64,000 nt of DNA, from assembly GCF_030758455.1 (NCBI RefSeq), contig NZ_CP132353.1:992001-1056000 (forward strand), written 5' to 3'. Positions 1 through 64,000 of this stretch are shown here, piece by piece. The notes beneath the pieces are model-generated. The model searched no databases. It worked only from the letters and a program-made list of their open reading frames with translations, and was not told the DNA's origin. The stretch's first letter is position 1. Every line of letters begins with the position of its first letter. Source of the stretch: Erwinia pyri (GTDB lineage Bacteria > Pseudomonadota > Gammaproteobacteria > Enterobacterales > Enterobacteriaceae). The translations under genes were made by a program, and so were the position numbers.

Positions 1-100
1 TTCTGACCGTGTTGCCAAGTACAACCAGCTGATCCGTATTGAAGAAGCGCTGGGAAGCCGTGCGCCTTTCAACGGTCTGAAAGAAGTTAAAGGTCAGTAA
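1..100 (+). CDS. eno: Enolase, C-terminal fragment (5' end outside window)
   Basis: Codons from base 2 to the TAA at 98-100 give the last 32 residues of enolase, ending in NGLKEVKGQ. Enterobacterial enolases share this tail ([17 protein letters not shown] and so on). Enolase is a cytoplasmic glycolytic enzyme that converts 2-phosphoglycerate to phosphoenolpyruvate; it is also a component of the RNA degradosome in E. coli. Only the C-terminal helix is visible, so the call rests on the match to this conserved tail and on the position upstream of queE, as in other enterobacteria. Confidence 0.93.
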
Positions 101-150
101 TGATCTGACTTCCCGGCCCGCTAAGGGCTGAGGAATTTCAGCTGAAAGCG

Positions 151-184
151 AGTCAGGCCCGGTTCTCCGGGCCTGACTTTTTTT
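151..184 (+). terminator. Rho-independent terminator of eno
   Basis: A perfect 12-bp stem (AGTCAGGCCCGG / CCGGGCCTGACT) with a TTCT loop is followed by a run of seven T. It lies 50 bases after the eno stop codon. Confidence 0.95.
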
Positions 185-469
185 ATGCCTTTTCACTTTA
201 CCAGCCACCAGCCGACCCTGAGGTCAGACAGGGCGCTAAACGCATTCAGACTCCTTTCACTGGCATCATTTCAGTATGAGTTTTAGCCAGGGTTTATCTG
301 AAAAAATAGGCAGCTCGTCAGGCGTAATGCAATTATTACCCTTTATAATCATCTGTTTGTGTAAAGCCTGGCAGGATACAGATTGGTCTGATTTGCGTTA
401 AGAAGGGCGAAATGTCGGGTAAATATATGTAAATTTGCCGTAACTAATTGTCATCAGGGCCAGATTAAA
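185..469. other. Intergenic region eno - acyltransferase
   Basis: No open frame with coding character was seen. The last third is AT-rich and should carry the acyltransferase promoter, but no clear -35/-10 pair stands out. Confidence 0.5.
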
Positions 470-2356
470 ATGAAATACAGGGCAGATGTGGATGGATTGC
501 GTGCGCTGGCGGTGCTGCCGGTAATCGCCTATCACATGGGGATGGGCGGTATTCCGGGTGGGTTCACCGGCGTAGATATCTTCTTCGTGATCTCGGGCTA
601 CCTTATTTGCGGCATTATTTACAATGGTGCTATCAGTAACTCCTTCTCCTATCTGGAATTTTACAAACGCCGCTGTCTGCGCATTTTGCCACCGCTGTTT
701 GTGGTACTGCTGAGCACGCTGGCCTTTGGCTACTATCACCTTCTTCCGGCGCAGTTCAGCGACCTGAGCGACAGTACGCTGGCTACCTTGCTCTTCTCAT
801 CCAATATCTTCTTCTGGAAAACCACCGGTTATTTTGCCGGACCGGCGGAGCTGAAGCCGCTGCTGCATACCTGGTCGCTGGCGGTTGAGGAGCAGTTCTA
901 TATTATCTTCCCGGTGATACTGCTTTTCGTGGTGCGCTTTTTCCGCCAGCGTGCCACTCAGGTGATGCTGCTGATTATCGCCGTTTCCCTGCTGTTAAGC
1001 ATTTACGCCGTCACGCGTAAACCCACCTTCACTTTCTATATGCTGCCAACCCGGGCCTGGGAGCTGGCATTAGGCGGGGTTATCGCCGTCGCGGGGCTGG
1101 AAGCGAAGATGAGTAAAGTCCCGCAGGGGATCAAACACCTGATGAGCCTGGCGGGTCTGGCGCTGATCCTCTTTGGCTTTCTCTGGCTGGACACCAGTAA
1201 ACCCTTCCCGGCCTGGAATGCGCTCTGGCCCTGCCTTGGCAGCTTTCTGATTATCCTGGCGGGCCAGCAGGCGGCGGTTTCGCGCGTGCTGGCATTAAAG
1301 CCGATCGTTTATATCGGCATGATCTCCTACTGCCTTTATCTGTGGCACTGGCCGATTATCGTTTACAGCCGGATGTTCTTTAATTTCGCTCCCGGTATCC
1401 GCGAAGCGGTGATTATCGGCCTGACCTTTGGCCTGGCGATCGCTTCCCGCTACCTGATTGAGATCCCGTTCCGCTATAAGCTGGCTGTTATCAACTCAGG
1501 CAGGATTGTCACCGCCTCAGTGGTGGGACTGGTAGTGCTGGCATCCGGTGCGCTCTACAAGGGACATGTTGCTAACAACGCCGGGCAGTTCTCTGCTGAA
1601 GCGCTGGCTCTGGCCAGCTATTCTCAGTACAAAGAGATGCCGGAATTTACCTATCAGTACCGGCTGGGGCGCTGCTTTGTCGACGGCAAGAGCCAGGAAG
1701 ATAAGCCTTACGATCGCGATTACTGCCTGAAGACCTCCGCTTCCGCAAAAAATTATCTGCTGATAGGGGACAGCCATGCTGCCCATCTCTGGCGCGCGCT
1801 GAGCCTGGCGGCAGGGCAGGGGGTAAACGTGATTCAGGCAACCTCTGCCGGCTGTAAGCCTCTCTACCAGCAGGCGCTGCGTAATCCCTGCAGCGATCTG
1901 GTGGATTACCTCTACAGCTCATGGATCCCGCAGCATAAAATCGACGGCATCATTATCTCTGCCCGCTGGGCGCCGGAAGATATCGCTCCGCTTAAGGCGA
2001 CGCTGAAGCATCTGAAAGGCGTGTCGGATAATGTGATTGTGATGGGGCCGACCATTGAGTATTCAGAAGCGCTGCCGGACCTGCTGGCTTATCAGACCGA
2101 TGGCCGCAAAGATCTGGTCGCCGCCTCCATCGACCACAGCATCAAAGCCACGGACCGCGCGATGAAACAGGCGATGCAGGATGTCACAACCCGCTATATC
2201 TCGGTCTATTCGATTATCTGTCCGGGCGATGTCTGCCGCGGGCTGGCGTCCGACGGGCATCCCATCTCAAATGACTACGGGCACTTCACCTTAAGCGGCG
2301 CAAAGGATGTGGCGAACCAGGCCATAGTTGAAATGCATCAGGACAAGTTTATGTAA
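470..2356 (+). CDS. OafA/YrhL-type acyltransferase with SGNH domain
   Basis: A 628-residue inner-membrane protein. Residues 1-340 form an Acyltransferase_3 domain of about ten membrane segments, opening with the signature RADVDGLRALAVLPV and the catalytic-type His in AYHMG. Residues 380-625 look like a periplasmic SGNH hydrolase domain, with GDSH near residue 433 and a C-terminal Asp/His segment (SDGHPISNDYGHF, about 590-605). The two-domain layout and length match OafA/OatA-like O-acetyltransferases, which move acetyl groups across the membrane onto surface polysaccharide or peptidoglycan. The acceptor cannot be told from sequence. The gene stands alone between eno and a divergently transcribed harpin-like gene, so it is probably monocistronic. 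Confidence 0.85.
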   Translation: MKYRADVDGLRALAVLPVIAYHMGMGGIPGGFTGVDIFFVISGYLICGIIYNGAISNSFSYLEFYKRRCLRILPPLFVVLLSTLAFGYYHLLPAQFSDLSDSTLATLLFSSNIFFWKTTGYFAGPAELKPLLHTWSLAVEEQFYIIFPVILLFVVRFFRQRATQVMLLIIAVSLLLSIYAVTRKPTFTFYMLPTRAWELALGGVIAVAGLEAKMSKVPQGIKHLMSLAGLALILFGFLWLDTSKPFPAWNALWPCLGSFLIILAGQQAAVSRVLALKPIVYIGMISYCLYLWHWPIIVYSRMFFNFAPGIREAVIIGLTFGLAIASRYLIEIPFRYKLAVINSGRIVTASVVGLVVLASGALYKGHVANNAGQFSAEALALASYSQYKEMPEFTYQYRLGRCFVDGKSQEDKPYDRDYCLKTSASAKNYLLIGDSHAAHLWRALSLAAGQGVNVIQATSAGCKPLYQQALRNPCSDLVDYLYSSWIPQHKIDGIIISARWAPEDIAPLKATLKHLKGVSDNVIVMGPTIEYSEALPDLLAYQTDGRKDLVAASIDHSIKATDRAMKQAMQDVTTRYISVYSIICPGDVCRGLASDGHPISNDYGHFTLSGAKDVANQAIVEMHQDKFM

Positions 2357-2460
2357 GGCGGGTACCGCTGCCTGCTGGACGCGCCCGGCAGCGGTATTCT
2401 TATCCAGTTCAGAGCGGTTACGCCGCCGATACCGGCAGCGGATTTTTACTGAACGGGCGC

Positions 2461-3549
2461 TCAGCCTTTAAGCTCAACCTTGAGGTTTTTCGAACTGCTG
2501 CCTAAGGTGCTGGCATCGTCAGAGGGGATCACATATCCCTTATCTGCCGCTACATGCTGGCGATAGTAATCAACCACGGCGGGATCCTGCTGATTGGCTG
2601 TGGTGCTTTTCTTCAGGCCGTAGACGTTGCCGTCTGCGTCTCTTGCCTTAATGCTCTCCGGCGCGTTGCTCACCAGGTCCTCCAGCGTGCCGGAAACGCG
2701 GCCATCCCCCTTCGCGGGTCCGATGGTCATCGCGGCATTATTTCCCTCAATGTAGCTGACATCGTAGAACGTCTGGCCGCTGCCGCCGTCAAACTTCACC
2801 TCGCCCAGCGTCACATTGGCGCCATCGCCCTGGCTGCTGCGGAAGTTACCAGACCAGTTAGGATCAAATTTCTGCGTTTTTGTTTCGCCCGGCTGCAGGG
2901 TGAGATCGTCCGGTTTGGCGCTGCCATCGGCATTTGGCGTGAAGGAAATCGTCATCGGCTTATCGCCTTTGTTCTCAAACGTCAGGCTGTTCTGGCTGGG
3001 GTCAATATCGGTATCACTACTGACCGCACTGGCGCTGCTGCTGGCGGCGGCCGACGCCACAGCAGGGGAGGAATGGGTTGTGCCGCTCTCCGGCATTGCC
3101 ATTGGCGTCGCAGGTGATGAGGTGGCTGCCGCCGTTATCGCTGGCGCTGCTGAGGCCGAAGGGGGCTGTTCTGCCGCTAAATTGTTCCCGGCAGAAGGAG
3201 CCGCGCCCTGACCTGGTGCAGGGGAGGAGGCGTTACCGCTCTCGCCGCCGTGCGCTTTGTTGATTTGCTGGGCCAGCGTATCAATGGCAGAGAGCGCATT
3301 TTGCAACAGCTTGCCCAGCGTCTGCAAAAACTGCCTGAAAGAGGAGCTATCCGTGCTGCTGGCGGCCTGTTTTGAGCCGGAAAGCTCCGGCAGATCACTG
3401 GTAGCAGGGGAGCCAAAACTGATGCTGTGGCCGCCGCCGGTTTGCTGGCTGGAGAGGCTCTCTGGCTGAGTTTTCAGTAAGGAATTCAAGCCGCTGTCGC
3501 TTAAATCCTGGATAAGGCGATTCACTCCACTGCCGACCTGCATATTCAT
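2461..3549 (-). CDS. Harpin-like type III secreted protein, HrpL regulon
   Basis: The product has 362 residues and no cysteine, starting MNMQVGSG at the ATG at 3549, which follows GGGGAA four bases upstream. It is rich in Ser, Ala, Gly and Gln. The N-terminal third is Gln/Ser-rich with amphipathic helices (FRQFLQTLGKLLQNALSAI), the middle is a Ser/Ala/Pro linker (about 110-185), and the last 175 residues form a separate beta-rich Asn/Asp/Gly domain resembling thaumatin-like or secreted fungal antigen folds. Lack of Cys, a low-complexity linker and a helical N-terminus are typical of harpins and harpin-like helper proteins (HrpN, HrpW). A perfect hrp box lies 30 bases upstream. Which harpin family it belongs to is not settled; I do not see the pectate-lyase domain of HrpW. 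An upstream in-frame start at 3615 is rejected because it lies on the far side of the box. Confidence 0.7.
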   Translation of the reverse strand: MNMQVGSGVNRLIQDLSDSGLNSLLKTQPESLSSQQTGGGHSISFGSPATSDLPELSGSKQAASSTDSSSFRQFLQTLGKLLQNALSAIDTLAQQINKAHGGESGNASSPAPGQGAAPSAGNNLAAEQPPSASAAPAITAAATSSPATPMAMPESGTTHSSPAVASAAASSSASAVSSDTDIDPSQNSLTFENKGDKPMTISFTPNADGSAKPDDLTLQPGETKTQKFDPNWSGNFRSSQGDGANVTLGEVKFDGGSGQTFYDVSYIEGNNAAMTIGPAKGDGRVSGTLEDLVSNAPESIKARDADGNVYGLKKSTTANQQDPAVVDYYRQHVAADKGYVIPSDDASTLGSSSKNLKVELKG

Positions 3550-3579
3550 GGGCGTTCCCCGGGAAAAGGCGATGAACGT

Positions 3580-3607
3580 TGAGTGGCCTGAAAAGCTGCC
3601 TGGTTCC
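3580..3607 (-). promoter_or_regulatory. hrp box (HrpL-dependent promoter)
   Basis: The minus strand reads GGAACC-N15-CCACTCA, an exact match to the HrpL consensus GGAACC-N15/16-CCACNNA. It ends 30 bases before the start of the harpin-like gene, and it also sits within the upstream region of divergent queE. Confidence 0.88.
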
Positions 3608-3685
3608 CGGCACAAAGCGATTTGGCTAACCCGCGCCGATCTGCCATACTCTGCGCCCTTAAATTCACTACCAGTCGAGATGGCA

Positions 3686-4357
3686 ATGCAGTACCCGATT
3701 AATGAAATGTTCCAGACGTTGCAGGGCGAAGGGTTTTATACCGGCGTTCCGGCAATTTTTATCCGCCTGCAGGGATGCCCGGTGGGCTGCAGCTGGTGTG
3801 ATACCAAACACACCTGGGATAAGCTGGCCGATCGGGAAACCTCGCTGGGCGATATCCTGCTGAAAACGGTGGAAACCGACGCCTGGGGTGCGGCAGATGC
3901 GGCTGCGCTGTTGGCGGTGATTGCTGACCATGGCTGGACGGCTCGTCACGTGGTGATCACCGGGGGAGAGCCTTGCATTCATGATTTGACGCCGCTCACC
4001 AGCACTCTGCAGAAGCACGGCTTCAGTTGCCAGATCGAAACCAGCGGCACCCATGAGGTGCAGTGCAGTGCGGAGACCTGGGTGACCGTCTCGCCAAAAG
4101 TGAATATGCGCGGCGGCTATGATGTACTGAATCAGGCGTTGGTGCGTGCCGATGAGGTCAAGCATCCGGTGGCGCGCCAGCGTGATGTGGAAGCGCTGCA
4201 GGCGCTGCTGGCTACGCTGAACGATGACAAACAGCGGATTATCGCCCTGCAGCCGATCAGCCAGAAAGAGGATGCCACTAAACTGTGCATCGAAACCTGT
4301 ATCCGGCACAACTGGCGTCTCTCGATGCAGACCCATAAATATCTGAATATTGCCTGA
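3686..4357 (+). CDS. queE: 7-carboxy-7-deazaguanine synthase QueE
   Basis: A radical SAM enzyme that rearranges 6-carboxytetrahydropterin to 7-carboxy-7-deazaguanine in queuosine biosynthesis. The 223-residue product begins MQYPINEMFQTLQGEGF, as in E. coli QueE (223 aa). The cluster motif CPVGCSWC is at residues 31-38, followed by DTKHTW; VVITGGEPC is the GGE SAM-binding motif, and the end is SMQTHKYLNIA. The frame is open upstream to 3548, but the conserved N-terminus fixes the start at 3686, just after an alternative ATG at 3680. It acts after QueD, encoded 0.9 kb downstream on the other strand. Confidence 0.96.
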   Translation: MQYPINEMFQTLQGEGFYTGVPAIFIRLQGCPVGCSWCDTKHTWDKLADRETSLGDILLKTVETDAWGAADAAALLAVIADHGWTARHVVITGGEPCIHDLTPLTSTLQKHGFSCQIETSGTHEVQCSAETWVTVSPKVNMRGGYDVLNQALVRADEVKHPVARQRDVEALQALLATLNDDKQRIIALQPISQKEDATKLCIETCIRHNWRLSMQTHKYLNIA

Positions 4358-4522
4358 CGTTCAGCGGCTCTGGCGCAAAGGCCTTTGCGCTGCGGCCCGC
4401 TCGCTGCCGCGCTGAATATTGAACCCTGGCGAAGAGAGTTTCGCCCGGGCTGCTTCCCTGCTGGCTTTTACGCGCCTGACCACAATTGCTTGCGTTATTG
4501 ATTCCCCGTACAGACTTTGCCG

Positions 4523-5134
4523 TTACTCTGGTTTTGGCGCTTTAGCCTTCCAGGCTTCATAAGCCGATTTGATCTCGGTTTTGGCGGCGGCTGCATCTTC
4601 AAAGCCGCTCAGCTCGACTTTTTTGCGGCCAGCAGGAAGCTGTTTATAGACGCGGAAGAAAGCCTCAAGCCGCTCTTTTTCCAGCTTCGGCAGATCGTTA
4701 ATCGACTGGATTTCATCATAAGTCGGGTCGATTTTGCTGGCAGGAACCGCAACAATCTTGTCGTCGGACTCACCGCCATCAATCATCTTCAGCACGCCAA
4801 TTGGGCGCAGCTTGATCAATGTACCCGGTGCCATGGGCGCGCGGGTGTAAAAAATAACGTCTAACGGATCGTTATCCCCACCCAGTGATTGCGTCAGCGA
4901 GCCATAGTTGGCCGGATAGGCAACAGGCATTGACTGAAAGCGGTCAGCGACAATAAAGCCAGTCTTAGCATCAGTTTCATATTTGATGATGCCGCCAGCG
5001 GGGATTTCGGTCAGGGCATAAAATTCATCAGGGTTATTATCAGGCTGAGGGAAATCCAGAATATTCATGGCGGTAGCCTGAGCAGAGGCGACGACAAGTA
5101 CGGCAACGGCAGAAAATTTAGTCAACGAGTTCAT
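4523..5134 (-). CDS. Exported family I inorganic pyrophosphatase
   Basis: The 203-residue product begins with a signal peptide (MNSLTKFSAVAVLVVASAQATA) and continues as a soluble family I pyrophosphatase: DNDPLDVIFYTR carries the acidic metal ligands, followed by KLRPIGVLKMIDGGESDDKIVAV and KKVELSGFEDAAAAKTEI. It hydrolyses pyrophosphate to two phosphates. The cytoplasmic enterobacterial Ppa (175 aa) has no leader, so this is a separate periplasmic-type paralogue. It stands alone on the minus strand between queE and queD. Function is secure from the family; export is inferred from the leader. Confidence 0.88.
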   Translation of the reverse strand: MNSLTKFSAVAVLVVASAQATAMNILDFPQPDNNPDEFYALTEIPAGGIIKYETDAKTGFIVADRFQSMPVAYPANYGSLTQSLGGDNDPLDVIFYTRAPMAPGTLIKLRPIGVLKMIDGGESDDKIVAVPASKIDPTYDEIQSINDLPKLEKERLEAFFRVYKQLPAGRKKVELSGFEDAAAAKTEIKSAYEAWKAKAPKPE

Positions 5135-5243
5135 TGTTGATTCTCTTGATCTTTAATGAAGGAGCCAACAACGTAGTGAAGGGGGATGACAGTAGGATGA
5201 CAGTGGGGAAGGGCGAACCGGCCTGAGCCGATCCGCAGAGGTA

Positions 5244-5603
5244 TTAACCTTTATAGACGCAGCCAGCGGTGCAGGTCTCTTTGATCATTACGGCGCTGAG
5301 ATCGGCGAGCTTTGGCTTCATCTGATCCCAGATCCATTTCGCCAGCACTTCGCTGGTGGGATTTTCAAGGCCGGGGATATCGTTCAGATAGTAGTGATCC
5401 AGCCGATCGTAAACCGGCATAAAAGCCGCCTTCAGTTCGGCAAAATCGATGATCCAGCCGGTATGCGCATCCACTTCGCCAGTAATTTCGAGCCGCACCA
5501 GAAAGGAGTGCCCATGCAGGCGGCCACATTTGTGCCCTTCCGGCACGTTAGGCAGATGGTGAGCCGCCTCGAATTGGAAATCTTTAAACAGCGTGGTAGC
5601 CAT
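5244..5603 (-). CDS. queD: 6-carboxytetrahydropterin synthase QueD
   Basis: The 119-residue product starts [18 protein letters not shown]. QueD converts dihydroneopterin triphosphate to 6-carboxy-5,6,7,8-tetrahydropterin, the substrate of QueE. Zinc-binding His16, His30 and His32 ([11 protein letters not shown]) and catalytic Cys26 are all present, and the C-terminus CTAGCVYKG matches the family. The frame extends 44 codons upstream, but the family N-terminus places the start at 5603. It is divergent from cysJ, as in E. coli. Confidence 0.95.
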
Positions 5604-5737
5604 AAACGTTCTCTGTTGCTGGGAAAAACCGGCGGATTTTACCTGAAAACGCCTTTTTTCGCACCCGTTTCCTGGCCGGTTGTTGATTTTAAGCAGTGCT
5701 TCAAATCCGCCAAAGATTAATAGTTTGTTTATCAACC

Positions 5738-5828
5738 GGTTAGCTAACCTGTTTTGCCACTATCTCTTACCCCTAAAACCGTTTAGTCGTTTTGGTTATT
5801 TATTATTACCAACCCTTATTTAAGGGTT
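5738..5828 (+). promoter_or_regulatory. cysJ upstream control region with two palindromes
   Basis: The 300-base gap between queD and cysJ contains a 12-bp perfect palindrome GGTTAGCTAACC (5738-5749) and an inverted repeat AACCCTTA-TT-TAAGGGTT (5811-5828), with AT-rich TTATTATTACC just before it. The cysJIH promoter of enterics is activated by CysB, and this AT-rich stretch is a plausible site. CysB sites are too loose to assign by eye. The first palindrome may instead serve queD. Confidence 0.45.
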
Positions 5829-5905
5829 ATTATGCTTGTCGTTACCCTACTCCTATCTTGCTGTCTTTACGGCCCGGACCACCCGATACTGGAACCTTCA
5901 ACGCA

Positions 5906-7711
5906 ATGACGACTCAGGCACCTCCAAGCTCTCTGCTTCCGCTGAATCCGGAACAACTCGCCCGTTTGCAGGCGGCCACCGGGGATTTCTCGACCACGCA
6001 GCTGGCGTGGCTCTCTGGCTATTTCTGGGGCATGGTCAACCAGACGCCTGGTGCGGCAGCCCTCTCTGCGCCAGCCCCGGTGGAGGCTACTACTATTACC
6101 CTGCTTTCCGCCTCTCAGACCGGTAACGCCCGTCGCGTGGCAGAGCAGCTGCGTGACGATCTGCTGGCAGCGAAGCTGAGCGTTAACCTGGTTAACGCAG
6201 GTGATTACAAGTTCAAGCAGATAGCGCAGGAAAAACTGCTGGTGGTTGTCGCCTCTACCCAGGGTGAAGGCGATCCGCCGGAAGAGGCCGTCGCGCTGCA
6301 CAAATTCCTGATGTCGAAGAAGGCGCCGAAGCTGGACGGTACCGCGTTTGCCGTGTTCGGCCTGGGCGATACCTCTTATGAATTCTTCAGCAAGGCGGGG
6401 AAAGATTTCGACGGCAAGCTGGCGGAGTTGGGCGGTGAGCGGCTGTTGGATCGTGTGGATGCTGACGTTGAGTATGCCGCTGACGCAGAGAAATGGCGTA
6501 AGCAGATTGTTGAAATCCTCAAGGCGCGAGCGCCAGGCCAGTCACCTGCGGCGGCTGCGGTTAGCGCCACCGGTACGGTGAACGAAGTCTTCAGCAGCCC
6601 CTACACTAAAGAGGAGCCGCTGACCGCCACTCTGGCCGTGAATCAGAAAATTACCGGACGTAACTCCGATAAAGACGTTCGCCATATTGAGATTGATCTC
6701 GGCGATTCAGGCCTGCGCTACCAGCCGGGTGATGCGCTGGGCGTCTGGTTTGAGAACGACCCCGCTCTGGTGCAGGAGCTGGTTGAGCTGTTGTGGCTGA
6801 AAGGCGATGAGAGCGTTACGGTTAACGGGCAGACGCTGCCACTGGCCGAGGCGCTGCAAAAGCATTTTGAGCTGACGGTGAATACGCCGCAGATCGTTGA
6901 GCAGTACGGCAAGCTGTGCCGGGATGAAACGCTGCTGGGGCTGATTAATGAAAAACCACGGCTTCAGCACTACGCGCAGAACACGCCAATTGTGGATATG
7001 GTCCGTCAGGCACCCGTCGAGCTGACGGCCGATCAGCTGACTGGCCTGCTGCGTCCGCTGACGCCACGCCTTTACTCTATCGCCTCGTCGCAGGCTGAGA
7101 GCGAGAGCGAAGTGCATATCACCGTGGGTGCTGTGCGTTATGAAATTGACGGGCGTGTTCGTGCAGGCGGCGCTTCCAGCTTCCTGGCCGATCGTCTGGA
7201 AGAGGATGGCGATCTGCGCATCTTTATCGAACATAACGACAACTTCCGTCTGCCGGCTGACCCGGAAGCGCCGGTCATTATGATCGGGCCAGGCACCGGT
7301 ATTGCACCGTTCCGCGCCTTTATGCAGCAGCGTGATAATGAGGGCGCCGCAGGCAAAAACTGGCTCTTCTTTGGCAACCCGCACTTTACGGAAGATTTCC
7401 TCTATCAGGTAGAGTGGCAGCGCTACGTGAAGGATGGGCTGCTGACGAATATCGATCTCGCCTGGTCCCGCGACCAGCAGCAGAAAGTCTATGTACAGGA
7501 TAAAATCCGCGCTAAGGGTGCCGAAGTGTGGCGCTGGATCGAGCAGGGCGCGCATATCTACGTCTGCGGTGACGCAAACCGGATGGCGAAGGATGTGGAG
7601 CAGGCGTTGCTGGAAGTGATAGCCGGGCACGGCGGCATGGATCTTGAGACCGCCGATGAATTTTTAAGTGAGCTGCGCATTGAGCGCCGTTATCAGCGAG
7701 ACGTTTACTAA
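5906..7711 (+). CDS. cysJ: Sulfite reductase (NADPH) flavoprotein alpha subunit
   Basis: The 601-residue product starts [18 protein letters not shown]. It passes electrons from NADPH through FAD and FMN to CysI. Domains in order: FMN-binding flavodoxin ([17 protein letters not shown]), the connecting FAD domain ([19 protein letters not shown]) and the NADP domain ([18 protein letters not shown]), ending [11 protein letters not shown]. coli CysJ has 599 residues. The stop overlaps the cysI start (TAATG), so the two are translationally coupled. Confidence 0.97.
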
Positions 7712-9426
7712 TGACTAATGAAAAACATCCTGGCCCGCTGGTGGTTGAAGGCAAACTCACCGACGCAGAGCGCCTGAAGAAAGAGAGTAATTATCTGCGC
7801 GGTACCATCGCCGAAGATCTGCAAAACGGTCTGACCGGCGGCTTTACCGGCGACAACTTTTTGCTGATCCGCTTTCACGGCATGTATCAGCAGGATGACC
7901 GCGATATTCGTGCCGAGCGCGCCGAGCAGAAGCTGGAGCCGCGTCATGCCATGATGCTGCGCTGCCGTCTGCCGGGCGGTATCATCACGCCGAAACAGTG
8001 GCTGGGTATCGATAAGTTTGCTGAGAACAATACGATTTACGGCAGCATTCGTCTGACCAACCGCCAGACTTTCCAGTTTCACGGCATTCTGAAAGGCAAC
8101 GTGAAGCCTGCGCACCAGATGCTGAGCGAAGTAGGGCTGGATGCGCTGGCAACCGCCAACGACGTAAACCGCAACGTGCTGTGCAGCTCGAATCCGGTTG
8201 AGTCTGAGCTGCATCAGGAAGCCTACGAGTGGGCGAAAAAGCTCTCTGAGCACCTGCTGCCGCAGACGCGTGCTTACGCCGAGATCTGGCTGGATCAGGA
8301 GAAAGTCGCCACCACGGATAAAGAGCCGATTCTGGGCGAAACCTATCTGCCGCGTAAATTTAAAACCACCGTGGTGGTGCCGCCGCATAACGACGTGGAT
8401 CTGCACGCGAACGATCTTAACTTCGTCGCCATTGCTGAAAACGGCAAGCTGATTGGCTTTAACCTGCTGGTGGGCGGTGGCTTGTCTATCGACCACGGTA
8501 ACAAAGCGACCTATGCGCGTACCGCCAGCGAGTTTGGCTTCCTGCCGCTGGAGAAAACGCTGGCGGTAGCGGAAGCGGTGGTGACCACCCAGCGCGACTG
8601 GGGCAACCGTACCGACCGTAAAAATGCCAAAACCAAATATACGCTTGAGCGTGTAGGCGTTGAGACGTTTAAGGCGGAAGTTGAGCGTCGTGCAGAGATC
8701 AAGTTTGAGCCGATCCGCCCTTATGAGTTTACCACCCGTGGCGATCGTATCGGCTGGGTGAAGGGGATTGATGATAAGTGGCACCTGACGCTGTTTATTG
8801 AAAATGGCCGCCTGCTGGACTATCCGGGTCGTCCGCTGAAAACCGGCATCGCAGAGATTGCGAAAATTCACCAGGGCGATTTCCGCCTCACCGCCAACCA
8901 GAATCTGATTGTGGCGGGCGTGCCGGAAGCGGAGAAGCCGAAAATTGAGGCGCTGGCCCGCAGCCACGGCTTGATGGAAAGCGTCACTGCCCAGCGTGAA
9001 AATTCTATGGCCTGCGTGTCGTTCCCAACCTGCCCGCTGGCAATGGCGGAAGCCGAACGTTTCCTGCCAGATTTTGTCACCCGCGTGGAGGAGCTGATGA
9101 GTTCGCACGGCGTGGGCAATGAGCACATTGTGCTGCGCGTGACCGGCTGTCCGAATGGCTGTGGTCGGGCGCTGCTGGCGGAGATAGGGCTGGTGGGCAA
9201 GGCGCCGGGGCGCTATAACCTGCATCTGGGCGGGAACCGCATCGGGACGCGCATCCCGCGTATGTACCGTGAAAACATCACCGAAGATGAAATTTTGTCT
9301 ACCCTTGATGCATTACTGGGTCGCTGGTCAAAAGAGCGCGAAGCTGATGAAGGCTTTGGCGATTTCACTATTCGCGCAGGCGTGGTGAAACCGGTTGTCG
9401 ATCCGGCCCGCGATTTTTGGGCATAA
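7711..9426 (+). CDS. cysI: Sulfite reductase hemoprotein beta subunit
   Basis: The 571-residue product reduces sulfite to sulfide with six electrons at a coupled siroheme / 4Fe-4S centre. The cluster ligands are visible as CVSFPTC and TGCPNGC near the C-terminal third, and the Arg/Lys-rich sulfite pocket motif [12 protein letters not shown] is present. It is the second gene of cysJIH, one base overlapping cysJ and 12 bases before cysH. The siroheme it needs is made by CysG, encoded 2.7 kb downstream. Confidence 0.97.
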
Positions 9427-9438
9427 CGGAGGCGTGAT

Positions 9439-10170
9439 ATGTCTGTACTCGATCTCTCGGCACTGAACGAATTACCTAAAGTTGAGCGCGTGATGGCGCT
9501 GGCGGAAGTGAACAGCAAACTGGATAAGCTCTCTGCTCAGGAGCGCGTGCTCTGGGCGCTGGAGAATCTGCCCGGCGAAGCGGTGCTCTCTTCCAGCTTC
9601 GGCATTCAGGCTGCGGTCAGTCTGCATCTGGTGAATCAGGTGAAGCCGGGCATTCCGGTGATCCTGACCGATACCGGTTATCTGTTCCCGGAAACCTATC
9701 AGTTTATCGATCGGTTGACGGAGAAGCTGGACCTCAACCTGAAGGTGTTCCGTGCAGAGCAAAGCGCGGCATGGCAGGAGGCGAGGTACGGCAAGCTGTG
9801 GGAGCAGGGCGTTGAAGGGATTGAACGCTACAACGAGATCAATAAAGTTGCGCCAATGAACCGGGCGCTGGCAGAGTTAAACGGGCAGACCTGGTTTGCC
9901 GGTCTGCGTCGCGATCAGTCCAGCAGTCGTGCACATCTGCCGGTGCTGGCTATCCAGCGTGGCGTCTTTAAGGTGCTGCCGATCATCGACTGGGATAACC
10001 GTCAGGTGCATCAGTATCTGCAAGAGAACGATTTGGGATATCACCCGCTGTGGGATCAGGGCTATCTTTCGGTGGGCGATACGCACACCACCCGTAAATG
10101 GGAGCCAGGAATGGCGGAAGAGGAAACCCGTTTCTTCGGCCTGAAGCGCGAGTGCGGGCTGCACGAGTAG
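9439..10170 (+). CDS. cysH: Phosphoadenosine phosphosulfate (PAPS) reductase
   Basis: A 243-residue thioredoxin-dependent enzyme that reduces PAPS to sulfite. It carries the PP-loop-like [15 protein letters not shown], the substrate loop [14 protein letters not shown] and the catalytic tail KRECGLHE with its single redox Cys. It lacks the CC pairs of 4Fe-4S APS reductases, so it is the PAPS-specific type. Last gene of cysJIH; an RBS (GGAGG) precedes the ATG and a terminator follows 25 bases after the stop. Confidence 0.97.
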
Positions 10171-10194
10171 CATGTAGCCGGACTGAAAGCGATA

Positions 10195-10228
10195 AAGCTC
10201 ATGGGGTGACCCGTGGGCTTTTTTTTTG
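10195..10228 (+). terminator. Rho-independent terminator of cysJIH
   Basis: An 11-bp stem with two G-T pairs (AAGCTCATGGG / CCCGTGGGCTT) and a GTGA loop runs into nine T. Confidence 0.9.
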
Positions 10229-10252
10229 CTGGTAACGCCGGAGTCATATTCA

Positions 10253-10421
10253 GGCTTGAGAGGAGTTGTCTGTAAGGCTGGGGGCTGCGAAGGAAATGCG
10301 GTGGGGTGTATTCAGGCTCGCGGGGAATTGTCTGTGAGGCTGGGGGCTGCGAAGGAAATGCGGTGAGGTGTATTCGGGCTTGCGGGGAGTTGTCTGTGAG
10401 GCTGGTGTCTGCGAAGGGAAC
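10253..10421. repeat. 62-bp tandem repeat, about 2.7 copies
   Basis: Units start at 10253, 10315 and 10377 with an exact 62-bp period. Units one and two are nearly identical over a long core around GGCTGGGGGCTGCGAAGGAA. The third diverges after TCTGCGAAGG, where it runs into the adjoining palindromic element. There is no coding potential. Such a G-rich array is unusual in this otherwise compact backbone. Confidence 0.85.
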
Positions 10422-10516
10422 GCTGGCCGTTCATAAAGACGCAAAAAACGTCATCCCTGACAGCTCGGCTCGCGCCGTCCATGGCGCGAGACGCTTTATT
10501 CACGGCCAGCGTTCCC
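10416..10516. repeat. Nested palindromic intergenic element
   Basis: Outer 15-bp perfect inverted repeats (GGGAACGCTGGCCGT at 10416-10430 and its complement at 10502-10516) enclose an inner 8-bp hairpin (CTCGCGCC / GGCGCGAG, 10469-10490). The inner arms also share AAAGACGC / AGACGCTTT-like sequence. The layout is that of a REP/ERIC-like dispersed element; I cannot see other copies in this window. Confidence 0.75.
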
Positions 10517-10541
10517 CTCGCTTTAACCTTTAGCGTTGTCT

Positions 10542-10826
10542 TTAACTGCCAATAAGCGCGTTAAACTCATTGGCGGCGCGGGTGATATTAACCTGTGTCA
10601 CCTCATACTCCGCCACCGCCTGGAAGGCATCTTCCTGCAGGATGGTGTTCAGCCGTTCACGATCGATATCCCTGGCGATAATTACGCCGCCTGTTCGAGG
10701 CTCCTTCCTGCCGGCGGTGATGAAAACGCCGGCGGCGAAATACTTATCCAGCCACGCCATATGCGCATCCAGCACGGCATCCACTTCGTCCATCGGACGG
10801 GTATAACTCAGGCTAACGATATACAT
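10542..10826 (-). CDS. YciI family protein
   Basis: The 94-residue product (MYIVSLSYTRPMDEVDAVLDAHMAWLDKYF...) has the small ferredoxin-like fold of the YciI family, with the conserved Asp-Ala-His before the helix and RKEPRTGGVIIA in the second half. Members are related to muconolactone isomerase-like enzymes, but most have no established reaction. It lies 13 bases downstream of iap on the same strand and may be cotranscribed with it. Confidence 0.8.
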   Translation of the reverse strand: MYIVSLSYTRPMDEVDAVLDAHMAWLDKYFAAGVFITAGRKEPRTGGVIIARDIDRERLNTILQEDAFQAVAEYEVTQVNITRAANEFNALIGS

Positions 10827-10839
10827 TGCAACTCCTGGA

Positions 10840-11856
10840 TCAGGTTTTAGGATTTGCCAGCTCGGTAATCAGCGGCAGGAGAATTTTAACGGTAGCGCGT
10901 GTGCGCTGCGAAATCCGCCCAGGCAACCAGCGATCGAGATAGGCCAGGTTATCGAGCGATGCCTGATGCAGCGTGGTGCCCTGCGGGAAATGGCGGCTGG
11001 CGGTTCGCTGCTGCTTCCCGTCACGTTTGCCCAGATCCCAGTTGGTGGCGCGGATGCTAAGCAGAGGGAACCCCGCTTGATCAAACCGATCTTCTGCGGG
11101 ACGTTTTTTCACCGCTTTGCCGTTTGTTGCTGCCGCCAGCCCATGCAGGCGGGCGATGGCCAGCGCACGGTCTCGCGTTTGGCGGGCAACCGCTTCCGGC
11201 GTGTTGCTGCCGCTGTCGAAATAGAGTTTATCGCCAACAATCAGGCTGTCCAGGCTTATCACCAGCAGCGTGTTCTTCTTCTCTTCCGGCTTCATACGGG
11301 CGAGGTAATCCTCTTCACCGCGCTGGCCCAGCTCTTCGGCACTGAGGGCGACGAAGCGCAGGCTGTAATGCAGCGGCACTTTTCTGAGCTTCTGCGCCAG
11401 TTCCAGCATCACGCCCAGCCCGGAGGCATTATCGTCCGCGCCCTGAAGGGTTAACCCACCCAGATTATGTTGCCGGTCGCTGTCGCTGGCTGGCAGGTAA
11501 GTATCCGCGTGAGTAACAATGATAATCTGCTGGGGAACGTCGCCCGCTTTGGCGGCAATCACCGAGGTAGCGGTCACGTTATGCGACGTGATATGTCCAT
11601 CCTGCGAAGGATATTGATAGCGAGCGGTGAAGGTACGCTTGTTACTTTTATAGCCCATTTCAGTGAACTGGCGCTGCAGGTAGTCTGCTGTCAGCATCTC
11701 TGCCGGGCTGCCCGCCATACGGCCGGGGAAGTAGGTGGCGATATGGCGCAACTGTTGCTCAGCGAACTGGCCATCCTGCTGGGCAGCCGATAAGGGGAAA
11801 ACAGCACCGCAACTGAGCAGCGCGGCCAGCGCACTCAGGCAGAGTCGGGAAAACAT
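10840..11856 (-). CDS. iap: Periplasmic aminopeptidase Iap (M28)
   Basis: The 338-residue product has a signal peptide (MFSRLCLSALAALLSCGAVFPLSAA) and an M28 zinc peptidase domain. Metal ligands are seen in VTHADTYLP, GADDNASGLGVMLELA and LSAEELGQRGEEDYL. In E. coli Iap trims the N-terminal Arg of alkaline phosphatase subunits and lies between cysH and cysD, the same place as here. The gene is divergent from cysG across a 255-base region that must hold the cysG-cysDNC promoter. Confidence 0.9.
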   Translation of the reverse strand: MFSRLCLSALAALLSCGAVFPLSAAQQDGQFAEQQLRHIATYFPGRMAGSPAEMLTADYLQRQFTEMGYKSNKRTFTARYQYPSQDGHITSHNVTATSVIAAKAGDVPQQIIIVTHADTYLPASDSDRQHNLGGLTLQGADDNASGLGVMLELAQKLRKVPLHYSLRFVALSAEELGQRGEEDYLARMKPEEKKNTLLVISLDSLIVGDKLYFDSGSNTPEAVARQTRDRALAIARLHGLAAATNGKAVKKRPAEDRFDQAGFPLLSIRATNWDLGKRDGKQQRTASRHFPQGTTLHQASLDNLAYLDRWLPGRISQRTRATVKILLPLITELANPKT

Positions 11857-12111
11857 GTCAGATCCTTAGTCGTCATCCGGTGACGATCCTGCGAGTTTTT
11901 TTACCCGGATAGTATGAAAGTGTGACGCGCTTTGCACAATTTCATTCTCTCTTAAATGCCCTAAATATCATCCGTTAAGCACATTTTGTGCGTAGCTTTG
12001 CCACAACGTTATTCCATTCAGTAACTACTCATTCCAATTAGTAATTTCATAAGCCTGAAGCCTGGGCCGTATAGTCGCATGAACTTTATGTCATTAATGA
12101 AAAAGGCTGAC

Positions 12112-13527
12112 GTGGACTATCTTCCGATTTTTGCAGACATCCGTAATAAACCGGTGCTGATTGTAGGCGGCGGTGACGTGGCTGCGCGCAAAATTGAGCT
12201 TCTGCGTCGCGCGGGCGCTCACGTCAACATTGCGGCACGCGAGCTGTGTGAAGAGCTGACTGCGCTGGAAAAGAGCGGTGCAGTCAGCTGGATCGCCAAA
12301 GCTTATCAGCCTTCTCAACTCGATAGCGCCTGGCTGGTGATTGCGGCCACCGATGACGGCGAGCTGAATGCCCGCGTCTTCACCGATGCCAGCGAGCGTC
12401 GCCTGCTGGCTAACGTGGTTGACGATCAGCCCAAGTGCGCCTTTATTTTCCCCTCAATTGTGGACCGCTCTCCGCTGGTGGTCGCCATCTCTTCCAGCGG
12501 CACCGCGCCAGTGCTGGCCCGACTGCTGCGTGAAAAGCTGGAAGCTTTGCTGCCTGCCAATCTGGGACAGATGGCGGAAATCGCCGGACAGTGGCGCAAC
12601 AAAGTCAAAGAGCGCTTCAGCAAGATGTCGGATCGCCGCCGTTTCTGGGAGAGAGCCTTTAACGGGCTGTTTGCCAGCCAGGTCGCTTCCGGCAACATCG
12701 ACGGCGCGAAGCGCACGCTGGATCAGCAGCTTGACGACCCGGAAGCCAGCGAAGGTGAAATCATCCTTGTGGGTGCCGGGCCGGGCGATGCGGGCCTGTT
12801 GACGCTGCGGGGTCTTCAGGTCATGCAGCAGGCTGACGTGGTGCTCTATGACCATCTGGTCAGCGATGAAATTCTGGACCTGGTGCGCCGCGATGCCGAC
12901 CGCATCTGCGTAGGCAAGCGGGCAAATGCGCACAGCGTGCCGCAGGAAGAGACTAACCGTCTGCTGGTTGAGCTGGCGAAGAAAGGCAAACGCGTGGTGC
13001 GGCTGAAGGGGGGCGATCCCTTTATCTTTGGCCGGGGCGGTGAAGAGTTACAGGCTGCTGTGGAAGCGGGCATCCCCTTCCAGGTGGTACCGGGCGTAAC
13101 GGCTGCCGCAGGCGCAACCGCCTACGCAGGGATCCCGCTGACCCACCGTGACCATGCGCAGAGCGCAACGTTTATTACCGGTCATTGCCGTGCCGACGGC
13201 GAGGGCATGGACTGGGCTTCACTGGCCCGCGCCCGGCAGACGCTGGCTATCTATATGGGCACCATGAAAGCGGCAGAGATCTCCGCACAGCTGATTGCTC
13301 ACGGGCGCGACGCTCAGACGCCGGTGGCGGTGATTGGTCGCGGCACGCGACAGGATCAGCAGGTGCTGATCGGCACGCTACAAGAATTAGACGCATTAGC
13401 GCATCGCGCACCGACGCCGGCGCTGTTGGTAATAGGGGAAGTGGTTAACCTGCACCAACAGCTGGCATGGTTTCAACATTCAGCGCAGCAGGACGGACGC
13501 GAGTCCGCCGTTGTGAATTTGGCTTGA
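12112..13527 (+). CDS. cysG: Siroheme synthase CysG (trifunctional)
   Basis: Makes siroheme for CysI from uroporphyrinogen III. The N-terminal half is the NAD-dependent precorrin-2 dehydrogenase / ferrochelatase ([12 protein letters not shown], then the dimerisation segment). The C-terminal half is SAM uroporphyrinogen methyltransferase ([43 protein letters not shown]). The frame is open from ATG 12079, but E. coli CysG begins MDHLPIF and here GTG 12112 gives MDYLPIF, with AAAAAGG five bases upstream; I prefer the GTG. In E. coli cysG lies with nirBD; here it heads the cysDNC operon, ten bases before cysD, which puts cofactor supply under sulfate-assimilation control. Confidence 0.93.
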
Positions 13528-13536
13528 GGAAAAGTT

Positions 13537-14445
13537 ATGGATCAAAAACGACTCACCCACCTGCGTCAACTGGAAGCGGAAAGTATCCATATCATCCGTG
13601 AAGTGGCGGCAGAGTTTGGCAACCCGGTGATGATGTACTCCATCGGCAAGGACTCCTCGGTGATGCTGCATCTGGCGCGCAAGGCGTTCTATCCTGGCAC
13701 GCTGCCGTTCCCATTGCTGCACGTGGATACCGGTTGGAAATTCCGCGAAATGTACGAGTTCCGCGACCGCACGGTGAAAAACATCGGCGCTGAGCTGCTG
13801 GTGCATAAAAACCCGGAAGGCGTGGCGATGGGCATTAACCCGTTCGTCCACGGCAGCGCCAAGCATACCGACATCATGAAAACCGAAGGCCTGAAGCAGG
13901 CGCTGAACAAATATGGTTTTGATGCTGCCTTTGGCGGCGCCCGCCGTGACGAAGAGAAGTCGCGTGCGAAAGAGCGTATCTACTCCTTCCGCGACCGTTT
14001 CCATCGCTGGGACCCGAAAAATCAGCGTCCTGAGCTGTGGCATAACTACAACGGCCAGATCAACAAAGGCGAAAGCATTCGCGTCTTCCCGCTCTCCAAC
14101 TGGACCGAGCTGGATATCTGGCAGTACATCTTCCTGGAAAATATTGAGATCGTCCCATTGTACCTGGCGGCTCCCCGTCCGGTTCTGGAGCGCGACGGCA
14201 TGCTGATGATGATTGATGACGATCGCATCGACCTGCAACCTGGCGAAGTGATTGAGCAGCGTATGGTGCGTTTCCGTACCCTCGGCTGCTGGCCGCTGAC
14301 CGGCGCAGTGGAGTCTGAAGCGCAGACGCTGCCGGGGATCATTGAAGAGATGCTGGTCTCCACCACCAGCGAACGTCAGGGCCGCGTTATTGACCGCGAC
14401 CAGTCCGGCTCAATGGAGCTGAAGAAACGCCAGGGTTATTTCTGA
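13537..14445 (+). CDS. cysD: Sulfate adenylyltransferase subunit 2
   Basis: A 302-residue ATP sulfurylase catalytic subunit that makes adenosine 5'-phosphosulfate from ATP and sulfate. The PP-loop is [15 protein letters not shown], followed by [16 protein letters not shown] and [12 protein letters not shown]. The length equals E. coli CysD. An AGGA RBS precedes the ATG. It works as a heterodimer with CysN, encoded ten bases downstream. Confidence 0.97.
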
Positions 14446-14454
14446 GGAGCCGAG

Positions 14455-15882
14455 ATGAACAACGTCATTGCACAACAAATTGCTGACCAGGGCGGCGTTG
14501 AAGCCTGGCTGCACGCGCAGCAACATAAAAGCCTGCTGCGCTTTCTGACCTGCGGCAGCGTCGACGACGGCAAGAGTACGCTGATTGGTCGCCTGCTTCA
14601 CGACACGCGCCAGATTTATGAAGATCAGCTCTCTTCGCTGCATAACGACAGCAAACGTCACGGTACCCAGGGCGAAAAGCTCGACCTGGCGCTGCTGGTG
14701 GATGGCCTGCAGGCGGAGCGTGAGCAGGGCATTACCATTGATGTGGCTTACCGCTATTTCTCCACCGAGAAGCGTAAGTTCATTATTGCCGATACGCCGG
14801 GACACGAGCAGTACACCCGTAATATGGCGACCGGCGCCTCGACCTGCGACCTGGCGATCCTGCTGATTGATGCGCGCAAGGGGGTACTGGATCAGACTCG
14901 TCGTCACAGCTTTATCTCCACGCTGCTGGGCATCAAGCACCTGATCGTGGCGATCAACAAAATGGATCTGGTGGAGTACAGCGAAGCCACTTTTGAGCAG
15001 ATCAAACAGGACTACCTGGACTTTGCCGGTCAGCTTCCTGCCGACCTGGATATCCGCTTTGTGCCGATGTCGGCGCTGGAAGGGGAAAACGTTGCCTCGC
15101 CAAGCGAAGCGATGAGCTGGTATACCGGCCCGACGCTGCTGGACGTGCTGGAAACCGTAGAGGTGAAGCGCGTGGTCGAGCAGCAGCCGATGCGCTTCCC
15201 GGTGCAGTACGTTAACCGTCCTAACCTGGATTTCCGTGGCTATGCCGGTACGCTGGCATCTGGCAGCGTGAAAGTGGGCCAGCGCGTTAAGGCGCTTCCT
15301 TCTGGCGTGGAATCTTCTATCGCCCGTATCGTGACCTTTGATGGCGATCTGCAGGAAGCGCAGGCGGGCGAGGCGATCACCCTGGTGCTGAAGGATGAGA
15401 TTGATATCAGCCGTGGCGATCTGCTGGTAGCCGCAGAAGAGACGCTGAAACCGGTGCAGGCCGCTGCGGTAGACGTGGTCTGGATGGCCGAGCAGCCGCT
15501 GGTGCCGGGACAGAGCTTTGATATCAAAATTGCCGGTAAGAAAACCCGCGCCCGTATTGAAAAGATTAAGTATCAGGTTGAGATCAACAGCCTGGCGCAG
15601 CACGACGTCGAAAGCCTGCCGCTGAACGGCATCGGCCTGGTGGAGATGACCTTTGATGAACCGATGGTGCTCGACAATTATCAGGCTAACCCGGTAACTG
15701 GCGGCATGATCTTTATCGATCGCCTGAGCAACGTCACGGTGGGTGCCGGGATGATTCGCGAACCGTTACAGGATGTGGTGCAGGATCGGGGCAACTTCAG
15801 CGCGTTTGAGCTGGAGCTGAATGCGCTGGTTCGTCGTCACTTCCCGCACTGGAACGCACGCGATCTGCTGGGCGGCCAGTAA
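14455..15882 (+). CDS. cysN: Sulfate adenylyltransferase subunit 1 (GTPase)
   Basis: The 475-residue GTPase couples GTP hydrolysis to APS formation by CysD. Elongation-factor-type motifs are present: [15 protein letters not shown] (P-loop), [12 protein letters not shown] (switch II) and NKMDL (guanine specificity), followed by two beta-barrel domains. The cysC start overlaps its stop codon (TAATG). Confidence 0.97.
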
Positions 15883-16490
15883 TGGCCGCTGAACACGACG
15901 AAAACGTTATCTGGCATTCGCACGCGGTGACGCGTGCTGAGCGAGAGCAGCAGCATGGCCATCAGGGCGCGGTGCTCTGGTTCACCGGTCTTTCGGGATC
16001 GGGGAAATCGACCGTGGCTGGCGCGCTGGAACAGGCGCTGCATCAGCTTGGGGTCAGCACCTATCTGCTCGACGGCGACAATGTCCGTCACGGGCTGTGC
16101 CGCGATCTCGGTTTCAGCGATGATGACCGCAAAGAGAATATCCGTCGGGTGGGCGAAGTCGCCAGACTGATGGTTGATGCCGGGCTGGTGGTGCTCACCG
16201 CGTTTATCTCTCCGCATCGTGCTGAACGCCAGATGGTGCGGGATATGCTGGGTGAAGGGCGATTTATCGAAGTGTTTGTGGATACGCCGCTGGCGATCTG
16301 TGAAGCGCGTGACCCGAAAGGGTTATACAAGAAGGCGCGGGCCGGTGAGTTGCGTAATTTCACCGGTATCGATGCAGTCTACGAAGCGCCTGAGCAGGCG
16401 GAGATGCATCTTGATGGCGCACAGTCGGTGCCGGTGCTGGTTTCTCAGATTGTGGCGCTGCTTCGCCAGCAGCAGCACCTGCCAGCGTAA
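15882..16490 (+). CDS. cysC: Adenylylsulfate (APS) kinase
   Basis: The 202-residue product phosphorylates APS to PAPS, the substrate of CysH. Its P-loop is [35 protein letters not shown] and [14 protein letters not shown] are APS-binding and lid segments. It is the last gene of the cysG-cysDNC set and is followed by a hairpin. Confidence 0.97.
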
Positions 16491-16518
16491 TCGCCAGGTG
16501 AGTCACGAAAGTTGAAAA

Positions 16519-16548
16519 GGAGCCTGGCTTATTGTTAAGTCAGGCTCC
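16519..16548 (+). terminator. Hairpin after cysC, probable weak terminator
   Basis: A stem of about 12 bp with one internal mismatch (GGAGCCTG-G-CTTA / TAAG-T-CAGGCTCC) has a TTGT loop, 28 bases after the cysC stop. No T run follows, so intrinsic termination is uncertain. Confidence 0.55.
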
Positions 16549-16715
16549 CTGCTGGCCCCCCTTAAAGCTCTCAGCTGCGCCGTTGTACCAACAATTGGTA
16601 ACAATATTGCGGGTTCAAGTGTAGATCTGCAGCGATGTCACGATATGATCCCTTCCTGAGATAGCCTCGGCAAAACGCCTCAGAGCGCGCCGATTTTCGC
16701 GTCCACAGGATACTT

Positions 16716-17036
16716 ATGCATAACGTTACGCCCTTACTGGCCCGTAAAGAAGATCGCGATCGGGAAGAGCCCTCCTGGTCTTTTCCTGGTGGAGTAGTGG
16801 GCTTTGCCGCTTACTGGCTCGCTCTGGCGATCCCTTTCATGCTCTACGGCTCGTCCACGCTGTTTTTCTTTCTCTATACGTGGCCCTTCTTTCTGGCGCT
16901 GCTGCCCGTTTCCGTGCTGGTCGGCATCGCCGCCAGCGTGATCCTGCGCGGCCAGCTGATCTGGACCATATTACTCACCACGCTGATAGTTATTTTTCTT
17001 TTCTGGCTGCTGTTTACGCTACTGAGCGGATGGTAA
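16716..17036 (+). CDS. ygbE: YgbE-like inner membrane protein (DUF3561)
   Basis: A 106-residue protein with three hydrophobic segments (about 25-45, 50-70 and 75-100). It lies between cysC and ftsB, the position of E. coli ygbE, and its length and N-terminal LxxRKEDRxREEPSWSFPGGVVGF agree with that family. The function of the family is unknown. Confidence 0.85.
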   Translation: MHNVTPLLARKEDRDREEPSWSFPGGVVGFAAYWLALAIPFMLYGSSTLFFFLYTWPFFLALLPVSVLVGIAASVILRGQLIWTILLTTLIVIFLFWLLFTLLSGW

Positions 17037-17235
17037 CCTGACCGCTCCACCGTATTGACTGCTGGCCCGGCCAGATTTACTGTCTGCATCCCCATTCGGG
17101 GAGAAAATATTGCCTGCAAGCCCGCGATTCGGGCGAAGAACGCTCACCGATTCACCAATACAGGGTTAAATCACCGGTAAAGTGGAGTCGGATGAAAAGT
17201 TATGGGATGATTGAGCCGTTTTTCAGGGGGCGGGG

Positions 17236-17556
17236 ATGGGAAAACTTACGCTGCTGTTACTTGTGTTACTGGGCTGGCTGCAATATTCGCTCTGGCTGGG
17301 CAAGAACGGCATACATGACTATACGCGCGTTAAAGACGATGTTGCGGTGCAACAGGGCGGCAACGCGAAGCTAAAAGCGCGAAACGATCAGCTGTTTGCA
17401 GAAATCGACGACCTTAACGGCGGTTCTGAAGCAATTGAGGAGCGCGCACGTAACGAGCTGGGGATGATCAAACCCGGTGAGACTTTCTATCGCCTTGTGC
17501 CGGATCAAAATAAACGAAACGCGCAGCAGGGTGCTTCTACCAGTCAGCAACGATAA
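17236..17556 (+). CDS. ftsB: Cell division protein FtsB
   Basis: A 106-residue bitopic protein of the FtsQLB divisome complex. It has a short cytoplasmic N-terminus, one membrane helix ([19 protein letters not shown]) and a periplasmic coiled coil followed by the conserved [18 protein letters not shown]. An in-frame-independent upstream ATG at 17192 belongs to another frame and is ignored; GGGGATGGG provides the RBS region. Four bases separate it from ispD. Confidence 0.95.
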
Positions 17557-17559
17557 CCC

Positions 17560-18276
17560 ATGAATATCGCAGACTCCTTTCCGGCGCTTGTCGCTGTGGT
17601 CCCGGCTGCCGGTATCGGCAGCCGGATGCAGTCAGAATGTCCCAAACAATACCTGAAGCTCGGCGGTAAAACGCTGCTTGAGCATGCGCTGGAGAGTCTG
17701 CTGATTCATCCGGCGGTCAGCCGCATTATTGTCGCCATCAGCCCGGACGATCCCTATTTCTCCTCCCTGCCGATTGCCAGCGACGCCCGTATCTCGGTGG
17801 TGCAGGGCGGGAAAGAGCGTGCGGACTCCGTGCTAGCCGGTTTGAACGTTGCCTCTTCCGCGCACTGGGTGCTGGTGCATGACGCTGCGCGGCCTTGTCT
17901 GCATCCTGACGATCTCAACCGCCTGCTCGCCATCACGTCGACCAGTAAAGTCGGAGGGATCCTGGCGGCGCCGGTTCGCGATACCATGAAGCGGGCAGAG
18001 CCAGGCAAAGAGGCGATTGCCCACACCGTCGATCGCGAAGCGTTATGGCACGCTCTGACGCCGCAGCTTTTTCCGCTGACGCTGTTGCGGGAGTGTCTGA
18101 CCCGTGCCTTGCAGGAAGGGGCGACGATCACTGACGAAGCGTCGGCGCTGGAGTATTGTGGTTATCATCCTGAACTGGTTATCGGACGCAGCGACAATAT
18201 CAAAGTCACCAGGCCGGAAGATTTAGCGCTGGCCGCGTTTTACCTGACCCAATTAATTAATAAGGAGAGCGCATGA
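17560..18276 (+). CDS. ispD: 2-C-methyl-D-erythritol 4-phosphate cytidylyltransferase
   Basis: A 238-residue enzyme of the non-mevalonate isoprenoid pathway that activates MEP with CTP. The nucleotide motif is [19 protein letters not shown], with VHDAARPC and [11 protein letters not shown] further on. The stop codon overlaps the start of ispF (ATGA). Confidence 0.97.
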
Positions 18277-18755
18277 TGCGTATCGGCCACGGTTTTGATG
18301 TTCACGCGTTTGGCGGCGAAGGCCCGCTGATTATTGGCGGCGTACGTATTCCTTATGAAAAGGGGCTGCTTGCCCACTCCGATGGCGACGTGGCGCTGCA
18401 TGCGCTGACGGATGCGCTGCTGGGTGCGGCCGCGCTCGGAGATATCGGCAAACTCTTCCCGGATACCGATGCTGCCTATAAGGGCGCGGACAGCCGTGAA
18501 CTGCTGCGCGAAGCCTGGCGTCAGGTGCAGAAAAAGGGCTATCGGCTGGGAAACGTTGATGTCACCCTGATCGCGCAGGCGCCAAAAATGCTGCCGCACA
18601 TCCCGCAGATGCGTATCAATATTGCTGAGGATCTCGGCATCCATATGGATGATGTCAACGTGAAGGCGACCACTACCGAAAAGCTGGGATTTACCGGCCG
18701 GGGTGAAGGTATCGCCTGTGAAGCCGTGGCGCTGATCGTCAGGGCGGAAGCGTAA
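18273..18755 (+). CDS. ispF: 2-C-methyl-D-erythritol 2,4-cyclodiphosphate synthase
   Basis: Catalyses ring closure two steps after IspD. The product is 160 residues from ATG 18273, or 159 from the adjacent ATG 18276, which matches [12 protein letters not shown] of E. coli. Metal ligands appear in GFDVHAFG and [48 protein letters not shown] is the C-terminal signature. It overlaps ispD by four bases and truD by one. Confidence 0.97.
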
Positions 18756-19801
18756 TGGCCGTTGACGAGCTGAGCTGGCTGCACGGAAAACCCAGCGCTA
18801 CAGGGGTGCTGAAAGCCAACCCGGAAGATTTCGTGGTCATTGAAGATCTGGGCTACCGCCCGGATGGAGAGGGCGAGCAGGTACTGGTACGCATTCGTAA
18901 AAACGGCTGCAATACCCGCTTTGTGGCGGAAGCGCTGGCGAAATTTGCCGGTATCCCTCCCCGGGACGTCAGCTTTGCCGGGATGAAAGACCGGCACGCG
19001 GTAACTGAACAGTGGTTTTGCCTGCGAATTCCCGGCAAAGAGACGCCAGATTTATCTGCATTTCAGCTGGAAGGGTGCGAGGTGCTGGAAAGTGCCCGCC
19101 ATCGTCGTAAACTGCGTACGGGCGCGCTGCAGGGAAATGCCTTTACCCTGGTGTTACGGCAAATCTCAGACCGTGATGCGGTTGAGCAACGTCTGGGTCT
19201 GATTGCTAAGGCTGGCGTACCCAATTACTTCGGTGAACAACGGTTTGGCCACAACGGCAACAATTTGCTGATGGCTCGCCGCTGGGCTGCCAACGAGATC
19301 CGCGTTAAAGAGCGCAATAAACGCAGCTTCCTGCTTTCGGCGGCCCGCAGCGCAATGTTCAATCAGGTGGCGAGCGAGAGGCTGGCGCAGGGAACCTTCT
19401 CCAGCGTGATGGCGGGCGATGCGTTACAGCTCACCGGGCGTGGCAGCTGGTTTGTCGCGGAAGAAGCTGAGCTGGCAACGTTGCAGGCGCGGGCAGAGAA
19501 CGACGAACTGCGTATCACCGCGCCGCTGCCCGGTAGCGGTGCCTGGGGAACGCTGCACAGCGCGCTCGCTTTTGAGCAACAAAGCCTGGCAGCCGAGACA
19601 GAATTGATTACACTGCTTGAGCGTGAACGCGTTGAGGCGGCTCGTCGCGCCCTGTTGGTGAAACCACGTGACCTGCGCTGGAGCTGGTGGGATGAGGCCA
19701 CCGTCGAACTCAATTTCTGGCTACCGGCAGGCAGTTTTGCCACGGCGCTGGCGCGTGAAATTATCGAACAAGAAGGTGAAGATGCGAATATTGCTGAGTA
19801 A
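18755..19801 (+). CDS. truD: tRNA pseudouridine(13) synthase TruD
   Basis: The 348-residue product modifies U13 of tRNA-Glu. The catalytic Asp lies in [15 protein letters not shown], and [15 protein letters not shown] is the second family signature. The last 20 bases overlap surE. Confidence 0.96.
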
Positions 19802-20543
19802 CGATGACGGGATCCATGCGCCAGGCATTCAGACGCTGGCTGCCGCGCTGCGTGAATTTGCCGAGGTGCAGGTCGTCGCGCCCGATCGCAACCGCAGCGG
19901 TGCCTCTAATTCCCTGTCGCTGGAAACGCCGTTACGCACCTTTACCCATGCTAACGGCGACATTGCCGTGCAGATGGGCACGCCGACGGACTGCGTCTAT
20001 CTCGGCGTCAATTCGCTGATGCAGCCCAAACCGGACATTGTGGTTTCTGGCATTAATGCGGGGCCGAATCTGGGCGATGACGTCATCTATTCAGGCACTG
20101 TAGCGGCCGCGATGGAAGGGCGTCACCTGGGATTACCCGCGCTGGCGGTCTCACTGGACGGCTATAAGCATTACGATACGGCAGCGGCGGTGACTTGTTC
20201 AATCTTGCGTGCGCTGCTGCGCGAGCCGCTGCGAACCGGCCGGATCCTGAACATTAACGTGCCGGATTTACCGCTTTCAGAGATAAAGGGAATCCGCGTG
20301 ACCCGCTGTGGCAGTCGTCATCCCAGCGATCAGGTGATCCCGCAGCAGGATCCTCGTGGCAACATGATGTACTGGATCGGTCCGCCGGGGCAGAAGCTTG
20401 ATGCCGGTCCCGATACGGACTTTGCGGCCGTGGATCAGGGGTATGTTTCCGTTACTGCGCTACACGTCGATCTCACTGCCCATGCCGCGCAGGAGAAAGT
20501 GGCGTCCTGGCTTGAAAGTGTCGAGGTCAGCAACGAATGGTGA
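19782..20543 (+). CDS. surE: 5'/3'-nucleotidase SurE
   Basis: A 253-residue metal-dependent nucleotidase and exopolyphosphatase. The N-terminus [16 protein letters not shown] carries the DD metal ligands; [17 protein letters not shown] and [23 protein letters not shown] complete the site. The frame is open 38 codons further upstream, but the family start and the AGAAGGTGA RBS fix 19782. It overlaps truD by 20 bases and pcm by 7, as in E. coli. Confidence 0.97.
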
Positions 20544-21163
20544 TCCGCCGGATTGATACGCTACTGGCACAGCTGCGCCAGCAGGGCATTGACGATGAAC
20601 GGTTGCTGAAAGCGATAGAGGATGTCCCGCGCGAACGTTTTGTCGATGAGGCGTTCGAACACAAGGCCTGGGAAAATATGGCGCTGCCTATTGGTTCCGG
20701 GCAGACCATCTCTCAGCCCTATATGGTAGCGAAAATGACCTCGCTGCTGGAGCTGAGTCCCGGTTCACGCGTGCTGGAAATTGGCACTGGGTCCGGTTAT
20801 CAGACCGCTATTCTGGCGCATCTGGTGGAACATGTTTACTCCGTTGAACGGATCAAAGGGTTACAGTGGCAGGCTAAGCGTCGTTTAAAACAGCTTGATC
20901 TGCATAACGTTTCCACGCGCCACGGCGACGGCTGGCAGGGCTGGCCCTCGCGTGGACCTTTTGATGCGATCATCGTTACCGCGGCACCGCCTGAAATCCC
21001 GGTTGAGCTGATGTCTCAGCTTGATGAAGGGGGGATTTTAGTGCTGCCCGTGGGAGAAGAGCATCAGGAATTAAAACGTATCCGACGCAAGGGCGGTGAG
21101 TTTATTGTTGATACCGTAGAGCCGGTGCGTTTTGTTCCGCTGGTAAGGGGCGATCTCGCCTGA
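20537..21163 (+). CDS. pcm: Protein-L-isoaspartate O-methyltransferase
   Basis: A 208-residue SAM-dependent repair enzyme acting on isoaspartyl residues in aged proteins. [18 protein letters not shown] and [19 protein letters not shown] (SAM motif I) are typical; the C-terminus [10 protein letters not shown] matches the family. It is part of the surE-pcm-nlpD-rpoS stationary-phase neighbourhood. Confidence 0.97.
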
Positions 21164-21305
21164 GACGTTAGCAATTACACACATCTGTAAATGGCACCTG
21201 CTCAGCGATATTGTTAGTATCTTATTCATTTCACGATTTATTACTGCGGATGCGCGCCTACAGGCCGCCGCAGTGGTCACAGTTTTGCCGTCATGGGGGA
21301 GTTAA

Positions 21306-22448
21306 ATGAGCACAGGAAGCCCAGTATTCAAGTTATGCCGAATTGCGGCTGTTTCACTTGTTGGTTTTTGGTTGGCTGGCTGTTCCAGCGATAACACACA
21401 GGCTCCTATCAGCTCCGTTGGCGGAGGCAACAGCGGCGGTATGCTAAGCGGCGCTTCTGCCAGTGCCAGCAACAGCGAAGCCGGCGGCAACGGCGGCTAT
21501 ACCGCCCCTCCTGCTTCTATCTCGGCAAACTCCAGCGGTGTGATCAGTGCGCCGCAGAACATTTCTGCCTCCTCAAACGCGGCTTCTGCGCCAGCAAATG
21601 AGAACGTGGTGACCCAGGATGGCCATATTGTCTATAACCGCTCGTATGGGAATATTCCTAAAGGTAGCTACAGCGGAGAGACATATACCGTTAAACGAGG
21701 CGATACGTTGTTCTATATTGCCTGGATTACCGGCAATGATTTCCGTGATTTAGCCCAGCGAAATAATGTCTCCGCGCCTTACAGTCTCAACGTGGGCCAG
21801 CAGTTGCAGGTTAGTAACAGCTCCGGTGGCACCCTGACCGGTGGCAATGCCATCACCGCTGCCGATGCCAATGCTGGCGGTGTAGCGGTTCAACCCTCTA
21901 CGCCACAAATCAAAGGCGGAGCGGTTGCACAGCAGCCTGTTATTACGTATTCTGAGGATTCAGGTAAACCAAGTGAAGGCAAAATGTTACCTTCATCCGG
22001 TACAAATACTGTTGCAACGACAACAGCACCGGTTACTGCCCCGACCGTCAGCAGCACAACTAACAGCACTACCCCCGTGGGTAACTGGCGTTGGCCGACA
22101 GACGGTAAGATTATCGATAACTTCTCTGCTTCCGAAGGCGGCAATAAAGGGATCGATATCGCGGGATCGCGAGGACAGCCTGTTATCTCAACCGCCTCAG
22201 GGCGAGTGGTATATGCAGGGAATGCGCTTCGCGGTTACGGTAATTTGATTATCATCAAACATAATGATGACTACCTGAGTGCATACGCCCATAACGATAC
22301 GATGCTGGTCCGCGAGCAGCAAGAAGTGAAAGCGGGTCAGAAGATTGCAACCATGGGTAGTACCGGCACAAGTTCGGTTAGATTGCATTTTGAAATTCGT
22401 TACAAGGGGAAATCCGTAAACCCGCTGCGTTATTTACCGCAGCGATAA
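21306..22448 (+). CDS. nlpD: Murein hydrolase activator NlpD
   Basis: A 380-residue outer-membrane lipoprotein with lipobox LAGC (Cys26), a long Ser/Ala/Gly linker, a LysM domain ([19 protein letters not shown]) and a C-terminal M23-like LytM domain ([14 protein letters not shown]... [19 protein letters not shown]). The first metal His is replaced (NKGID), as expected for an activator of AmiC rather than an active peptidase. In enterics the main rpoS promoter lies inside nlpD; the same is expected here. Confidence 0.96.
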
Positions 22449-22498
22449 TCCGGCAGAACCTTGGTGTTCTGCCCTTGGATCACGGGTAGGAGCCGCTT

Positions 22499-23491
22499 AT
22501 GAGCCAGAATACGCTGAAAGTTAATGAGTTACATGAAGATGCGGAATTCGACGAAAACGGAGCTGAAGTTTTTGATGAGAAGGCTCTTGTCGGAAATGAA
22601 CCTGCTGATAACGAAATAGCTGAAGATGAGCTGTTGTCACAAGGCGCTACGCAACGAGTATTGGACGCGACGCAGCTCTACCTGGGAGAGATCGGTTATT
22701 CTCCTCTGTTGACGGCTGAAGAAGAAGTTTTCTTTGCTCGCCGGGCTCTGCGTGGTGATGTTCCCTCTCGTCGCCGCATGATTGAAAGTAACTTACGACT
22801 GGTAGTGAAGATTGCCCGCCGTTACAGCAATCGTGGTCTTGCTTTGCTGGACCTGATTGAAGAAGGTAACCTGGGGTTAATCCGCGCGGTAGAGAAGTTT
22901 GATCCTGAAAGAGGATTCCGCTTCTCTACTTACGCTACCTGGTGGATTCGTCAGACGATTGAACGGGCTATCATGAATCAAACCCGTACTATTCGCCTGC
23001 CAATCCATATCGTTAAAGAGCTGAACGTCTATCTGCGTACCGCTCGTGAACTGACCCACAAGTTAGATCACGAACCAAGCGCAGAAGAAATTGCCGAGCA
23101 GCTTGATAAACCTGTTGATGATGTCAGCCGCATGCTGCGCCTCAACGAACGCATTACATCAGTCGACACGCCACTAGGCGGTGATTCTGAAAAAGCGCTG
23201 CTGGACATCCTGGCCGATGAGAAAGAGAACGGTCCGGAAGATACCACCCAGGACGATGACATGAAGCAGAGCATCGTTAAATGGTTGTTCGAACTGAACG
23301 CCAAACAGCGCGAAGTGCTGGCACGTCGTTTCGGCCTGTTAGGCTATGAAGCGGCCACGTTGGAAGATGTGGGTCGCGAAATTGGTCTGACCCGTGAACG
23401 TGTTCGCCAGATTCAGGTTGAAGGTCTGCGTCGTCTGCGTGAAATTCTGCAGGCGCAGGGATTGAATATTGAAGCCTTGTTCCGCGAATAA
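22499..23491 (+). CDS. rpoS: RNA polymerase sigma factor RpoS (sigma-38)
   Basis: The 330-residue stationary-phase and general-stress sigma factor. Region 1.2 is [17 protein letters not shown]; region 2 is [43 protein letters not shown]; region 4 is [30 protein letters not shown]. The length equals E. coli RpoS. A GGAG RBS precedes the ATG and a strong terminator follows. Confidence 0.98.
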
Positions 23492-23518
23492 GCACAGGCA
23501 CTTTAAGATGTAAATGCG

Positions 23519-23548
23519 AAAAGCGGTGGTGAAAACCACCGCTTTTTT
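23519..23548 (+). terminator. Rho-independent terminator of rpoS
   Basis: An 11-bp perfect stem (AAAAGCGGTGG / CCACCGCTTTT) runs into six T. Its A-rich 5' side means it may also stop transcription from the convergent HrpK-like gene. Confidence 0.93.
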
Positions 23549-23566
23549 ATTGCCTGACTCTTCTGC

Positions 23567-24880
23567 TCAGACGGTCTCTTTTACCTTATCCTTCACATCT
23601 GACTTTGCATCCTGCATCACGTAGGTGTTGCTTACCGCACCTTTGTAAGCGCTTAACAGCATCTGAATCGGGTTAAGCCGGCCTTTACCCAATCCTTCCA
23701 CCACGCCTTTCAGCGCATCAAAGGCCGTTTTCGCCGCACCGACAACACCGCCTTTGAGCACTTCCCACGGATTAGTACTTTCCGATCTGCCCATGCCGGT
23801 CAGGAAATTACTCAGGCCCGGAATAAAGGCGAGCGCACGTCCCACCTTCAGACAAAGGCCCTGAAAACCGCTCTTGTTGGTGCCGTTCAGGTTTACCATC
23901 TCATCCTTGGTCTGCGTCAGTCTTCCGTCTTTAGGGAACATTTTGTCCAGACCCTGTTCCGCCACATCCTTGACGATAGCCGCTTCGGTACCGTGACGGG
24001 CGTCGCCGCTTTTGGTCAGCCCCTCTATTTTCCCGTTAGTACTGATATCACCGCGATCGCCGCCTTCACGGTTATCCAGCGCTTTGACGTTATTCAGGAA
24101 ATAGGACATGTTCTTGGCCGCCAGCGCCCGGCTTTTCTCATCCGGGTTGTTGGCGGTCCAGTCACCAAACTGCTTCTTGAGATCTTCCTGCTTGATATCT
24201 TTCTGATTGCCCAGGTTCTTCAACACCGGGTTGTCATTGATGATTTCATCGGCTGAACGGTTGTCGCCATCCATGTTTTTAAACAGGGTGTCGGTGGAGG
24301 GCGGGACGCTGGTATCTTTTTCATCCGTGGGCATCGCCGGGCCGGTACTTTCACTGCCGGTCGTAGCCGCCCCGGTGGCAGAGGTTTCGCCAATAGTGGA
24401 GAGGAGATCTTTGAGCTGCGTCATCATCGCGGTCAGCTGGGCATCTGAAGAGGTGCTGTTAGCCGCAGGCTGCTGTCCCTGTTGACTCTGCTGGCTCTCT
24501 TTGAGGAACTTCATCAGGCTGTCGAGCAGCATCTGTAGCTGCGACATCTGATTGCTGCTCTCTGTGGTAGCGGGCGAGTTTTCTGCACCAGACTGAGACT
24601 GCTGTTGCGCCAGTTCATCCTTGAGCTTTTTAAGCTCGTCCTGACCTTGTTTGATCAGCGAATCGAGCAGGGTTTTATAATCGGAGAGCAGCGATGAGGC
24701 AGAAGATTTCTCACTGGTGGTACCGGAGGTGCCGCCATACTGCAAAGGGGTCGATTTTCCGGAAGCCGGACCAAAACCTGTTTCACCGTTTTTGCCCTCC
24801 TGTTTCAGGGTGAAGCGTGATGCCAGCATACCGTCTGGCGCTTGATTCATCATCCCACCGGGGTTTACTCTCATATTCAT
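23567..24880 (-). CDS. HrpK/NolX-like type III translocator or helper, HrpL regulon
   Basis: The 437-residue product starts MNMRVNPGGMM at 24880, six bases after GGAG. The first 230 residues are hydrophilic, Gln/Ser/Thr-rich and contain coiled coils (LIKQGQDELKKLKDELAQQQ). The C-terminal half holds SRALAAKNMSYFLNNVKALDNREGG-type sequence followed by DISTNGKIEGLTKSGD, similar to the domain of HrpK / HopB1 and NolX / HrpF proteins, plus hydrophobic stretches near FIPGLSNFLTGMG and GGVVGAAKTAFDALKGVVEGLG. Those relatives help pass effectors through host membranes. A hrp box 83 bases upstream supports membership of the Hrp regulon. There is a single Cys. The assignment to HrpK versus another helper is by motif memory and is moderate. 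Confidence 0.66.
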   Translation of the reverse strand: MNMRVNPGGMMNQAPDGMLASRFTLKQEGKNGETGFGPASGKSTPLQYGGTSGTTSEKSSASSLLSDYKTLLDSLIKQGQDELKKLKDELAQQQSQSGAENSPATTESSNQMSQLQMLLDSLMKFLKESQQSQQGQQPAANSTSSDAQLTAMMTQLKDLLSTIGETSATGAATTGSESTGPAMPTDEKDTSVPPSTDTLFKNMDGDNRSADEIINDNPVLKNLGNQKDIKQEDLKKQFGDWTANNPDEKSRALAAKNMSYFLNNVKALDNREGGDRGDISTNGKIEGLTKSGDARHGTEAAIVKDVAEQGLDKMFPKDGRLTQTKDEMVNLNGTNKSGFQGLCLKVGRALAFIPGLSNFLTGMGRSESTNPWEVLKGGVVGAAKTAFDALKGVVEGLGKGRLNPIQMLLSAYKGAVSNTYVMQDAKSDVKDKVKETV

Positions 24881-24962
24881 GACAATCTCCACTGGACCAG
24901 GTTAAAGAACATCAACGAAACATCTGGTTGCGAAGTGCTACCAAACGTTTCATCTCAGTCGT

Positions 24963-24990
24963 TACGTGGTTAAGGGGAGAGGATAGTTCC
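24963..24990 (-). promoter_or_regulatory. hrp box (HrpL-dependent promoter)
   Basis: The minus strand reads GGAACT-N15-CCACGTA, matching GGAACY-N15/16-CCACNNA at all fixed positions when T is allowed at position six. It lies 83 bases before the HrpK-like start. Confidence 0.8.
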
Positions 24991-25048
24991 ATCGGCCAGG
25001 ACAAGGGAGAAAAGATCCCGGCGTATGCGTCGCACCCGCCAGGAGAAA

Positions 25049-25747
25049 TTAAGCCGTTATAACGGCCAGCAGATCGGCAGAACTGGCCACTGCGCCAAAC
25101 ACGCCGCCCTGCATTTTCACCATCTCCAGCGCAGCGGCGTGGTTAGCGGGATCGGTGGCGGCGCAGCAGTCGGCGACCAGTAAACATTCAAACCCACGGT
25201 CGTTTGCTTCCCGCATTGTGGTGTGCACACAGACATCGGTGGTGATGCCGGTAAGCAGCAGATTCTGGATCCCCTGCGTGCGCAGGATCAGTTCAAGATC
25301 GGTGGCGTAAAACGATCCTTTGCCCGGCTTATCGATCACAATTTCTCCTTCTGTTGGCTGTAGCTCTGGAACGATCTCCCAGCCCGGCTCGCCACGGATC
25401 AGGATCTTCCCGCACGGCCCGGGGTCGCCAATGCCCGCCCCTTTTTGTCGCGAACGCCAGCGCTTATTGGCTGGCAGGTCGGCTAAGTCGGGCCGGTGGC
25501 CTTCCCTGGTGTGAATGATGGTATAGCCCTTTGAGCGCATGGCGTGCAGGAGTTCACGGAGCGGGGCGATGGGGGCACGCGTTAAGCTGATGTCATAGCC
25601 CATCGTCTCCACATATCCCCCTTTACCGCAAAAATCCGTCTGCATATCAATCACAATAAGCGCGGTATTCTCCGTGGAGAGTTGGCCATTCCAGGGCCAG
25701 CGATAGGGCGCGGCCGGGACAAAGCGTTCTTCCAGCAAGTTATTCAT
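25049..25747 (-). CDS. biuH: Biuret amidohydrolase (isochorismatase-like cysteine hydrolase)
   Basis: A 232-residue cysteine hydrolase that is very similar along its length to Rhizobium biuret hydrolase: [20 protein letters not shown] (catalytic Asp), [54 protein letters not shown] (Lys) and [19 protein letters not shown] (nucleophile Cys). BiuH converts biuret to allophanate and ammonia. The ATG at 25747 overlaps the permease stop (ATGA), so the two are coupled. An allophanate hydrolase would be needed to finish the pathway and is not in this window. A different ureide substrate is possible. Confidence 0.82.
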
Positions 25748-27045
25748 GCTGCCACCCATTTTTTAGCCGTCTGTGACTGAATAACGCCATAGGCGATGCC
25801 GCCCGCCAGCATGCCAATCAGCGCTTCTCCGGCATCCGGGAACCAGATATGCGCGATGCTGGCACACAGGGTGCCGAAGGCCCAGCTAATAAAAGCGCTG
25901 GTGCGATAAGCGCGTTCAGGCCGCGAGCTGACGATATGGCCCATTATCAGCAGGTCAACAATCATCACAGCCCCAATCGGCGGGACGGCGACGCCCAGCA
26001 GGCTGAGCCAGTTCAGGAAATAGCTCCAGACGCCAGCCACCGCTAACAGCCCGCCCGTCAGCCCCAGGATCACCGTCCATAAACGCATTTTGCTCTTAAA
26101 CAGATGGCTGTAGCCAACCGCGCCGTTATAGAGACAGTGCGTACAAACGGATCCCAGATTGATAAAGACAAACAGCAGCGCCAGCAGATTAAGCAGCGCA
26201 TTGTGTCCGGTCAGCAGATGCAGGAAATCGCCGCCGTTTTGCGCCGGATTGATGCCAGCACCGGCAGAGACGATCGCCACGCCGGAGAGCAGTGAAACGA
26301 CGTTCGCGACCGGGAAGGCTGAGAAGGTGGCTACCACCGCAGATTTCCCCTGTCGGGACCAGCGCGTGAAATCCGCCGTCATGGTGCCAGAGTCAGCAAA
26401 ACCAGCGATCACCATGGTCATGGCGATGCCGATGCTGATACCGCCGTGCGTGCCCTGATAAGCTGAAATCTGGCTGAGATCGCTCTGCTGCGCCACAAAA
26501 TAGAGCGCCACCAGGCCGAGGATCACGAACATCGGGGCGGCAATCATGCCAATGATGGAGAGCGCACGCACACCGAGGAAGGTGATGCCGGTATAAAGCA
26601 CCGTCGCCAGCACAATGACCCACGTGGTATTCCAGCCGAATGTGGCGTTAACAATGGTGCCGGTCAGGCCTGTCTGAAAGGCATACCAGCCGATCACCAC
26701 GGTAGAGAGAAACGCAGAGGCAATGATATAGCCGCGGTTACCGAAAGTTTTCCGCGCCTGCATAGCAAAGTTCAGCCCGGTATTTCCGGCCAGATAGCTT
26801 AGTGCGCCGACGTAAGCAAACAGCACCAGATTGCCCGCCAGAATAGCCAGGATTGAGCGCCAGAATCCCAGGTTATAGGCGATGATGCCGCCGAAAACGG
26901 CGTTGGTCAGGATCATCGGGAAACCAAACCAGACGGCGGAGACCGAGCGGGTGGAATGACGATGCGAAAGCGGCACCGCCTCATTTTCAAACTCCTGCTC
27001 TAACCCCGGCGGGGTTTCCGAAAGCAGCGATCTTTTCTGGCTCAT
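25744..27045 (-). CDS. NCS1 family permease (CodB-like)
   Basis: A 433-residue, 12-segment membrane transporter of the nucleobase:cation symporter-1 family. The N-terminal cytoplasmic tail ends [21 protein letters not shown], the typical first helix, and [17 protein letters not shown] is the conserved loop of the cytosine/hydantoin branch. Relatives carry cytosine, uracil, allantoin or hydantoins. Placed between an amidase and a biuret hydrolase, it probably imports the ureide or amide substrate of this operon. Confidence 0.85.
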
Positions 27046-27075
27046 AATGTTTTTCCGGTAGCGGTGAGTAAAGGG

Positions 27076-28518
27076 TTAGCGGGAGAGGATTGGCGGCAAC
27101 CGGTGCTGCCAGCCGCACACTTTTTCGAACGCAGCGCTGGCGCGCAGTACCAGAGCGTCATCCAGATGGCGGCCAACAATTTGCAGGCCCACAGGCAGGC
27201 CGTCTGCGGTAAATCCGGCAGGAATGGAAGCCGCAGGCTGGCCGGTCAGATTGATCGGGAACACAAACGCCAGCCATTCGGCGGGAGTAACTTTGCGTCC
27301 TTCGATAGTCTCCGGACCTTCGATATCAACAGGGAAGGGCGGCGTAGCGAGCGTTGGGGTCAGCAGCAGATCGTAGCGCTGCATAAAGCGCCACATCTTA
27401 TTGGTGACCGCTTTGCGCTGCCTGTTGGCGTCAGTGAACATTTCGGCGGTCCACTCTTTTTTCAGCATCGCGACCAGATGGGGTGACATGCGCTCGCCGT
27501 AGCTTTCCATCAGCTTACGCATGCTGGTGAGATCGGTTTCCTGCGCCACCAGGGCTGCAAAGGTCTCCTGAGGATCGCTGAAGCCGGGATGCGCCTCTTC
27601 CACCACGCAGCCCAGCTCTTGTTCAAATACGCGTACCGCCTTGCCGACGATTTCGCGCACTTCAGGGTCAACTGCCGCATAACCCCAGTCTGCGCTGTAG
27701 GCAATACGCAGCCCCTTCAGGCTGCCTTTTGCGGCGTGGAGCCAGTCAATATCGCTGGTGGGAATCGAGTGGCGATCGCGCGGATCGGGGCCTGCAATCA
27801 CTGACAGCATCAGCGCCGCATCCGCAACGGTGCGCGTCATCGGGCCGATATGTTCAAGGGATTCCCAGCTTGAAAGACCGGGATAGCGTTCATCGCGGCA
27901 ACCCGGATAGAGCGGCACGCGCCCCATCGAGGCTTTCATGCCAAACAGGCCGCTGTGCGCGGCGGGGATGCGGACAGAGCCGCCGCCGTCGCTCCCCAGC
28001 GCCAGCGGGCAGATCCTGGCAGCCAGTGCAGCAGCAGAACCGGCACTGGAGCCGCCCGGCGTTAGCGCCGTATTCCACGGGTTGCGGGTAGTCGGGAAAA
28101 CCGGGTTATGTCCGGTGCCGCTGTAGCCAAACTCCGGCGCGTTGGTCTTCCCAAGTACGATCGCCCCCGCCGCCTTCAGCCGCTCGACGGTGATGTCATC
28201 TTCGTCAGGAATGAAATTTTCATATATCCAGGAGCCTGAGACGGTTTTAATCCCTGCCGTTGCAATCAGATCTTTAATGGCGACCGGCACGCCAGCCAGC
28301 GGGCCGGCATCGTCGCCCTGCATGATCTTTCGCTCAATCTCCCGTGCCTGCTGCATCGCCAGGTCGGGCACCGGCGTACAAAAAGCGTGAAGCTCGGGTT
28401 CCAGTAGATCCATGCGCTGCAAAGACGCCCGGGTTACCTCTACCGGTGAAAGCGATTTATTGCGGATCAGAGCCGCCAGTGAAACGGCGTCAAGATCCAG
28501 GATCTCCTGATTATTCAA
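27076..28518 (-). CDS. Amidase signature family hydrolase
   Basis: A 480-residue amidase with the Ser-cisSer-Lys triad: Lys in VPVAIKDLIATAG and the serines in TPGGSSAGSAAALAAR with DGGGSVRIPA. Family members include the AtzE and allophanate-hydrolase-like enzymes and general amidases. It is the first gene of the operon (30 bases before the permease), so the set amidase - permease - BiuH reads as a nitrogen-scavenging pathway for a cyclic or linear ureide. The exact substrate cannot be assigned. Confidence 0.84.
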   Translation of the reverse strand: MNNQEILDLDAVSLAALIRNKSLSPVEVTRASLQRMDLLEPELHAFCTPVPDLAMQQAREIERKIMQGDDAGPLAGVPVAIKDLIATAGIKTVSGSWIYENFIPDEDDITVERLKAAGAIVLGKTNAPEFGYSGTGHNPVFPTTRNPWNTALTPGGSSAGSAAALAARICPLALGSDGGGSVRIPAAHSGLFGMKASMGRVPLYPGCRDERYPGLSSWESLEHIGPMTRTVADAALMLSVIAGPDPRDRHSIPTSDIDWLHAAKGSLKGLRIAYSADWGYAAVDPEVREIVGKAVRVFEQELGCVVEEAHPGFSDPQETFAALVAQETDLTSMRKLMESYGERMSPHLVAMLKKEWTAEMFTDANRQRKAVTNKMWRFMQRYDLLLTPTLATPPFPVDIEGPETIEGRKVTPAEWLAFVFPINLTGQPAASIPAGFTADGLPVGLQIVGRHLDDALVLRASAAFEKVCGWQHRLPPILSR

Positions 28519-28643
28519 ACCATTTTCCTCTCTGTAAGCGTGCCTGATGCGGGCTGACTATTGCTAGCTTTCAGATAGCAATGCATATTGCAGGCCAGAA
28601 TTGAGACGGCAGGCTTAAAAAAACCGTCCAGCCACTAACAGGT

Positions 28644-28651
28644 TGTATACA
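28644..28651 (-). promoter_or_regulatory. Candidate operator upstream of amidase operon
   Basis: A TGTATACA palindrome in the context TTGTATACATGTTGG resembles GntR-family operators. A second inverted repeat, ATTGCTA-N9-TAGCAAT, lies at 28560-28582, closer to the gene. No regulator gene is adjacent. The rest of 28519-28780 shows nothing else recognised. Confidence 0.4.
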
Positions 28652-28783
28652 TGTTGGTATTCGTAACGTCAGAGTAAGAAGAGCAGGGTGGAGTGGGGGA
28701 TAAGTTCAGGGATGATGCATGGAATTGACTCGCCATCACGCGGGAGATTCACCGTTAAAGTGCAGGTGCCTGGATATTGGTGC

Positions 28784-28818
28784 AAAAAAAACGGCGGCCC
28801 TCAGGGCCGCCGTTTTTT
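28784..28818 (-). terminator. Rho-independent terminator of mutS
   Basis: A 13-bp GC-rich stem (AAAACGGCGGCCC / GGGCCGCCGTTTT) is flanked by eight A on one side and six T on the other, so it can work in both directions. It lies 20 bases past the mutS stop. Confidence 0.93.
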
Positions 28819-28836
28819 AGCTGTCTGGATTTCTCG

Positions 28837-31398
28837 CTACAGCATCGTTTTCAGGCGATAGATCCACTCAAGCGCCTGCCGTGGAGAGAGCGAATCGGCA
28901 TCCAGCGCCTCAAGCGCCTCCACGGCGGGGGAGGTCTCCTCTACCAGCAGCGGCAGCTGTGGGCCATCGGCGGAAGTACTGGCCGCACTGCCTGACAGCG
29001 TCTCCAGCTCTTTAAGCTTCTGCCGCGCCCGTTTGATCACCTCTTTTGGGACGCCTGCCAGCGCCGCCACGGCCAGACCGTAACTTTTGCTCGCCGCGCC
29101 ATCCTGTACGCTGTGCATAAAGGCGATGGTGTCGCCGTGCTCAATGGCATCCAGGTGAACGTTGACCACACCCTCCATCTTCTCCGGCAGCGTGGTCAGC
29201 TCAAAGTAGTGGGTAGCAAACAGCGTCATCGCTTTAATGCGGTTCGCCAGGCTCTCGGCACAGGCCCAGGCCAGCGACAGACCGTCATAGGTTGAGGTAC
29301 CACGCCCGATTTCATCCATCAGCACCAGGCTCTGTTCGGTAGCGTTGTGCAGGATATTGGCCGTTTCGGTCATCTCTACCATAAACGTTGAGCGGCCCGA
29401 GGCGAGATCGTCCGCCGCACCCACGCGGGTGAAAATGCGGTCAATCGGCCCCAGCGTCGCCTGTTCAGCCGGCACATAGCTGCCGATGTAGGCCAGCAGC
29501 GTGATCAGCGCGGCCTGACGCATATAGGTGCTCTTGCCGCCCATGTTGGGCCCGGTGATCACCAGCATCCGGCGCTGCGGGGAAAGCGACAGCGGATTGG
29601 CGATAAACGGCTCTTTCAACACCTGCTCCACAACCGGATGGCGTCCGCCGACCAGTTTGATGCCGGGCTTATCGGTCAGCGTCGGGCAGGTGTAGTTCAG
29701 CGTCCAGGCGCGCTCGGCCAGGTTAACCAGCACGTCCAGCTCAGCCAGTGCGGCAGCGCTGAGCTGCAGCGCTTCCAGATGCGGCAGCAGCAGGTCAAAC
29801 AGCTGCTCATAGAGCATTTTTTCCAGCGCCAGCGCTTTCCCTTTGGAGGTGAGAACTTTGTCTTCGTACTCTTTCAGTTCGGGAATGATATAGCGCTCGA
29901 CGTTTTTCAGCGTCTGCCGACGGACGTAGTTGATGGGCACGCGGTGGCTCTGCCCGCGACTCACCTGAATATAGTAACCATGCACCGCATTGAAGCCGAC
30001 TTTTAAGGTATCCAGCCCCAGCTTTTCACGCTCGCGGATCTCAAGCTGGTCAAGATAATCGGTAGCGCCGTCCGCTAATGCACGCCATTCGTCCAGCTCC
30101 TCGTGATAGCCAGGGGCGATGACGCCACCATCACGAACCAGTACCGGAGGCGCATCGATGATCGCTTTTTCAAGCAGCTCGCGCAGTTCGTCAAACTGTC
30201 CCATCTGCTTACGCAGCGTTTGCAGATGGGGCGTAGCGATATCAGCCAGCAGCGCATCCAGCGGCGGAAGCTGCTGGAACGCATGACGCATGCGGGCCAG
30301 ATCGCGCGGACGGGCGGTTCTCAGCGCCAGACGGGCAAGAATACGTTCCAGATCGCCAACCTGACGAAGCAGCGGCGAGACCTCCGCAGTGAAATCCTGC
30401 AGCGCGCCAATACTCTGCTGACGGTTTTCCAGCGTTTTGATATCACGCACCGGCATATGCAGCCAGCGCTTCAGCATGCGGCTGCCCATTGGCGTGACGG
30501 TTTTATCCAGCACGGAGGCCAGCGTGTTTTCCATCCCGCCGGCCAGATTCTGGGTGATCTCCAGATTACGGCGGGTAGCCGCATCCATAATGATGCCATC
30601 CTGCTGGCGATCCATGGTCAGCGAACGGATATGGGGCAGGGAAGTGCGCTGCGTATCCTTGACATATTGCAGCAGACAGCCCGCCGCCCGCAGCGCATGA
30701 TGCGCCTGCTCAACGCCAAAACCAGAGAGATCGCGGGTGCCAAACTGCATATTCAGCTGCTGGCGCGCGGTCTCCACCTCAAATTCCCACAGCGGGCGCC
30801 GACGCAGCCCACGCCGGTTTTCAATCAGCGACATCGCGGCGAAATCTTCGGAGTAGAGCAGTTCCGCCGGGTTGGAGCGGGTCAGCTCCGCCGCCATCGT
30901 CTCCAGATCGGTCGGTTCTGCCAGGCGAAAACGACCGGAACTGATATCCAGCGTGGCGAAGCCAAAGCCGCGCGGCCCCTGCCAGATAGCGGCCAGCAGG
31001 TTATCCTGACGCTCCTGCAGCAGCGCTTCATCGCTGATGGTGCCTGGCGTGACAATGCGCACCACTTTGCGCTCCACCGGCCCCTTGCTCAGCGCCGGGT
31101 CGCCAATCTGCTCACAGATAGCCACCGACTCACCCAGCTGAACCAGCTTCGCCAGGTAATTCTCCACGGCATGATAGGGCACGCCAGCCATCGGAATCGG
31201 CTCACCGGCCGATGCGCCACGTTTGGTCAGCGAGATATCCAGCAGCTGCGAGGCTCGTTTGGCATCGTCAAAGAACAGCTCGTAGAAATCCCCCATGCGG
31301 TAAAACAGCAGAATGTCCGGATGTTCCGCCTTCAGGCGAAGGTACTGCTGCATCATGGGGGTGTGAGTGGAAAAATCCTTGTCTATAGACTCTTTCAT
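28837..31398 (-). CDS. mutS: DNA mismatch repair protein MutS with element-supplied 5' end
   Basis: An 853-residue mismatch-recognition ATPase. The mismatch-binding Phe-x-Glu is in RMGDFYELF, Walker A is [15 protein letters not shown], Walker B is [16 protein letters not shown], and the C-terminal tetramerisation tail [15 protein letters not shown] is complete. From HTPMMQQY onward it aligns with E. coli MutS without gaps of note. The first 11 residues ([11 protein letters not shown]) do not belong to the host gene: the native start lies at 51767, beyond the integrated element. ATG 31398 (CGAG upstream) and TTG 31437 (GGGG upstream) are both possible starts; the TTG would add 13 residues. Transcription must now start inside the element. 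Confidence 0.95.
31340..31365. repeat. attL: 26-bp direct repeat in mutS codons
   Basis: Identical over 26 bp to 51709-51734 and in the same orientation. The plus strand reads AGGTACTGCTGCATCATGGG and then GGTGTG. Its complement encodes HTPMMQQY of MutS. Identity stops abruptly at both ends. Confidence 0.92.
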
Positions 31399-31544
31399 AT
31401 TGAATTCACTCGTTTTTATGGTTTTATAAGTACTCAAGTGGCCCCATTTGAAACCCTGATAAACCTATCTAAATTCGAAAATTTGTAGGCCAAGAGTATC
31501 CTAGATACTATCCAAAATACTCCTTGGAACTTTGGTATACATGA

Positions 31545-32937
31545 GGCGAAAATCTTGAAGATGATTCTGAGTCAATCCATAGTAATCAACAAGTTGTTAT
31601 AGAGACAAAACCGGAGTTTGATTCAGATGGACGAGTTATGTGTGTGCCTAATGTATCTGGTAAGCCGTATCTTATCATTGACAGCCATCGGGATTCACCA
31701 GTTGGCTTTAGTGTTAAGGTAAGTGCGACTAAAAAGACATACATCATTCAGAGAAGAGTTTCTGGTGGTGACAGAAGCCCTTCAGAGGGCAAGGCACCTT
31801 CCCAAGCCATCTGATCTACAAGAGGTAATGTTTCGGATTTAGCTTCAATTGATTAAACTCGTGAGTTCGCCAGAACCTGTGCCCAATCGATGAGGTCAAC
31901 GAAAAGAAATCCAAATGTAGTTAAGCGAGAGGCTGATATCGCTGAGCTGACTCTCAGGGAGATTTTCGCTCAATACCGACAACATTTTCTTGGACGAAGC
32001 AAACCTGCAAAACCAAACTCAATCCTTGTGCTGAACAAAGCGAAACAAAAGCTCAAAGAATGGGAAAGTTATCGAGTTCGTGATCTGACAGAAAGCATCA
32101 TTCTCAAAAAGTTCGATGAGATGGCCTCAAAGACCAGAAAGACGGCCGGACAAACTTTTCGGTGGGCAAGTGTCGCTGTACAACATGCTATCGATGTAAA
32201 GGCAATGAATGCTCAGAGTCAGCAACGACTACCCGTTCTCCCTAAAATCCATTTACAGTCCTCAGGGTACAAAAGAAATACCGAAGTCGCTCTTAATTGG
32301 AAGAAAGCTATAAGTCAAAGGGTGTGAGAAATCCTCTTTCACCTAAAGATATATTGGGGAAGTTTCTCGATGTATTGCACAACAAAAGAAACTTCAATCG
32401 CCTTGGTTGCGATTATCTCCTGCTAACGGTGTTGCCAGGGGCGAGAAAGGAAGAAACGGCCTCCCTCTGCTGGAGAGAAGAGCTATCAGTAGAAGAAGCA
32501 AAGACTGCGAGCTATGTCGATTTGGCTAACAGGAAAATTTTCTTCTTTGATACCAAGAGCAGGACGAACCATGAGCTTCCCATCTGTGATGTGGTCAAAT
32601 GTTTGTTAGAGGACAGAAGAGATATCATTTTTGATAAGGAACAAAGGCTAGCTGTAGGAAATGGGTCTTTTCAACACGATCTTCACGAAGCCGAGCTGGA
32701 CATTACAATGACAGCAAGAGTCTTAAGAATTATCTCTGTGCAGAGGCTGGAATCGTAAAGTTGGGGATTCATGACTTGAGAAGAACCTTTGGCAGGATCG
32801 CTAAAGAGCTTGTTTCATAAGCAGTAGTTAAGAAGCTTTTAAACCATTGCAATATGACTGATCCAACAGAGAGGAATGCGGAACCGGATAAAACCGTGTT
32901 TATGAAGCACTTCAGCGGATTGAACTACAAATACTGA
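31545..32937 (+). pseudogene. Decayed tyrosine recombinase (phage-type integrase)
   Basis: Several frames together spell an integrase. The arm-binding domain is at 31.55-31.81 kb (GKPYLIIDSHRDSPVGF, then TKKTYIIQRRV). Core-binding and catalytic parts follow at 31.89-32.33 kb and 32.30-32.76 kb, where an Arg lies in LPGARKEETASLCW. The box II motif HDLRRTFGRIAKEL is near 32.77 kb, then an in-frame stop, and the tail NKTVFMKHFSG-like sequence ends at 32937. At least two frameshifts and two stops break the gene. It probably mobilised this or an earlier element at mutS and is now dead. Confidence 0.8.
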
Positions 32938-33072
32938 TGACTGCTCCAAAGTTATATAATAGTTTGTTTTCATCAGCTAAATATCCTCCAATAACTGACA
33001 ATTCTTGGTGGTCTTCGGGATTGGCGGAATGGTCATAGGTATTGCTTTTCCCTTTAAAATTAAAATTTATAA

Positions 33073-34038
33073 CTACTTATTCTTTTTCTTAAAGTAAATG
33101 TGAGCCATGTCACTCAAAAGGAAATTTATATAATTACCTTTATTGCTTTTAACAGGAGGGACTGTGCTAAAAATAAACATATTCAGTGGAATGGCTGGTT
33201 TGGATAAAGATAAATTATCTAAATTAATTCTCGACGTCCTTGTTAAGTTTGATTCATCATCAATTAAGCTGGCGGGAATGAAAAAAGTGGGTTTGCACTT
33301 TAATTCACCACAAACCATCTCGGAGTTAAATCTCACTTGATAAAAATCTTTTATTTTATTAAGCCAAGCCTTGCCATAATATATTTTAGGTTCGTCAGGG
33401 AGGAGGGAAATATCCTGCTTTGCTGATATAGGTATAAAAAGTTCCTTTATATGAATGCGTCCATCAACAGTTTCTACAAATCGCTCCTCTCCAGCCAAGA
33501 AAGCTTCTACCAAACCAGAGAGTCTCTTACGAGAATGTCTTTTGTGATCTGTATCCTCATCTAAGCTTTTTTGTTGGCTTCTTTTAGATGATGTGGAGTC
33601 CGATTTCTCATTCTCTTCATTATCATTTTTTAAAGTTTTTCGGCTAACTGACGAAATATCAAGTTCGATAATATCATCATTTATATACGAAAGAGCTTCG
33701 GGATCTTTCATTCCCTTTTTGCTTTTTCTTAGTTCTTGAACAATATTTTCCCCGATTGGGCATCCCTCACTATGTTCAGATACGAAAATAAAATAAGGGT
33801 CTCGTTTACGAAACGATTTAGGTTTATCTAAGTTTGCACATGTCACCTGAGCATCACACTTGGGATCTGGACATTTGAACATGTGCTTAGAGGTTATAAT
33901 CTTGTTGAACGCACGATCAGCATCATCTGCACTAACTAATTTACGTAACTCAATACTAAATGCCTCTTCCAGTTTCATGCGGCTTCTCAATTCCAATTTA
34001 TTCAATAAGTTAGTGGAATCAACAGACATCGACTCCAT
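33073..34038 (-). CDS. Uncharacterised protein with CoiA-like Cys cluster
   Basis: A 321-residue hydrophilic protein with start ATG 34038 after AGGA. Residues about 50-95 hold a possible zinc site, FKCPDPKCDAQVTCAN ... HSEGCPIG, with a DPYFIFVSEHSEGC arrangement reminiscent of the N-terminal segment of CoiA-like proteins. A highly charged Ser/Lys linker follows (about 130-170), then a beta-rich C-terminal half with no motif I recognise. It is transcribed divergently from hxsD. No membrane segment or signal peptide. Function unknown; a nucleic-acid-binding or defence role would fit the location but is not shown. Confidence 0.6.
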   Translation of the reverse strand: MESMSVDSTNLLNKLELRSRMKLEEAFSIELRKLVSADDADRAFNKIITSKHMFKCPDPKCDAQVTCANLDKPKSFRKRDPYFIFVSEHSEGCPIGENIVQELRKSKKGMKDPEALSYINDDIIELDISSVSRKTLKNDNEENEKSDSTSSKRSQQKSLDEDTDHKRHSRKRLSGLVEAFLAGEERFVETVDGRIHIKELFIPISAKQDISLLPDEPKIYYGKAWLNKIKDFYQVRFNSEMVCGELKCKPTFFIPASLIDDESNLTRTSRINLDNLSLSKPAIPLNMFIFSTVPPVKSNKGNYINFLLSDMAHIYFKKKNK

Positions 34039-34293
34039 GTAATCCTGTCATTAAAAAACTTTTATATAGTAAATTATCTTATGGATAATGGTAAAATTAA
34101 TTTACATTTTATTTCACAAGATCTACTATCTGGCTATAAGATTACTCTATAAGAAATTTTAAAAAATACCTTAAAAATCAGAAATTTAGTCTTAAATTTT
34201 TCTTTTTTTCTGTTTGTGTGATTTCAGTCGCTTTTTTTGAAGTTCAAGTTATGAGCTGAGTTGTATTTTTTCAATCCCATACGGGCTGTGTAA

Positions 34294-34566
34294 ATGACAA
34301 AAATCATAAGTAAAAACGAATATTCAGAATGGGTATTGCGGAGCAGCCTTTACTGGATGAGTGCTGTTGCTCGCTGGAAGCTGGATGAAGACGAGCAGAG
34401 CTGGGGCGTTTCGTTCGAACCATTCAATGATCAGGTTGAGTTCGAGTTTGAACGGCTGTTGAATGACTACAAACTCAGGCAGAAGCTCCAGACACATACC
34501 GGGCAGGTCAGGACTTCGATCATCGACAATGTTCTCAGGAGCATCGATTCGAGACTTGCCGAATGA
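34294..34566 (+). CDS. hxsD: His-Xaa-Ser system protein HxsD
   Basis: A 90-residue soluble protein, MTKIISKNEYSEWVLRSSLYWMSAVARWKLDEDE..., matching the small HxsD component in size and position at the head of the cluster. HxsD family members have no known biochemical role; they accompany the two radical SAM enzymes HxsB and HxsC and the repeat protein HxsA and may act as a carrier or recognition subunit. Its stop overlaps the hxsB start (ATGA), indicating translational coupling. The call depends mainly on context. Confidence 0.8.
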   Translation: MTKIISKNEYSEWVLRSSLYWMSAVARWKLDEDEQSWGVSFEPFNDQVEFEFERLLNDYKLRQKLQTHTGQVRTSIIDNVLRSIDSRLAE

Positions 34567-35957
34567 ATACGATGCCATTCAACTTTGATCACCTGAGCAA
34601 TGGCAAGGTCTTCATCAGCAACCTTGCTGGCTTTCACAGCTTCGTCGATAACGAAGAACTATATCTTCTTGCCGATAACAACTTTTCTTCAGAGCAAACC
34701 ATCTCACGACTACTTGAAAGCAGATTGTTCATTGCAGACGATGCTACTCAAGCAGTTTCAAAAGCCTCCCTGAGTTCTGCCTTTGCCAAACGACTGATGA
34801 ACGAACTGGCCGTCCGGCCTATCTTCATGATTGTGCCGACTCTCAGATGCGATCACACATGCAAGTATTGCCAGGTCAGCAGAGCATCGGTTACCGCTGA
34901 TGGATATGACCTCAACCCAGAACTGATAACGCAAATCGTCAGCACGATTAAGAAGCTGGGCACTCCGCCATACAAGGTTGAAGTGCAGGGGGGTGAACCG
35001 CTTCTCAGGTTCGATCTCGTCCAGGCAATTTATGAAGAGTGTGTGAGTTCTTTAGGTAGTGATGCTTTCGAAATGGTTATTGCCACGAGTCTCTCAATAC
35101 TCGATGAAAGCATCCTCTCTTGGGTTAAAGAACGGAATATCACCTTTTCTGTCTCTCTTGATGGTAATGAAGCCGTCCATAATAAAAACCGTATCCTCAC
35201 CGACTCTCAGGCTCACAACAAAGCCGTCACGGGCATTAGAAAAATCACAGAAGAGCTTGGAACAAACCGGGTAGCTACGGTAACCACAGTTACTAAGGAG
35301 CTGACAAAAGAGCCAGCTTCCATAGTGGATGCTCATCTGTCTCTTGGCCTAACCGACATGTTTATCAGGCCAGTAAGTCCTTATGGGTTTGCTCAGAAGC
35401 AGAGTTTCACTTTTTCAATGCCTGAATATTTTGAGTTTTATAAAAAGTTAATGCAGGAAGTGTTGCTTCAGAACCAGAAGGGCATACCTGTTGTTGAGCA
35501 TTCGGCTTCAATCCATCTAAAGCGAATTTTCAATCCGGGCTTCAGTGGTTATGCAGACTTGAAATCACCAAGCGGAGTAGTGCTGAACTGCATCCTGTTC
35601 AACTATGACGGCAAGGTCTACGGAAGCGACGAAAGCCGTATGCTCCAGAAAGTAAATCCCGAAGCAGATTTCAGTGCAGGAGAGTTTGCTTCACTGTCAT
35701 TCAGTAGCAACGAATACTATCGTTCAGCTCTCTCATCATCATTCAACTTTGCCATGCCCGGTTGTGATACCTGTGCTTACCAACCTTTCTGTGGAGCAGA
35801 TCCTTGCCAGAACATCAGTGTTCATGGCGAGCCTGTTGGTGACAAGAGTCGGTCAACCTTCTGCCAGTATCACAAAGGGATGTTCCGCTTCCTGCTGAAT
35901 GAAATCTCTCAGGATGGACCAATGGCTGAGATGCTCAAAAGGTGGGCTTATGTCTGA
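34563..35957 (+). CDS. hxsB: His-Xaa-Ser system radical SAM maturase HxsB
   Basis: A 464-residue radical SAM protein. The cluster motif CDHTCKYC has Cys at 96, 100 and 103; VEVQGGEPLLRFD is the SAM-binding GGE. The C-terminal region, with CDTCAYQPFCGADPCQ, is a SPASM-type auxiliary cluster domain found in peptide-modifying enzymes. HxsB with HxsC is expected to modify residues of the HxsA repeat peptide. It overlaps hxsD by 4 bases and hxsC by 8. Codon use is more GC-rich than in the flanking genes. Confidence 0.9.
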   Translation: MNTMPFNFDHLSNGKVFISNLAGFHSFVDNEELYLLADNNFSSEQTISRLLESRLFIADDATQAVSKASLSSAFAKRLMNELAVRPIFMIVPTLRCDHTCKYCQVSRASVTADGYDLNPELITQIVSTIKKLGTPPYKVEVQGGEPLLRFDLVQAIYEECVSSLGSDAFEMVIATSLSILDESILSWVKERNITFSVSLDGNEAVHNKNRILTDSQAHNKAVTGIRKITEELGTNRVATVTTVTKELTKEPASIVDAHLSLGLTDMFIRPVSPYGFAQKQSFTFSMPEYFEFYKKLMQEVLLQNQKGIPVVEHSASIHLKRIFNPGFSGYADLKSPSGVVLNCILFNYDGKVYGSDESRMLQKVNPEADFSAGEFASLSFSSNEYYRSALSSSFNFAMPGCDTCAYQPFCGADPCQNISVHGEPVGDKSRSTFCQYHKGMFRFLLNEISQDGPMAEMLKRWAYV

Positions 35958-37062
35958 GGTGCTGAGGAACGATATTTTCCGGTTTTCATCAGACTTACCA
36001 GTTCAGCAAGGCTTCTATTGTCTGTGTAAAACCAAACCCGAGAATCCTCAATTTTATCTGCCAAATTTGCTTGTAACTGCGACACAACTCAATTCCAGAC
36101 TGCCTGCATATTTTGCAGACTCGATTGTGAGCCAGGAACTTTTCGATTCCATAGAAGATGGTGACATTGGGATCGTCAACAACGGCAACATGCTCCGGGT
36201 GATACTGTCCCGTAGAGCAAACCACAACACTGTCCTTGTCACCGAAAGGTGCAACAACAGTTGCCTGTTTTGTTCTCAGCCTCCCAAAACAGGCAACGAT
36301 GACTGGCTTCTCAACCAGTCAGCTCTCGCTATCGCTTCCTTCTCTTTGAATGGAGTAGTGGGAGTGAGCGGGGGAGAGCCTTTGCTCTATGGCGAAGACT
36401 TCCTGCATTTTCTGGACTTCATAATCGAAAATTCCCCTGACACAGCACTGCATGTTCTTACCAACGGACGGAAGTTTGCGGATGTCAGCTTTACCAAGCA
36501 GATGAAAGAAAGAAGCGAGAAGATCAAAATCACGTTTGGGATACCGCTTTATTCCTCAAGAGCATCAGTGCACGACTACCTGGTCGGAAGCGAGGGAGCG
36601 TTTGATGAAACAGTCAGGGGAATGATTAATGCCGGTAACTCAGGGATCAACATAGAACTGAGAGTTATCCCTACTCAGGCGAACTACACAGAGCTTGATG
36701 ACATTGTAGAGTTTGTTGGCCGTGTGTTCTCGAACATTAACCAAATTTCTCTGATGGGACTGGAGTCGATTGGATGGGCCCGTAAGAACTGGTCATCAAT
36801 CTTCATAGAGCACGACAACTACAGCGAACAAATCCTTTCGGCTGTAGACACTGCACACAGGTCAGGTATCCCCCTTACCATCTTCAATTATCCACTATGC
36901 CACCTTCCTGAAAGGGCATGGAATTTTGCAACTCAGTCGATCTCTGACTGGAAAAATTACTATCCAAAAGAATGTGATGAATGCACTCAGAAGTCTTCCT
37001 GTGCTGGTTATTTCAGTTCATCAAAAGGCCGTTTTCATCAACCTCCGAGACCAATAATATGA
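35950..37062 (+). CDS. hxsC: His-Xaa-Ser system radical SAM maturase HxsC
   Basis: A 370-residue second radical SAM enzyme, starting MSEVLRNDIFRF at the ATG that overlaps the end of hxsB. CNNSCLFC places the cluster Cys at 101, 105 and 108, and VVGVSGGEPLLYGED is the SAM-binding motif. The C-terminus KECDECTQKSSCAGYFSSSKGRFH contains further Cys that could bind an auxiliary cluster. The two different radical SAM proteins in tandem define the His-Xaa-Ser system. The stop overlaps the hxsA start by four bases. Confidence 0.9.
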   Translation: MSEVLRNDIFRFSSDLPVQQGFYCLCKTKPENPQFYLPNLLVTATQLNSRLPAYFADSIVSQELFDSIEDGDIGIVNNGNMLRVILSRRANHNTVLVTERCNNSCLFCSQPPKTGNDDWLLNQSALAIASFSLNGVVGVSGGEPLLYGEDFLHFLDFIIENSPDTALHVLTNGRKFADVSFTKQMKERSEKIKITFGIPLYSSRASVHDYLVGSEGAFDETVRGMINAGNSGINIELRVIPTQANYTELDDIVEFVGRVFSNINQISLMGLESIGWARKNWSSIFIEHDNYSEQILSAVDTAHRSGIPLTIFNYPLCHLPERAWNFATQSISDWKNYYPKECDECTQKSSCAGYFSSSKGRFHQPPRPII

Positions 37063-37691
37063 AAAAGTTTAATTTCGCGGCTCTGCTTCCTGGTTTTTTG
37101 GCTCTTAATAACTCTGTCTGGGCAAGTGATTCATCTACTGGTGCCAGTGACTTACCTGGTATGACTTTGAACGAACAGGATTTGGTGATAGCTCCGCTCA
37201 ACACCGAAGTGCCGTTCTACATTGCAGGACACAGAAGTCACAGTTCTCACCGTAGCCACAGCTCACACCGTTCCTCATCAGGCGGTGGCTACTATGGCGG
37301 AAGCACTCCTTACTACCCCAAGACATACAGCTCGCCAAGCACCTCAGACTCATCCAGTTCAGGAACTCGTTCGTCCTCGTCCTCCTCTGTCCGTTCACTT
37401 CGCTCTAATGACACAGATAGCACAACCACAACAAACTCAGCAGGAACCACAGGTGCCAATCGATCGAGTAGCGGGCTAACTTCGGATACTGAAAAACGTA
37501 AGCGGTTAATCATGCGAGTGCAGTTCGCCTTACTCGATAAAGGTTTCTACAACGGTAATATTGACGGAAGTATGGGACCTGCGACAAGGACAGCAATCAA
37601 GAATTATAGAGTTGCAAATGGACTACCTATACCGGTAAGGGAAACCTTGGATACACAGTTGTTAAATTCATTAAGTATTTTAGCTCGCTGA
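37059..37691 (+). CDS. hxsA: His-Xaa-Ser repeat protein HxsA with peptidoglycan-binding domain
   Basis: A 210-residue exported protein. The signal peptide MKKFNFAALLPGFLALNNSVWA is followed by five tandem His-Xaa-Ser units at residues 58-72 (HRS-HSS-HRS-HSS-HRS), a Gly/Tyr then Ser/Thr-rich linker, and a C-terminal PG_binding_1 domain (VQFALLDKGFYNGNIDGSMGPATRTAIKNYR). This is the presumed substrate of HxsB and HxsC; the repeats would be the modified part and the C-terminal domain would anchor it to the cell wall. The mature function is unknown. The start at 37059 couples it to hxsC; an earlier ATG (36981) lies inside hxsC. Confidence 0.92.
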   Translation: MKKFNFAALLPGFLALNNSVWASDSSTGASDLPGMTLNEQDLVIAPLNTEVPFYIAGHRSHSSHRSHSSHRSSSGGGYYGGSTPYYPKTYSSPSTSDSSSSGTRSSSSSSVRSLRSNDTDSTTTTNSAGTTGANRSSSGLTSDTEKRKRLIMRVQFALLDKGFYNGNIDGSMGPATRTAIKNYRVANGLPIPVRETLDTQLLNSLSILAR

Positions 37692-37755
37692 AAGAAGATA
37701 GTTACGTTTGACAGTTTTGATATCAATATCATTTTATACTAAAAGGAGTTTAATT

Positions 37756-39951
37756 ATGAGTCAGTTAGAAATTAGAGGTGTAAGAAGCTATTGCAAAGAT
37801 AGCAGTGTTTTCGTTGACCTCAGTAAAAAAATAAACCTTATATACGGACAGAATGGAAGTGGAAAGTCCACAATATCAGGATACTTTTATAAACCTACGG
37901 AAACTGCATATAACCATTGTCGCCTCATTGGACAGGATGATTACAGATATATTGTTTACAACAGTCAATTCATCGAGGATTCATTCTATAATGAATCTGA
38001 GCAACCTGGCATTTTTACTTTAAGCCAAGAAAACAAAGATATAATGGAGGCTATAAATGATAATGAAGCAAAGTTGATTAAATTAAAGAAATTCCTTGCT
38101 CAGAAAGATGTTGTTCTAGAAAAAAAAGATGAAATGATCCTGAAGGTAATTGAAAGTTGTCAGAATAATATATGGAATAAAGCTTCACACATTCGAAAGA
38201 AAGATGGGGGTTTAGGAGAGTTAATGGCTGGGTATTTACAAAAATCTAGCTTTTTTCATAAAATAAATGGTCAAATCGACATGGAAGAACTAAACACTGA
38301 TGAGATTATAAATGAATATAACATCCTTAAAACCAACAGAAATACAAAATATTCACTTTTAGAAGTGCCGAGTCCTCCATTTATTTCAGAAGCTGACTTA
38401 GAATTACTTTCCGTATCACTTTTACCATCTGGTAATAGCTATCTGTCGTTGCTGATTGAAGAAATGGGAAATTCTGATTGGGTTCGAGCTGGACTAAACT
38501 ACACACACGAAAAAAAATGCCCATTCTGTCAGGAAGACACAATTAATGAAAGTTTCAAAGATGAAATAAAAAATATTTTCGATGACACTTATAATGAAAA
38601 AAGCGCTGCCTTAAAAATCCTGCTATCTCGGTTTAATAAAGAATGTGACGATTTTGTTGATAATGTAAAATCAACAATCGCTTCTAATAATTTCATAATA
38701 GATAAAGTTGAAATAAATGAGCTATTAGACCAGGTTTGCCTATACTTTAATGCAAACTTAGGTCTCATTAAAGAAAAAGTCGAAAAACCTTCGCTAAGTA
38801 TAAACGCTATAGTAGAAAGCTCTAGTATTAATTTGTTGCTTGAAAAAGTGGAAAGATATAATGGCGAAATTAAGCAGATTAATATGAAGGTAGATAGTTA
38901 TGACACTAGTATTGCCGAGATCAAAGAACGCCTATGGAAGTCATTAAGATATCAATGTAATGATCTAATTTTGACGAAAGATGAACAGTTAACGGAGCTA
39001 TACAGTGAAAAAGAAGCCGAGATAAATAATAAAAATAAAATCTATAAAGAAATAACATCATTAAATGAAAATATTAGCACACTTCGGAGGCAGGTTTCTA
39101 ATATTGATGAAACAATTAAAAAAATAAATAGAACATTATCCTCTTTAGGTATCTCGCATTTCAAAATTAAGAAAAGCGAGGAGAAAAATTTCTTCCAGAT
39201 ATGTCGTGAGAGTGGTTCAATAGGTGATATTTACAAAACTCTTAGTGAGGGTGAAAAAACGCTTATAACATTTTTATATTTTTTAGAACTATGTAATGGC
39301 AGATTAGATAACGCAAATGAAAATAATAATGAAAAACTAATTGTAATTGATGATCCGATCTCAAGTTTGTCCCATGACTATATTTATGAAGTTGCATCTT
39401 TAATTCATCATAGAATTATTAAGAATAGCGATGCAGCAAAGCTCGTAGTTCTGACGCATAACCTTTTTTTCTTCCAAGAATTGATAAAATTGGCACCACT
39501 TAAAACAGATGCATTTATCAAAAAATATCAATTACATAGAGTTATAAAAGATAAATATAGTAATGTATTAAAAATTGAACGTGATGCTATAAAAAATGAA
39601 TATGAAGCACTTTGGATGGTGTTAAAAGATGTCAAGAAAGGGCTGATAAGTTCAGTTATACTACCCAATGTAATGAGAAATATTTTAGAATATTATTTCT
39701 CATTTTCATGTAAAATGGAAAGGTTAAGTGAAGAGCTTGATAAGTTAGTTGATACTGAAATCGATATGAACTATAAAACTTTTTATCGTTATATAAATAG
39801 AGGATCTCATTCAGACTCGATCAACATCAGTAACTTAGGTCAAATATCATCAAAAAAATACTTAGAGATGTTTGAAGAAATATTCAAGAAAACTAATGAT
39901 GACCAGCATTTCAATAAAATGTTAGGTGTTAACGAGGAGGAAGTGGTCTAA
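37756..39951 (+). CDS. AAA_13-type SMC-like ATPase with zinc hook (candidate defence protein)
   Basis: The 731-residue product starts at ATG 37756 after GGAG. Walker A GQNGSGKST is at residues 31-39, a long coiled coil is interrupted by CPFC (255-258) as in Rad50-like zinc hooks, the ABC signature is LSEGEKT near 496, Walker B is KLIVIDDPISS near 530, and the switch His is in VVLTHN near 565. The C-terminal 160 residues include NVMRNILEYYF and a conserved-looking INRGSHSDS. The ABC ATPase plus zinc hook layout is shared with RloC-type anticodon nucleases and other AAA_13 antiphage ATPases. I cannot confirm the RloC nuclease triad, so nuclease activity is open. It lies 65 bases after hxsA and is very AT-rich. 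Confidence 0.72.
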   Translation: MSQLEIRGVRSYCKDSSVFVDLSKKINLIYGQNGSGKSTISGYFYKPTETAYNHCRLIGQDDYRYIVYNSQFIEDSFYNESEQPGIFTLSQENKDIMEAINDNEAKLIKLKKFLAQKDVVLEKKDEMILKVIESCQNNIWNKASHIRKKDGGLGELMAGYLQKSSFFHKINGQIDMEELNTDEIINEYNILKTNRNTKYSLLEVPSPPFISEADLELLSVSLLPSGNSYLSLLIEEMGNSDWVRAGLNYTHEKKCPFCQEDTINESFKDEIKNIFDDTYNEKSAALKILLSRFNKECDDFVDNVKSTIASNNFIIDKVEINELLDQVCLYFNANLGLIKEKVEKPSLSINAIVESSSINLLLEKVERYNGEIKQINMKVDSYDTSIAEIKERLWKSLRYQCNDLILTKDEQLTELYSEKEAEINNKNKIYKEITSLNENISTLRRQVSNIDETIKKINRTLSSLGISHFKIKKSEEKNFFQICRESGSIGDIYKTLSEGEKTLITFLYFLELCNGRLDNANENNNEKLIVIDDPISSLSHDYIYEVASLIHHRIIKNSDAAKLVVLTHNLFFFQELIKLAPLKTDAFIKKYQLHRVIKDKYSNVLKIERDAIKNEYEALWMVLKDVKKGLISSVILPNVMRNILEYYFSFSCKMERLSEELDKLVDTEIDMNYKTFYRYINRGSHSDSINISNLGQISSKKYLEMFEEIFKKTNDDQHFNKMLGVNEEEVV

Positions 39952-40265
39952 AATCTTAAGGTTACCACCGAGGCACCATCAATCATTAACGATTAGGTAG
40001 GGAACGGAGGTGCTGACACACCGTTTCCCACCGTCCAAACCGAAAACGTTGATACTGGCACACCAGCACACATTTATTGTTCATGGCTTTTACTCAATCT
40101 TATCTCAGTCAGCTACTGATAGCCTTTACACCCATGTGCAAAGCTAGCAACGATGGGATTTGGCAGGAAAGAGTGCCTCAGTGGTAATAAAGCATTTTAA
40201 GTAAAAATTGTATGAATGCAAGCATTTTATTCCAAAATTGAGGAAGTGTAGTCTCATAAAGCTCT
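39952..40265. other. Gap between convergent ATPase and ParB-like genes
   Basis: This 314-base stretch has no credible gene. Its first part is locally more GC-rich than the genes around it and ends in AT-rich sequence. No clear terminator hairpin was identified. Confidence 0.4.
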
Positions 40266-41138
40266 TTAAGTAAGTTTATCTATATCAGAGATATTTGTTA
40301 GTTCGTTCAGGTAATCTTTTTTATTCCTCAAAAGCCAATGAAACACTTTTGGGTTCTCAAGCAGTTTCTTTATGTGGGAAATAATAATTGTGAGTTTTAA
40401 GCTGTTGGAACCGTATGTGTCTTTAATTTTTTGAGTATCAAAATGGACTTGAGCCATTTCCTTTTCCAGTCTTTCTATCGCTTTCCTATTGGCAAGTTTT
40501 GAGTCTGATTTCTTTTTAGGTTGTTCAATGAGAAACTCTGAAGAAGAGCTTTGATATAGAGACTCCGAAAATAGTATTGAGTAGTTTTCAAACTTTACCA
40601 TCAAGTTCGCACACTCTATTTGTCTCAAAGGAACCATTTTCTTTAAGGTTCTAAACGTATTGATTGGGATATCTTTATCATTGAACAATTCTATCACTTC
40701 TGGGCAGATGCCTTTTAAAACTGATAGATTAGATTTCAGAGACTCAGCACTGATATTCAATGCGGTGCAAAGCATTTCAACAGGAACGCCTACTCTTACA
40801 GCTTCTTTTAGCATTCGTTGGATCTGTATAATTGTTATTCGGTTAACTTTTTTATTTGGTGTGTAAGTGTCGTATGTGGTCGAAATAAGGCAATTTACTT
40901 TATCCTCACCTAAGTCTTTAAGGGCCTCAACTCTAAGATGGCCATCGAGAATTTTCACAGAGTTATCTGTTTGATCAATGAAGACAAGTATTGGTTCTAC
41001 TAATCCAATGGCTAATATGGTGCTTTTTATTTGTGTGTATTTTTTACTGATTTGAAAATTCGTAGGAAGTTTTTTTGTGTAAGTCAGATTAGTAAGTTTG
41101 AAACTAACTGATTTGTCATTGAAGCAATATTTGATCAT
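40266..41138 (-). CDS. ParB/RepB-like protein 2
   Basis: A 290-residue protein starting MIKYCFNDKSVSF at ATG 41138, six bases after GAGG. An N-terminal ParB-like nuclease-fold segment is seen (KSTILAIGLVEPILVFIDQ ... VKILDGHLRVEALKDLG), with GHLR in place of the usual GERR. A central helical region and a RepB-C-terminal-like tail follow (ALNISAESLKSNLSVLKGICPEVIELFNDKDIPINTFRTLKKM). No ParA is encoded nearby, so plasmid segregation is unlikely. It is the last gene of the recombinase - ParB1 - ParB2 operon and probably assists DNA handling by the recombinase. Confidence 0.78.
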   Translation of the reverse strand: MIKYCFNDKSVSFKLTNLTYTKKLPTNFQISKKYTQIKSTILAIGLVEPILVFIDQTDNSVKILDGHLRVEALKDLGEDKVNCLISTTYDTYTPNKKVNRITIIQIQRMLKEAVRVGVPVEMLCTALNISAESLKSNLSVLKGICPEVIELFNDKDIPINTFRTLKKMVPLRQIECANLMVKFENYSILFSESLYQSSSSEFLIEQPKKKSDSKLANRKAIERLEKEMAQVHFDTQKIKDTYGSNSLKLTIIISHIKKLLENPKVFHWLLRNKKDYLNELTNISDIDKLT

Positions 41139-41146
41139 TTTACACC

Positions 41147-42019
41147 TCAATTAGTAGTGTTTTTAACTATGACTTTAACAACATCTTGTAAACTTTCCTC
41201 AATTACTATTTTAGAAAAACTCTCATTGCTGGTAAGTTCTTTGAATATCTGATTTGCAACCAATAGTTTGATTTCTACATAGTCAGCTTTATTTTTTATT
41301 TTCTTATGTTGGGAAATATTGTCCTGATAAAGTTGTTGTAATTCATCAGTAGTCATTTTTTTCTTTTTCTTAGCAACTCCAAAGTTATTATTAATAAACC
41401 CCTTGAGTCCTTCATCCCGCGAGTCTAGTATTTCACGAATTTTACCAACATCCTTATGTTTAATTAGGCCTTCATCAAATGCTTTAATCAAAAGTTCCTG
41501 ACCACCCTCGAAGTCAACTCTTGCAATTTCAACAGCAAATGAAATGGGTATACTTCCTGACTCGACAGCCGATAATAACTTGTTTTCTCCTTTGTTAATA
41601 AGCATGGTTAAACTTGTAATCCAATGCAAAGATAATCCGGTAGCATTGGATATTTCCTTATTAGTTAATCCTTGATCGGCCATTTCTTTTATTCGTTGGA
41701 ATTGCTCACCCGCTCTTGGGATTACTCGGGCCATGTTTTCGACTAAACTCATTATGTAAGCTTGGTTTTCATCTATGTCTAATATAAATGCGGGAATCAA
41801 TTCCTCTCCCAAGGCAGTCAATGATTCAAGTCTGCCTTGACCACAAATTAGAGCGAAATCGTATTTCTTATCAACGACTCTTCTAATCGTTATTGGCTTC
41901 CTTAACCCGCTAGCATCAATGCTTTCTGTTATTTCCGCATGTCGAAATTTGTTTCGTGAACGAGGAATTACTACCTTAATAGAAGATATTTTGACCATAT
42001 GAATAATTTGTTCTTGCAT
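41147..42019 (-). CDS. ParB/RepB-like protein 1
   Basis: A 290-residue ParB-family protein with the N-terminal box ICGQGRLESLTALGEELIPAF (GQGR at 60-63), VENMAR at about 93-98 and a helix-turn-helix (GLTNKEISNATGLSLHWITSLTMLI). The C-terminal half is RepB-like, Lys-rich and predicted helical. It starts directly at the recombinase stop (TAAATG) and ends eight bases before ParB2, so all three genes form one operon. A role in element excision or recombination directionality is inferred, not shown. Confidence 0.8.
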   Translation of the reverse strand: MQEQIIHMVKISSIKVVIPRSRNKFRHAEITESIDASGLRKPITIRRVVDKKYDFALICGQGRLESLTALGEELIPAFILDIDENQAYIMSLVENMARVIPRAGEQFQRIKEMADQGLTNKEISNATGLSLHWITSLTMLINKGENKLLSAVESGSIPISFAVEIARVDFEGGQELLIKAFDEGLIKHKDVGKIREILDSRDEGLKGFINNNFGVAKKKKKMTTDELQQLYQDNISQHKKIKNKADYVEIKLLVANQIFKELTSNESFSKIVIEESLQDVVKVIVKNTTN

Positions 42020-43552
42020 TTATATTACATCCTTATTATCTGTTGAAAGCATATTAAAGAATGGCTTGATATCATCAAAACGATACATTTCGAAAAGAAG
42101 GTTATTGTTATCTTTAAGTTTTAATTGATTTTCAAAAAAATCTATTGATGGCAAGATATAATAATCAACAGGCTCAGTATTAAAACTATTCATTCTTGCA
42201 ATGATACTAATTTCTGGATTTAGACTCCTGTCTAATCGCACTAACCATCTATGTTTGTTTAACCCTGTTTTTTTACATCGTGAAAGCACTATGGAAAAAC
42301 TTAAAGCTTTATTAACTGTAATCAGCTTATTTTCTAAAATCTTTACTTCACTGCTTAGAATCTCATTTTGTATTTTGTTAACAATGGCATCGTGTTTCTT
42401 TCGCAGATAAGAGTTTATCTCTAAGTATTGATAATCTCGCTCAGGGGTGTAGTCGATTAATTTATAAGCATTGAGAAGACCTCCAAAGCGGTTTGCAATA
42501 ACACTACTTGATGGACTACTATCCTCTTCATCTATAATAAATCCTGAAATTTTCCCATGTTTGGAAAGAATTTTTCTCAAACAATCAAGAATTTTTTCAT
42601 TGCTCATTTTTATAGAACGATTATCAATTATTTCTTTAGCTAATTTAAATTTTTCTTCTGAAATAATGGGTTTGAAAAAAGAGCTATATTCAACCCATTC
42701 ATCTTCAGGGTTTCTAACCTTTTTTGTCTTTAACTTTTGTGATGTCCGGTTGTATGTGTATTTCCCTGTATATCTACTATTGATAAGAACAGAGTGAATT
42801 CGACCTCGTGTCCATTCTGTTTTATCGCTGAATCTATACCCCTCCTGATTAAGTCGTGAAGCGATAAGATACTCATTTAACCCGTCAAAAATGAACATAT
42901 TAAAAATCTTTTTTATCAGCTCAATTTCTTTTTTTGTTCCAGGAACGAGAACAATTCTGTCTGTTTGAAGGCTCTTTCTCTCCCCATGAGCGAGTATCAT
43001 CTTTGATTTGTTATTATTATCAAGTAACTTTCTTTTAAGCCCATATCCCGGCTTACCGCCTTGGTAATACCCTCTCTTAACAAGATTCACATGTCCTGCA
43101 AAAACTTTTATTGAAAGGTTTTTACTGAATGCACCTGCTGCATACATTAATGATGAAAGTATGAATGTCTCAGTTTCACTGTTTTCTGGGAGATTCTCGG
43201 CACAATAGATGACATCTACGTTGTTCATTTTCAATAGGTATTTATAGTAAATACCCTCTTGAGGATCTTTGAATCGACCAAAACGACTTACATCGTATAC
43301 AAGTATTGCATCAATATTAATTTCGTTTGTAATAACATCATTAACAAGTTTATTAAAATCATGCCTTCCAGTTGTAGATACCCCACTTTTACCTGCGTCG
43401 TCATAGGTATGTATGATCTCCATATTGTGCGTATCAGCATAATTTTTGATGAATTGGGCTTGATTATCCAGTGAAAATTCTTGGAGGTTTGTGGACATCC
43501 GTAGATACTGGGCAACCTTAAGTTTATGAATATATTCAACTTTATCAGCCAT
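42020..43552 (-). CDS. Large serine recombinase
   Basis: A 510-residue site-specific recombinase beginning MADKVEYIHKLKVAQYLRMS at 43552, preceded by AAAGGAAC. The catalytic Ser20 lies in YLRMSTNLQ; ILVYDVSRFGRFKDP is the conserved resolvase segment, and GGKPGYGLKR ... SVLINSRYTGKYTYNR is the Recombinase domain. The C-terminal third lacks the usual CxxC zinc ribbon that I would expect at about residue 300. The frame is open 39 codons upstream without family sequence. This is the only intact integrase in the element and the likely agent of movement at mutS. Confidence 0.9.
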   Translation of the reverse strand: MADKVEYIHKLKVAQYLRMSTNLQEFSLDNQAQFIKNYADTHNMEIIHTYDDAGKSGVSTTGRHDFNKLVNDVITNEINIDAILVYDVSRFGRFKDPQEGIYYKYLLKMNNVDVIYCAENLPENSETETFILSSLMYAAGAFSKNLSIKVFAGHVNLVKRGYYQGGKPGYGLKRKLLDNNNKSKMILAHGERKSLQTDRIVLVPGTKKEIELIKKIFNMFIFDGLNEYLIASRLNQEGYRFSDKTEWTRGRIHSVLINSRYTGKYTYNRTSQKLKTKKVRNPEDEWVEYSSFFKPIISEEKFKLAKEIIDNRSIKMSNEKILDCLRKILSKHGKISGFIIDEEDSSPSSSVIANRFGGLLNAYKLIDYTPERDYQYLEINSYLRKKHDAIVNKIQNEILSSEVKILENKLITVNKALSFSIVLSRCKKTGLNKHRWLVRLDRSLNPEISIIARMNSFNTEPVDYYILPSIDFFENQLKLKDNNNLLFEMYRFDDIKPFFNMLSTDNKDVI

Positions 43553-44079
43553 TTGAGTTCCTTTATGGAACAGTGGAAAAATATGAATGACTAAAAATTG
43601 ATCAATTTTCAACCAGTTGCAACCCTTTTTTAATTCCTGTTTAGTTTTTTTGATCGGTCCAAGCCACAAGTTCTCTGCGAGATTAGGTGATTGAGAGGGA
43701 CCAAGTAAGAGTTAGAGAATTATGCAAAATGAGAAATTTATATGACTCCAGCTCTTAGACATGAGTCATAAGTTGGCGATTTAAGGATGTGAAGAGCCAC
43801 ATTCTGAAAGAATTGGAATATTTATTTTTAGAAGCAAAGTCGCTTAATCCATATAAAGAATAAATTCGAGCAAAAAGCAAATGAACTATTACAAGTTGAG
43901 TGGAAATGATATGATCAACATTTAAATTGAGGAATTTTGTCTGTTAAATTATAAGAAATATAATTTTTGAATCCTCAAAATGTAAATGCTTACAGTGTAT
44001 GAATTGATAAGGTGGGGTTGACTTTAATAAAAAATAAGATAAAAAATTATATGATATTCACTCAAAGAGGAGGTTTGGC
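43553..44079. other. AT-rich gap upstream of the serine recombinase
   Basis: This 527-base stretch contains only short frames, the best about 25 codons near 43.79-43.86 kb (VKSHILKELEYLFLEAKSLNPYKE), possibly a gene remnant. It must hold the recombinase operon promoter. Confidence 0.4.
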
Positions 44080-44475
44080 ATGGATAAGACAGAAATCACA
44101 GATGATGATATAAAAGAGGTAGTGGTCAGTCTTGGTGAGAATACATAAAAATTGTTAAGTGATAGGGGGATAAGTGACAACTTCTTAGACTTTCCAGGTG
44201 GAAATATAGTGATTGAGTTATTTTGGAACAATTTCGAAATTAGCTTTGCTGAAAAAGCACTTTTCATAATAAATAACTTCGATTTATCAAGTTATTATAC
44301 CGAAAAAAATGGCGGGGTTGAGCATTGGATCATAGAAGAATTGCTTGATTCTAATTTTGATAATACCCTTGAGGATATGTTGGTTAGGAGAAGAGTTAAG
44401 GAAGAAAAGGATAAGGTAAGTAGTATATTGAATCCTGAAAATGGTGAGTGTGATGATTTTAGAAAAAGATTGTAA
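44080..44475 (+). pseudogene. Small acidic protein gene with an early in-frame stop
   Basis: ATG 44080 has an excellent RBS (GAGGAGG, seven bases upstream) and reads MDKTEITDDDIKEVVVSLGENT, then TAA at 44146-44148. The same frame continues as KLLSDRGISDNFLDFPGGNIVIELFWNNFEISFAEKALF... to 44475. One base change (for example CAA to TAA) would account for it. The intact protein would have 131 residues. It looks like a small cytoplasmic protein, perhaps an immunity type, but no family is recognised. Translation could restart at TTG 44152. Confidence 0.5.
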
Positions 44476-44502
44476 ATTTTCAAAAAATTATATTTTGGAA
44501 AA

Positions 44503-44536
44503 AATAAAAGCCAGTCATTCATTCCTGGCTTTTATT
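44503..44536. terminator. Bidirectional terminator next to the araE copy
   Basis: The stem AATAAAAGCCAG / CCTGGCTTTTATT has a loop of about nine bases, with A and T runs on both sides. A matching hairpin follows the intact araE at 57810-57842. Confidence 0.85.
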
Positions 44537-44546
44537 AGGTTTAAAC

Positions 44547-45977
44547 TTACTGGCCCAGATCGCGAAGCTTCTTACCAGACATCAGATTTTTTCAATATGC
44601 TCAAGAGTAACCCCTTTAGTTTCAGGGACGAGCAGAAAAGTTATCACGATGAAGACCAGATTGAATCCCGTATAGAGCCAGAATGTCCCAGCCTGACCTA
44701 TGCTACCTAGAAGTGAAAGGAAGGTCGCACCGATAATCATGTTTGCAACCCAGTTCGTCGTGGTTGAACAGGTAATCCCAAAGTCCCGGCATTTTAGGGG
44801 CTGTATTTCAGAACACAATATCCACACCACAGGAGCAGCACTCATAGCATAACCACCGATGCATAACATCGTCATACCCACTGATACCCACTGACACCCA
44901 TGACAGACCCGTGCTGATATCTCCCTGACCCGATTTCATCAGACAGTAGCCCAGAACCATTGTGGCGAAGGCCATTACACTGAATCCTATCTTCAGGATT
45001 GGCTTCCTTCCCGTCTTATCAACGGTGAAAACTGCAATAAAGGTAGCAAACATGAAGGTCAGACCCACGACAATGGTCGCAATCATCTGCTCCTGAGTGC
45101 TCTGGTAACCAGCCATTCTAAAAATCTGAGGAGCGTAATACATGATAATGTTCATACCAGTAAACTGTTGCATACCCTGTAGCAACATACCAAGATAGAC
45201 GGCTCGTCTCACATTGCTGTTTTTCCTGAAAAGAGCAAACCCTCCCTGCTTCATACGAAGGCTTTCCCTTATCTCATTCAGCTCCTGTCGTGCTTTCTCA
45301 GATGTATCTCTGAGCATTCTGAGTACTTCTTCCGCCTCTACATGCAAACCTTTAGAAGCCAGCCAGCGGGGGCTGTTAGGCAGGAATATCACCATAACGA
45401 AAAGAATAATCGCTGGTATAGCGAGAACTCCAAGCATTGCCCGCCAGTTGCCACTGTAAATGAATGCTGTATCCGACAGAAAAGCTACAACAATTCCAAA
45501 AGTGATCATGAGCTGATAAAGGCTGATCATTTTTCCGCGCACATTCTCTGTCGCCATCTCTGACAGATAGAGTGGGGCTGTGTAGGAAGCAATACCAACG
45601 GCCAGCCCGAGCAGAACCCTGAATGTAAGAAAACCTTCGACACTGTTTGCGAAAGCAGAACCAAGTGAACCTGCGATGAAGAAGATGGCTCCAGCCATAA
45701 GGCTGTATTTTCTTCCCAGACGATGCGAAACCCAGCCATTGCAGATCGCTCCAATCGCGGCTCCCAGCATCATACTGCTGACAACCCATTCCTGTTCATG
45801 ACTGGTTAACTGAAAATGTTTTGTGATGAAAGGCAGGACACCTGAGATTACCCCTATATCCAGTCCAAAAAGAAGCCCTGCGAGAGCAGCAGAAATGGAT
45901 ACAAAGAGATTCATTCTTCTAACTTTTGATTGATGGTCACTATCGTATGTGACTCTCTGATTTACATGAGACATCAT
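44547..45977 (-). pseudogene. araE: Degenerate araE copy (arabinose:H+ symporter)
   Basis: The DNA runs parallel to the intact araE at 57855-59276 from start to stop. The frame is broken twice: near 44880-44900, where a TACCCACTGA duplication shifts the frame, and near 44583, where one base is missing in an A run so that the protein ends EHIEKI instead of [18 protein letters not shown]. The pieces keep the sugar porter motifs, for example [13 protein letters not shown] and [14 protein letters not shown] identity to the intact copy is roughly 85 percent by eye, too low for a recent duplication. Confidence 0.85.
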
Positions 45978-46059
45978 TAAGCTCCGCTCATACAGCATGT
46001 AATAGTGCTCAAGCTTACTCAGGGGGTTCAGGCAGGATTAGGGCAACTGTCTCTCCAGA

Positions 46060-46076
46060 TATGGACTTTATTGCTA
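46060..46076 (-). promoter_or_regulatory. AraC half-site upstream of the araE pseudogene
   Basis: The minus strand reads TAGC-AATAAAG-TCCATA, matching the araI1-type consensus TAGC-N7-TCCATA. The same site precedes the intact araE. A TGTGA-N6-TCTCT CRP-like sequence is close by, near 46.09 kb. Confidence 0.65.
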
Positions 46077-46137
46077 TAGCTGTAGTTTGTGTGATGAGGA
46101 TCTCTCTACCGATCCTCATCATCATAATATTTTTTCA

Positions 46138-46500
46138 ACTAAATAATATTTAATGGCTTGTCCCAGTCATATCGAGCCAGCACAAGTTTGATTTTACCTT
46201 CAATTACACCATGTTTTTTCTGAGTGTGAGAAGAAATATTCTCTAACGAGTGGTGGCAACTTCTTAGGCTTATAACTCAATATAATTGTATGCCAGAAGT
46301 TAGGGGCAGGGCATTACCAGGGTATCTATCCTGTAACTTTGACTGCCAGTCAGAACTCATAAGATCATCCCAAAATATTTTTCTCAGGTGGGCTGAGTTA
46401 CTGTCAAGAATTTCAGCCAATAATAATTTATTAGGAGGTGCTATAAACTATAGATCTTTTACTTTAAGTACTCTATTTCTAATTAATAGTAATGATGTAA
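46138..46500 (-). pseudogene. Truncated 2H phosphoesterase copy
   Basis: The DNA matches the 3' part of the intact 2H phosphoesterase gene at 59444-60130, including the codons around the second His motif (plus strand ATTGTATGCCAGAAGTTAGG versus GTTGTATGCCAGAACTCAGG). The homology fades before the first His motif. No long reading frame survives. Confidence 0.7.
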
Positions 46501-46613
46501 AAGTTATTTTGCTTCAGGTTGTCTTGTATTTAAAATTTAGCAATCAATTATGCCAATTCCATAAAATTTAGATGGCATATCATAAGATGTAATTCTATTA
46601 ATCTAAATATCAA

Positions 46614-46919
46614 TCAAATAATATTCTCAAAAAGATAGGGTTTAGACATCCAGTCAATAATCGTGCCGATATCGTCATAAGATAAGCAAGATATATCTTT
46701 AAACAAATCGAAGCCAAAATTTTTTCCGCTCCATATTGATAGGAAAAATCGAGCCATTATTTTCTCATTGATAGGCAGTTTAGTAAGAGCATTTATTAAA
46801 GAGAGTGTGTCACATGTACCTTCATGAAAGTTCCAATAAATACTGATGTTTTCGTACCCCGCGATCGATGATAAAAAGAATAAATAGTCCTCATTCATTA
46901 ATGATTTTGTAATGTTCAT
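46614..46919 (-). CDS. Hypothetical small protein
   Basis: A 101-residue frame (MNITKSLMNEDYLFFLSSIAGYENISIYWNFHEG...) with no recognised family, few charged repeats and no membrane segment. No strong RBS precedes ATG 46919; ATG 46898 (MNEDYLFF) is an alternative. It sits between the decayed 2H phosphoesterase copy and the biosynthetic operon. Its composition is like real protein rather than shadow sequence, but it may be a remnant. Confidence 0.4.
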   Translation of the reverse strand: MNITKSLMNEDYLFFLSSIAGYENISIYWNFHEGTCDTLSLINALTKLPINEKIMARFFLSIWSGKNFGFDLFKDISCLSYDDIGTIIDWMSKPYLFENII

Positions 46920-47130
46920 GTAGTGACCGTCACATAGTTGTTTATATAAGTCATTGATTTAAAACGTTTTGTTTAATTTTCTTTGCAAAAAAACAAATTT
47001 TAACAATTTTTTTTGATGAAATTACATTAGTTTACCTTGCATCATTATGCTGTACATAGTATTTCTTCAAGTGAAATTTTTATGTTTTCACACAGAATGA
47101 TAAGTTCGCTAATTAATATCAGAGGTAAAG

Positions 47131-48078
47131 ATGGAACTGGATCAAGTAGGTAATACTAAACTTGTTCAACTCTCTGCACTTGAGGTTAACAGTAATAAGT
47201 TATTTGCAAAATGTGAGTTTCAAAACCCTACAGGTAGTCACAAAGATAGAACCTTTTTGCACATAATAAATTCGCTGGAAGAAGAGGGTAAAATCAAACC
47301 TGGCATGACACTGGTGGACTGTTCAACCGGAAATGGTGGGGCTGCCTTAGCGTGGATAGGGAGGGAAAAGGGTTATAAAATAAAAATCTTCATGCCTGAA
47401 GGAATGACTGAAGAAAGGATTGCACAGATCAAAAAATACGGTGCGGAACTTGTTGAGACATCCAAAGAAACTTTTTTGAATGGTTCGGTGCTTGCTGCAA
47501 AAGAATACACTGAACAAAATAAGAATGCTTTCTATTTAAACCAAGCTAGTAGTGTCCTCAATATGGAAGCTTGGTTTGAATGTGGTCATGAAATCGTAAG
47601 GGATTTAAATAGTAAAGAGTTAATACCTGATTATTTTGTATGTTCTATAGGCACTGGTGGAACGTTTTCAGGGATAGCAAAAGTATTAAAAGATAATTAT
47701 CCAAACTTGAAAACAATTGGTATTGAAGTTAATAAGTCGGCTCCAGTTTTTTCAAAAAGAAATGGAATCGAATTTAAGCATGAACCTCATAACTTAATGG
47801 GGTTGGGTGCCGGTGTTTTATCTGATAATACAGATCTTTCTTTGATAGATGAAATAAAAGTTGTTGATGGTGATTTAGCTTGGGAAAGAATGAAAGCTTT
47901 CATTGAAACCGAAGGGTTGGGAATAGGCCCTACTTGCGGCTCTAACATAATGATTAGCGAGCAATTAATGTTAAAGGTCAAAGATAAAGTCATAGTGACT
48001 CTATTTTTTGATAGTGCTTGGAAATACGAGAGTCGGTGGAATGGAATTTATCCAGAATATAGCCTGAAGGGAAAGTAA
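47131..48078 (+). CDS. PLP-dependent cysteine/threonine synthase-like enzyme
   Basis: A 315-residue fold-type II PLP enzyme. Lys38 in NPTGSHKDRTF should bind PLP; STGNGG (65-70) is the substrate loop and GTGGT (174-178) the phosphate loop. Relatives carry out beta-replacement on O-acetylserine or O-phosphoserine (CysK, CysM, SbnA) or gamma-replacement (threonine synthase). SHKDR rather than the SVKDR of CysK sets it apart from the housekeeping enzyme. First gene of a tight five-gene operon, RBS AGAGG; it probably builds the amino acid core of a secreted compound. Confidence 0.82.
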   Translation: MELDQVGNTKLVQLSALEVNSNKLFAKCEFQNPTGSHKDRTFLHIINSLEEEGKIKPGMTLVDCSTGNGGAALAWIGREKGYKIKIFMPEGMTEERIAQIKKYGAELVETSKETFLNGSVLAAKEYTEQNKNAFYLNQASSVLNMEAWFECGHEIVRDLNSKELIPDYFVCSIGTGGTFSGIAKVLKDNYPNLKTIGIEVNKSAPVFSKRNGIEFKHEPHNLMGLGAGVLSDNTDLSLIDEIKVVDGDLAWERMKAFIETEGLGIGPTCGSNIMISEQLMLKVKDKVIVTLFFDSAWKYESRWNGIYPEYSLKGK

Positions 48079-48080
48079 TT

Positions 48081-48644
48081 ATGTTGCTAAAGCAAATCTA
48101 TGAGAATGCGAAAGTTGTTAACTCTGGTAAGACATTAACTACGGTAAATGAATTTACAGATCAACTTCCAGCATTGAGGCCAGAAGTGCTGATTGAAGTT
48201 GCTTATAAAATAATGAATGAAATCGATTGCACATTTGACAAAATTGTTACGGAAGAGGATAAAGGTGCACCTCTTGCAACGGCACTTTCTCTTTTAACTG
48301 GTAAACCTTTGGCAATGGCTAGGTGGTATCCATACAGTCTTAAAGAATATAACACCAATGTTGTAAACATAAAGTCTGAGTATTTTGAAGGGAAGATGTA
48401 CTTAAATGGGATCGACAAAGGAGATAAAATATTAATTATTGATGATACTCTCAGCACTGGAGGAGCCGTTATTTCATTAGTTAATGCTATAGAAAATGCA
48501 GGAGGAAAGATCTGTAAAATTATCTGCGCTGTTGAGAAAGTTCAGAACAATGGCAAAGAAAAAGTTAAGATTGAGACTGGGCACGATGTAACTACGATCA
48601 TAAAAATAAATGTCACTGAAGATAAAGTCACAGTGGTGGAATGA
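48081..48644 (+). CDS. Purine phosphoribosyltransferase-like protein
   Basis: A 187-residue type I PRTase. The PRPP loop is LIIDDTLSTGGAV (119-131), and VTEEDKGAPLATALSLLTGKPLAMAR is similar to archaeal-type hypoxanthine/guanine and adenine PRTases. Two bases follow the previous stop. In a biosynthetic context it could transfer ribose-5-phosphate onto, or release it from, a base-like intermediate, or provide self-resistance by salvaging a purine analogue. The base specificity cannot be read from sequence. Confidence 0.8.
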   Translation: MLLKQIYENAKVVNSGKTLTTVNEFTDQLPALRPEVLIEVAYKIMNEIDCTFDKIVTEEDKGAPLATALSLLTGKPLAMARWYPYSLKEYNTNVVNIKSEYFEGKMYLNGIDKGDKILIIDDTLSTGGAVISLVNAIENAGGKICKIICAVEKVQNNGKEKVKIETGHDVTTIIKINVTEDKVTVVE

Positions 48645-49303
48645 TGATATTAAGTACAGAGCAAGTTCTTAAAAACTATCTGACTATCAAAGAGAAAATA
48701 TCGCAGATTACAAATCAAGCAAAACTTCTAGCAGTATCAAAATTCCATGGAATGGATAAAATTGCTCCATTGATCAAAAATGGTCATAGAATTTTCGGTG
48801 AGAGCAGGCTTGAGGAAGCAGTCGAGAAATGGTCTGAGGTTCGTAAACAGTTTTCAGATATTGAATTGCATTACATTGGTGGCATACAATCCAGAAAAAT
48901 ATCAAAAATTGTAGAGTTTTTTGATGTTATACAATCTGTAGATAAGTTATCAGTTGCTGAAAAAATCTCTGCTACTGCAAAAGAATTAGGTAAATGTCAA
49001 CGGATATATATTCAAATTAATATTGGTAATGAACCACAAAAAAGTGGCGTCCCGCCAAGTGAGTTTGAGGATTTATATTTCAAAATAAAAAATATGGAAA
49101 ATATACACATAGAAGGGATAATGTGTATTCCCCCTAATGAAAAAGATGTGAGCCTCTACTTCATTCAAATGAAGGAGCTTGCTTCGAAGGTTGGGAGTAA
49201 ACAGTTGAGTATGGGAATGAGTCACGATTACGAACTTGCCTTGCATTATGGAGCAACCATCGTTAGAGTCGGTAGTTTTATATTTGGTGAAAGGTCTGGC
49301 TAA
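48641..49303 (+). CDS. YggS/PLPBP-like PLP-binding protein
   Basis: A 220-residue alanine-racemase-N-terminal-like TIM barrel. Lys34 in LLAVSKFHG should bind PLP; ELHYIGGIQSRKI, IQINIGNEPQKSGV and LSMGMSHDYELALHYGATIVRVGSFIFGER are the family signatures. Housekeeping YggS regulates PLP homeostasis and has no known reaction. This copy is AT-rich, diverged from enterobacterial YggS, and lies inside the operon with overlapping start and stop codons on both sides, so it probably serves this pathway, perhaps supplying PLP to the synthase or acting as an enzyme. Confidence 0.85.
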   Translation: MMILSTEQVLKNYLTIKEKISQITNQAKLLAVSKFHGMDKIAPLIKNGHRIFGESRLEEAVEKWSEVRKQFSDIELHYIGGIQSRKISKIVEFFDVIQSVDKLSVAEKISATAKELGKCQRIYIQINIGNEPQKSGVPPSEFEDLYFKIKNMENIHIEGIMCIPPNEKDVSLYFIQMKELASKVGSKQLSMGMSHDYELALHYGATIVRVGSFIFGERSG

Positions 49304-50235
49304 TGAAAGCAAATCCTGTATCAGTCGGTGTAGTCTGCGGTATAGTCTTTTGCGGCATTAGTGCCGCATTTGACGTTTATGTTTCGAATATCACACAAAC
49401 ATTAGAACCTTCAGTCTTTATAGTATACTGTTTTATTATAGCTACTACGATATTCACTTCAATCAGCTTGTTTAGAAGCGGCACATCTTACTTTAAAAAA
49501 AGCTTTCATGACATTCGCTTATTAACTAAGGTTAATGTAGCAGTCATGTTAAATTGGGGTGGGTTAATACTTTCTCTCAAATATCTTGAGCCTGCTGTGG
49601 TTGGAATAGCATCGGTTGCCTGTGGTCCTGCTCTTACTATAGTGATTTCTCGTTACTTTATTCGCTCCAGTTCTCCGCCGAATAGAACAGAAGCATTTAT
49701 TGCATGGATAATACTTTTCGGAGTTATTGTTATGCTTATAAATTCTTACTTCGGCAAAAGTGGAGTTGTTAACACCTCTCATATCGAAAGATTGATAGGC
49801 ATTATAAGTGTTGTTTGTAGTGCAGTTGGCACTGTTTTATATACCTTTTTTTCTAAAGATTTAGGTAATAAAGGCTGGAAGTCCTATGAGATTTTAGGTC
49901 TTCGTAATTTATTAATGCTCTTAATCGCATTAGCATATTGCAGTTATAATAATATTAATTTGATTACAACTGAGAGTCTATTATTAACTATTATTCTGCT
50001 TTCAGTTTTAGGTCATGTTATTCCTATTTTTCTTATCCAAAAATCAATTAGTATTCTTGACCCCATTCATGTTTCTCTTCTACTTCTCTTGCTTCCTGTT
50101 TTCACATTGTTATTACAGTTCTTTGATAGCAGGATTTTTATATCATGGGAAAGTATACTCTCCGTTGTTATAATTACTTTTTTATTAATTTTCCTAGGCA
50201 TCAATAAATTCAATGCAAAGAAGAGAGGATTGTGA
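49303..50235 (+). CDS. EamA/DMT-family exporter
   Basis: A 310-residue membrane protein with about ten hydrophobic helices in two EamA repeats (residues about 5-140 and 155-300). The start overlaps the previous stop by one base (TAATG). DMT exporters usually move amino acids, purine nucleosides or small toxic metabolites. Its place in the operon suggests that it secretes the product and gives self-protection. Confidence 0.85.
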   Translation: MKANPVSVGVVCGIVFCGISAAFDVYVSNITQTLEPSVFIVYCFIIATTIFTSISLFRSGTSYFKKSFHDIRLLTKVNVAVMLNWGGLILSLKYLEPAVVGIASVACGPALTIVISRYFIRSSSPPNRTEAFIAWIILFGVIVMLINSYFGKSGVVNTSHIERLIGIISVVCSAVGTVLYTFFSKDLGNKGWKSYEILGLRNLLMLLIALAYCSYNNINLITTESLLLTIILLSVLGHVIPIFLIQKSISILDPIHVSLLLLLLPVFTLLLQFFDSRIFISWESILSVVIITFLLIFLGINKFNAKKRGL

Positions 50236-50236
50236 G

Positions 50237-51475
50237 ATGAAAAGAATTGCAATTGTTGACGGTTTTTCCTCTGGCAAATTTATAGCTAAAGGGCTTTATG
50301 AAAAAGGCTGTGAACTCATTCATATATCCTCAAGTGATGAACTTGACTCATACTATTACAATGGGTTTGAGTATCATATATATATTGATTCGATTGTTCA
50401 TGAAGATATGGATAAAACAATCGAATTTATAAGTAAGTTTGGAGCTGAATGCGTTATTGCTGGGACGGAGAGTGGTGTTACTCTTGCAGATAATCTTAAT
50501 AAAAGGCTACAGTTAACTTATACTAATAGTATAGAGAATATTTCTTCTCGCCGTAATAAATATGATATGATCGAAAAAGTACGTTCGGCAGGTCTTAATG
50601 CTGTTGACCAGATAAAAATTTCTAATTGGCAGGAATCCAAAACATGGTTAAAAGATAGAGCATACCCAATTGTCTTAAAACCTCTGGAGAGTGCTGGTTC
50701 AGATGGAGTATTTATTTGTAAGGATGAAAATGAAGTTCGCAAAGCATTTGAGCTGGTTTCTAAAAAGAAAAATAAACTTAATCTGATAAATGATGAGGTT
50801 TTGCTACAAGACTTTTTAGAGGGATGTGAATATGTAGTAAATTTTGTATCGCTGGATGGTAAGTTTGTAACAACAGAAGTTGTTAAATACCACAAAAGGA
50901 AACTTGAATCCGGCAATATTGTTTACGATATAGATGAAATAATTGACTCTGATAGTGAGGAATTTGAAGGTCTTGTTGAATACACAAGTAGAGTGTGTGC
51001 TGCTTTAGGTATAATTAATGGACCTAGCCATGCTGAGGTTATGATTACTAAAAAAGGTCCTTATTTAGTTGAAATTGCTGCACGTAGTGATGGCATCCTT
51101 CGACCAGATGTTGCCTCTGAAACCACCGGGCTTGGACAATTAGCAGCTACAGTATTATCGCTTACTGAGCCTGAAAAATTTCTAGATATTGCTCGTCAAC
51201 CTCCTTATAAATTAAAGAAATTCTCATTTAATGTTTGTTTGATATGTCCTCGAACAGGCATATTTGACGATCATGAAATAAGAAAAAAAGCTAAAGATTT
51301 GGTGTCTTTTCAACGGATTGAACTTTATGTGAATTCTGGGTCTACAGCCAGTCAAACGAAAGACGTTTTCAGTCAACCTGGAACGATTTATTTAGTGAGT
51401 GAAAGTAAGAACCAATTGTGGGAAGATTATAAAAAAATTAGGACCCTCGAAGAATCCGGTTTTTACTTGAAGTGA
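50237..51475 (+). CDS. ATP-grasp domain ligase
   Basis: A 412-residue enzyme starting MKRIAIVDGFSSGKF at 50237, one base after the exporter stop, with GAGAGGA upstream. The N-terminal domain is Rossmann-like, and the central ATP-grasp region has KPLESAGSDGVFIC (nucleotide loop), LLQDFLEGCEYVVNFVSLDGK and GPSHAEVMITKKGPYLVEIAARSDG (metal-binding Glu). The order of motifs resembles L-amino acid ligases of the BacD/RizB type, which join two amino acids through an acyl phosphate. It is the last gene of the operon and would be the coupling step. Confidence 0.85.
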   Translation: MKRIAIVDGFSSGKFIAKGLYEKGCELIHISSSDELDSYYYNGFEYHIYIDSIVHEDMDKTIEFISKFGAECVIAGTESGVTLADNLNKRLQLTYTNSIENISSRRNKYDMIEKVRSAGLNAVDQIKISNWQESKTWLKDRAYPIVLKPLESAGSDGVFICKDENEVRKAFELVSKKKNKLNLINDEVLLQDFLEGCEYVVNFVSLDGKFVTTEVVKYHKRKLESGNIVYDIDEIIDSDSEEFEGLVEYTSRVCAALGIINGPSHAEVMITKKGPYLVEIAARSDGILRPDVASETTGLGQLAATVLSLTEPEKFLDIARQPPYKLKKFSFNVCLICPRTGIFDDHEIRKKAKDLVSFQRIELYVNSGSTASQTKDVFSQPGTIYLVSESKNQLWEDYKKIRTLEESGFYLK

Positions 51476-51483
51476 TTTCAATA

Positions 51484-51506
51484 CCGCCTCATTAGAGGCG
51501 GTTTTT
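51484..51506 (+). terminator. Terminator of the five-gene biosynthetic operon
   Basis: A perfect 7-bp stem (CCGCCTC / GAGGCGG) with an ATTA loop is followed by five T. It lies just after the ATP-grasp stop codon. Confidence 0.93.
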
Positions 51507-51659
51507 AAATTAAAATGTAATTTTAATTTTTCCATATGTCCTATTGTTAAAAACCATTCTACTTTTTTTATCATTTTTGTAAGTTTATCATAAAAAACAT
51601 CCATCTGCTTTTGCCAAGTCGCTATTAAATTAAAAGTATTCTATATGTATACTTTTAAT

Positions 51660-51767
51660 TTAATTCCACATTTTATTATATATATTCAATAAGATAAAAG
51701 GTTTATATAGGTACTGCTGCATCATGGGGGTGTGGGAATCTAAATTTTTGTTGTCAATCATAGACAT
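51660..51767 (-). pseudogene. mutS: Stranded native 5' end of mutS
   Basis: ATG 51767 reads [19 protein letters not shown], the expected N-terminus of an Erwinia MutS, and is then diverted at the attR edge into 16 element-encoded residues ending at TAA (51660-51662). The result is a 35-residue frame. It should still be driven by the original mutS promoter. Excision of the element would rejoin it to the gene body at 31340. Confidence 0.85.
51709..51734. repeat. attR: 26-bp direct repeat
   Basis: Identical to attL at 31340-31365. The bases on either side differ from those at attL, which marks the limits of the element at this end. Confidence 0.92.
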
Positions 51768-51859
51768 GACTTACTTATTCCATTGAATTTAAAGTGAATT
51801 GTGATTTTAGTTATTATCGTTAAGTATCACGTGGTCTGATAAAAATCACCGAAACCTGC

Positions 51860-52440
51860 CTGCAGGCGTAGGTTAAGGTACTGCCTGGTATCTGGATAAA
51901 GGGATGTCTGCACCCGAGGCTTGCGTGTGGCTTGCGCTTCTGGGAGCCAGACCTTTTTCTACCGCTATACTAGCCCAGTGACCAATAAGCTGTCACAGGT
52001 AAAAACTGGAAGCTTCCCGCAAATCTCGCTTGCAACGGCATTCGAAGAAAGTCAAAAACCGAAAGCGGTGGGACTGATGATGGAAGGGCTGGTTGAGCTA
52101 TATCTGACTGTACGGACAGAAGACCGTATAAGTGCTGACAGGATAATCATTCCAGGAGCGCCTACAAAGAAAGGGCAAAAGGAAAGACGGCGTACGTTGG
52201 ATAATGACGCAGTTGCCAAACCAGGTACGCGCGTTGCAGCAGAAATCATCCGTAACGCTATCGTCGGCAGCTATTGAGCGCGGTGCCAAAGTTCAGCCAG
52301 GTAATGTGTTGCGTGAACTCTCCTGAGGCTTCAGTTTCTAATGAATTATTGAGTGAAAGCATCATCAGCACCACCCTGGCAGAAGTCCTTAAGCGTCCTG
52401 ATTTTAACACACTCTTTTGCGGTCACGTTCTGTAAGCGAA
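51860..52440 (+). pseudogene. Second tyrosine integrase remnant (P4-like)
   Basis: Fragments of a phage integrase are readable with deletions and frame changes. The arm-binding segment is QTFFYRYTSPVTNKLSQVKTG ... SFPQISLATA, followed by a jump into the core-binding segment VELYLTVRTEDRISADR, IPGAPTKKGQKERRRTLDNDAV and RVAAEIIRNAIV. In another frame RGAKVQPGNVLRELS follows, where intact relatives have a similar stretch. The catalytic domain is mostly lost. It lies just outside attR and is therefore independent of the mutS element. The sequence from 52441 to 52675 holds only a 60-codon frame (52505-52687) that I do not recognise. Confidence 0.65.
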
Positions 52441-52675
52441 AGCAACTAACTGGTTTCGTCACTATTGCCCGGATCACAAGGGTGGCCATGCCTTATGCAT
52501 AAGAGTGTGGCGAATCACAGATATTGCTGCGGATTTAAAAAAGGTCAGCTTTAAAAAATCGCGCTATCCATTTCATTATGCATTATTTAGGCGCAAAAGA
52601 GTCGCAGATTACTATATTAGTACGCATTGTGCAGGGGGACGAACTCCAACGATCGCTTGTGCTGCCATTGAAGTA

Positions 52676-52936
52676 TTATTCTCCTAAGCCATGTGAGTTA
52701 TCGGGAGGACATTTGCAATGCAACATACCAATTTCACGTAAATAAAAAAAATATAAAATTGGCATAATTAACCCCATCGCCACAATATAGCCAAATTGAT
52801 CTCTTTTTGAGGGCTTGTCTTTAACGCCATAGAATATATCCCGCCCGCTAATGAAAAACATTACAATGACATAGATTGTCACCATATATCCCACCAGAAG
52901 ATAGGCTGAAATAAAATTTGAAAGTAAATTTTGCAT
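52676..52936 (-). CDS. Small two-helix membrane protein
   Basis: An 86-residue protein from ATG 52936, five bases after GAGG (MQNLLSNFISAYLLVGYM...). Two hydrophobic segments (about 9-28 and 50-68) flank a basic loop FGVKDKPSKRDQFG-like region. The frame is open upstream to 53017, but the RBS supports the later start. It follows the HAD phosphatase gene on the same strand and may be the last gene of that operon. No family recognised. Confidence 0.55.
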   Translation of the reverse strand: MQNLLSNFISAYLLVGYMVTIYVIVMFFISGRDIFYGVKDKPSKRDQFGYIVAMGLIMPILYFFYLREIGMLHCKCPPDNSHGLGE

Positions 52937-53013
52937 GCTAACCTCAACGTTATCTACACCACTTAACAGAGCCTTACAAGGGGGGATCTTTTCTGGTGGT
53001 ATTGCTGGCAGTA

Positions 53014-53664
53014 TCACACCACTTCATTAAATCCATGGGCTAACGCGCCCGGCGACGCAGACCGTAGCGTGCTCTCATCGTGAATACCATAAGTGACGGC
53101 AATAGATTCGCATCCCAAATTAGTAGCCATGAGAATGTCATGAGTGGTATCACCTACCATCACTGCCTGTGATTTTTCGACCTCAAAATAATCGAGAATT
53201 TTTTGGCCCGACTCAGGATGTGGTTTCTTCTTTTGTACCTCATCCGCGCATACGACAATGTCGAAAAAATGGGCAATGCCGGCTGCTGCGAGCAGGGTAT
53301 TAGCACTACGTGAGAATTTATTTGTTGTCACCGATAAGCGTAACCCTGACCGTTTCAACGTTTCAAGCCCGTTAACTACTTTGGGAAATAACAACGATTT
53401 TGCTGCCGGAAGAATGATAACTTTAAACTGACGCTGATACTCTTCAACCGCCAAACTTATCTGCTGGTCAGTTACGGGCAGTTTCATCAAAAGAGAAAAT
53501 GCCTTTTCTAACGGCAAACCAATTGTTTCTTTGATAATATGCGGAGATAATTCTTTTACATTTAATGCGCGGAAAGCTGCATTGAATGTCATGGGAATTG
53601 CCTGAGCAGTATCGAAAAGCGTGCCGTCAAGGTCAAACATAATGATGGTTTGTTTTGCGTTCAT
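53014..53664 (-). CDS. HAD-family phosphatase (IndB / Gph-like)
   Basis: A 216-residue HAD hydrolase with motif I IMFDLDGTLFDT, motif II VTTNKFSRS, the Lys in KKKPHPESGQ and motif IV MVGDTTHDILMA. The size and cap match phosphoglycolate phosphatase-like enzymes, and also the IndB phosphatase that accompanies indigoidine synthetases. The neighbours (PecM-like exporter, PecS-like regulator and an IndC-like NRPS within 3 kb) favour an IndB-type role, which in known clusters is accessory rather than essential. Confidence 0.8.
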   Translation of the reverse strand: MNAKQTIIMFDLDGTLFDTAQAIPMTFNAAFRALNVKELSPHIIKETIGLPLEKAFSLLMKLPVTDQQISLAVEEYQRQFKVIILPAAKSLLFPKVVNGLETLKRSGLRLSVTTNKFSRSANTLLAAAGIAHFFDIVVCADEVQKKKPHPESGQKILDYFEVEKSQAVMVGDTTHDILMATNLGCESIAVTYGIHDESTLRSASPGALAHGFNEVV

Positions 53665-53712
53665 TTGTTTCCTCTTAATAAACCAGGGTAACCGACTAAA
53701 AATGAAAATGGG

Positions 53713-54618
53713 TTAATGACCCAAACTTTTTTGCTGAGCCGCTAAATGTGATATTGGCTTTTCACGGGGCGGGCGGGCCAGATAAATGGCCGCTACAATC
53801 GCTAAACATCCCACCAGTTGTAAATGGGTAAAAGTCTGTCCGAGAATCAGATAGCCCAGTACACACGCCGATAATGAGCTCATGAAACCAAGGAATGAGG
53901 TAGTCACCGGTGGCAGTTTTTCTATGCCGCGGAACCAGACAAAATAGCCAAAAACACCGCCAGCGAGGCTTAACCAGCCGTAGCCGAGGATATTGGTCAA
54001 CGTGAGATGAGAGGGGAGTTTTTCCAACCATAGCGCAGCAGGCAATAACATTAAACCACCGAGCGTGAGTTGCCAGCCGGTAAATGCAAGCAATGACATA
54101 TTGGCAGGACGCCCCCAGTGCTTGGTCAGAAGAATACCCATCGCCATGCTGGTGGTGCCGGTTAACCCAATTACTATCCCCTGAATATTGAGTTGAACAG
54201 CGCTGCTCAACACCAGCAGGCTGATCCCCGCTACTCCAACCAGTGCGGAGACAAGATGCATCACGCTCAGCTTATGTCGGAACACCATTGCACCAATCAC
54301 CATCACAATGATGGGCTGGCACGACATCACCAGTGATGCCAGACCCCCAGGCAGAAAGTAAGCGGCGGCAAATAGGCAGTAAAAAAAGAGGCCAATATTG
54401 AGAAATCCCAATATCGCCATTTTTAGCCACCAGATGCCATAAGGCCGCACGCGACAGATAAGTAATAAAATGAAGCCTGCCAACAACGCTCTGATTACCG
54501 AAGCCAGTAAAGGCATATCCGCTGGCAATGTCTGCGTGGTAACGATATAGGTACTACCCCAAATCACTGGCGCCAATGCAGTAATAGATATGTTCATCAA
54601 CATCCCGAACTTATTCAT
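53713..54618 (-). CDS. PecM-like EamA exporter
   Basis: A 301-residue membrane protein with ten predicted helices in two EamA repeats. The N-terminal segment LAPVIWGSTYIVTTQTLP closely resembles Dickeya PecM, the indigoidine exporter partner of PecS. ATG 54618 overlaps the end of the UPRTase-like gene by eight bases, suggesting coupled translation; the frame is open 15 codons further up. With a PecS-like MarR gene divergently transcribed 0.8 kb away, the arrangement matches a pecS-pecM pair with an extra gene inserted. Confidence 0.78.
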   Translation of the reverse strand: MNKFGMLMNISITALAPVIWGSTYIVTTQTLPADMPLLASVIRALLAGFILLLICRVRPYGIWWLKMAILGFLNIGLFFYCLFAAAYFLPGGLASLVMSCQPIIVMVIGAMVFRHKLSVMHLVSALVGVAGISLLVLSSAVQLNIQGIVIGLTGTTSMAMGILLTKHWGRPANMSLLAFTGWQLTLGGLMLLPAALWLEKLPSHLTLTNILGYGWLSLAGGVFGYFVWFRGIEKLPPVTTSFLGFMSSLSACVLGYLILGQTFTHLQLVGCLAIVAAIYLARPPREKPISHLAAQQKSLGH

Positions 54619-55261
54619 GATAAACACCCGGATAAGTACCAAAGTAACGATCGCCAAAATCACCTATTCCTGGCCGCATAAAGGCTGATTCCGTCATCCC
54701 TGTCTCGATCGAAGAAGTCATGATAGTCAGACTGGGCCATGTTTCGGCTAAGCGCTGGATACCGAATGGCGAAGCCAGAACGTTAACCACAATGATATTT
54801 TCAATAGCAACGCCGCTCTCTTTCAGGACATCGATGGCTTTCAGCAGAGATCCACCGGTGGCCAGCATTGGTTCAAAGAGCATCACGCTCATGCCTGCAA
54901 TACCCGGAGGAAAATGAGGGAGTTTGGACTCTTTATCGCGCTGGATAAGAATTTTGCCGATAGGTTGATTCGGAAACATAGAGCGGAACTCTGCTTCCAT
55001 ACTCTCGCCAGCTCTGATCACCGATACGCCACAGATGCTACGGGTTAATGCTTTGCCAGCAAAGAGATCGCCAATCGGTGTAGTAACTGCATCATTTGTG
55101 TAAGGTAAGAACTGCGCTGCGTTTTGGAGTAACAAGCGGATAACCTGATTAGCATGATGCGTAAATACCGCGAGATTGGCCATACGGTCACGCATCCTTA
55201 GATGCGAATAAGACAGCCAGTCTGAATGGGGCAGCACGTGAACATTGGGCAGTGTTGGCAT
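54611..55261 (-). CDS. Uracil phosphoribosyltransferase-like protein
   Basis: A 216-residue protein of the UPRTase family. The PRPP loop is VMLFEPMLATGGSLLKAID (LLADPMLATGG in Upp), and the uracil-binding tail is GIGDFGDRYFGTYPG (GDAGDRIFGT in Upp). It is diverged from housekeeping Upp, which normally pairs with uraA; here it is coupled to the PecM-like exporter. The substrate could be uracil or a pyrimidine-like intermediate. It is the first gene of the minus-strand operon facing the PecS-like regulator. Confidence 0.8.
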   Translation of the reverse strand: MPTLPNVHVLPHSDWLSYSHLRMRDRMANLAVFTHHANQVIRLLLQNAAQFLPYTNDAVTTPIGDLFAGKALTRSICGVSVIRAGESMEAEFRSMFPNQPIGKILIQRDKESKLPHFPPGIAGMSVMLFEPMLATGGSLLKAIDVLKESGVAIENIIVVNVLASPFGIQRLAETWPSLTIMTSSIETGMTESAFMRPGIGDFGDRYFGTYPGVYHE

Positions 55262-55300
55262 AGGTCAGTCCTGTTGATCCTTGAGAAACAGCAATAGAGT

Positions 55301-55347
55301 GTTAAGATAAATATATCTCTTAAGATAGTATCTTTCATAAAAGATAC
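55301..55347. promoter_or_regulatory. Divergent operator region of the pecS-like locus
   Basis: A perfect inverted repeat GTATCTT-N6-AAGATAC lies at 55328-55347 and a second TTAAGATA-N4-TATCTC lies just upstream (55302-55320). MarR-family regulators bind such AT-rich palindromes between divergent genes. The site is about 65 bases before the MarR gene. Confidence 0.6.
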
Positions 55348-55411
55348 TTAATCAAAAGATAATCACAACTATAATTTATTTCAAGTCTCTTTTTCTTTCA
55401 TGAGGAACACC

Positions 55412-55897
55412 ATGCAGTATGACCATGTAGATAGATTACTCGTCCAGTGGCTGCAACAACGTCCCGATTTGGACTGTTCGCCCATGGGCGTGCTGGGCCG
55501 CATAAGCCGGATGAGCAGGATTGTAGATAAAAAACTCGATAAGACCTTCAAAAACAACCAATTGACCGCGACAGAGTTTGATATTCTGGCCGCCCTCAGG
55601 CGTTTTAATTCGCTGACAACGCCCACCGAACTCTATCAAACTTTAATGTTGTCCTCAGGCGCAATGAGTACGCGGGTTGAACAGCTGGTTCAGCGTAATC
55701 TGGTTGAAAGAATTTACAGTGAGGAAGATCGTCGCAGCTGTAATTTGAAACTGACAAAAGATGGTAAATGTCTGATAGACAAAGCCATATCAGAACATAT
55801 TGCCAATGAGGATGAGATTCTTAATCCGCTTAATCAGGAGCAGCGTGAGCAGTTGGCATCGCTGCTGCGCACCTGGTTACTCGCTAACGAAAAATAA
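55412..55897 (+). CDS. PecS-like MarR family regulator
   Basis: A 161-residue winged-helix regulator. The N-terminus VDRLLVQWLQQRPDLDCSPMGVLGRISRMSRIVDKKLD parallels Dickeya PecS (VQQWRNERPDLDVEPM), including the extended first helix that distinguishes PecS/urate-type MarR proteins. The wing is ERIYSEEDRRSCNLKLTKDG. ATG 55412 has TGAGGA five bases upstream and is preferred to ATG 55400. Known PecS proteins repress indigoidine and virulence genes and their divergent pecM. Confidence 0.8.
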   Translation: MQYDHVDRLLVQWLQQRPDLDCSPMGVLGRISRMSRIVDKKLDKTFKNNQLTATEFDILAALRRFNSLTTPTELYQTLMLSSGAMSTRVEQLVQRNLVERIYSEEDRRSCNLKLTKDGKCLIDKAISEHIANEDEILNPLNQEQREQLASLLRTWLLANEK

Positions 55898-56057
55898 TCT
55901 TGATACCGGCCTGACTGCAGGCCGGAACCCTCCGCCACACGGTACATCTCCAGCATAATTCTTGTTAAATAAATATCTTTCCAGAAAGAAACTTGACTTT
56001 GTAATCCTTCGAAGTATCTTTTGTGTGAACTATAACTGCTGGGAATGTCACATCACC

Positions 56058-57790
56058 ATGAATGTCAAAGCCCCACACTCATCCGCTGTCTCAGAGCAAT
56101 TTTCAGAACGTAGTCAAAGCAGTAATTCACTTAATTTATTCACCATGCTTGAAACACATGCACGCCATTTTCCGGAACAGATTGCGGTCAAAGATGAGCA
56201 ACACTCACTCACCTATCGCCATTTTTTGCAGCGGATTTGGAGCAATAGTAAGAAGCTCAATGCGTTGATTGATGAAGAATTGCCATTCATCGGCCTCTAT
56301 TTCGACCCTTCGGTTGAGATGATCTGCGGTGCATGGAGCATCCTTGCTACAGAGCGAGCCTATCTCCCACTGGCACCGGATTACCCTGTCGATCGTCTGC
56401 GCTATATGATTCAGGATTCTGGCATTAAGATGGTGTTGACCCAGCCACACTTGAAAGCGCAACTTGCGGCGATGGTCAATGCCGAGGTCACAATACTTAC
56501 GTTAGACGACCTTCACGCATCTACTGCGGCTATTCTTCCAGGCTGTTCGCACATGCGCCGGGAACGACTGGCCTATATGATCTACACCTCTGGCAGCACA
56601 GGTAAGCCGAAAGGTGTGATGGTCACGTATGCCAATATATCTAACCAGATAGCGTGGCTTAAAAATCAGTTTGGTTTTGACCAGAACGATCGCATTTTGC
56701 ATAAAACACCAGCCAGTTTTGATGCCGCACAATGGGAAATATTGGCACCGGCATTGGGTTGTCAGGTGATTATTGGTGCAAAGGATTGTTACCGTGATCC
56801 CGATGCCTTAATTAACACCCTGATGAACGAGCGGGTAACCGTGTTGCAATGTGTACCAACATTGCTGCAGGCGCTGGCCGAGCACCCACTTTTCCCGGAC
56901 TGCTGCGCATTACAGCAGGTATTTAGTGGCGGTGAGATTCTGACACGCAATCTCGCACAGGAGTTCTTCCAGCGTTTACCGCACGTCTCGCTGACTAATC
57001 TATATGGTCCAACCGAGTGCACCATCAACGCGTCGAGTTTTACGCTTGATCCTGCGTTGGTCTCTTCCTATCCTGATGCCATCGCTATCGGAAAGCCTGC
57101 GGCTAACACGCTATATCATGTCCTGAATCAGATGGGTGAGCCGGTTTTGCCCGGTGAAACTGGTGAACTCTATATTTCTGGTTTGCAGGTTGCCAATGGC
57201 TACTATAAGCGGCCTGAACTCACCTGCGAAAAATTCATGCCGAATCCCAGAAAAATGATGCCTGGCCATGAACGTTTGTATAAAACCGGTGATTTGGTTT
57301 GGCAAGATAAAACCGGAAATACGCACTTCGTTGCACGCGTAGATAATCAGATCAAACTTCGCGGCTATCGGGTAGAACTGGATGAGATTCGGCTTGCGAT
57401 TGAAAATCATCAGTGGGTAAAAACAGCAGCGGTTGTGGTGCAGCAGGATCTGCGCTCTGGTTATCAAACGCTGGTTGCTTGCGTTGAGCTGGATAAGCGC
57501 CAGGCGGTGCTGATGGATCAGGGCAATCATAATCGCCATCATCTGTCTAAAACCAGCAAACTGCAGGTAAAAGCGCAGTTGTCTAACGCCGCTTGTCGGA
57601 TGCTCTCTGCGGCCCAGTTATCCAGCAGCATCTCGCTGCCCTTTAAAGAGTCAGACAATCAACAGCGTACGGCTGCTTTTGGCCGTAAAACCTATCGCTT
57701 TTTTGACGGCGAATCGCCGGTGACTCGTCAGAATTTAATCGATCTCTTAAAACGTCAGCCAACCGAGTACCAAGTTAATGAAAATCTCGA
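56058..57790 (+). pseudogene. Truncated indigoidine synthetase-like NRPS (IndC-like)
   Basis: About 575 residues remain of an expected 1300 or so. Adenylation motifs are intact: A3 YTSGSTGKPKG near residue 175, A5 NLYGPTECTI near 315, A7 YKTGDL near 407 and A8 DNQIKLRGYRVELDEI near 430. After A8 the sequence does not reach A9/A10 but enters FGRKTYRFFDGESPVTRQNLIDLL, the opening of an oxidase domain. An oxidase inserted between A8 and A9 is the hallmark of IndC/BpsA. The gene is then cut at about 57790 by the araE segment; the rest of the open frame (to 58022) is antisense of araE. Thiolation and thioesterase domains are lost. Confidence 0.8.
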
Positions 57791-57809
57791 TGAGTCGGTT
57801 TATGGAAAA

Positions 57810-57842
57810 ATAAAAGCCAGGGGTTATTTTCTGGCTTTTATT
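57810..57842. terminator. Terminator of araE, marking the NRPS breakpoint
   Basis: The hairpin AATAAAAGCCAG / CTGGCTTTTATT is followed by a T run on the plus side and by A residues (T on the minus strand) on the other. It is the counterpart of 44503-44536 and the outermost sequence shared by the two araE segments. Confidence 0.85.
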
Positions 57843-57854
57843 TTTTACAGAAGT

Positions 57855-59276
57855 TTATTGCCCCAGGTCCCGGAGTTTCTTACCAGACATCAGATTCTTT
57901 TCAATGTGTTCAAGGGTAACTCCCTTGGTTTCAGGGACAAGAAGAAACGTTATCACGATGAAGACCAGGTTGAACCCTGTATAGAGCCAGAATGTCCCGG
58001 CTGGTCCTATGCTACCCAGTAAAGAAAGGAAGGTTGCACCGATAATCATGTTTGCCACCCAGTTAGTCGTCGTTGAGCATGTGATGCCAAAGTCCCGGCA
58101 TTTGAGAGGTTGTATCTCAGAGCAGAGTATCCAGACCACAGGCGCTGCGCTCATGGCATAGCCTCCTATGCATAGCATCGTCATGCCAACCGACACCCAT
58201 GACAGGCCTGTGCTGATCTCTCCCTGACCCGCTTTCATCAGGCAGTAACCCAGAATCATGGTGGCAAATGCCATCACACTGAATCCAATTTTAAGGATTG
58301 GTTTTCTTCCGGTTCTGTCAACGGTGAAGACCGCAATGAAAGTCGCGAACATGAATGTCAGGCCAACCACTATGGTCGCAATCATTTGCTCCTGAGTGCT
58401 CTGGAAGCCAGCCATTTTGAAAATCTGAGGGGCGTAATACATGATGATGTTCATACCAGTAAACTGTTGCATACCCTGAAGCAACATACCGAGATAGACG
58501 GCCCGTCTCACGTTACTGTTTTGCCTGAAAAGAGCAAACCCTCCCTGCTTCATGCGCAGGCTTTCTCTTATCTCATTCAGTTCCTGTCGCGCCTTCTCTG
58601 ATGTATCTCTCAGCATCCGCAGAACTTCTTCCGCCTCTACATGAAGACCTTTCGATGCCAGCCAGCGGGGGCTGTTTGGCAGGAAAATCACCATGACGAA
58701 AAGAACGACCGCGGGTATAGCGAGAACGCCCAGCATTGCCCGCCAGTTGCCACTGTAACTGAATGCCGTATCTGACAGGAAAGCCACAACAATACCAAAG
58801 GTGATCATCAGCTGATAAAGGCTGATCATTTGCCCACGGACATTCTCGGTTGCCATCTCCGAGAGATAGAGTGGGGCTGTGTAAGAGGCAATACCCACGG
58901 CCAGACCGAGCAGGACTCTGAATGTCAGAAGAACTTCGACACTGTTTGCAAAGGCCGAGCCCAGGGAACCTACTATGAAGAGGATAGCCCCAGCCATAAG
59001 GCTGTATTTCCTTCCCAGGCGATGTGAAACCCAACCGTTACAGATTGCCCCAATAGCGGCGCCCAGCATCATACTGCTGACTACCCATTCCTGTTCATGG
59101 CTGGTTAACTGGAAATGCTCTGTGATGAAAGGCAGGGCACCTGAGATAACACCTATATCCAGTCCAAACAGAAGCCCGGCAAGAGCAGCGGATATGGATA
59201 CAAAAAGATTCATTCTTCTGACTTTTGACTGATGATCACCATCGTATGTAACGGCCTGGTTTACATGAGACATCAT
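57855..59276 (-). CDS. araE: Arabinose:proton symporter AraE
   Basis: A 473-residue, 12-helix sugar porter of the MFS. It follows E. coli AraE (472 aa) along its whole length: [66 protein letters not shown] and [16 protein letters not shown]. The start at 59276 follows GGAG four bases upstream; the frame is open seven codons more. AraC and CRP sites lie upstream. It imports L-arabinose, abundant in plant cell walls, with one proton. No araBAD is present here. Confidence 0.92.
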
Positions 59277-59358
59277 TAAGCTCCGCTCATTCAGCATGTA
59301 AGATTGCTCAAGTTTACTAAGCGGATGCCGGCAGAATTAGGGCGCCTGCCTCTTAAGA

Positions 59359-59404
59359 TATGGACTTTCTGGCTAAAGCTGCTGTTTATGTGATGAGGAT
59401 CTCA
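59359..59404 (-). promoter_or_regulatory. AraC half-site and CRP site upstream of araE
   Basis: The minus strand at 59359-59375 reads TAGC-CAGAAAG-TCCATA, an exact match to the araI1 pattern TAGC-N7-TCCATA. At 59389-59404 lies TGTGA-N6-TCTCA, one mismatch from the CRP consensus TGTGA-N6-TCACA. The order CRP - AraC - araE is as in the E. coli araE promoter. A hairpin GATGAGG / CCTCATC (59392-59419) overlaps the CRP site and ends the upstream gene. Confidence 0.75.
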
Positions 59405-59443
59405 CTATGCAACCTCATCATTTCAAATTCATTCCCATGAAAA

Positions 59444-60130
59444 TTAAATAATATTTAAAGGGCTTTGCCAGTCATATTGAGTAAGCACAAGTTTGATTTT
59501 ACCCTCAACTTCGCCATACCTCATGTCCGAATTCGACAGAAAATATTCTCTGATAAGCGGCGGCAGCTTTTTTGATTTATACCTTAATAAAGTTGTATGC
59601 CAGAACTCAGGGGGCAAAGCTTTGCCTGGGTATCTTTCCTGCAATTTTAACCGCCAGTCAGAATTCATTAGGTCATCCCAGAATCTTTGTCGCAGGCTGA
59701 TTGACTCCTTGTCAGGAATGCCAGCCAGTAATAACTGATTAGGGAGTGCTACGAGCTGAAGCTCTTTGACCTTCAGCTCGCTATTCTTGATAATGTGACT
59801 AAATCGTTCTGCCAGGTCGGTAATGTCAGAGATCTCTTTATAACTCTCATAAATGGATTGAGTCACAGCAAGGAAGGTCAGGTGGAAGTTTTCTTCACGC
59901 ATAACTTCGGCGAGGGGATCATTATCAGTCAGTGATTTAATATCGGATAACAGCGCTCTGATATGGGGATTTAGCTCGGGCTGAATGCCACTTGTCAACG
60001 CTAACAGTTTTTCAGGATAGAAAACCACATCCTTATCGTTGGGATCATTTCCCGGTTCCAGCAGCCACTCATGAATAGTCTCTTGTGAGCGATTAAAGTA
60101 AATTTTTTGAAGGTAATTATCGTTGTCCAA
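59444..60130 (-). CDS. 2H phosphoesterase superfamily protein
   Basis: A 228-residue protein with two His-x-Thr motifs, NFHLTFLAV (His83, Thr85) and FWHTTLLRY (His178, Thr180), about 95 residues apart, the spacing of the 2H superfamily (LigT, 2'-5' RNA ligases, cyclic phosphodiesterases). It should act on a cyclic phosphate or 2'-5' linkage; the substrate is unknown. It lies upstream of araE on the same strand, and a decayed copy has the same linkage at 46.1-46.5 kb, so the two genes travel as a unit. Confidence 0.75.
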   Translation of the reverse strand: MDNDNYLQKIYFNRSQETIHEWLLEPGNDPNDKDVVFYPEKLLALTSGIQPELNPHIRALLSDIKSLTDNDPLAEVMREENFHLTFLAVTQSIYESYKEISDITDLAERFSHIIKNSELKVKELQLVALPNQLLLAGIPDKESISLRQRFWDDLMNSDWRLKLQERYPGKALPPEFWHTTLLRYKSKKLPPLIREYFLSNSDMRYGEVEGKIKLVLTQYDWQSPLNII

Positions 60131-60282
60131 AATACCCCCTTAAAATAAATGCTTTTAAAATTTATGATTAATGTTATTTAACAGATTACAGGCATTACTA
60201 AGCATTGCGTTGTTCTAAGTTTAGACTAAATTTGTCTGTAAATAAAAAAATAAAATTTCAGGTTGTGAACCCTCTTCACAGG

Positions 60283-60376
60283 ATCTGAAATCATTTATTT
60301 TAATACAATTCAGATGATCTGAAATGATTTATTTTAATGCAGCTTAGAATCTCTGAAAGCATTTATATTAATGCGG
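60283..60376. repeat. Three AT-rich 34-bp direct repeats
   Basis: Units begin at 60283, 60317 and 60351 with an exact 34-base period. The shared core is CTGAAATCATTTATTTTAAT with two to four changes in the third unit. They lie in the 380-base gap between the 2H phosphoesterase and the P-type ATPase. The remaining gap sequence shows one hairpin (CCTGTCACG / CGTGACAGG, 60469-60498) after the ATPase. Confidence 0.8.
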
Positions 60377-60510
60377 GCTTACCACCAGGTGTATGAAAAT
60401 TTTTTTTATCACCGGTGTTGATAAATACCTTGCCGCTTACCCTTCCTCTGAAAGCTATTGCTATATAGCCTGTCACGCGGGCACAACCTCGTGACAGGCA
60501 GGTTTGAGCC

Positions 60511-63231
60511 TTACTGCCGGCGGAAACGGCGGGTGAGGGGTTTTTCCAGCTCAACAACCAGGAACAGCAGCGCCGCGACGGCGAAGGTTATTCCCCAGTA
60601 GCGCAGCGGGAGGGCTTCGGTGCCGAACAGCATCTGCATAAAGGGCAGGTAAATAATGGCCAGCTGGAGCAGCAGCAGCACGCCGCTGACCAGCCAGACA
60701 CCTTTATTACGCAGCAGGCTTCTGCCCAGAGAGAAGCCGTCGCTGCGGCGGCAGTTCAGCATATAGACCCACTGCGCCGTTACCAGCATTTGCAGCAGAA
60801 CGGTGCGGATAAACTCCGGGCTGTAACCACGCGGCTGCAGCCAGGCTTCCAGCACAAAGGCGCTGACCGCGATTAACAGGCCGACAAACCCCACGCGCCA
60901 GAGGGCGAAGCCATCCATTACCGACTGAGCCACGTTGCGGGGTGGTCGCTTCATAATGTTGTTTTCTGCCGGTTCAAACGCCAGACCAAAGGAGAGGGTG
61001 GCGGAAGTAGCCATGTTCATCCAGAGGATCAGCACTGGCGTCAGTGGAATAAGATTCCCCGCCAGCAGCGCAATAATAATCAGCAGACCCTGTGCCAGGT
61101 TGGTAGGCATCACAAACAGAATGGTTTTCTTCAGGTTGTCATAGACGCGGCGTCCCTCTTTCACCGCGCTGGCAAGGGTGGCGAAGTTGTCATCGGTCAG
61201 CACCATATCCGCCGCTTCTTTGGTCACTTCGGTGCCTTTGATGCCCATTGCGATGCCAACGTCGGCCTGCTTAAGGGCTGGCGCATCGTTGACCCCATCG
61301 CCGGTCATGCCCACAATTTCCCCTTGCTGCTGCAGGGCCTTCACCAGGCGCAGCTTATGTTCCGGGCTGGTACGGGCGAAAATATCAAACTTCACCGCCG
61401 CTTCCGTCAGCTCTGCATCGTCCATTTTTTCCAGCTCGGCACCGGTAATGGCCTGCTGGCCGTCGCCTATCCCCAGCATTTTTCCAATGCTCATCGCCGT
61501 CTGCTGGTGGTCGCCGGTGATCATCTTCACCCGGATACCGGCCTGTTGGCAGATTTTGATAGCGTTAATCGCTTCCGGGCGCGGAGGATCCATCATTCCG
61601 GCGATACCGAGAAAGATTAACCCCTCCTGCAGGTGAGCGTGCGTGAGAGGAGCGTTGTCTGACGGTGCGGGCTTCCAGGCGGCCGCTACCATCCGTAAGC
61701 CTTCACGGGCATGCGAGACAATGTGATTTTCCCAGTACTGACGGTCAAAGGGTTGCGGGCCCGCTTCGCTCTGCTGCTGCTGACACATTGTGAACAGCAC
61801 GTCCGGCGCGCCGGTGATCAATATCTGCTGCTCGTGCCCGATTTCATGGCGGGTTGCCATATATTTGTATTGTGAATCAAAAGGAATTTTGTCGATCGGG
61901 CGCACCGCCACCGGCAGCAATTTTGCCCGGGCTGCCAGCACTTTCAGCGCACCTTCGGTGGGACCGCCGGTCAGCACCCATTGGTTCTCATCGTTACGGG
62001 TCAGCTGGCTGTCGTTGCACAAATCCAGCGTGCGCAGATAGCGTTCAAGGACGCTGCCTGGCTGAACAGCTATAGGGCTGTCGCTGCCCTGAAGGGTAAT
62101 TTTGCCTTCCGGCTCATAGCTCTCTCCTTCCACGCGATAGCACGCTTCGGCAGTGATCACGGCTTTTACCGTCATCTCATTCAGCGTCAGCGTGCCGGTT
62201 TTATCGGAACAGACCACGGTCATGGCGCCCAGGGTTTCAACCGTTGGCAGCTTACGGATAATCGCCCCTTTACGCGCCAGCGCCTGCACCCCCAACGAGA
62301 GAATGATAGAAATAATGGCCGGCAAACCTTCCGGTACTGCCCCAACCGCCAGGCTTATCAGCGACAGCAGCAGCTCACCCATCGGCATATCGCGCATCAG
62401 CAGGCTGAAGATAAACAGCGCTATCATCATGACAAAGATAATGAGCGAGATGCCTTTGCCGAGTTTGTCCATCTGCAGCAGCAGCGGCGTGCGGTTTTTA
62501 GTGACCGAGGCGATCATCTGATTGATGTGACCCAGTTCAGTATCGCCGCCTGTGGCCGTGACTACGCCAGTGCCGCTGCCAGCGCTGATCAGCGTGCCGG
62601 AGAAGAGCATATTCTTACGGTCGGCAAGGGGAAGATCGCCCGTCAGCGCGGCCGTGCTTTTCTCAACAACTGTGGATTCGCCGGTGAGGATCGCCTCCTC
62701 AACCCGAAGATTATGGGCTTCAGTAAGGCGCAGATCGGCCGGTACGCGATCGCCAGCGCGCAATACTACGATATCGCCCGGCACAAGATCGGCAACAGGC
62801 AGCGTCTGATGGCTCCCCTCCCGGATCGCCACCGCTTCGCTGGAGAGCATGGTGGTGATGCTCTTCAGGGATTTTTCCGCGTTGCTTTCCTGAATGTGAC
62901 CAATCAGCGCGTTAATTACCGCCACGCCGAGGATCACCAGCGTATCAATCCAGTGGCCCATCACCGCCGTCAGTAATGCCGCCACCAGCAGGACATAAAT
63001 CAGCACGTCATGAAAATGGGCCAGAAAGCGCAGCCAGGCTGGCTTACCCTTGTGCTGTGGCAGCGTGTTGGGGCCATGTTCGGCAAGGCGTTCAGCCCCC
63101 TCTGCCTGGCTAAGCCCGGCTTGTCGGCTCCCGGTTTTTTCTACTGTTTCTTCAGTCGTCAGCTGATAAGGTTTTTTCTCTGAGCCAGAAGGGGAACTAT
63201 ATTTATTGATGTGATATGTACTGTTCGGCAA
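60511..63231 (-). CDS. P-type (P2) cation-transporting ATPase
   Basis: A 906-residue cation pump. The actuator motif TGES is at 183-186, PEGLP in helix 4 at 300-304, the phosphorylation site CSDKTGTLT with Asp343, and the hinge MTGDGVNDAPALKQADVGIAMG is present. The C-terminal six-helix Cation_ATPase_C domain includes ILWMNMATSATLSFGLAFEP. It resembles Ca/Na-type P2 ATPases of the CtpF/Pma1 group rather than MgtA, but ion specificity is not certain. The start is TTG 63231 with GGAG eight bases upstream. It marks the return to GC-rich backbone. Confidence 0.88.
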   Translation of the reverse strand: MPNSTYHINKYSSPSGSEKKPYQLTTEETVEKTGSRQAGLSQAEGAERLAEHGPNTLPQHKGKPAWLRFLAHFHDVLIYVLLVAALLTAVMGHWIDTLVILGVAVINALIGHIQESNAEKSLKSITTMLSSEAVAIREGSHQTLPVADLVPGDIVVLRAGDRVPADLRLTEAHNLRVEEAILTGESTVVEKSTAALTGDLPLADRKNMLFSGTLISAGSGTGVVTATGGDTELGHINQMIASVTKNRTPLLLQMDKLGKGISLIIFVMMIALFIFSLLMRDMPMGELLLSLISLAVGAVPEGLPAIISIILSLGVQALARKGAIIRKLPTVETLGAMTVVCSDKTGTLTLNEMTVKAVITAEACYRVEGESYEPEGKITLQGSDSPIAVQPGSVLERYLRTLDLCNDSQLTRNDENQWVLTGGPTEGALKVLAARAKLLPVAVRPIDKIPFDSQYKYMATRHEIGHEQQILITGAPDVLFTMCQQQQSEAGPQPFDRQYWENHIVSHAREGLRMVAAAWKPAPSDNAPLTHAHLQEGLIFLGIAGMMDPPRPEAINAIKICQQAGIRVKMITGDHQQTAMSIGKMLGIGDGQQAITGAELEKMDDAELTEAAVKFDIFARTSPEHKLRLVKALQQQGEIVGMTGDGVNDAPALKQADVGIAMGIKGTEVTKEAADMVLTDDNFATLASAVKEGRRVYDNLKKTILFVMPTNLAQGLLIIIALLAGNLIPLTPVLILWMNMATSATLSFGLAFEPAENNIMKRPPRNVAQSVMDGFALWRVGFVGLLIAVSAFVLEAWLQPRGYSPEFIRTVLLQMLVTAQWVYMLNCRRSDGFSLGRSLLRNKGVWLVSGVLLLLQLAIIYLPFMQMLFGTEALPLRYWGITFAVAALLFLVVELEKPLTRRFRRQ

Positions 63232-63431
63232 AATTTTTTCTCCGCAGAAGTCAATTAATAGTGCTGGTGAAATTGTGCGCAGAGTAATGGAGGTAATACC
63301 TGAGGGAATTGATCGGAAACAATAGGGGATAAAATTTCGCCTCGTCGGGTAAACAGAATTGACTCTGTTTAAGTTGTATTTAGAAAATTTGAGTATGTTT
63401 GACCTCAGATGAATAATTTACGGAGGTAAAC

Positions 63432-63539
63432 ATGGGTGTTTACAGTTTGAGGCGGATAGCGGCCTATGTCCTGTGCGCGCTGGCTTTAGTGGTGGTGATG
63501 GGGTGGGGGACTTTTATGGTCGTCAGCGCAATGGGATAA
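63432..63539 (+). CDS. 35-residue single-span membrane peptide
   Basis: A short frame, MGVYSLRRIAAYVLCALALV followed by VVMGWGTFMVVSAMG, has an ideal RBS (GGAGG, five bases before ATG) and codon use like the backbone. It has one hydrophobic helix with a basic N-terminus. It is divergent from the P-type ATPase, across a 200-base region, and might be a small regulator of that pump; this is inference from position only. Confidence 0.6.
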   Translation: MGVYSLRRIAAYVLCALALVVVMGWGTFMVVSAMG

Positions 63540-63640
63540 ATTACGCCTTTACTCTTTTTTAAAATAGTATCAATAAAGTAAACAGCGATATTAATTTCCA
63601 GCGCCTGAATTAATTATGGCAGGGATTATCTCACAGGTTA

Positions 63641-64000
63641 TTATTGATGCCCGCTCTGTAAAGCCCAGACGGCAGCTTCAACCCGCGATTTTAACTTCAT
63701 TTTTTTCAGCAGATGCTTAACGTGCACCTTAACGGTGCTTTCGGTAATAGAGAGCTTGCGGGCGATCGCTTTATTGGTCATGCCCTGAGTAATAAGTTTC
63801 AGGATATCGCGTTCGCGGCGGGTGAGCTGTTCAATATCCCGCTCCTCCGTTGGGCGGTTCTCCCGCAGGCTGGCGACCAGCACGTTGGTTAACGTTTCGC
63901 TCAGCACCATCTGTCCCGCCGCGGCCTGATGCAGTGATTTCAGCAGCTCTTCCGGCTCCATATCCTTCAGCAGATAGCCATCAGCACCGCGCTTCAGGGC
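63641..64000 (-). CDS. narL: Nitrate/nitrite response regulator NarL, C-terminal part
   Basis: The frame runs off the window edge and begins [27 protein letters not shown], the end of the receiver domain, followed by the LuxR-type DNA-binding domain [57 protein letters not shown]. This matches E. coli NarL closely to within a few residues of its C-terminus. NarL activates anaerobic nitrate respiration genes when phosphorylated by NarX or NarQ. The first 100 or so residues are outside the window. Confidence 0.93.

Follow-up and report, generated by a model that had tools for sequence, protein, structure and literature searches.

The window (the whole 64,000-nucleotide stretch of Erwinia pyri DNA analysed) contains an island of ~20.4 kb that interrupts mutS after codon 11, and it is read here, with a probability of about 0.93, as a decayed genomic island of a known group whose members insert into the mutS codons HTPMMQQY. 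The 26-bp direct repeat AGGTACTGCTGCATCATGGGGGTGTG, which the preliminary description had placed in these codons, occurs as exact copies at both island ends, and the 4.76-Mb genome holds only these two copies when up to 3 mismatches are allowed. The claimed split of the gene, with the mutS body on one side and the native first 11 codons on the other, is confirmed by the start reads and by empty-site relatives. The mutS gene, whose body lies on the left, begins at 31398-31396 (minus strand), and a second mutS-like start at the right end (start codon 51767-51765) runs into non-mutS sequence. The suggested comparison with Erwinia genomes lacking the insert shows the window flanks aligned as contiguous, overlapping by the repeat, in 6 out of 6 genomes chosen from the 25 Erwinia with a native-type mutS start. 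Absence of the site from uninterrupted mutS genes, which the preliminary description had set against its own reading, is not observed, since the att core is found in 37 out of 37 Erwinia genomes (up to 2 mismatches). The interval is also AT-rich as proposed, with 29-46% G+C in 1-kb bins from 32 to 51 kb versus ~57% in most bins leftward. Coordinates of all features are given in Table 1.

A comparison of fifteen attL/attR pairs locates the exchange within TACTGCTGCATCAT, a 14-mer that is exact on both sides in 12 of them. The 9 bases to its right differ between the two ends in 14 of the 15 pairs, the sole agreeing pair being that of the window, so that the exchange region is at most 26 bp long.

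Table 1. Features of the mutS island and its borders (window coordinates)
Feature	Position	Strand	Remarks
mutS	28837..31398	-	Intact frame; codons 1-11 (31398-31366) element-type, remainder host; body continuous with empty-site relatives
attL, left att copy	31340..31365	+	Within mutS codons HTPMMQQY; exchange region TACTGCTGCATCAT at 31343-31356
Element-supplied mutS start and leader	31366..31560		Between mutS and the integrase gene
Family-I tyrosine integrase, pseudogene	31555..33005	+	Frame changes and in-frame stops over nearly the full length
ORF, 321 aa	33073..34038	-	No family match in four libraries
His-Xaa-Ser (HXS) operon hxsD, hxsB, hxsC, hxsA (cargo)	34294..37691	+	Common to islands G028 and G029
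AAA_13 ATPase (cargo)	37708..39951	+	Matches PADLOC family PDC-S06, E 3.7e-242
Two ParB/RepB-like genes	40266..42019	-	
Large serine recombinase (Resolvase and Recombinase domains), open	42020..43669	-	Also near the right end in G028, G029 and G012
Diverged partial copy of sugar-porter/ligase-like stretch	44490..46480		Source 57800-59790; blocks of 74-86% identity
Cargo operon: PALP enzyme, PRTase, YggS-like PLP protein, EamA transporter, ATP-grasp ligase	47131..51475	+	
attR, right att copy	51709..51734	+	Second exact copy of the 26-bp repeat
Displaced native first 11 mutS codons, MSMIDNKNLDS	51735..51767	-	Start reads; match to empty-site relatives

The statement that the interval carries recombinases holds for the large serine recombinase, whereas the tyrosine integrase is a pseudogene with five stops in three pieces; residues 1-485 of a 489-aa homologue in G029 are matched piecewise with 71-88% identity. 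Integrases of this family read away from mutS and bring their own leader and first 11 codons. As for mobilization, no relaxase homologue was found within the window island, and a search with G028 and G029 proteins at E 1e-3 found no mobilization gene remnants in the window. Homologues of the Pfam-confirmed relaxase of the E. coli locus L003 are present in G028, G029, G438, and L004, and a relaxase is annotated in L086 and L088 and incomplete in L087. With no relaxase homologue found, the window island does not qualify as an integrative mobilizable element. The dead integrase and the failure to find mobilization genes make it probable that the island is fixed, with mutS reading through an element-derived start. 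Assignment to SCC-type cassettes with a CcrB-like serine recombinase was rejected according to the Ccr score (66.9 bits versus a curated cut-off of 900). GInts are genomic islands with three integrases, carrying a block of three tyrosine recombinases and a small gene; no three-tyrosine-recombinase block is present in the window, and this class was rejected as well. A four-gene block occurs in G028, G029, L003, and L004, its L003 copy consisting of two Phage_integrase genes (Pfam) and two unmatched genes.

In the proposed mechanism, the tyrosine integrase would insert a circular element at the mutS site through exchange within TACTGCTGCATCAT, and the native mutS start would be carried to the far end of the island. 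The mutS body would then be read from the leader and 11 replacement codons supplied by the element, which would keep the MutS protein whole. The relaxase-bearing island of several relatives would be an integrative mobilizable element with changing cargo. Action of the integrase on the mutS site is inferred, and transfer would presumably take place with the help of conjugative elements.

The element leader measures roughly 180 bp, and the start-and-leader region could be aligned across 16 loci, which belong to Erwinia, E. coli, and one additional genus (G438 and G441). Out of 5426 E. coli genomes, 133 have the leader, and the integrase is likewise found in 133. Over 12 islands leader identity tracks the integrase (Spearman 0.53, Mantel p 0.0008) more closely than the mutS body (0.22, p 0.055); integrase and mutS body identities are also correlated (0.40, p 0.005). 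When the comparison is restricted to the 35 pairs of an E. coli and a non-E. coli island, leader identity correlates weakly with that of the integrase (0.25), and the leader-body value is −0.04. Two E. coli strains share 98% identity in the mutS body (first 700 bp) and 63% in the leader. The element leader presumably carries the mutS promoter. A promoter scan of it, however, reported no promoter-like site towards mutS and one in the opposite direction (mean for shuffles 1.0), while the displaced native flank has two sites towards mutS and 3 in total (mean for shuffles 0.6). No Rfam matches were found within window positions 51400-53000.

Islands at the mutS start are already known from Pantoea, and their relatives are widespread. 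According to the accessible text of the Pantoea papers, a 2009 study places the island between mutS and narL and probes the empty site by PCR, and islands in the mutS N-terminus are described for P. vagans C9-1 (2011) and P. agglomerans P10c (2015). The integrase of the C9-1 island, known as the pantocin A island, is reported to run opposite to mutS; the island further has recombinases, a relaxase, parB, and repB, a 52-bp repeat resembling mutS marks its far border, and several of its mobile genes are frameshifted. The suggestion that the window element may be a new integrative family is rejected, since such islands were thus already in print. As in C9-1 and P10c, the window island sits in the first codons of mutS; as in C9-1, it has a mutS-like far-border repeat, an integrase gene (here a pseudogene) that adjoins and opposes mutS, parB, repB, and further recombinase genes. 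In contrast to C9-1, the HXS operon, the PDC-S06 ATPase, and the ATP-grasp operon replace the pantocin A genes, and no relaxase was found, C9-1 and P10c being compared by their descriptions.

The proposed parallel with SpyCI of Streptococcus pyogenes turned out to be loose. Both elements lie at mismatch-repair genes; SpyCI, however, is located between mutS and mutL and can cut mutL off from its promoter, as far as the accessible parts of its description go, whereas the window element is inserted inside mutS codons and keeps the mutS frame, and is thus not a SpyCI. The same source describes SpyCI as nearer to SaPIs than to phage. Judged by architecture, closer parallels are the dusA islands, which occupy the 5' end of that gene (Farrugia et al. 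2015; IMEVchUSA3), and SXT in prfC, as reported in the IMEVchUSA3 paper. In the accessible text both are 5'-end integrations that swap the promoter and first codons and keep the frame; they differ from the window island in the target gene. The E. coli islands L003, L004, and L086-L088 have the same integrase family, att site, and start swap as the window. They differ in having an open integrase and a relaxase gene (incomplete in L087), and their cargo includes annotated Qat proteins, Drt3, a retron effector, or other genes.

Among 36 named loci belonging to 17 named genera, the integrase adjoins an element-type mutS start and the mutS body in 30. Element-type starts were detected in 12 out of 37 Erwinia genomes, 4 of these 12 having a full-length open integrase, and in 4 out of 5 Salmonella genomes. 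What is new is that element starts outlive the islands. In 9 relics, each compared with one reference, leader identity exceeds integrase identity in all 9 (by 1 to 15 points), and the 45-nt start block is at or above integrase identity in 7, the exceptions being G026 and G459. A clearly better conservation of the start block than of the decayed integrase was rejected as weakly supported, as the reference was picked by start and leader likeness, which favours both. An insert-free relative with an element-type start, which the preliminary description had counted against its reading, exists in part: for genome G007 the first 11 MutS residues were read and no integrase match was obtained. This start is interpreted here as that of a decayed element, for which sequence alone falls short of proof.

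The cargo mentioned in the preliminary description was located as the HXS operon, the PDC-S06 ATPase (in PADLOC, this name belongs to a set of known and candidate defence proteins), and the ATP-grasp operon. Identity of the window to G028 and G029 is 94-96% for hxsB, hxsC, and hxsA, and 76-79% for hxsD; from the HXS operon to the recombinase, with the ATPase gene excluded, DNA identity is ~88-92%. The 321-aa ORF has no BLAST relative among the compared islands, and the cargo operon gave no match in a plasmid collection. The right-hand 7 kb (porter copy and cargo operon) have little counterpart among the compared islands, so that some of the interval may have arrived in another way.

It is possible, though unlikely, that the interval came by homologous recombination with an island-bearing relative, and not by integrase action in its own lineage. 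The dead integrase and the lack of detectable mobilization genes in the window fit this scenario, as do the diverged copy of a neighbouring chromosomal stretch inside the island and the similarity to G028 and G029 given above. Decay, however, can come after entry, and the native start and flank at the right end agree with empty-site relatives right at the repeat, which is what site-specific entry in this lineage or a near ancestor would be expected to produce. There is considerably less to be said for an island that still toggles mutS in the manner of SpyCI, with integration lowering mismatch repair and excision restoring it. The position of the leader between mutS and the divergent integrase gene, the finding of promoter-like sites towards mutS in the native flank and of none in the element leader, and a dusA island said in the accessible text to have lowered expression of its target would suit such a switch; the mutS frame is nevertheless intact, and with its integrase a pseudogene, the window island is not expected to be excised by an enzyme of its own. 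As for a chance duplication of mutS codons beside an unrelated AT-rich region, the window alone shows only a 26-bp repeat, but this explanation is refuted by the empty sites, by the integrase linkage, and by the recurrence of the arrangement in many genera, and its probability is negligible.

The reading as a decayed mutS-targeting island also bears on Salmonella. In S. enterica the mutS start reads MNESFDKDFSN, an integrase remnant lies between mutS and SPI-1, and no native mutS start was found; this start looks like a leftover of such an island. A 2020 paper described the mutS/SPI-1 hotspot without an apparent integration site, and no paper naming the S. enterica case appeared among the matches listed in a search mostly outside subscription literature. 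Salmonella genome G461 has a native-type start at 650 bp from invH and no island in the gap; in S. diarizonae (G452) a start of this type is displaced to ~640 bp from invH. Delivery of SPI-1 by the family-I integrase was therefore rejected, these positions indicating that SPI-1 had its place next to mutS before the family-I islands arrived. For the second integrase family, no convincing end-marking direct repeats were found in 5 loci. For E. tasmaniensis, the literature describes inv/spa genes in the vicinity of mutS. Capture of gene starts by mutS-targeting integrases is well supported as far as the mutS codons are concerned, while SPI-1 delivery and MutS dose are speculative parts of this reading. 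In its widest form, the integrases would have repeatedly and permanently replaced the mutS promoter region and first 11 codons in enterobacteria including S. enterica, the second family would have left a scar between mutS and InvR, mutS-directed integrases would have built the SPI-1 hotspot and possibly caused the arrival of SPI-1, and each arrival may shift MutS dose for a time; taken as a whole, this is improbable.

The 14-bp att site in mutS and its integrase family offer a concrete cause for the mutS-proximal part of the SPI-1 hotspot and show where to look in public data. According to these results, S. enterica and 12 of the 37 Erwinia genomes examined would owe the beginning of MutS, and perhaps also its transcription start, to a mobile element. 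This matters for mutS typing, for the way mutS starts are annotated, and for studies of mutation rates.

According to the window sequence, the 26-bp repeat, its location in mutS, and the two differing starts are as the preliminary description gave them, with only two copies of the repeat in the whole genome at ≤3 mismatches. The interval that it called AT-rich has 29–46% G+C in the 1-kb bins between 32 and 51 kb vs ~57% in most bins to the left. Its proposed comparison with insert-free Erwinia was made on 6 of the 25 genomes whose start is native-type, i.e., has host codons before HTPMMQQY (loci L077–L082, picked for starts resembling the displaced one). In all of them, the mutS body aligns to window position 31365 and runs unbroken into 51709 onward, and the overlap shared by the two flank matches is the repeat. 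Joined window flanks yield a mutS start aligning over the junction in 6/6 (78–82% identity). Uninterrupted mutS genes also have the att site, the core occurring in 37/37 Erwinia genomes at ≤2 mismatches; across the order it is found in 249/394 genomes (even sample). The proposal of a new integrative family has to be dropped: the window island is decayed and newly described, belonging to an already known kind of island.

Starts were typed by eye from the peptides encoded before HTPMMQQY in the locus holding the mutS body, one per genome. Erwinia divides into 12 element-type (island-supplied) vs 25 native-type starts among 37 genomes, the former being G000 (the window's own genome), G002, G006, G007, G012, G017, G018, G026, G028, G029, G030, and G036. 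The usual element start is M-[NKQ]-E-S-x-D-K-D-[LF]-S-x, and variants, MNQSIDRDLSG and MKESASKDLSD among them, were scored as element-type. The E. coli integrase query (E 1e-10) matches 13/37 genomes, namely, 11 of the 12 element-type ones, G009, and G032, and has no match in G007, which has an element-type start. The G032 match is a fragment ~490 kb away from mutS. As for G009, locus L068 (contig C45, near 9845) holds a left end of this integrase family (family I) with an integrase fragment and an element-type start without the mutS body; its mutS, on another contig, has a native-type start. Among the 12 element-type genomes, the integrase is open and full-length in 4 (G012, G028, G029, and G030) and truncated, broken, or fragmentary in 7.

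Integrase and element-type start travel together. Five annotated E. coli islands have the element start on mutS and the native E. coli start at the far end (MSAIENFDA in 4 and MSTIENFDA in 1). The leader, i.e., the stretch between mutS and the integrase, and the integrase are each found in 133/5426 E. coli genomes, the two lists being counted separately. For 12 islands (G441 is excluded, and the G002 integrase stretch takes in other sequence because the gene is truncated), the identity of the leader correlates with that of the integrase (Spearman 0.53, Mantel p 0.0008) and more weakly with that of the mutS body (0.22, p 0.055), with 0.40 (p 0.005) for integrase and mutS body. In 35 pairs of an E. 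coli and a non-E. coli island, the values are 0.25 for leader and integrase and −0.04 for leader and mutS body.

Regarding the attachment site, 15 attL/attR pairs were compared (one from the window, five from E. coli records, and nine from other genomes, with the ends in G012 and G458 on separate contigs). Both ends have the exact 14-mer TACTGCTGCATCAT in 12 pairs, and G441, G452, and G457 have a single change on one side. The 9 bases after it differ between attL and attR in 14/15 pairs, the window being the sole exception. Ten pairs have a native-type displaced start and five an element-type one (G028, G029, G438, G441, and G455); in the latter, fresh elements have inserted into already rewritten mutS genes. 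These counts omit far copies in G018, G456, and L110 (Brenneria), either for their additional changes or as single loci added later. At loci L063 (G438), L064 (G441), and L076 (G018), the displaced start is itself element-type, pointing to successive or tandem insertions at mutS.

The open-integrase relatives in G028 and G029 (25.4 and 28.1 kb, respectively) have the order att, integrase, ~197-aa partner gene, four-gene recombinase block, relaxase with a small mobilization gene, His-Xaa-Ser (HXS) operon, cargo gene, two ParB/RepB genes, serine recombinase, and att, with other ORFs interspersed and one ParB/RepB gene split in G029. The E. coli islands L003 and L004 have the integrase, partner gene, recombinase block, and relaxase in common with them; a relaxase is also found in L086 and L088 and is incomplete in L087. 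In the four-gene block of L057–L060 (G028, G029), L003, and L004, two or more genes encode tyrosine recombinases (by Pfam, in L003), and the block resembles what is called GInt.

Of the recombinases and cargo ascribed to the window island, the serine recombinase and cargo are present and the integrase is dead. Comparison with G028/G029 proteins found neither the partner gene nor the recombinase block nor the relaxase in it. Its hxsB, hxsC, and hxsA are 94–96% identical to those of G028/G029, and its ATPase matches PADLOC family PDC-S06. The serine recombinase also occurs in G012; this large recombinase and the two ParB/RepB-like genes are possibly a separate module. The right-hand 7 kb hold a diverged duplicate of a neighbouring chromosomal stretch, a piece of which lies at the matching island position in G029, and an operon that perhaps makes a small amino-acid-derived compound as its putative product. 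The ATP-grasp protein of this operon is 94%, 89%, and 74% identical to those of Pantoea brenneri, P. stewartii, and Dickeya dianthicola, respectively, and falls below the NCBIfam cut-off for dapdiamide A synthase (243.8 of 840 bits).

Features of the window in and beside the island
Feature	Position	Remarks
attL	31340-31365	26-bp repeat
Family-I integrase	31555-33005	pseudogene
ParB/RepB and serine recombinase block	40266-43669	91-99% identical to G028/G029, near right end there
Diverged duplicate, island copy	44490-46480	sugar-porter (broken) and ligase-like; blocks 74-86%
Diverged duplicate, outside copy	57800-59790	sugar-porter and ligase-like
Cargo operon	47131-51475	PALP enzyme, PRTase, YggS-like protein, EamA transporter, ATP-grasp ligase
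attR	51709-51734	26-bp repeat
Second-family integrase fragment	51921-52277	resembles N-terminus
AT-richer stretch beyond island	52000-60500	ORFs resembling HAD, EamA, UPRT, MarR (by eye)
NRPS adenylation ORF	55962-58022
Three 34-bp repeats	60275-60376	head-to-tail; 68-85% identity to reference copy

The fragment beyond attR resembles another tyrosine integrase. Genomes from three families of the order have open frames of this second family (433–439 residues) near mutS and in divergent orientation to it (L162 in G202, L163 in G284, L164 in G191, L165 in G204, and L166 in G359), and remnants occur in the window and several Erwinia genomes. In the even sample, 17/394 genomes match at E 1e-4, own genome counted; six matches were inspected, the sixth (G424) having just a short frame near mutS. 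No ends of integration were definable at the five loci. Salmonella G461 has a 16-residue scar of this family (81%) between its native-type mutS start and InvR, where 72 bp match the window at 85% DNA identity. The AT-richer stretch beyond the window island is possibly another island.

Named species genomes, scanned once with two N-terminal peptide patterns as seeds, gave 36 family-I loci. In 30 of these, an element-type start with the mutS body lies 180–262 nt off the integrase match, in two MAGs and 17 named genera (Dickeya, Erwinia, Salmonella, Pseudocitrobacter, Citrobacter, Yersinia, Pantoea, Enterobacter, Klebsiella, Serratia, Tatumella, Kosakonia, Brenneria, Samsonia, Rosenbergiella, Escherichia, and Raoultella). 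The start motif is absent from 3/36 (L106, L111, and L112), L108 and L113 have the element start without the mutS body, and L120 has an integrase fragment 0.9 kb from a native-type start. Over its best segment (residues 1–487), the integrase of Dickeya undicola shows 100% identity to the one from an E. coli dog isolate. In the even sample, the integrase matches just 3/394 genomes at E 1e-20: the window's own, plus two whose fragments span 64 and 77 residues. For the genus of G162, the figure is 3/25 (E 1e-10). The family is thus broad yet patchy in distribution.

The intact E. coli integrase has a Phage_integrase domain above the cut-off and Arm-DNA-bind_3 below it. Its placement, adjoining att and divergent from mutS, is consistent with an int-attP module. 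Islands in dusA are reported to replace the 5′ end of that gene. A promoter scan gave 0 sites towards mutS in the element leader vs two in the displaced native flank; these counts speak, if anything, against the leader as a promoter source, such scans being weak either way.

In Salmonella, element-type starts are found in the S. enterica MutS proteins P0123 (S. Infantis), P0124, P0127, P0128, and P0145 (Typhimurium), P0125, and P0126, from 120 listed proteins that are biased because the query carried such a start. P0123 represents a cluster of 20372 members, the start being read in the representative. Among species genomes, 4/5 have an element-type start (G452 S. diarizonae, G453 S. arizonae, G459, and G460), and G461 has the native-type MTDIKNLDS. 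G460, which we take to be S. enterica, agrees with P0127 in 518/518 MutS residues, P0123 in 517/518, and the older entry P0145 in 361/518 (ungapped comparison). Directly adjoining its mutS are the element leader and what remains of an integrase (residues 1–132, sharing 79% identity with the protein of E. coli E24377A).

InvH was located in 5/5 Salmonella genomes, at 0.65, 0.9, and 5.5 kb from the mutS core in G461, G459, and G460, respectively, and on another contig in G453. In G452 it lies ~0.64 kb from a displaced native-type start, itself 12.5 kb from mutS. InvR is in the InvH/mutS flank of G452, G459, and G461, and G461 flank positions 1–275 align at the G452 displaced start (86%). Family-I islands were thus inserted between mutS and an already present SPI-1. 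A 2020 SPI-1 study describes an fhlA–mutS hotspot with no apparent integration sites, S. flexneri with two integrase genes between ygbA and mutS, and integrases in the arizonae invH–mutS island; a 2013 S. Newport study describes variable invH–mutS clusters, of which one includes an integrase together with a type I restriction system. Alignment of the G461 flank resumes at position 252 in G460 and 376 in G459, and each has one att core at ≤3 mismatches, so the native mutS start seems lost in both. The start swap in S. enterica is probably irreversible. Among the papers listed in a literature search taking in few subscription papers, none was found to report element mutS starts persisting after island decay in Erwinia or S. 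enterica. The sequences compared here indicate that in both, mutS starts supplied by elements outlast the decay of the islands.
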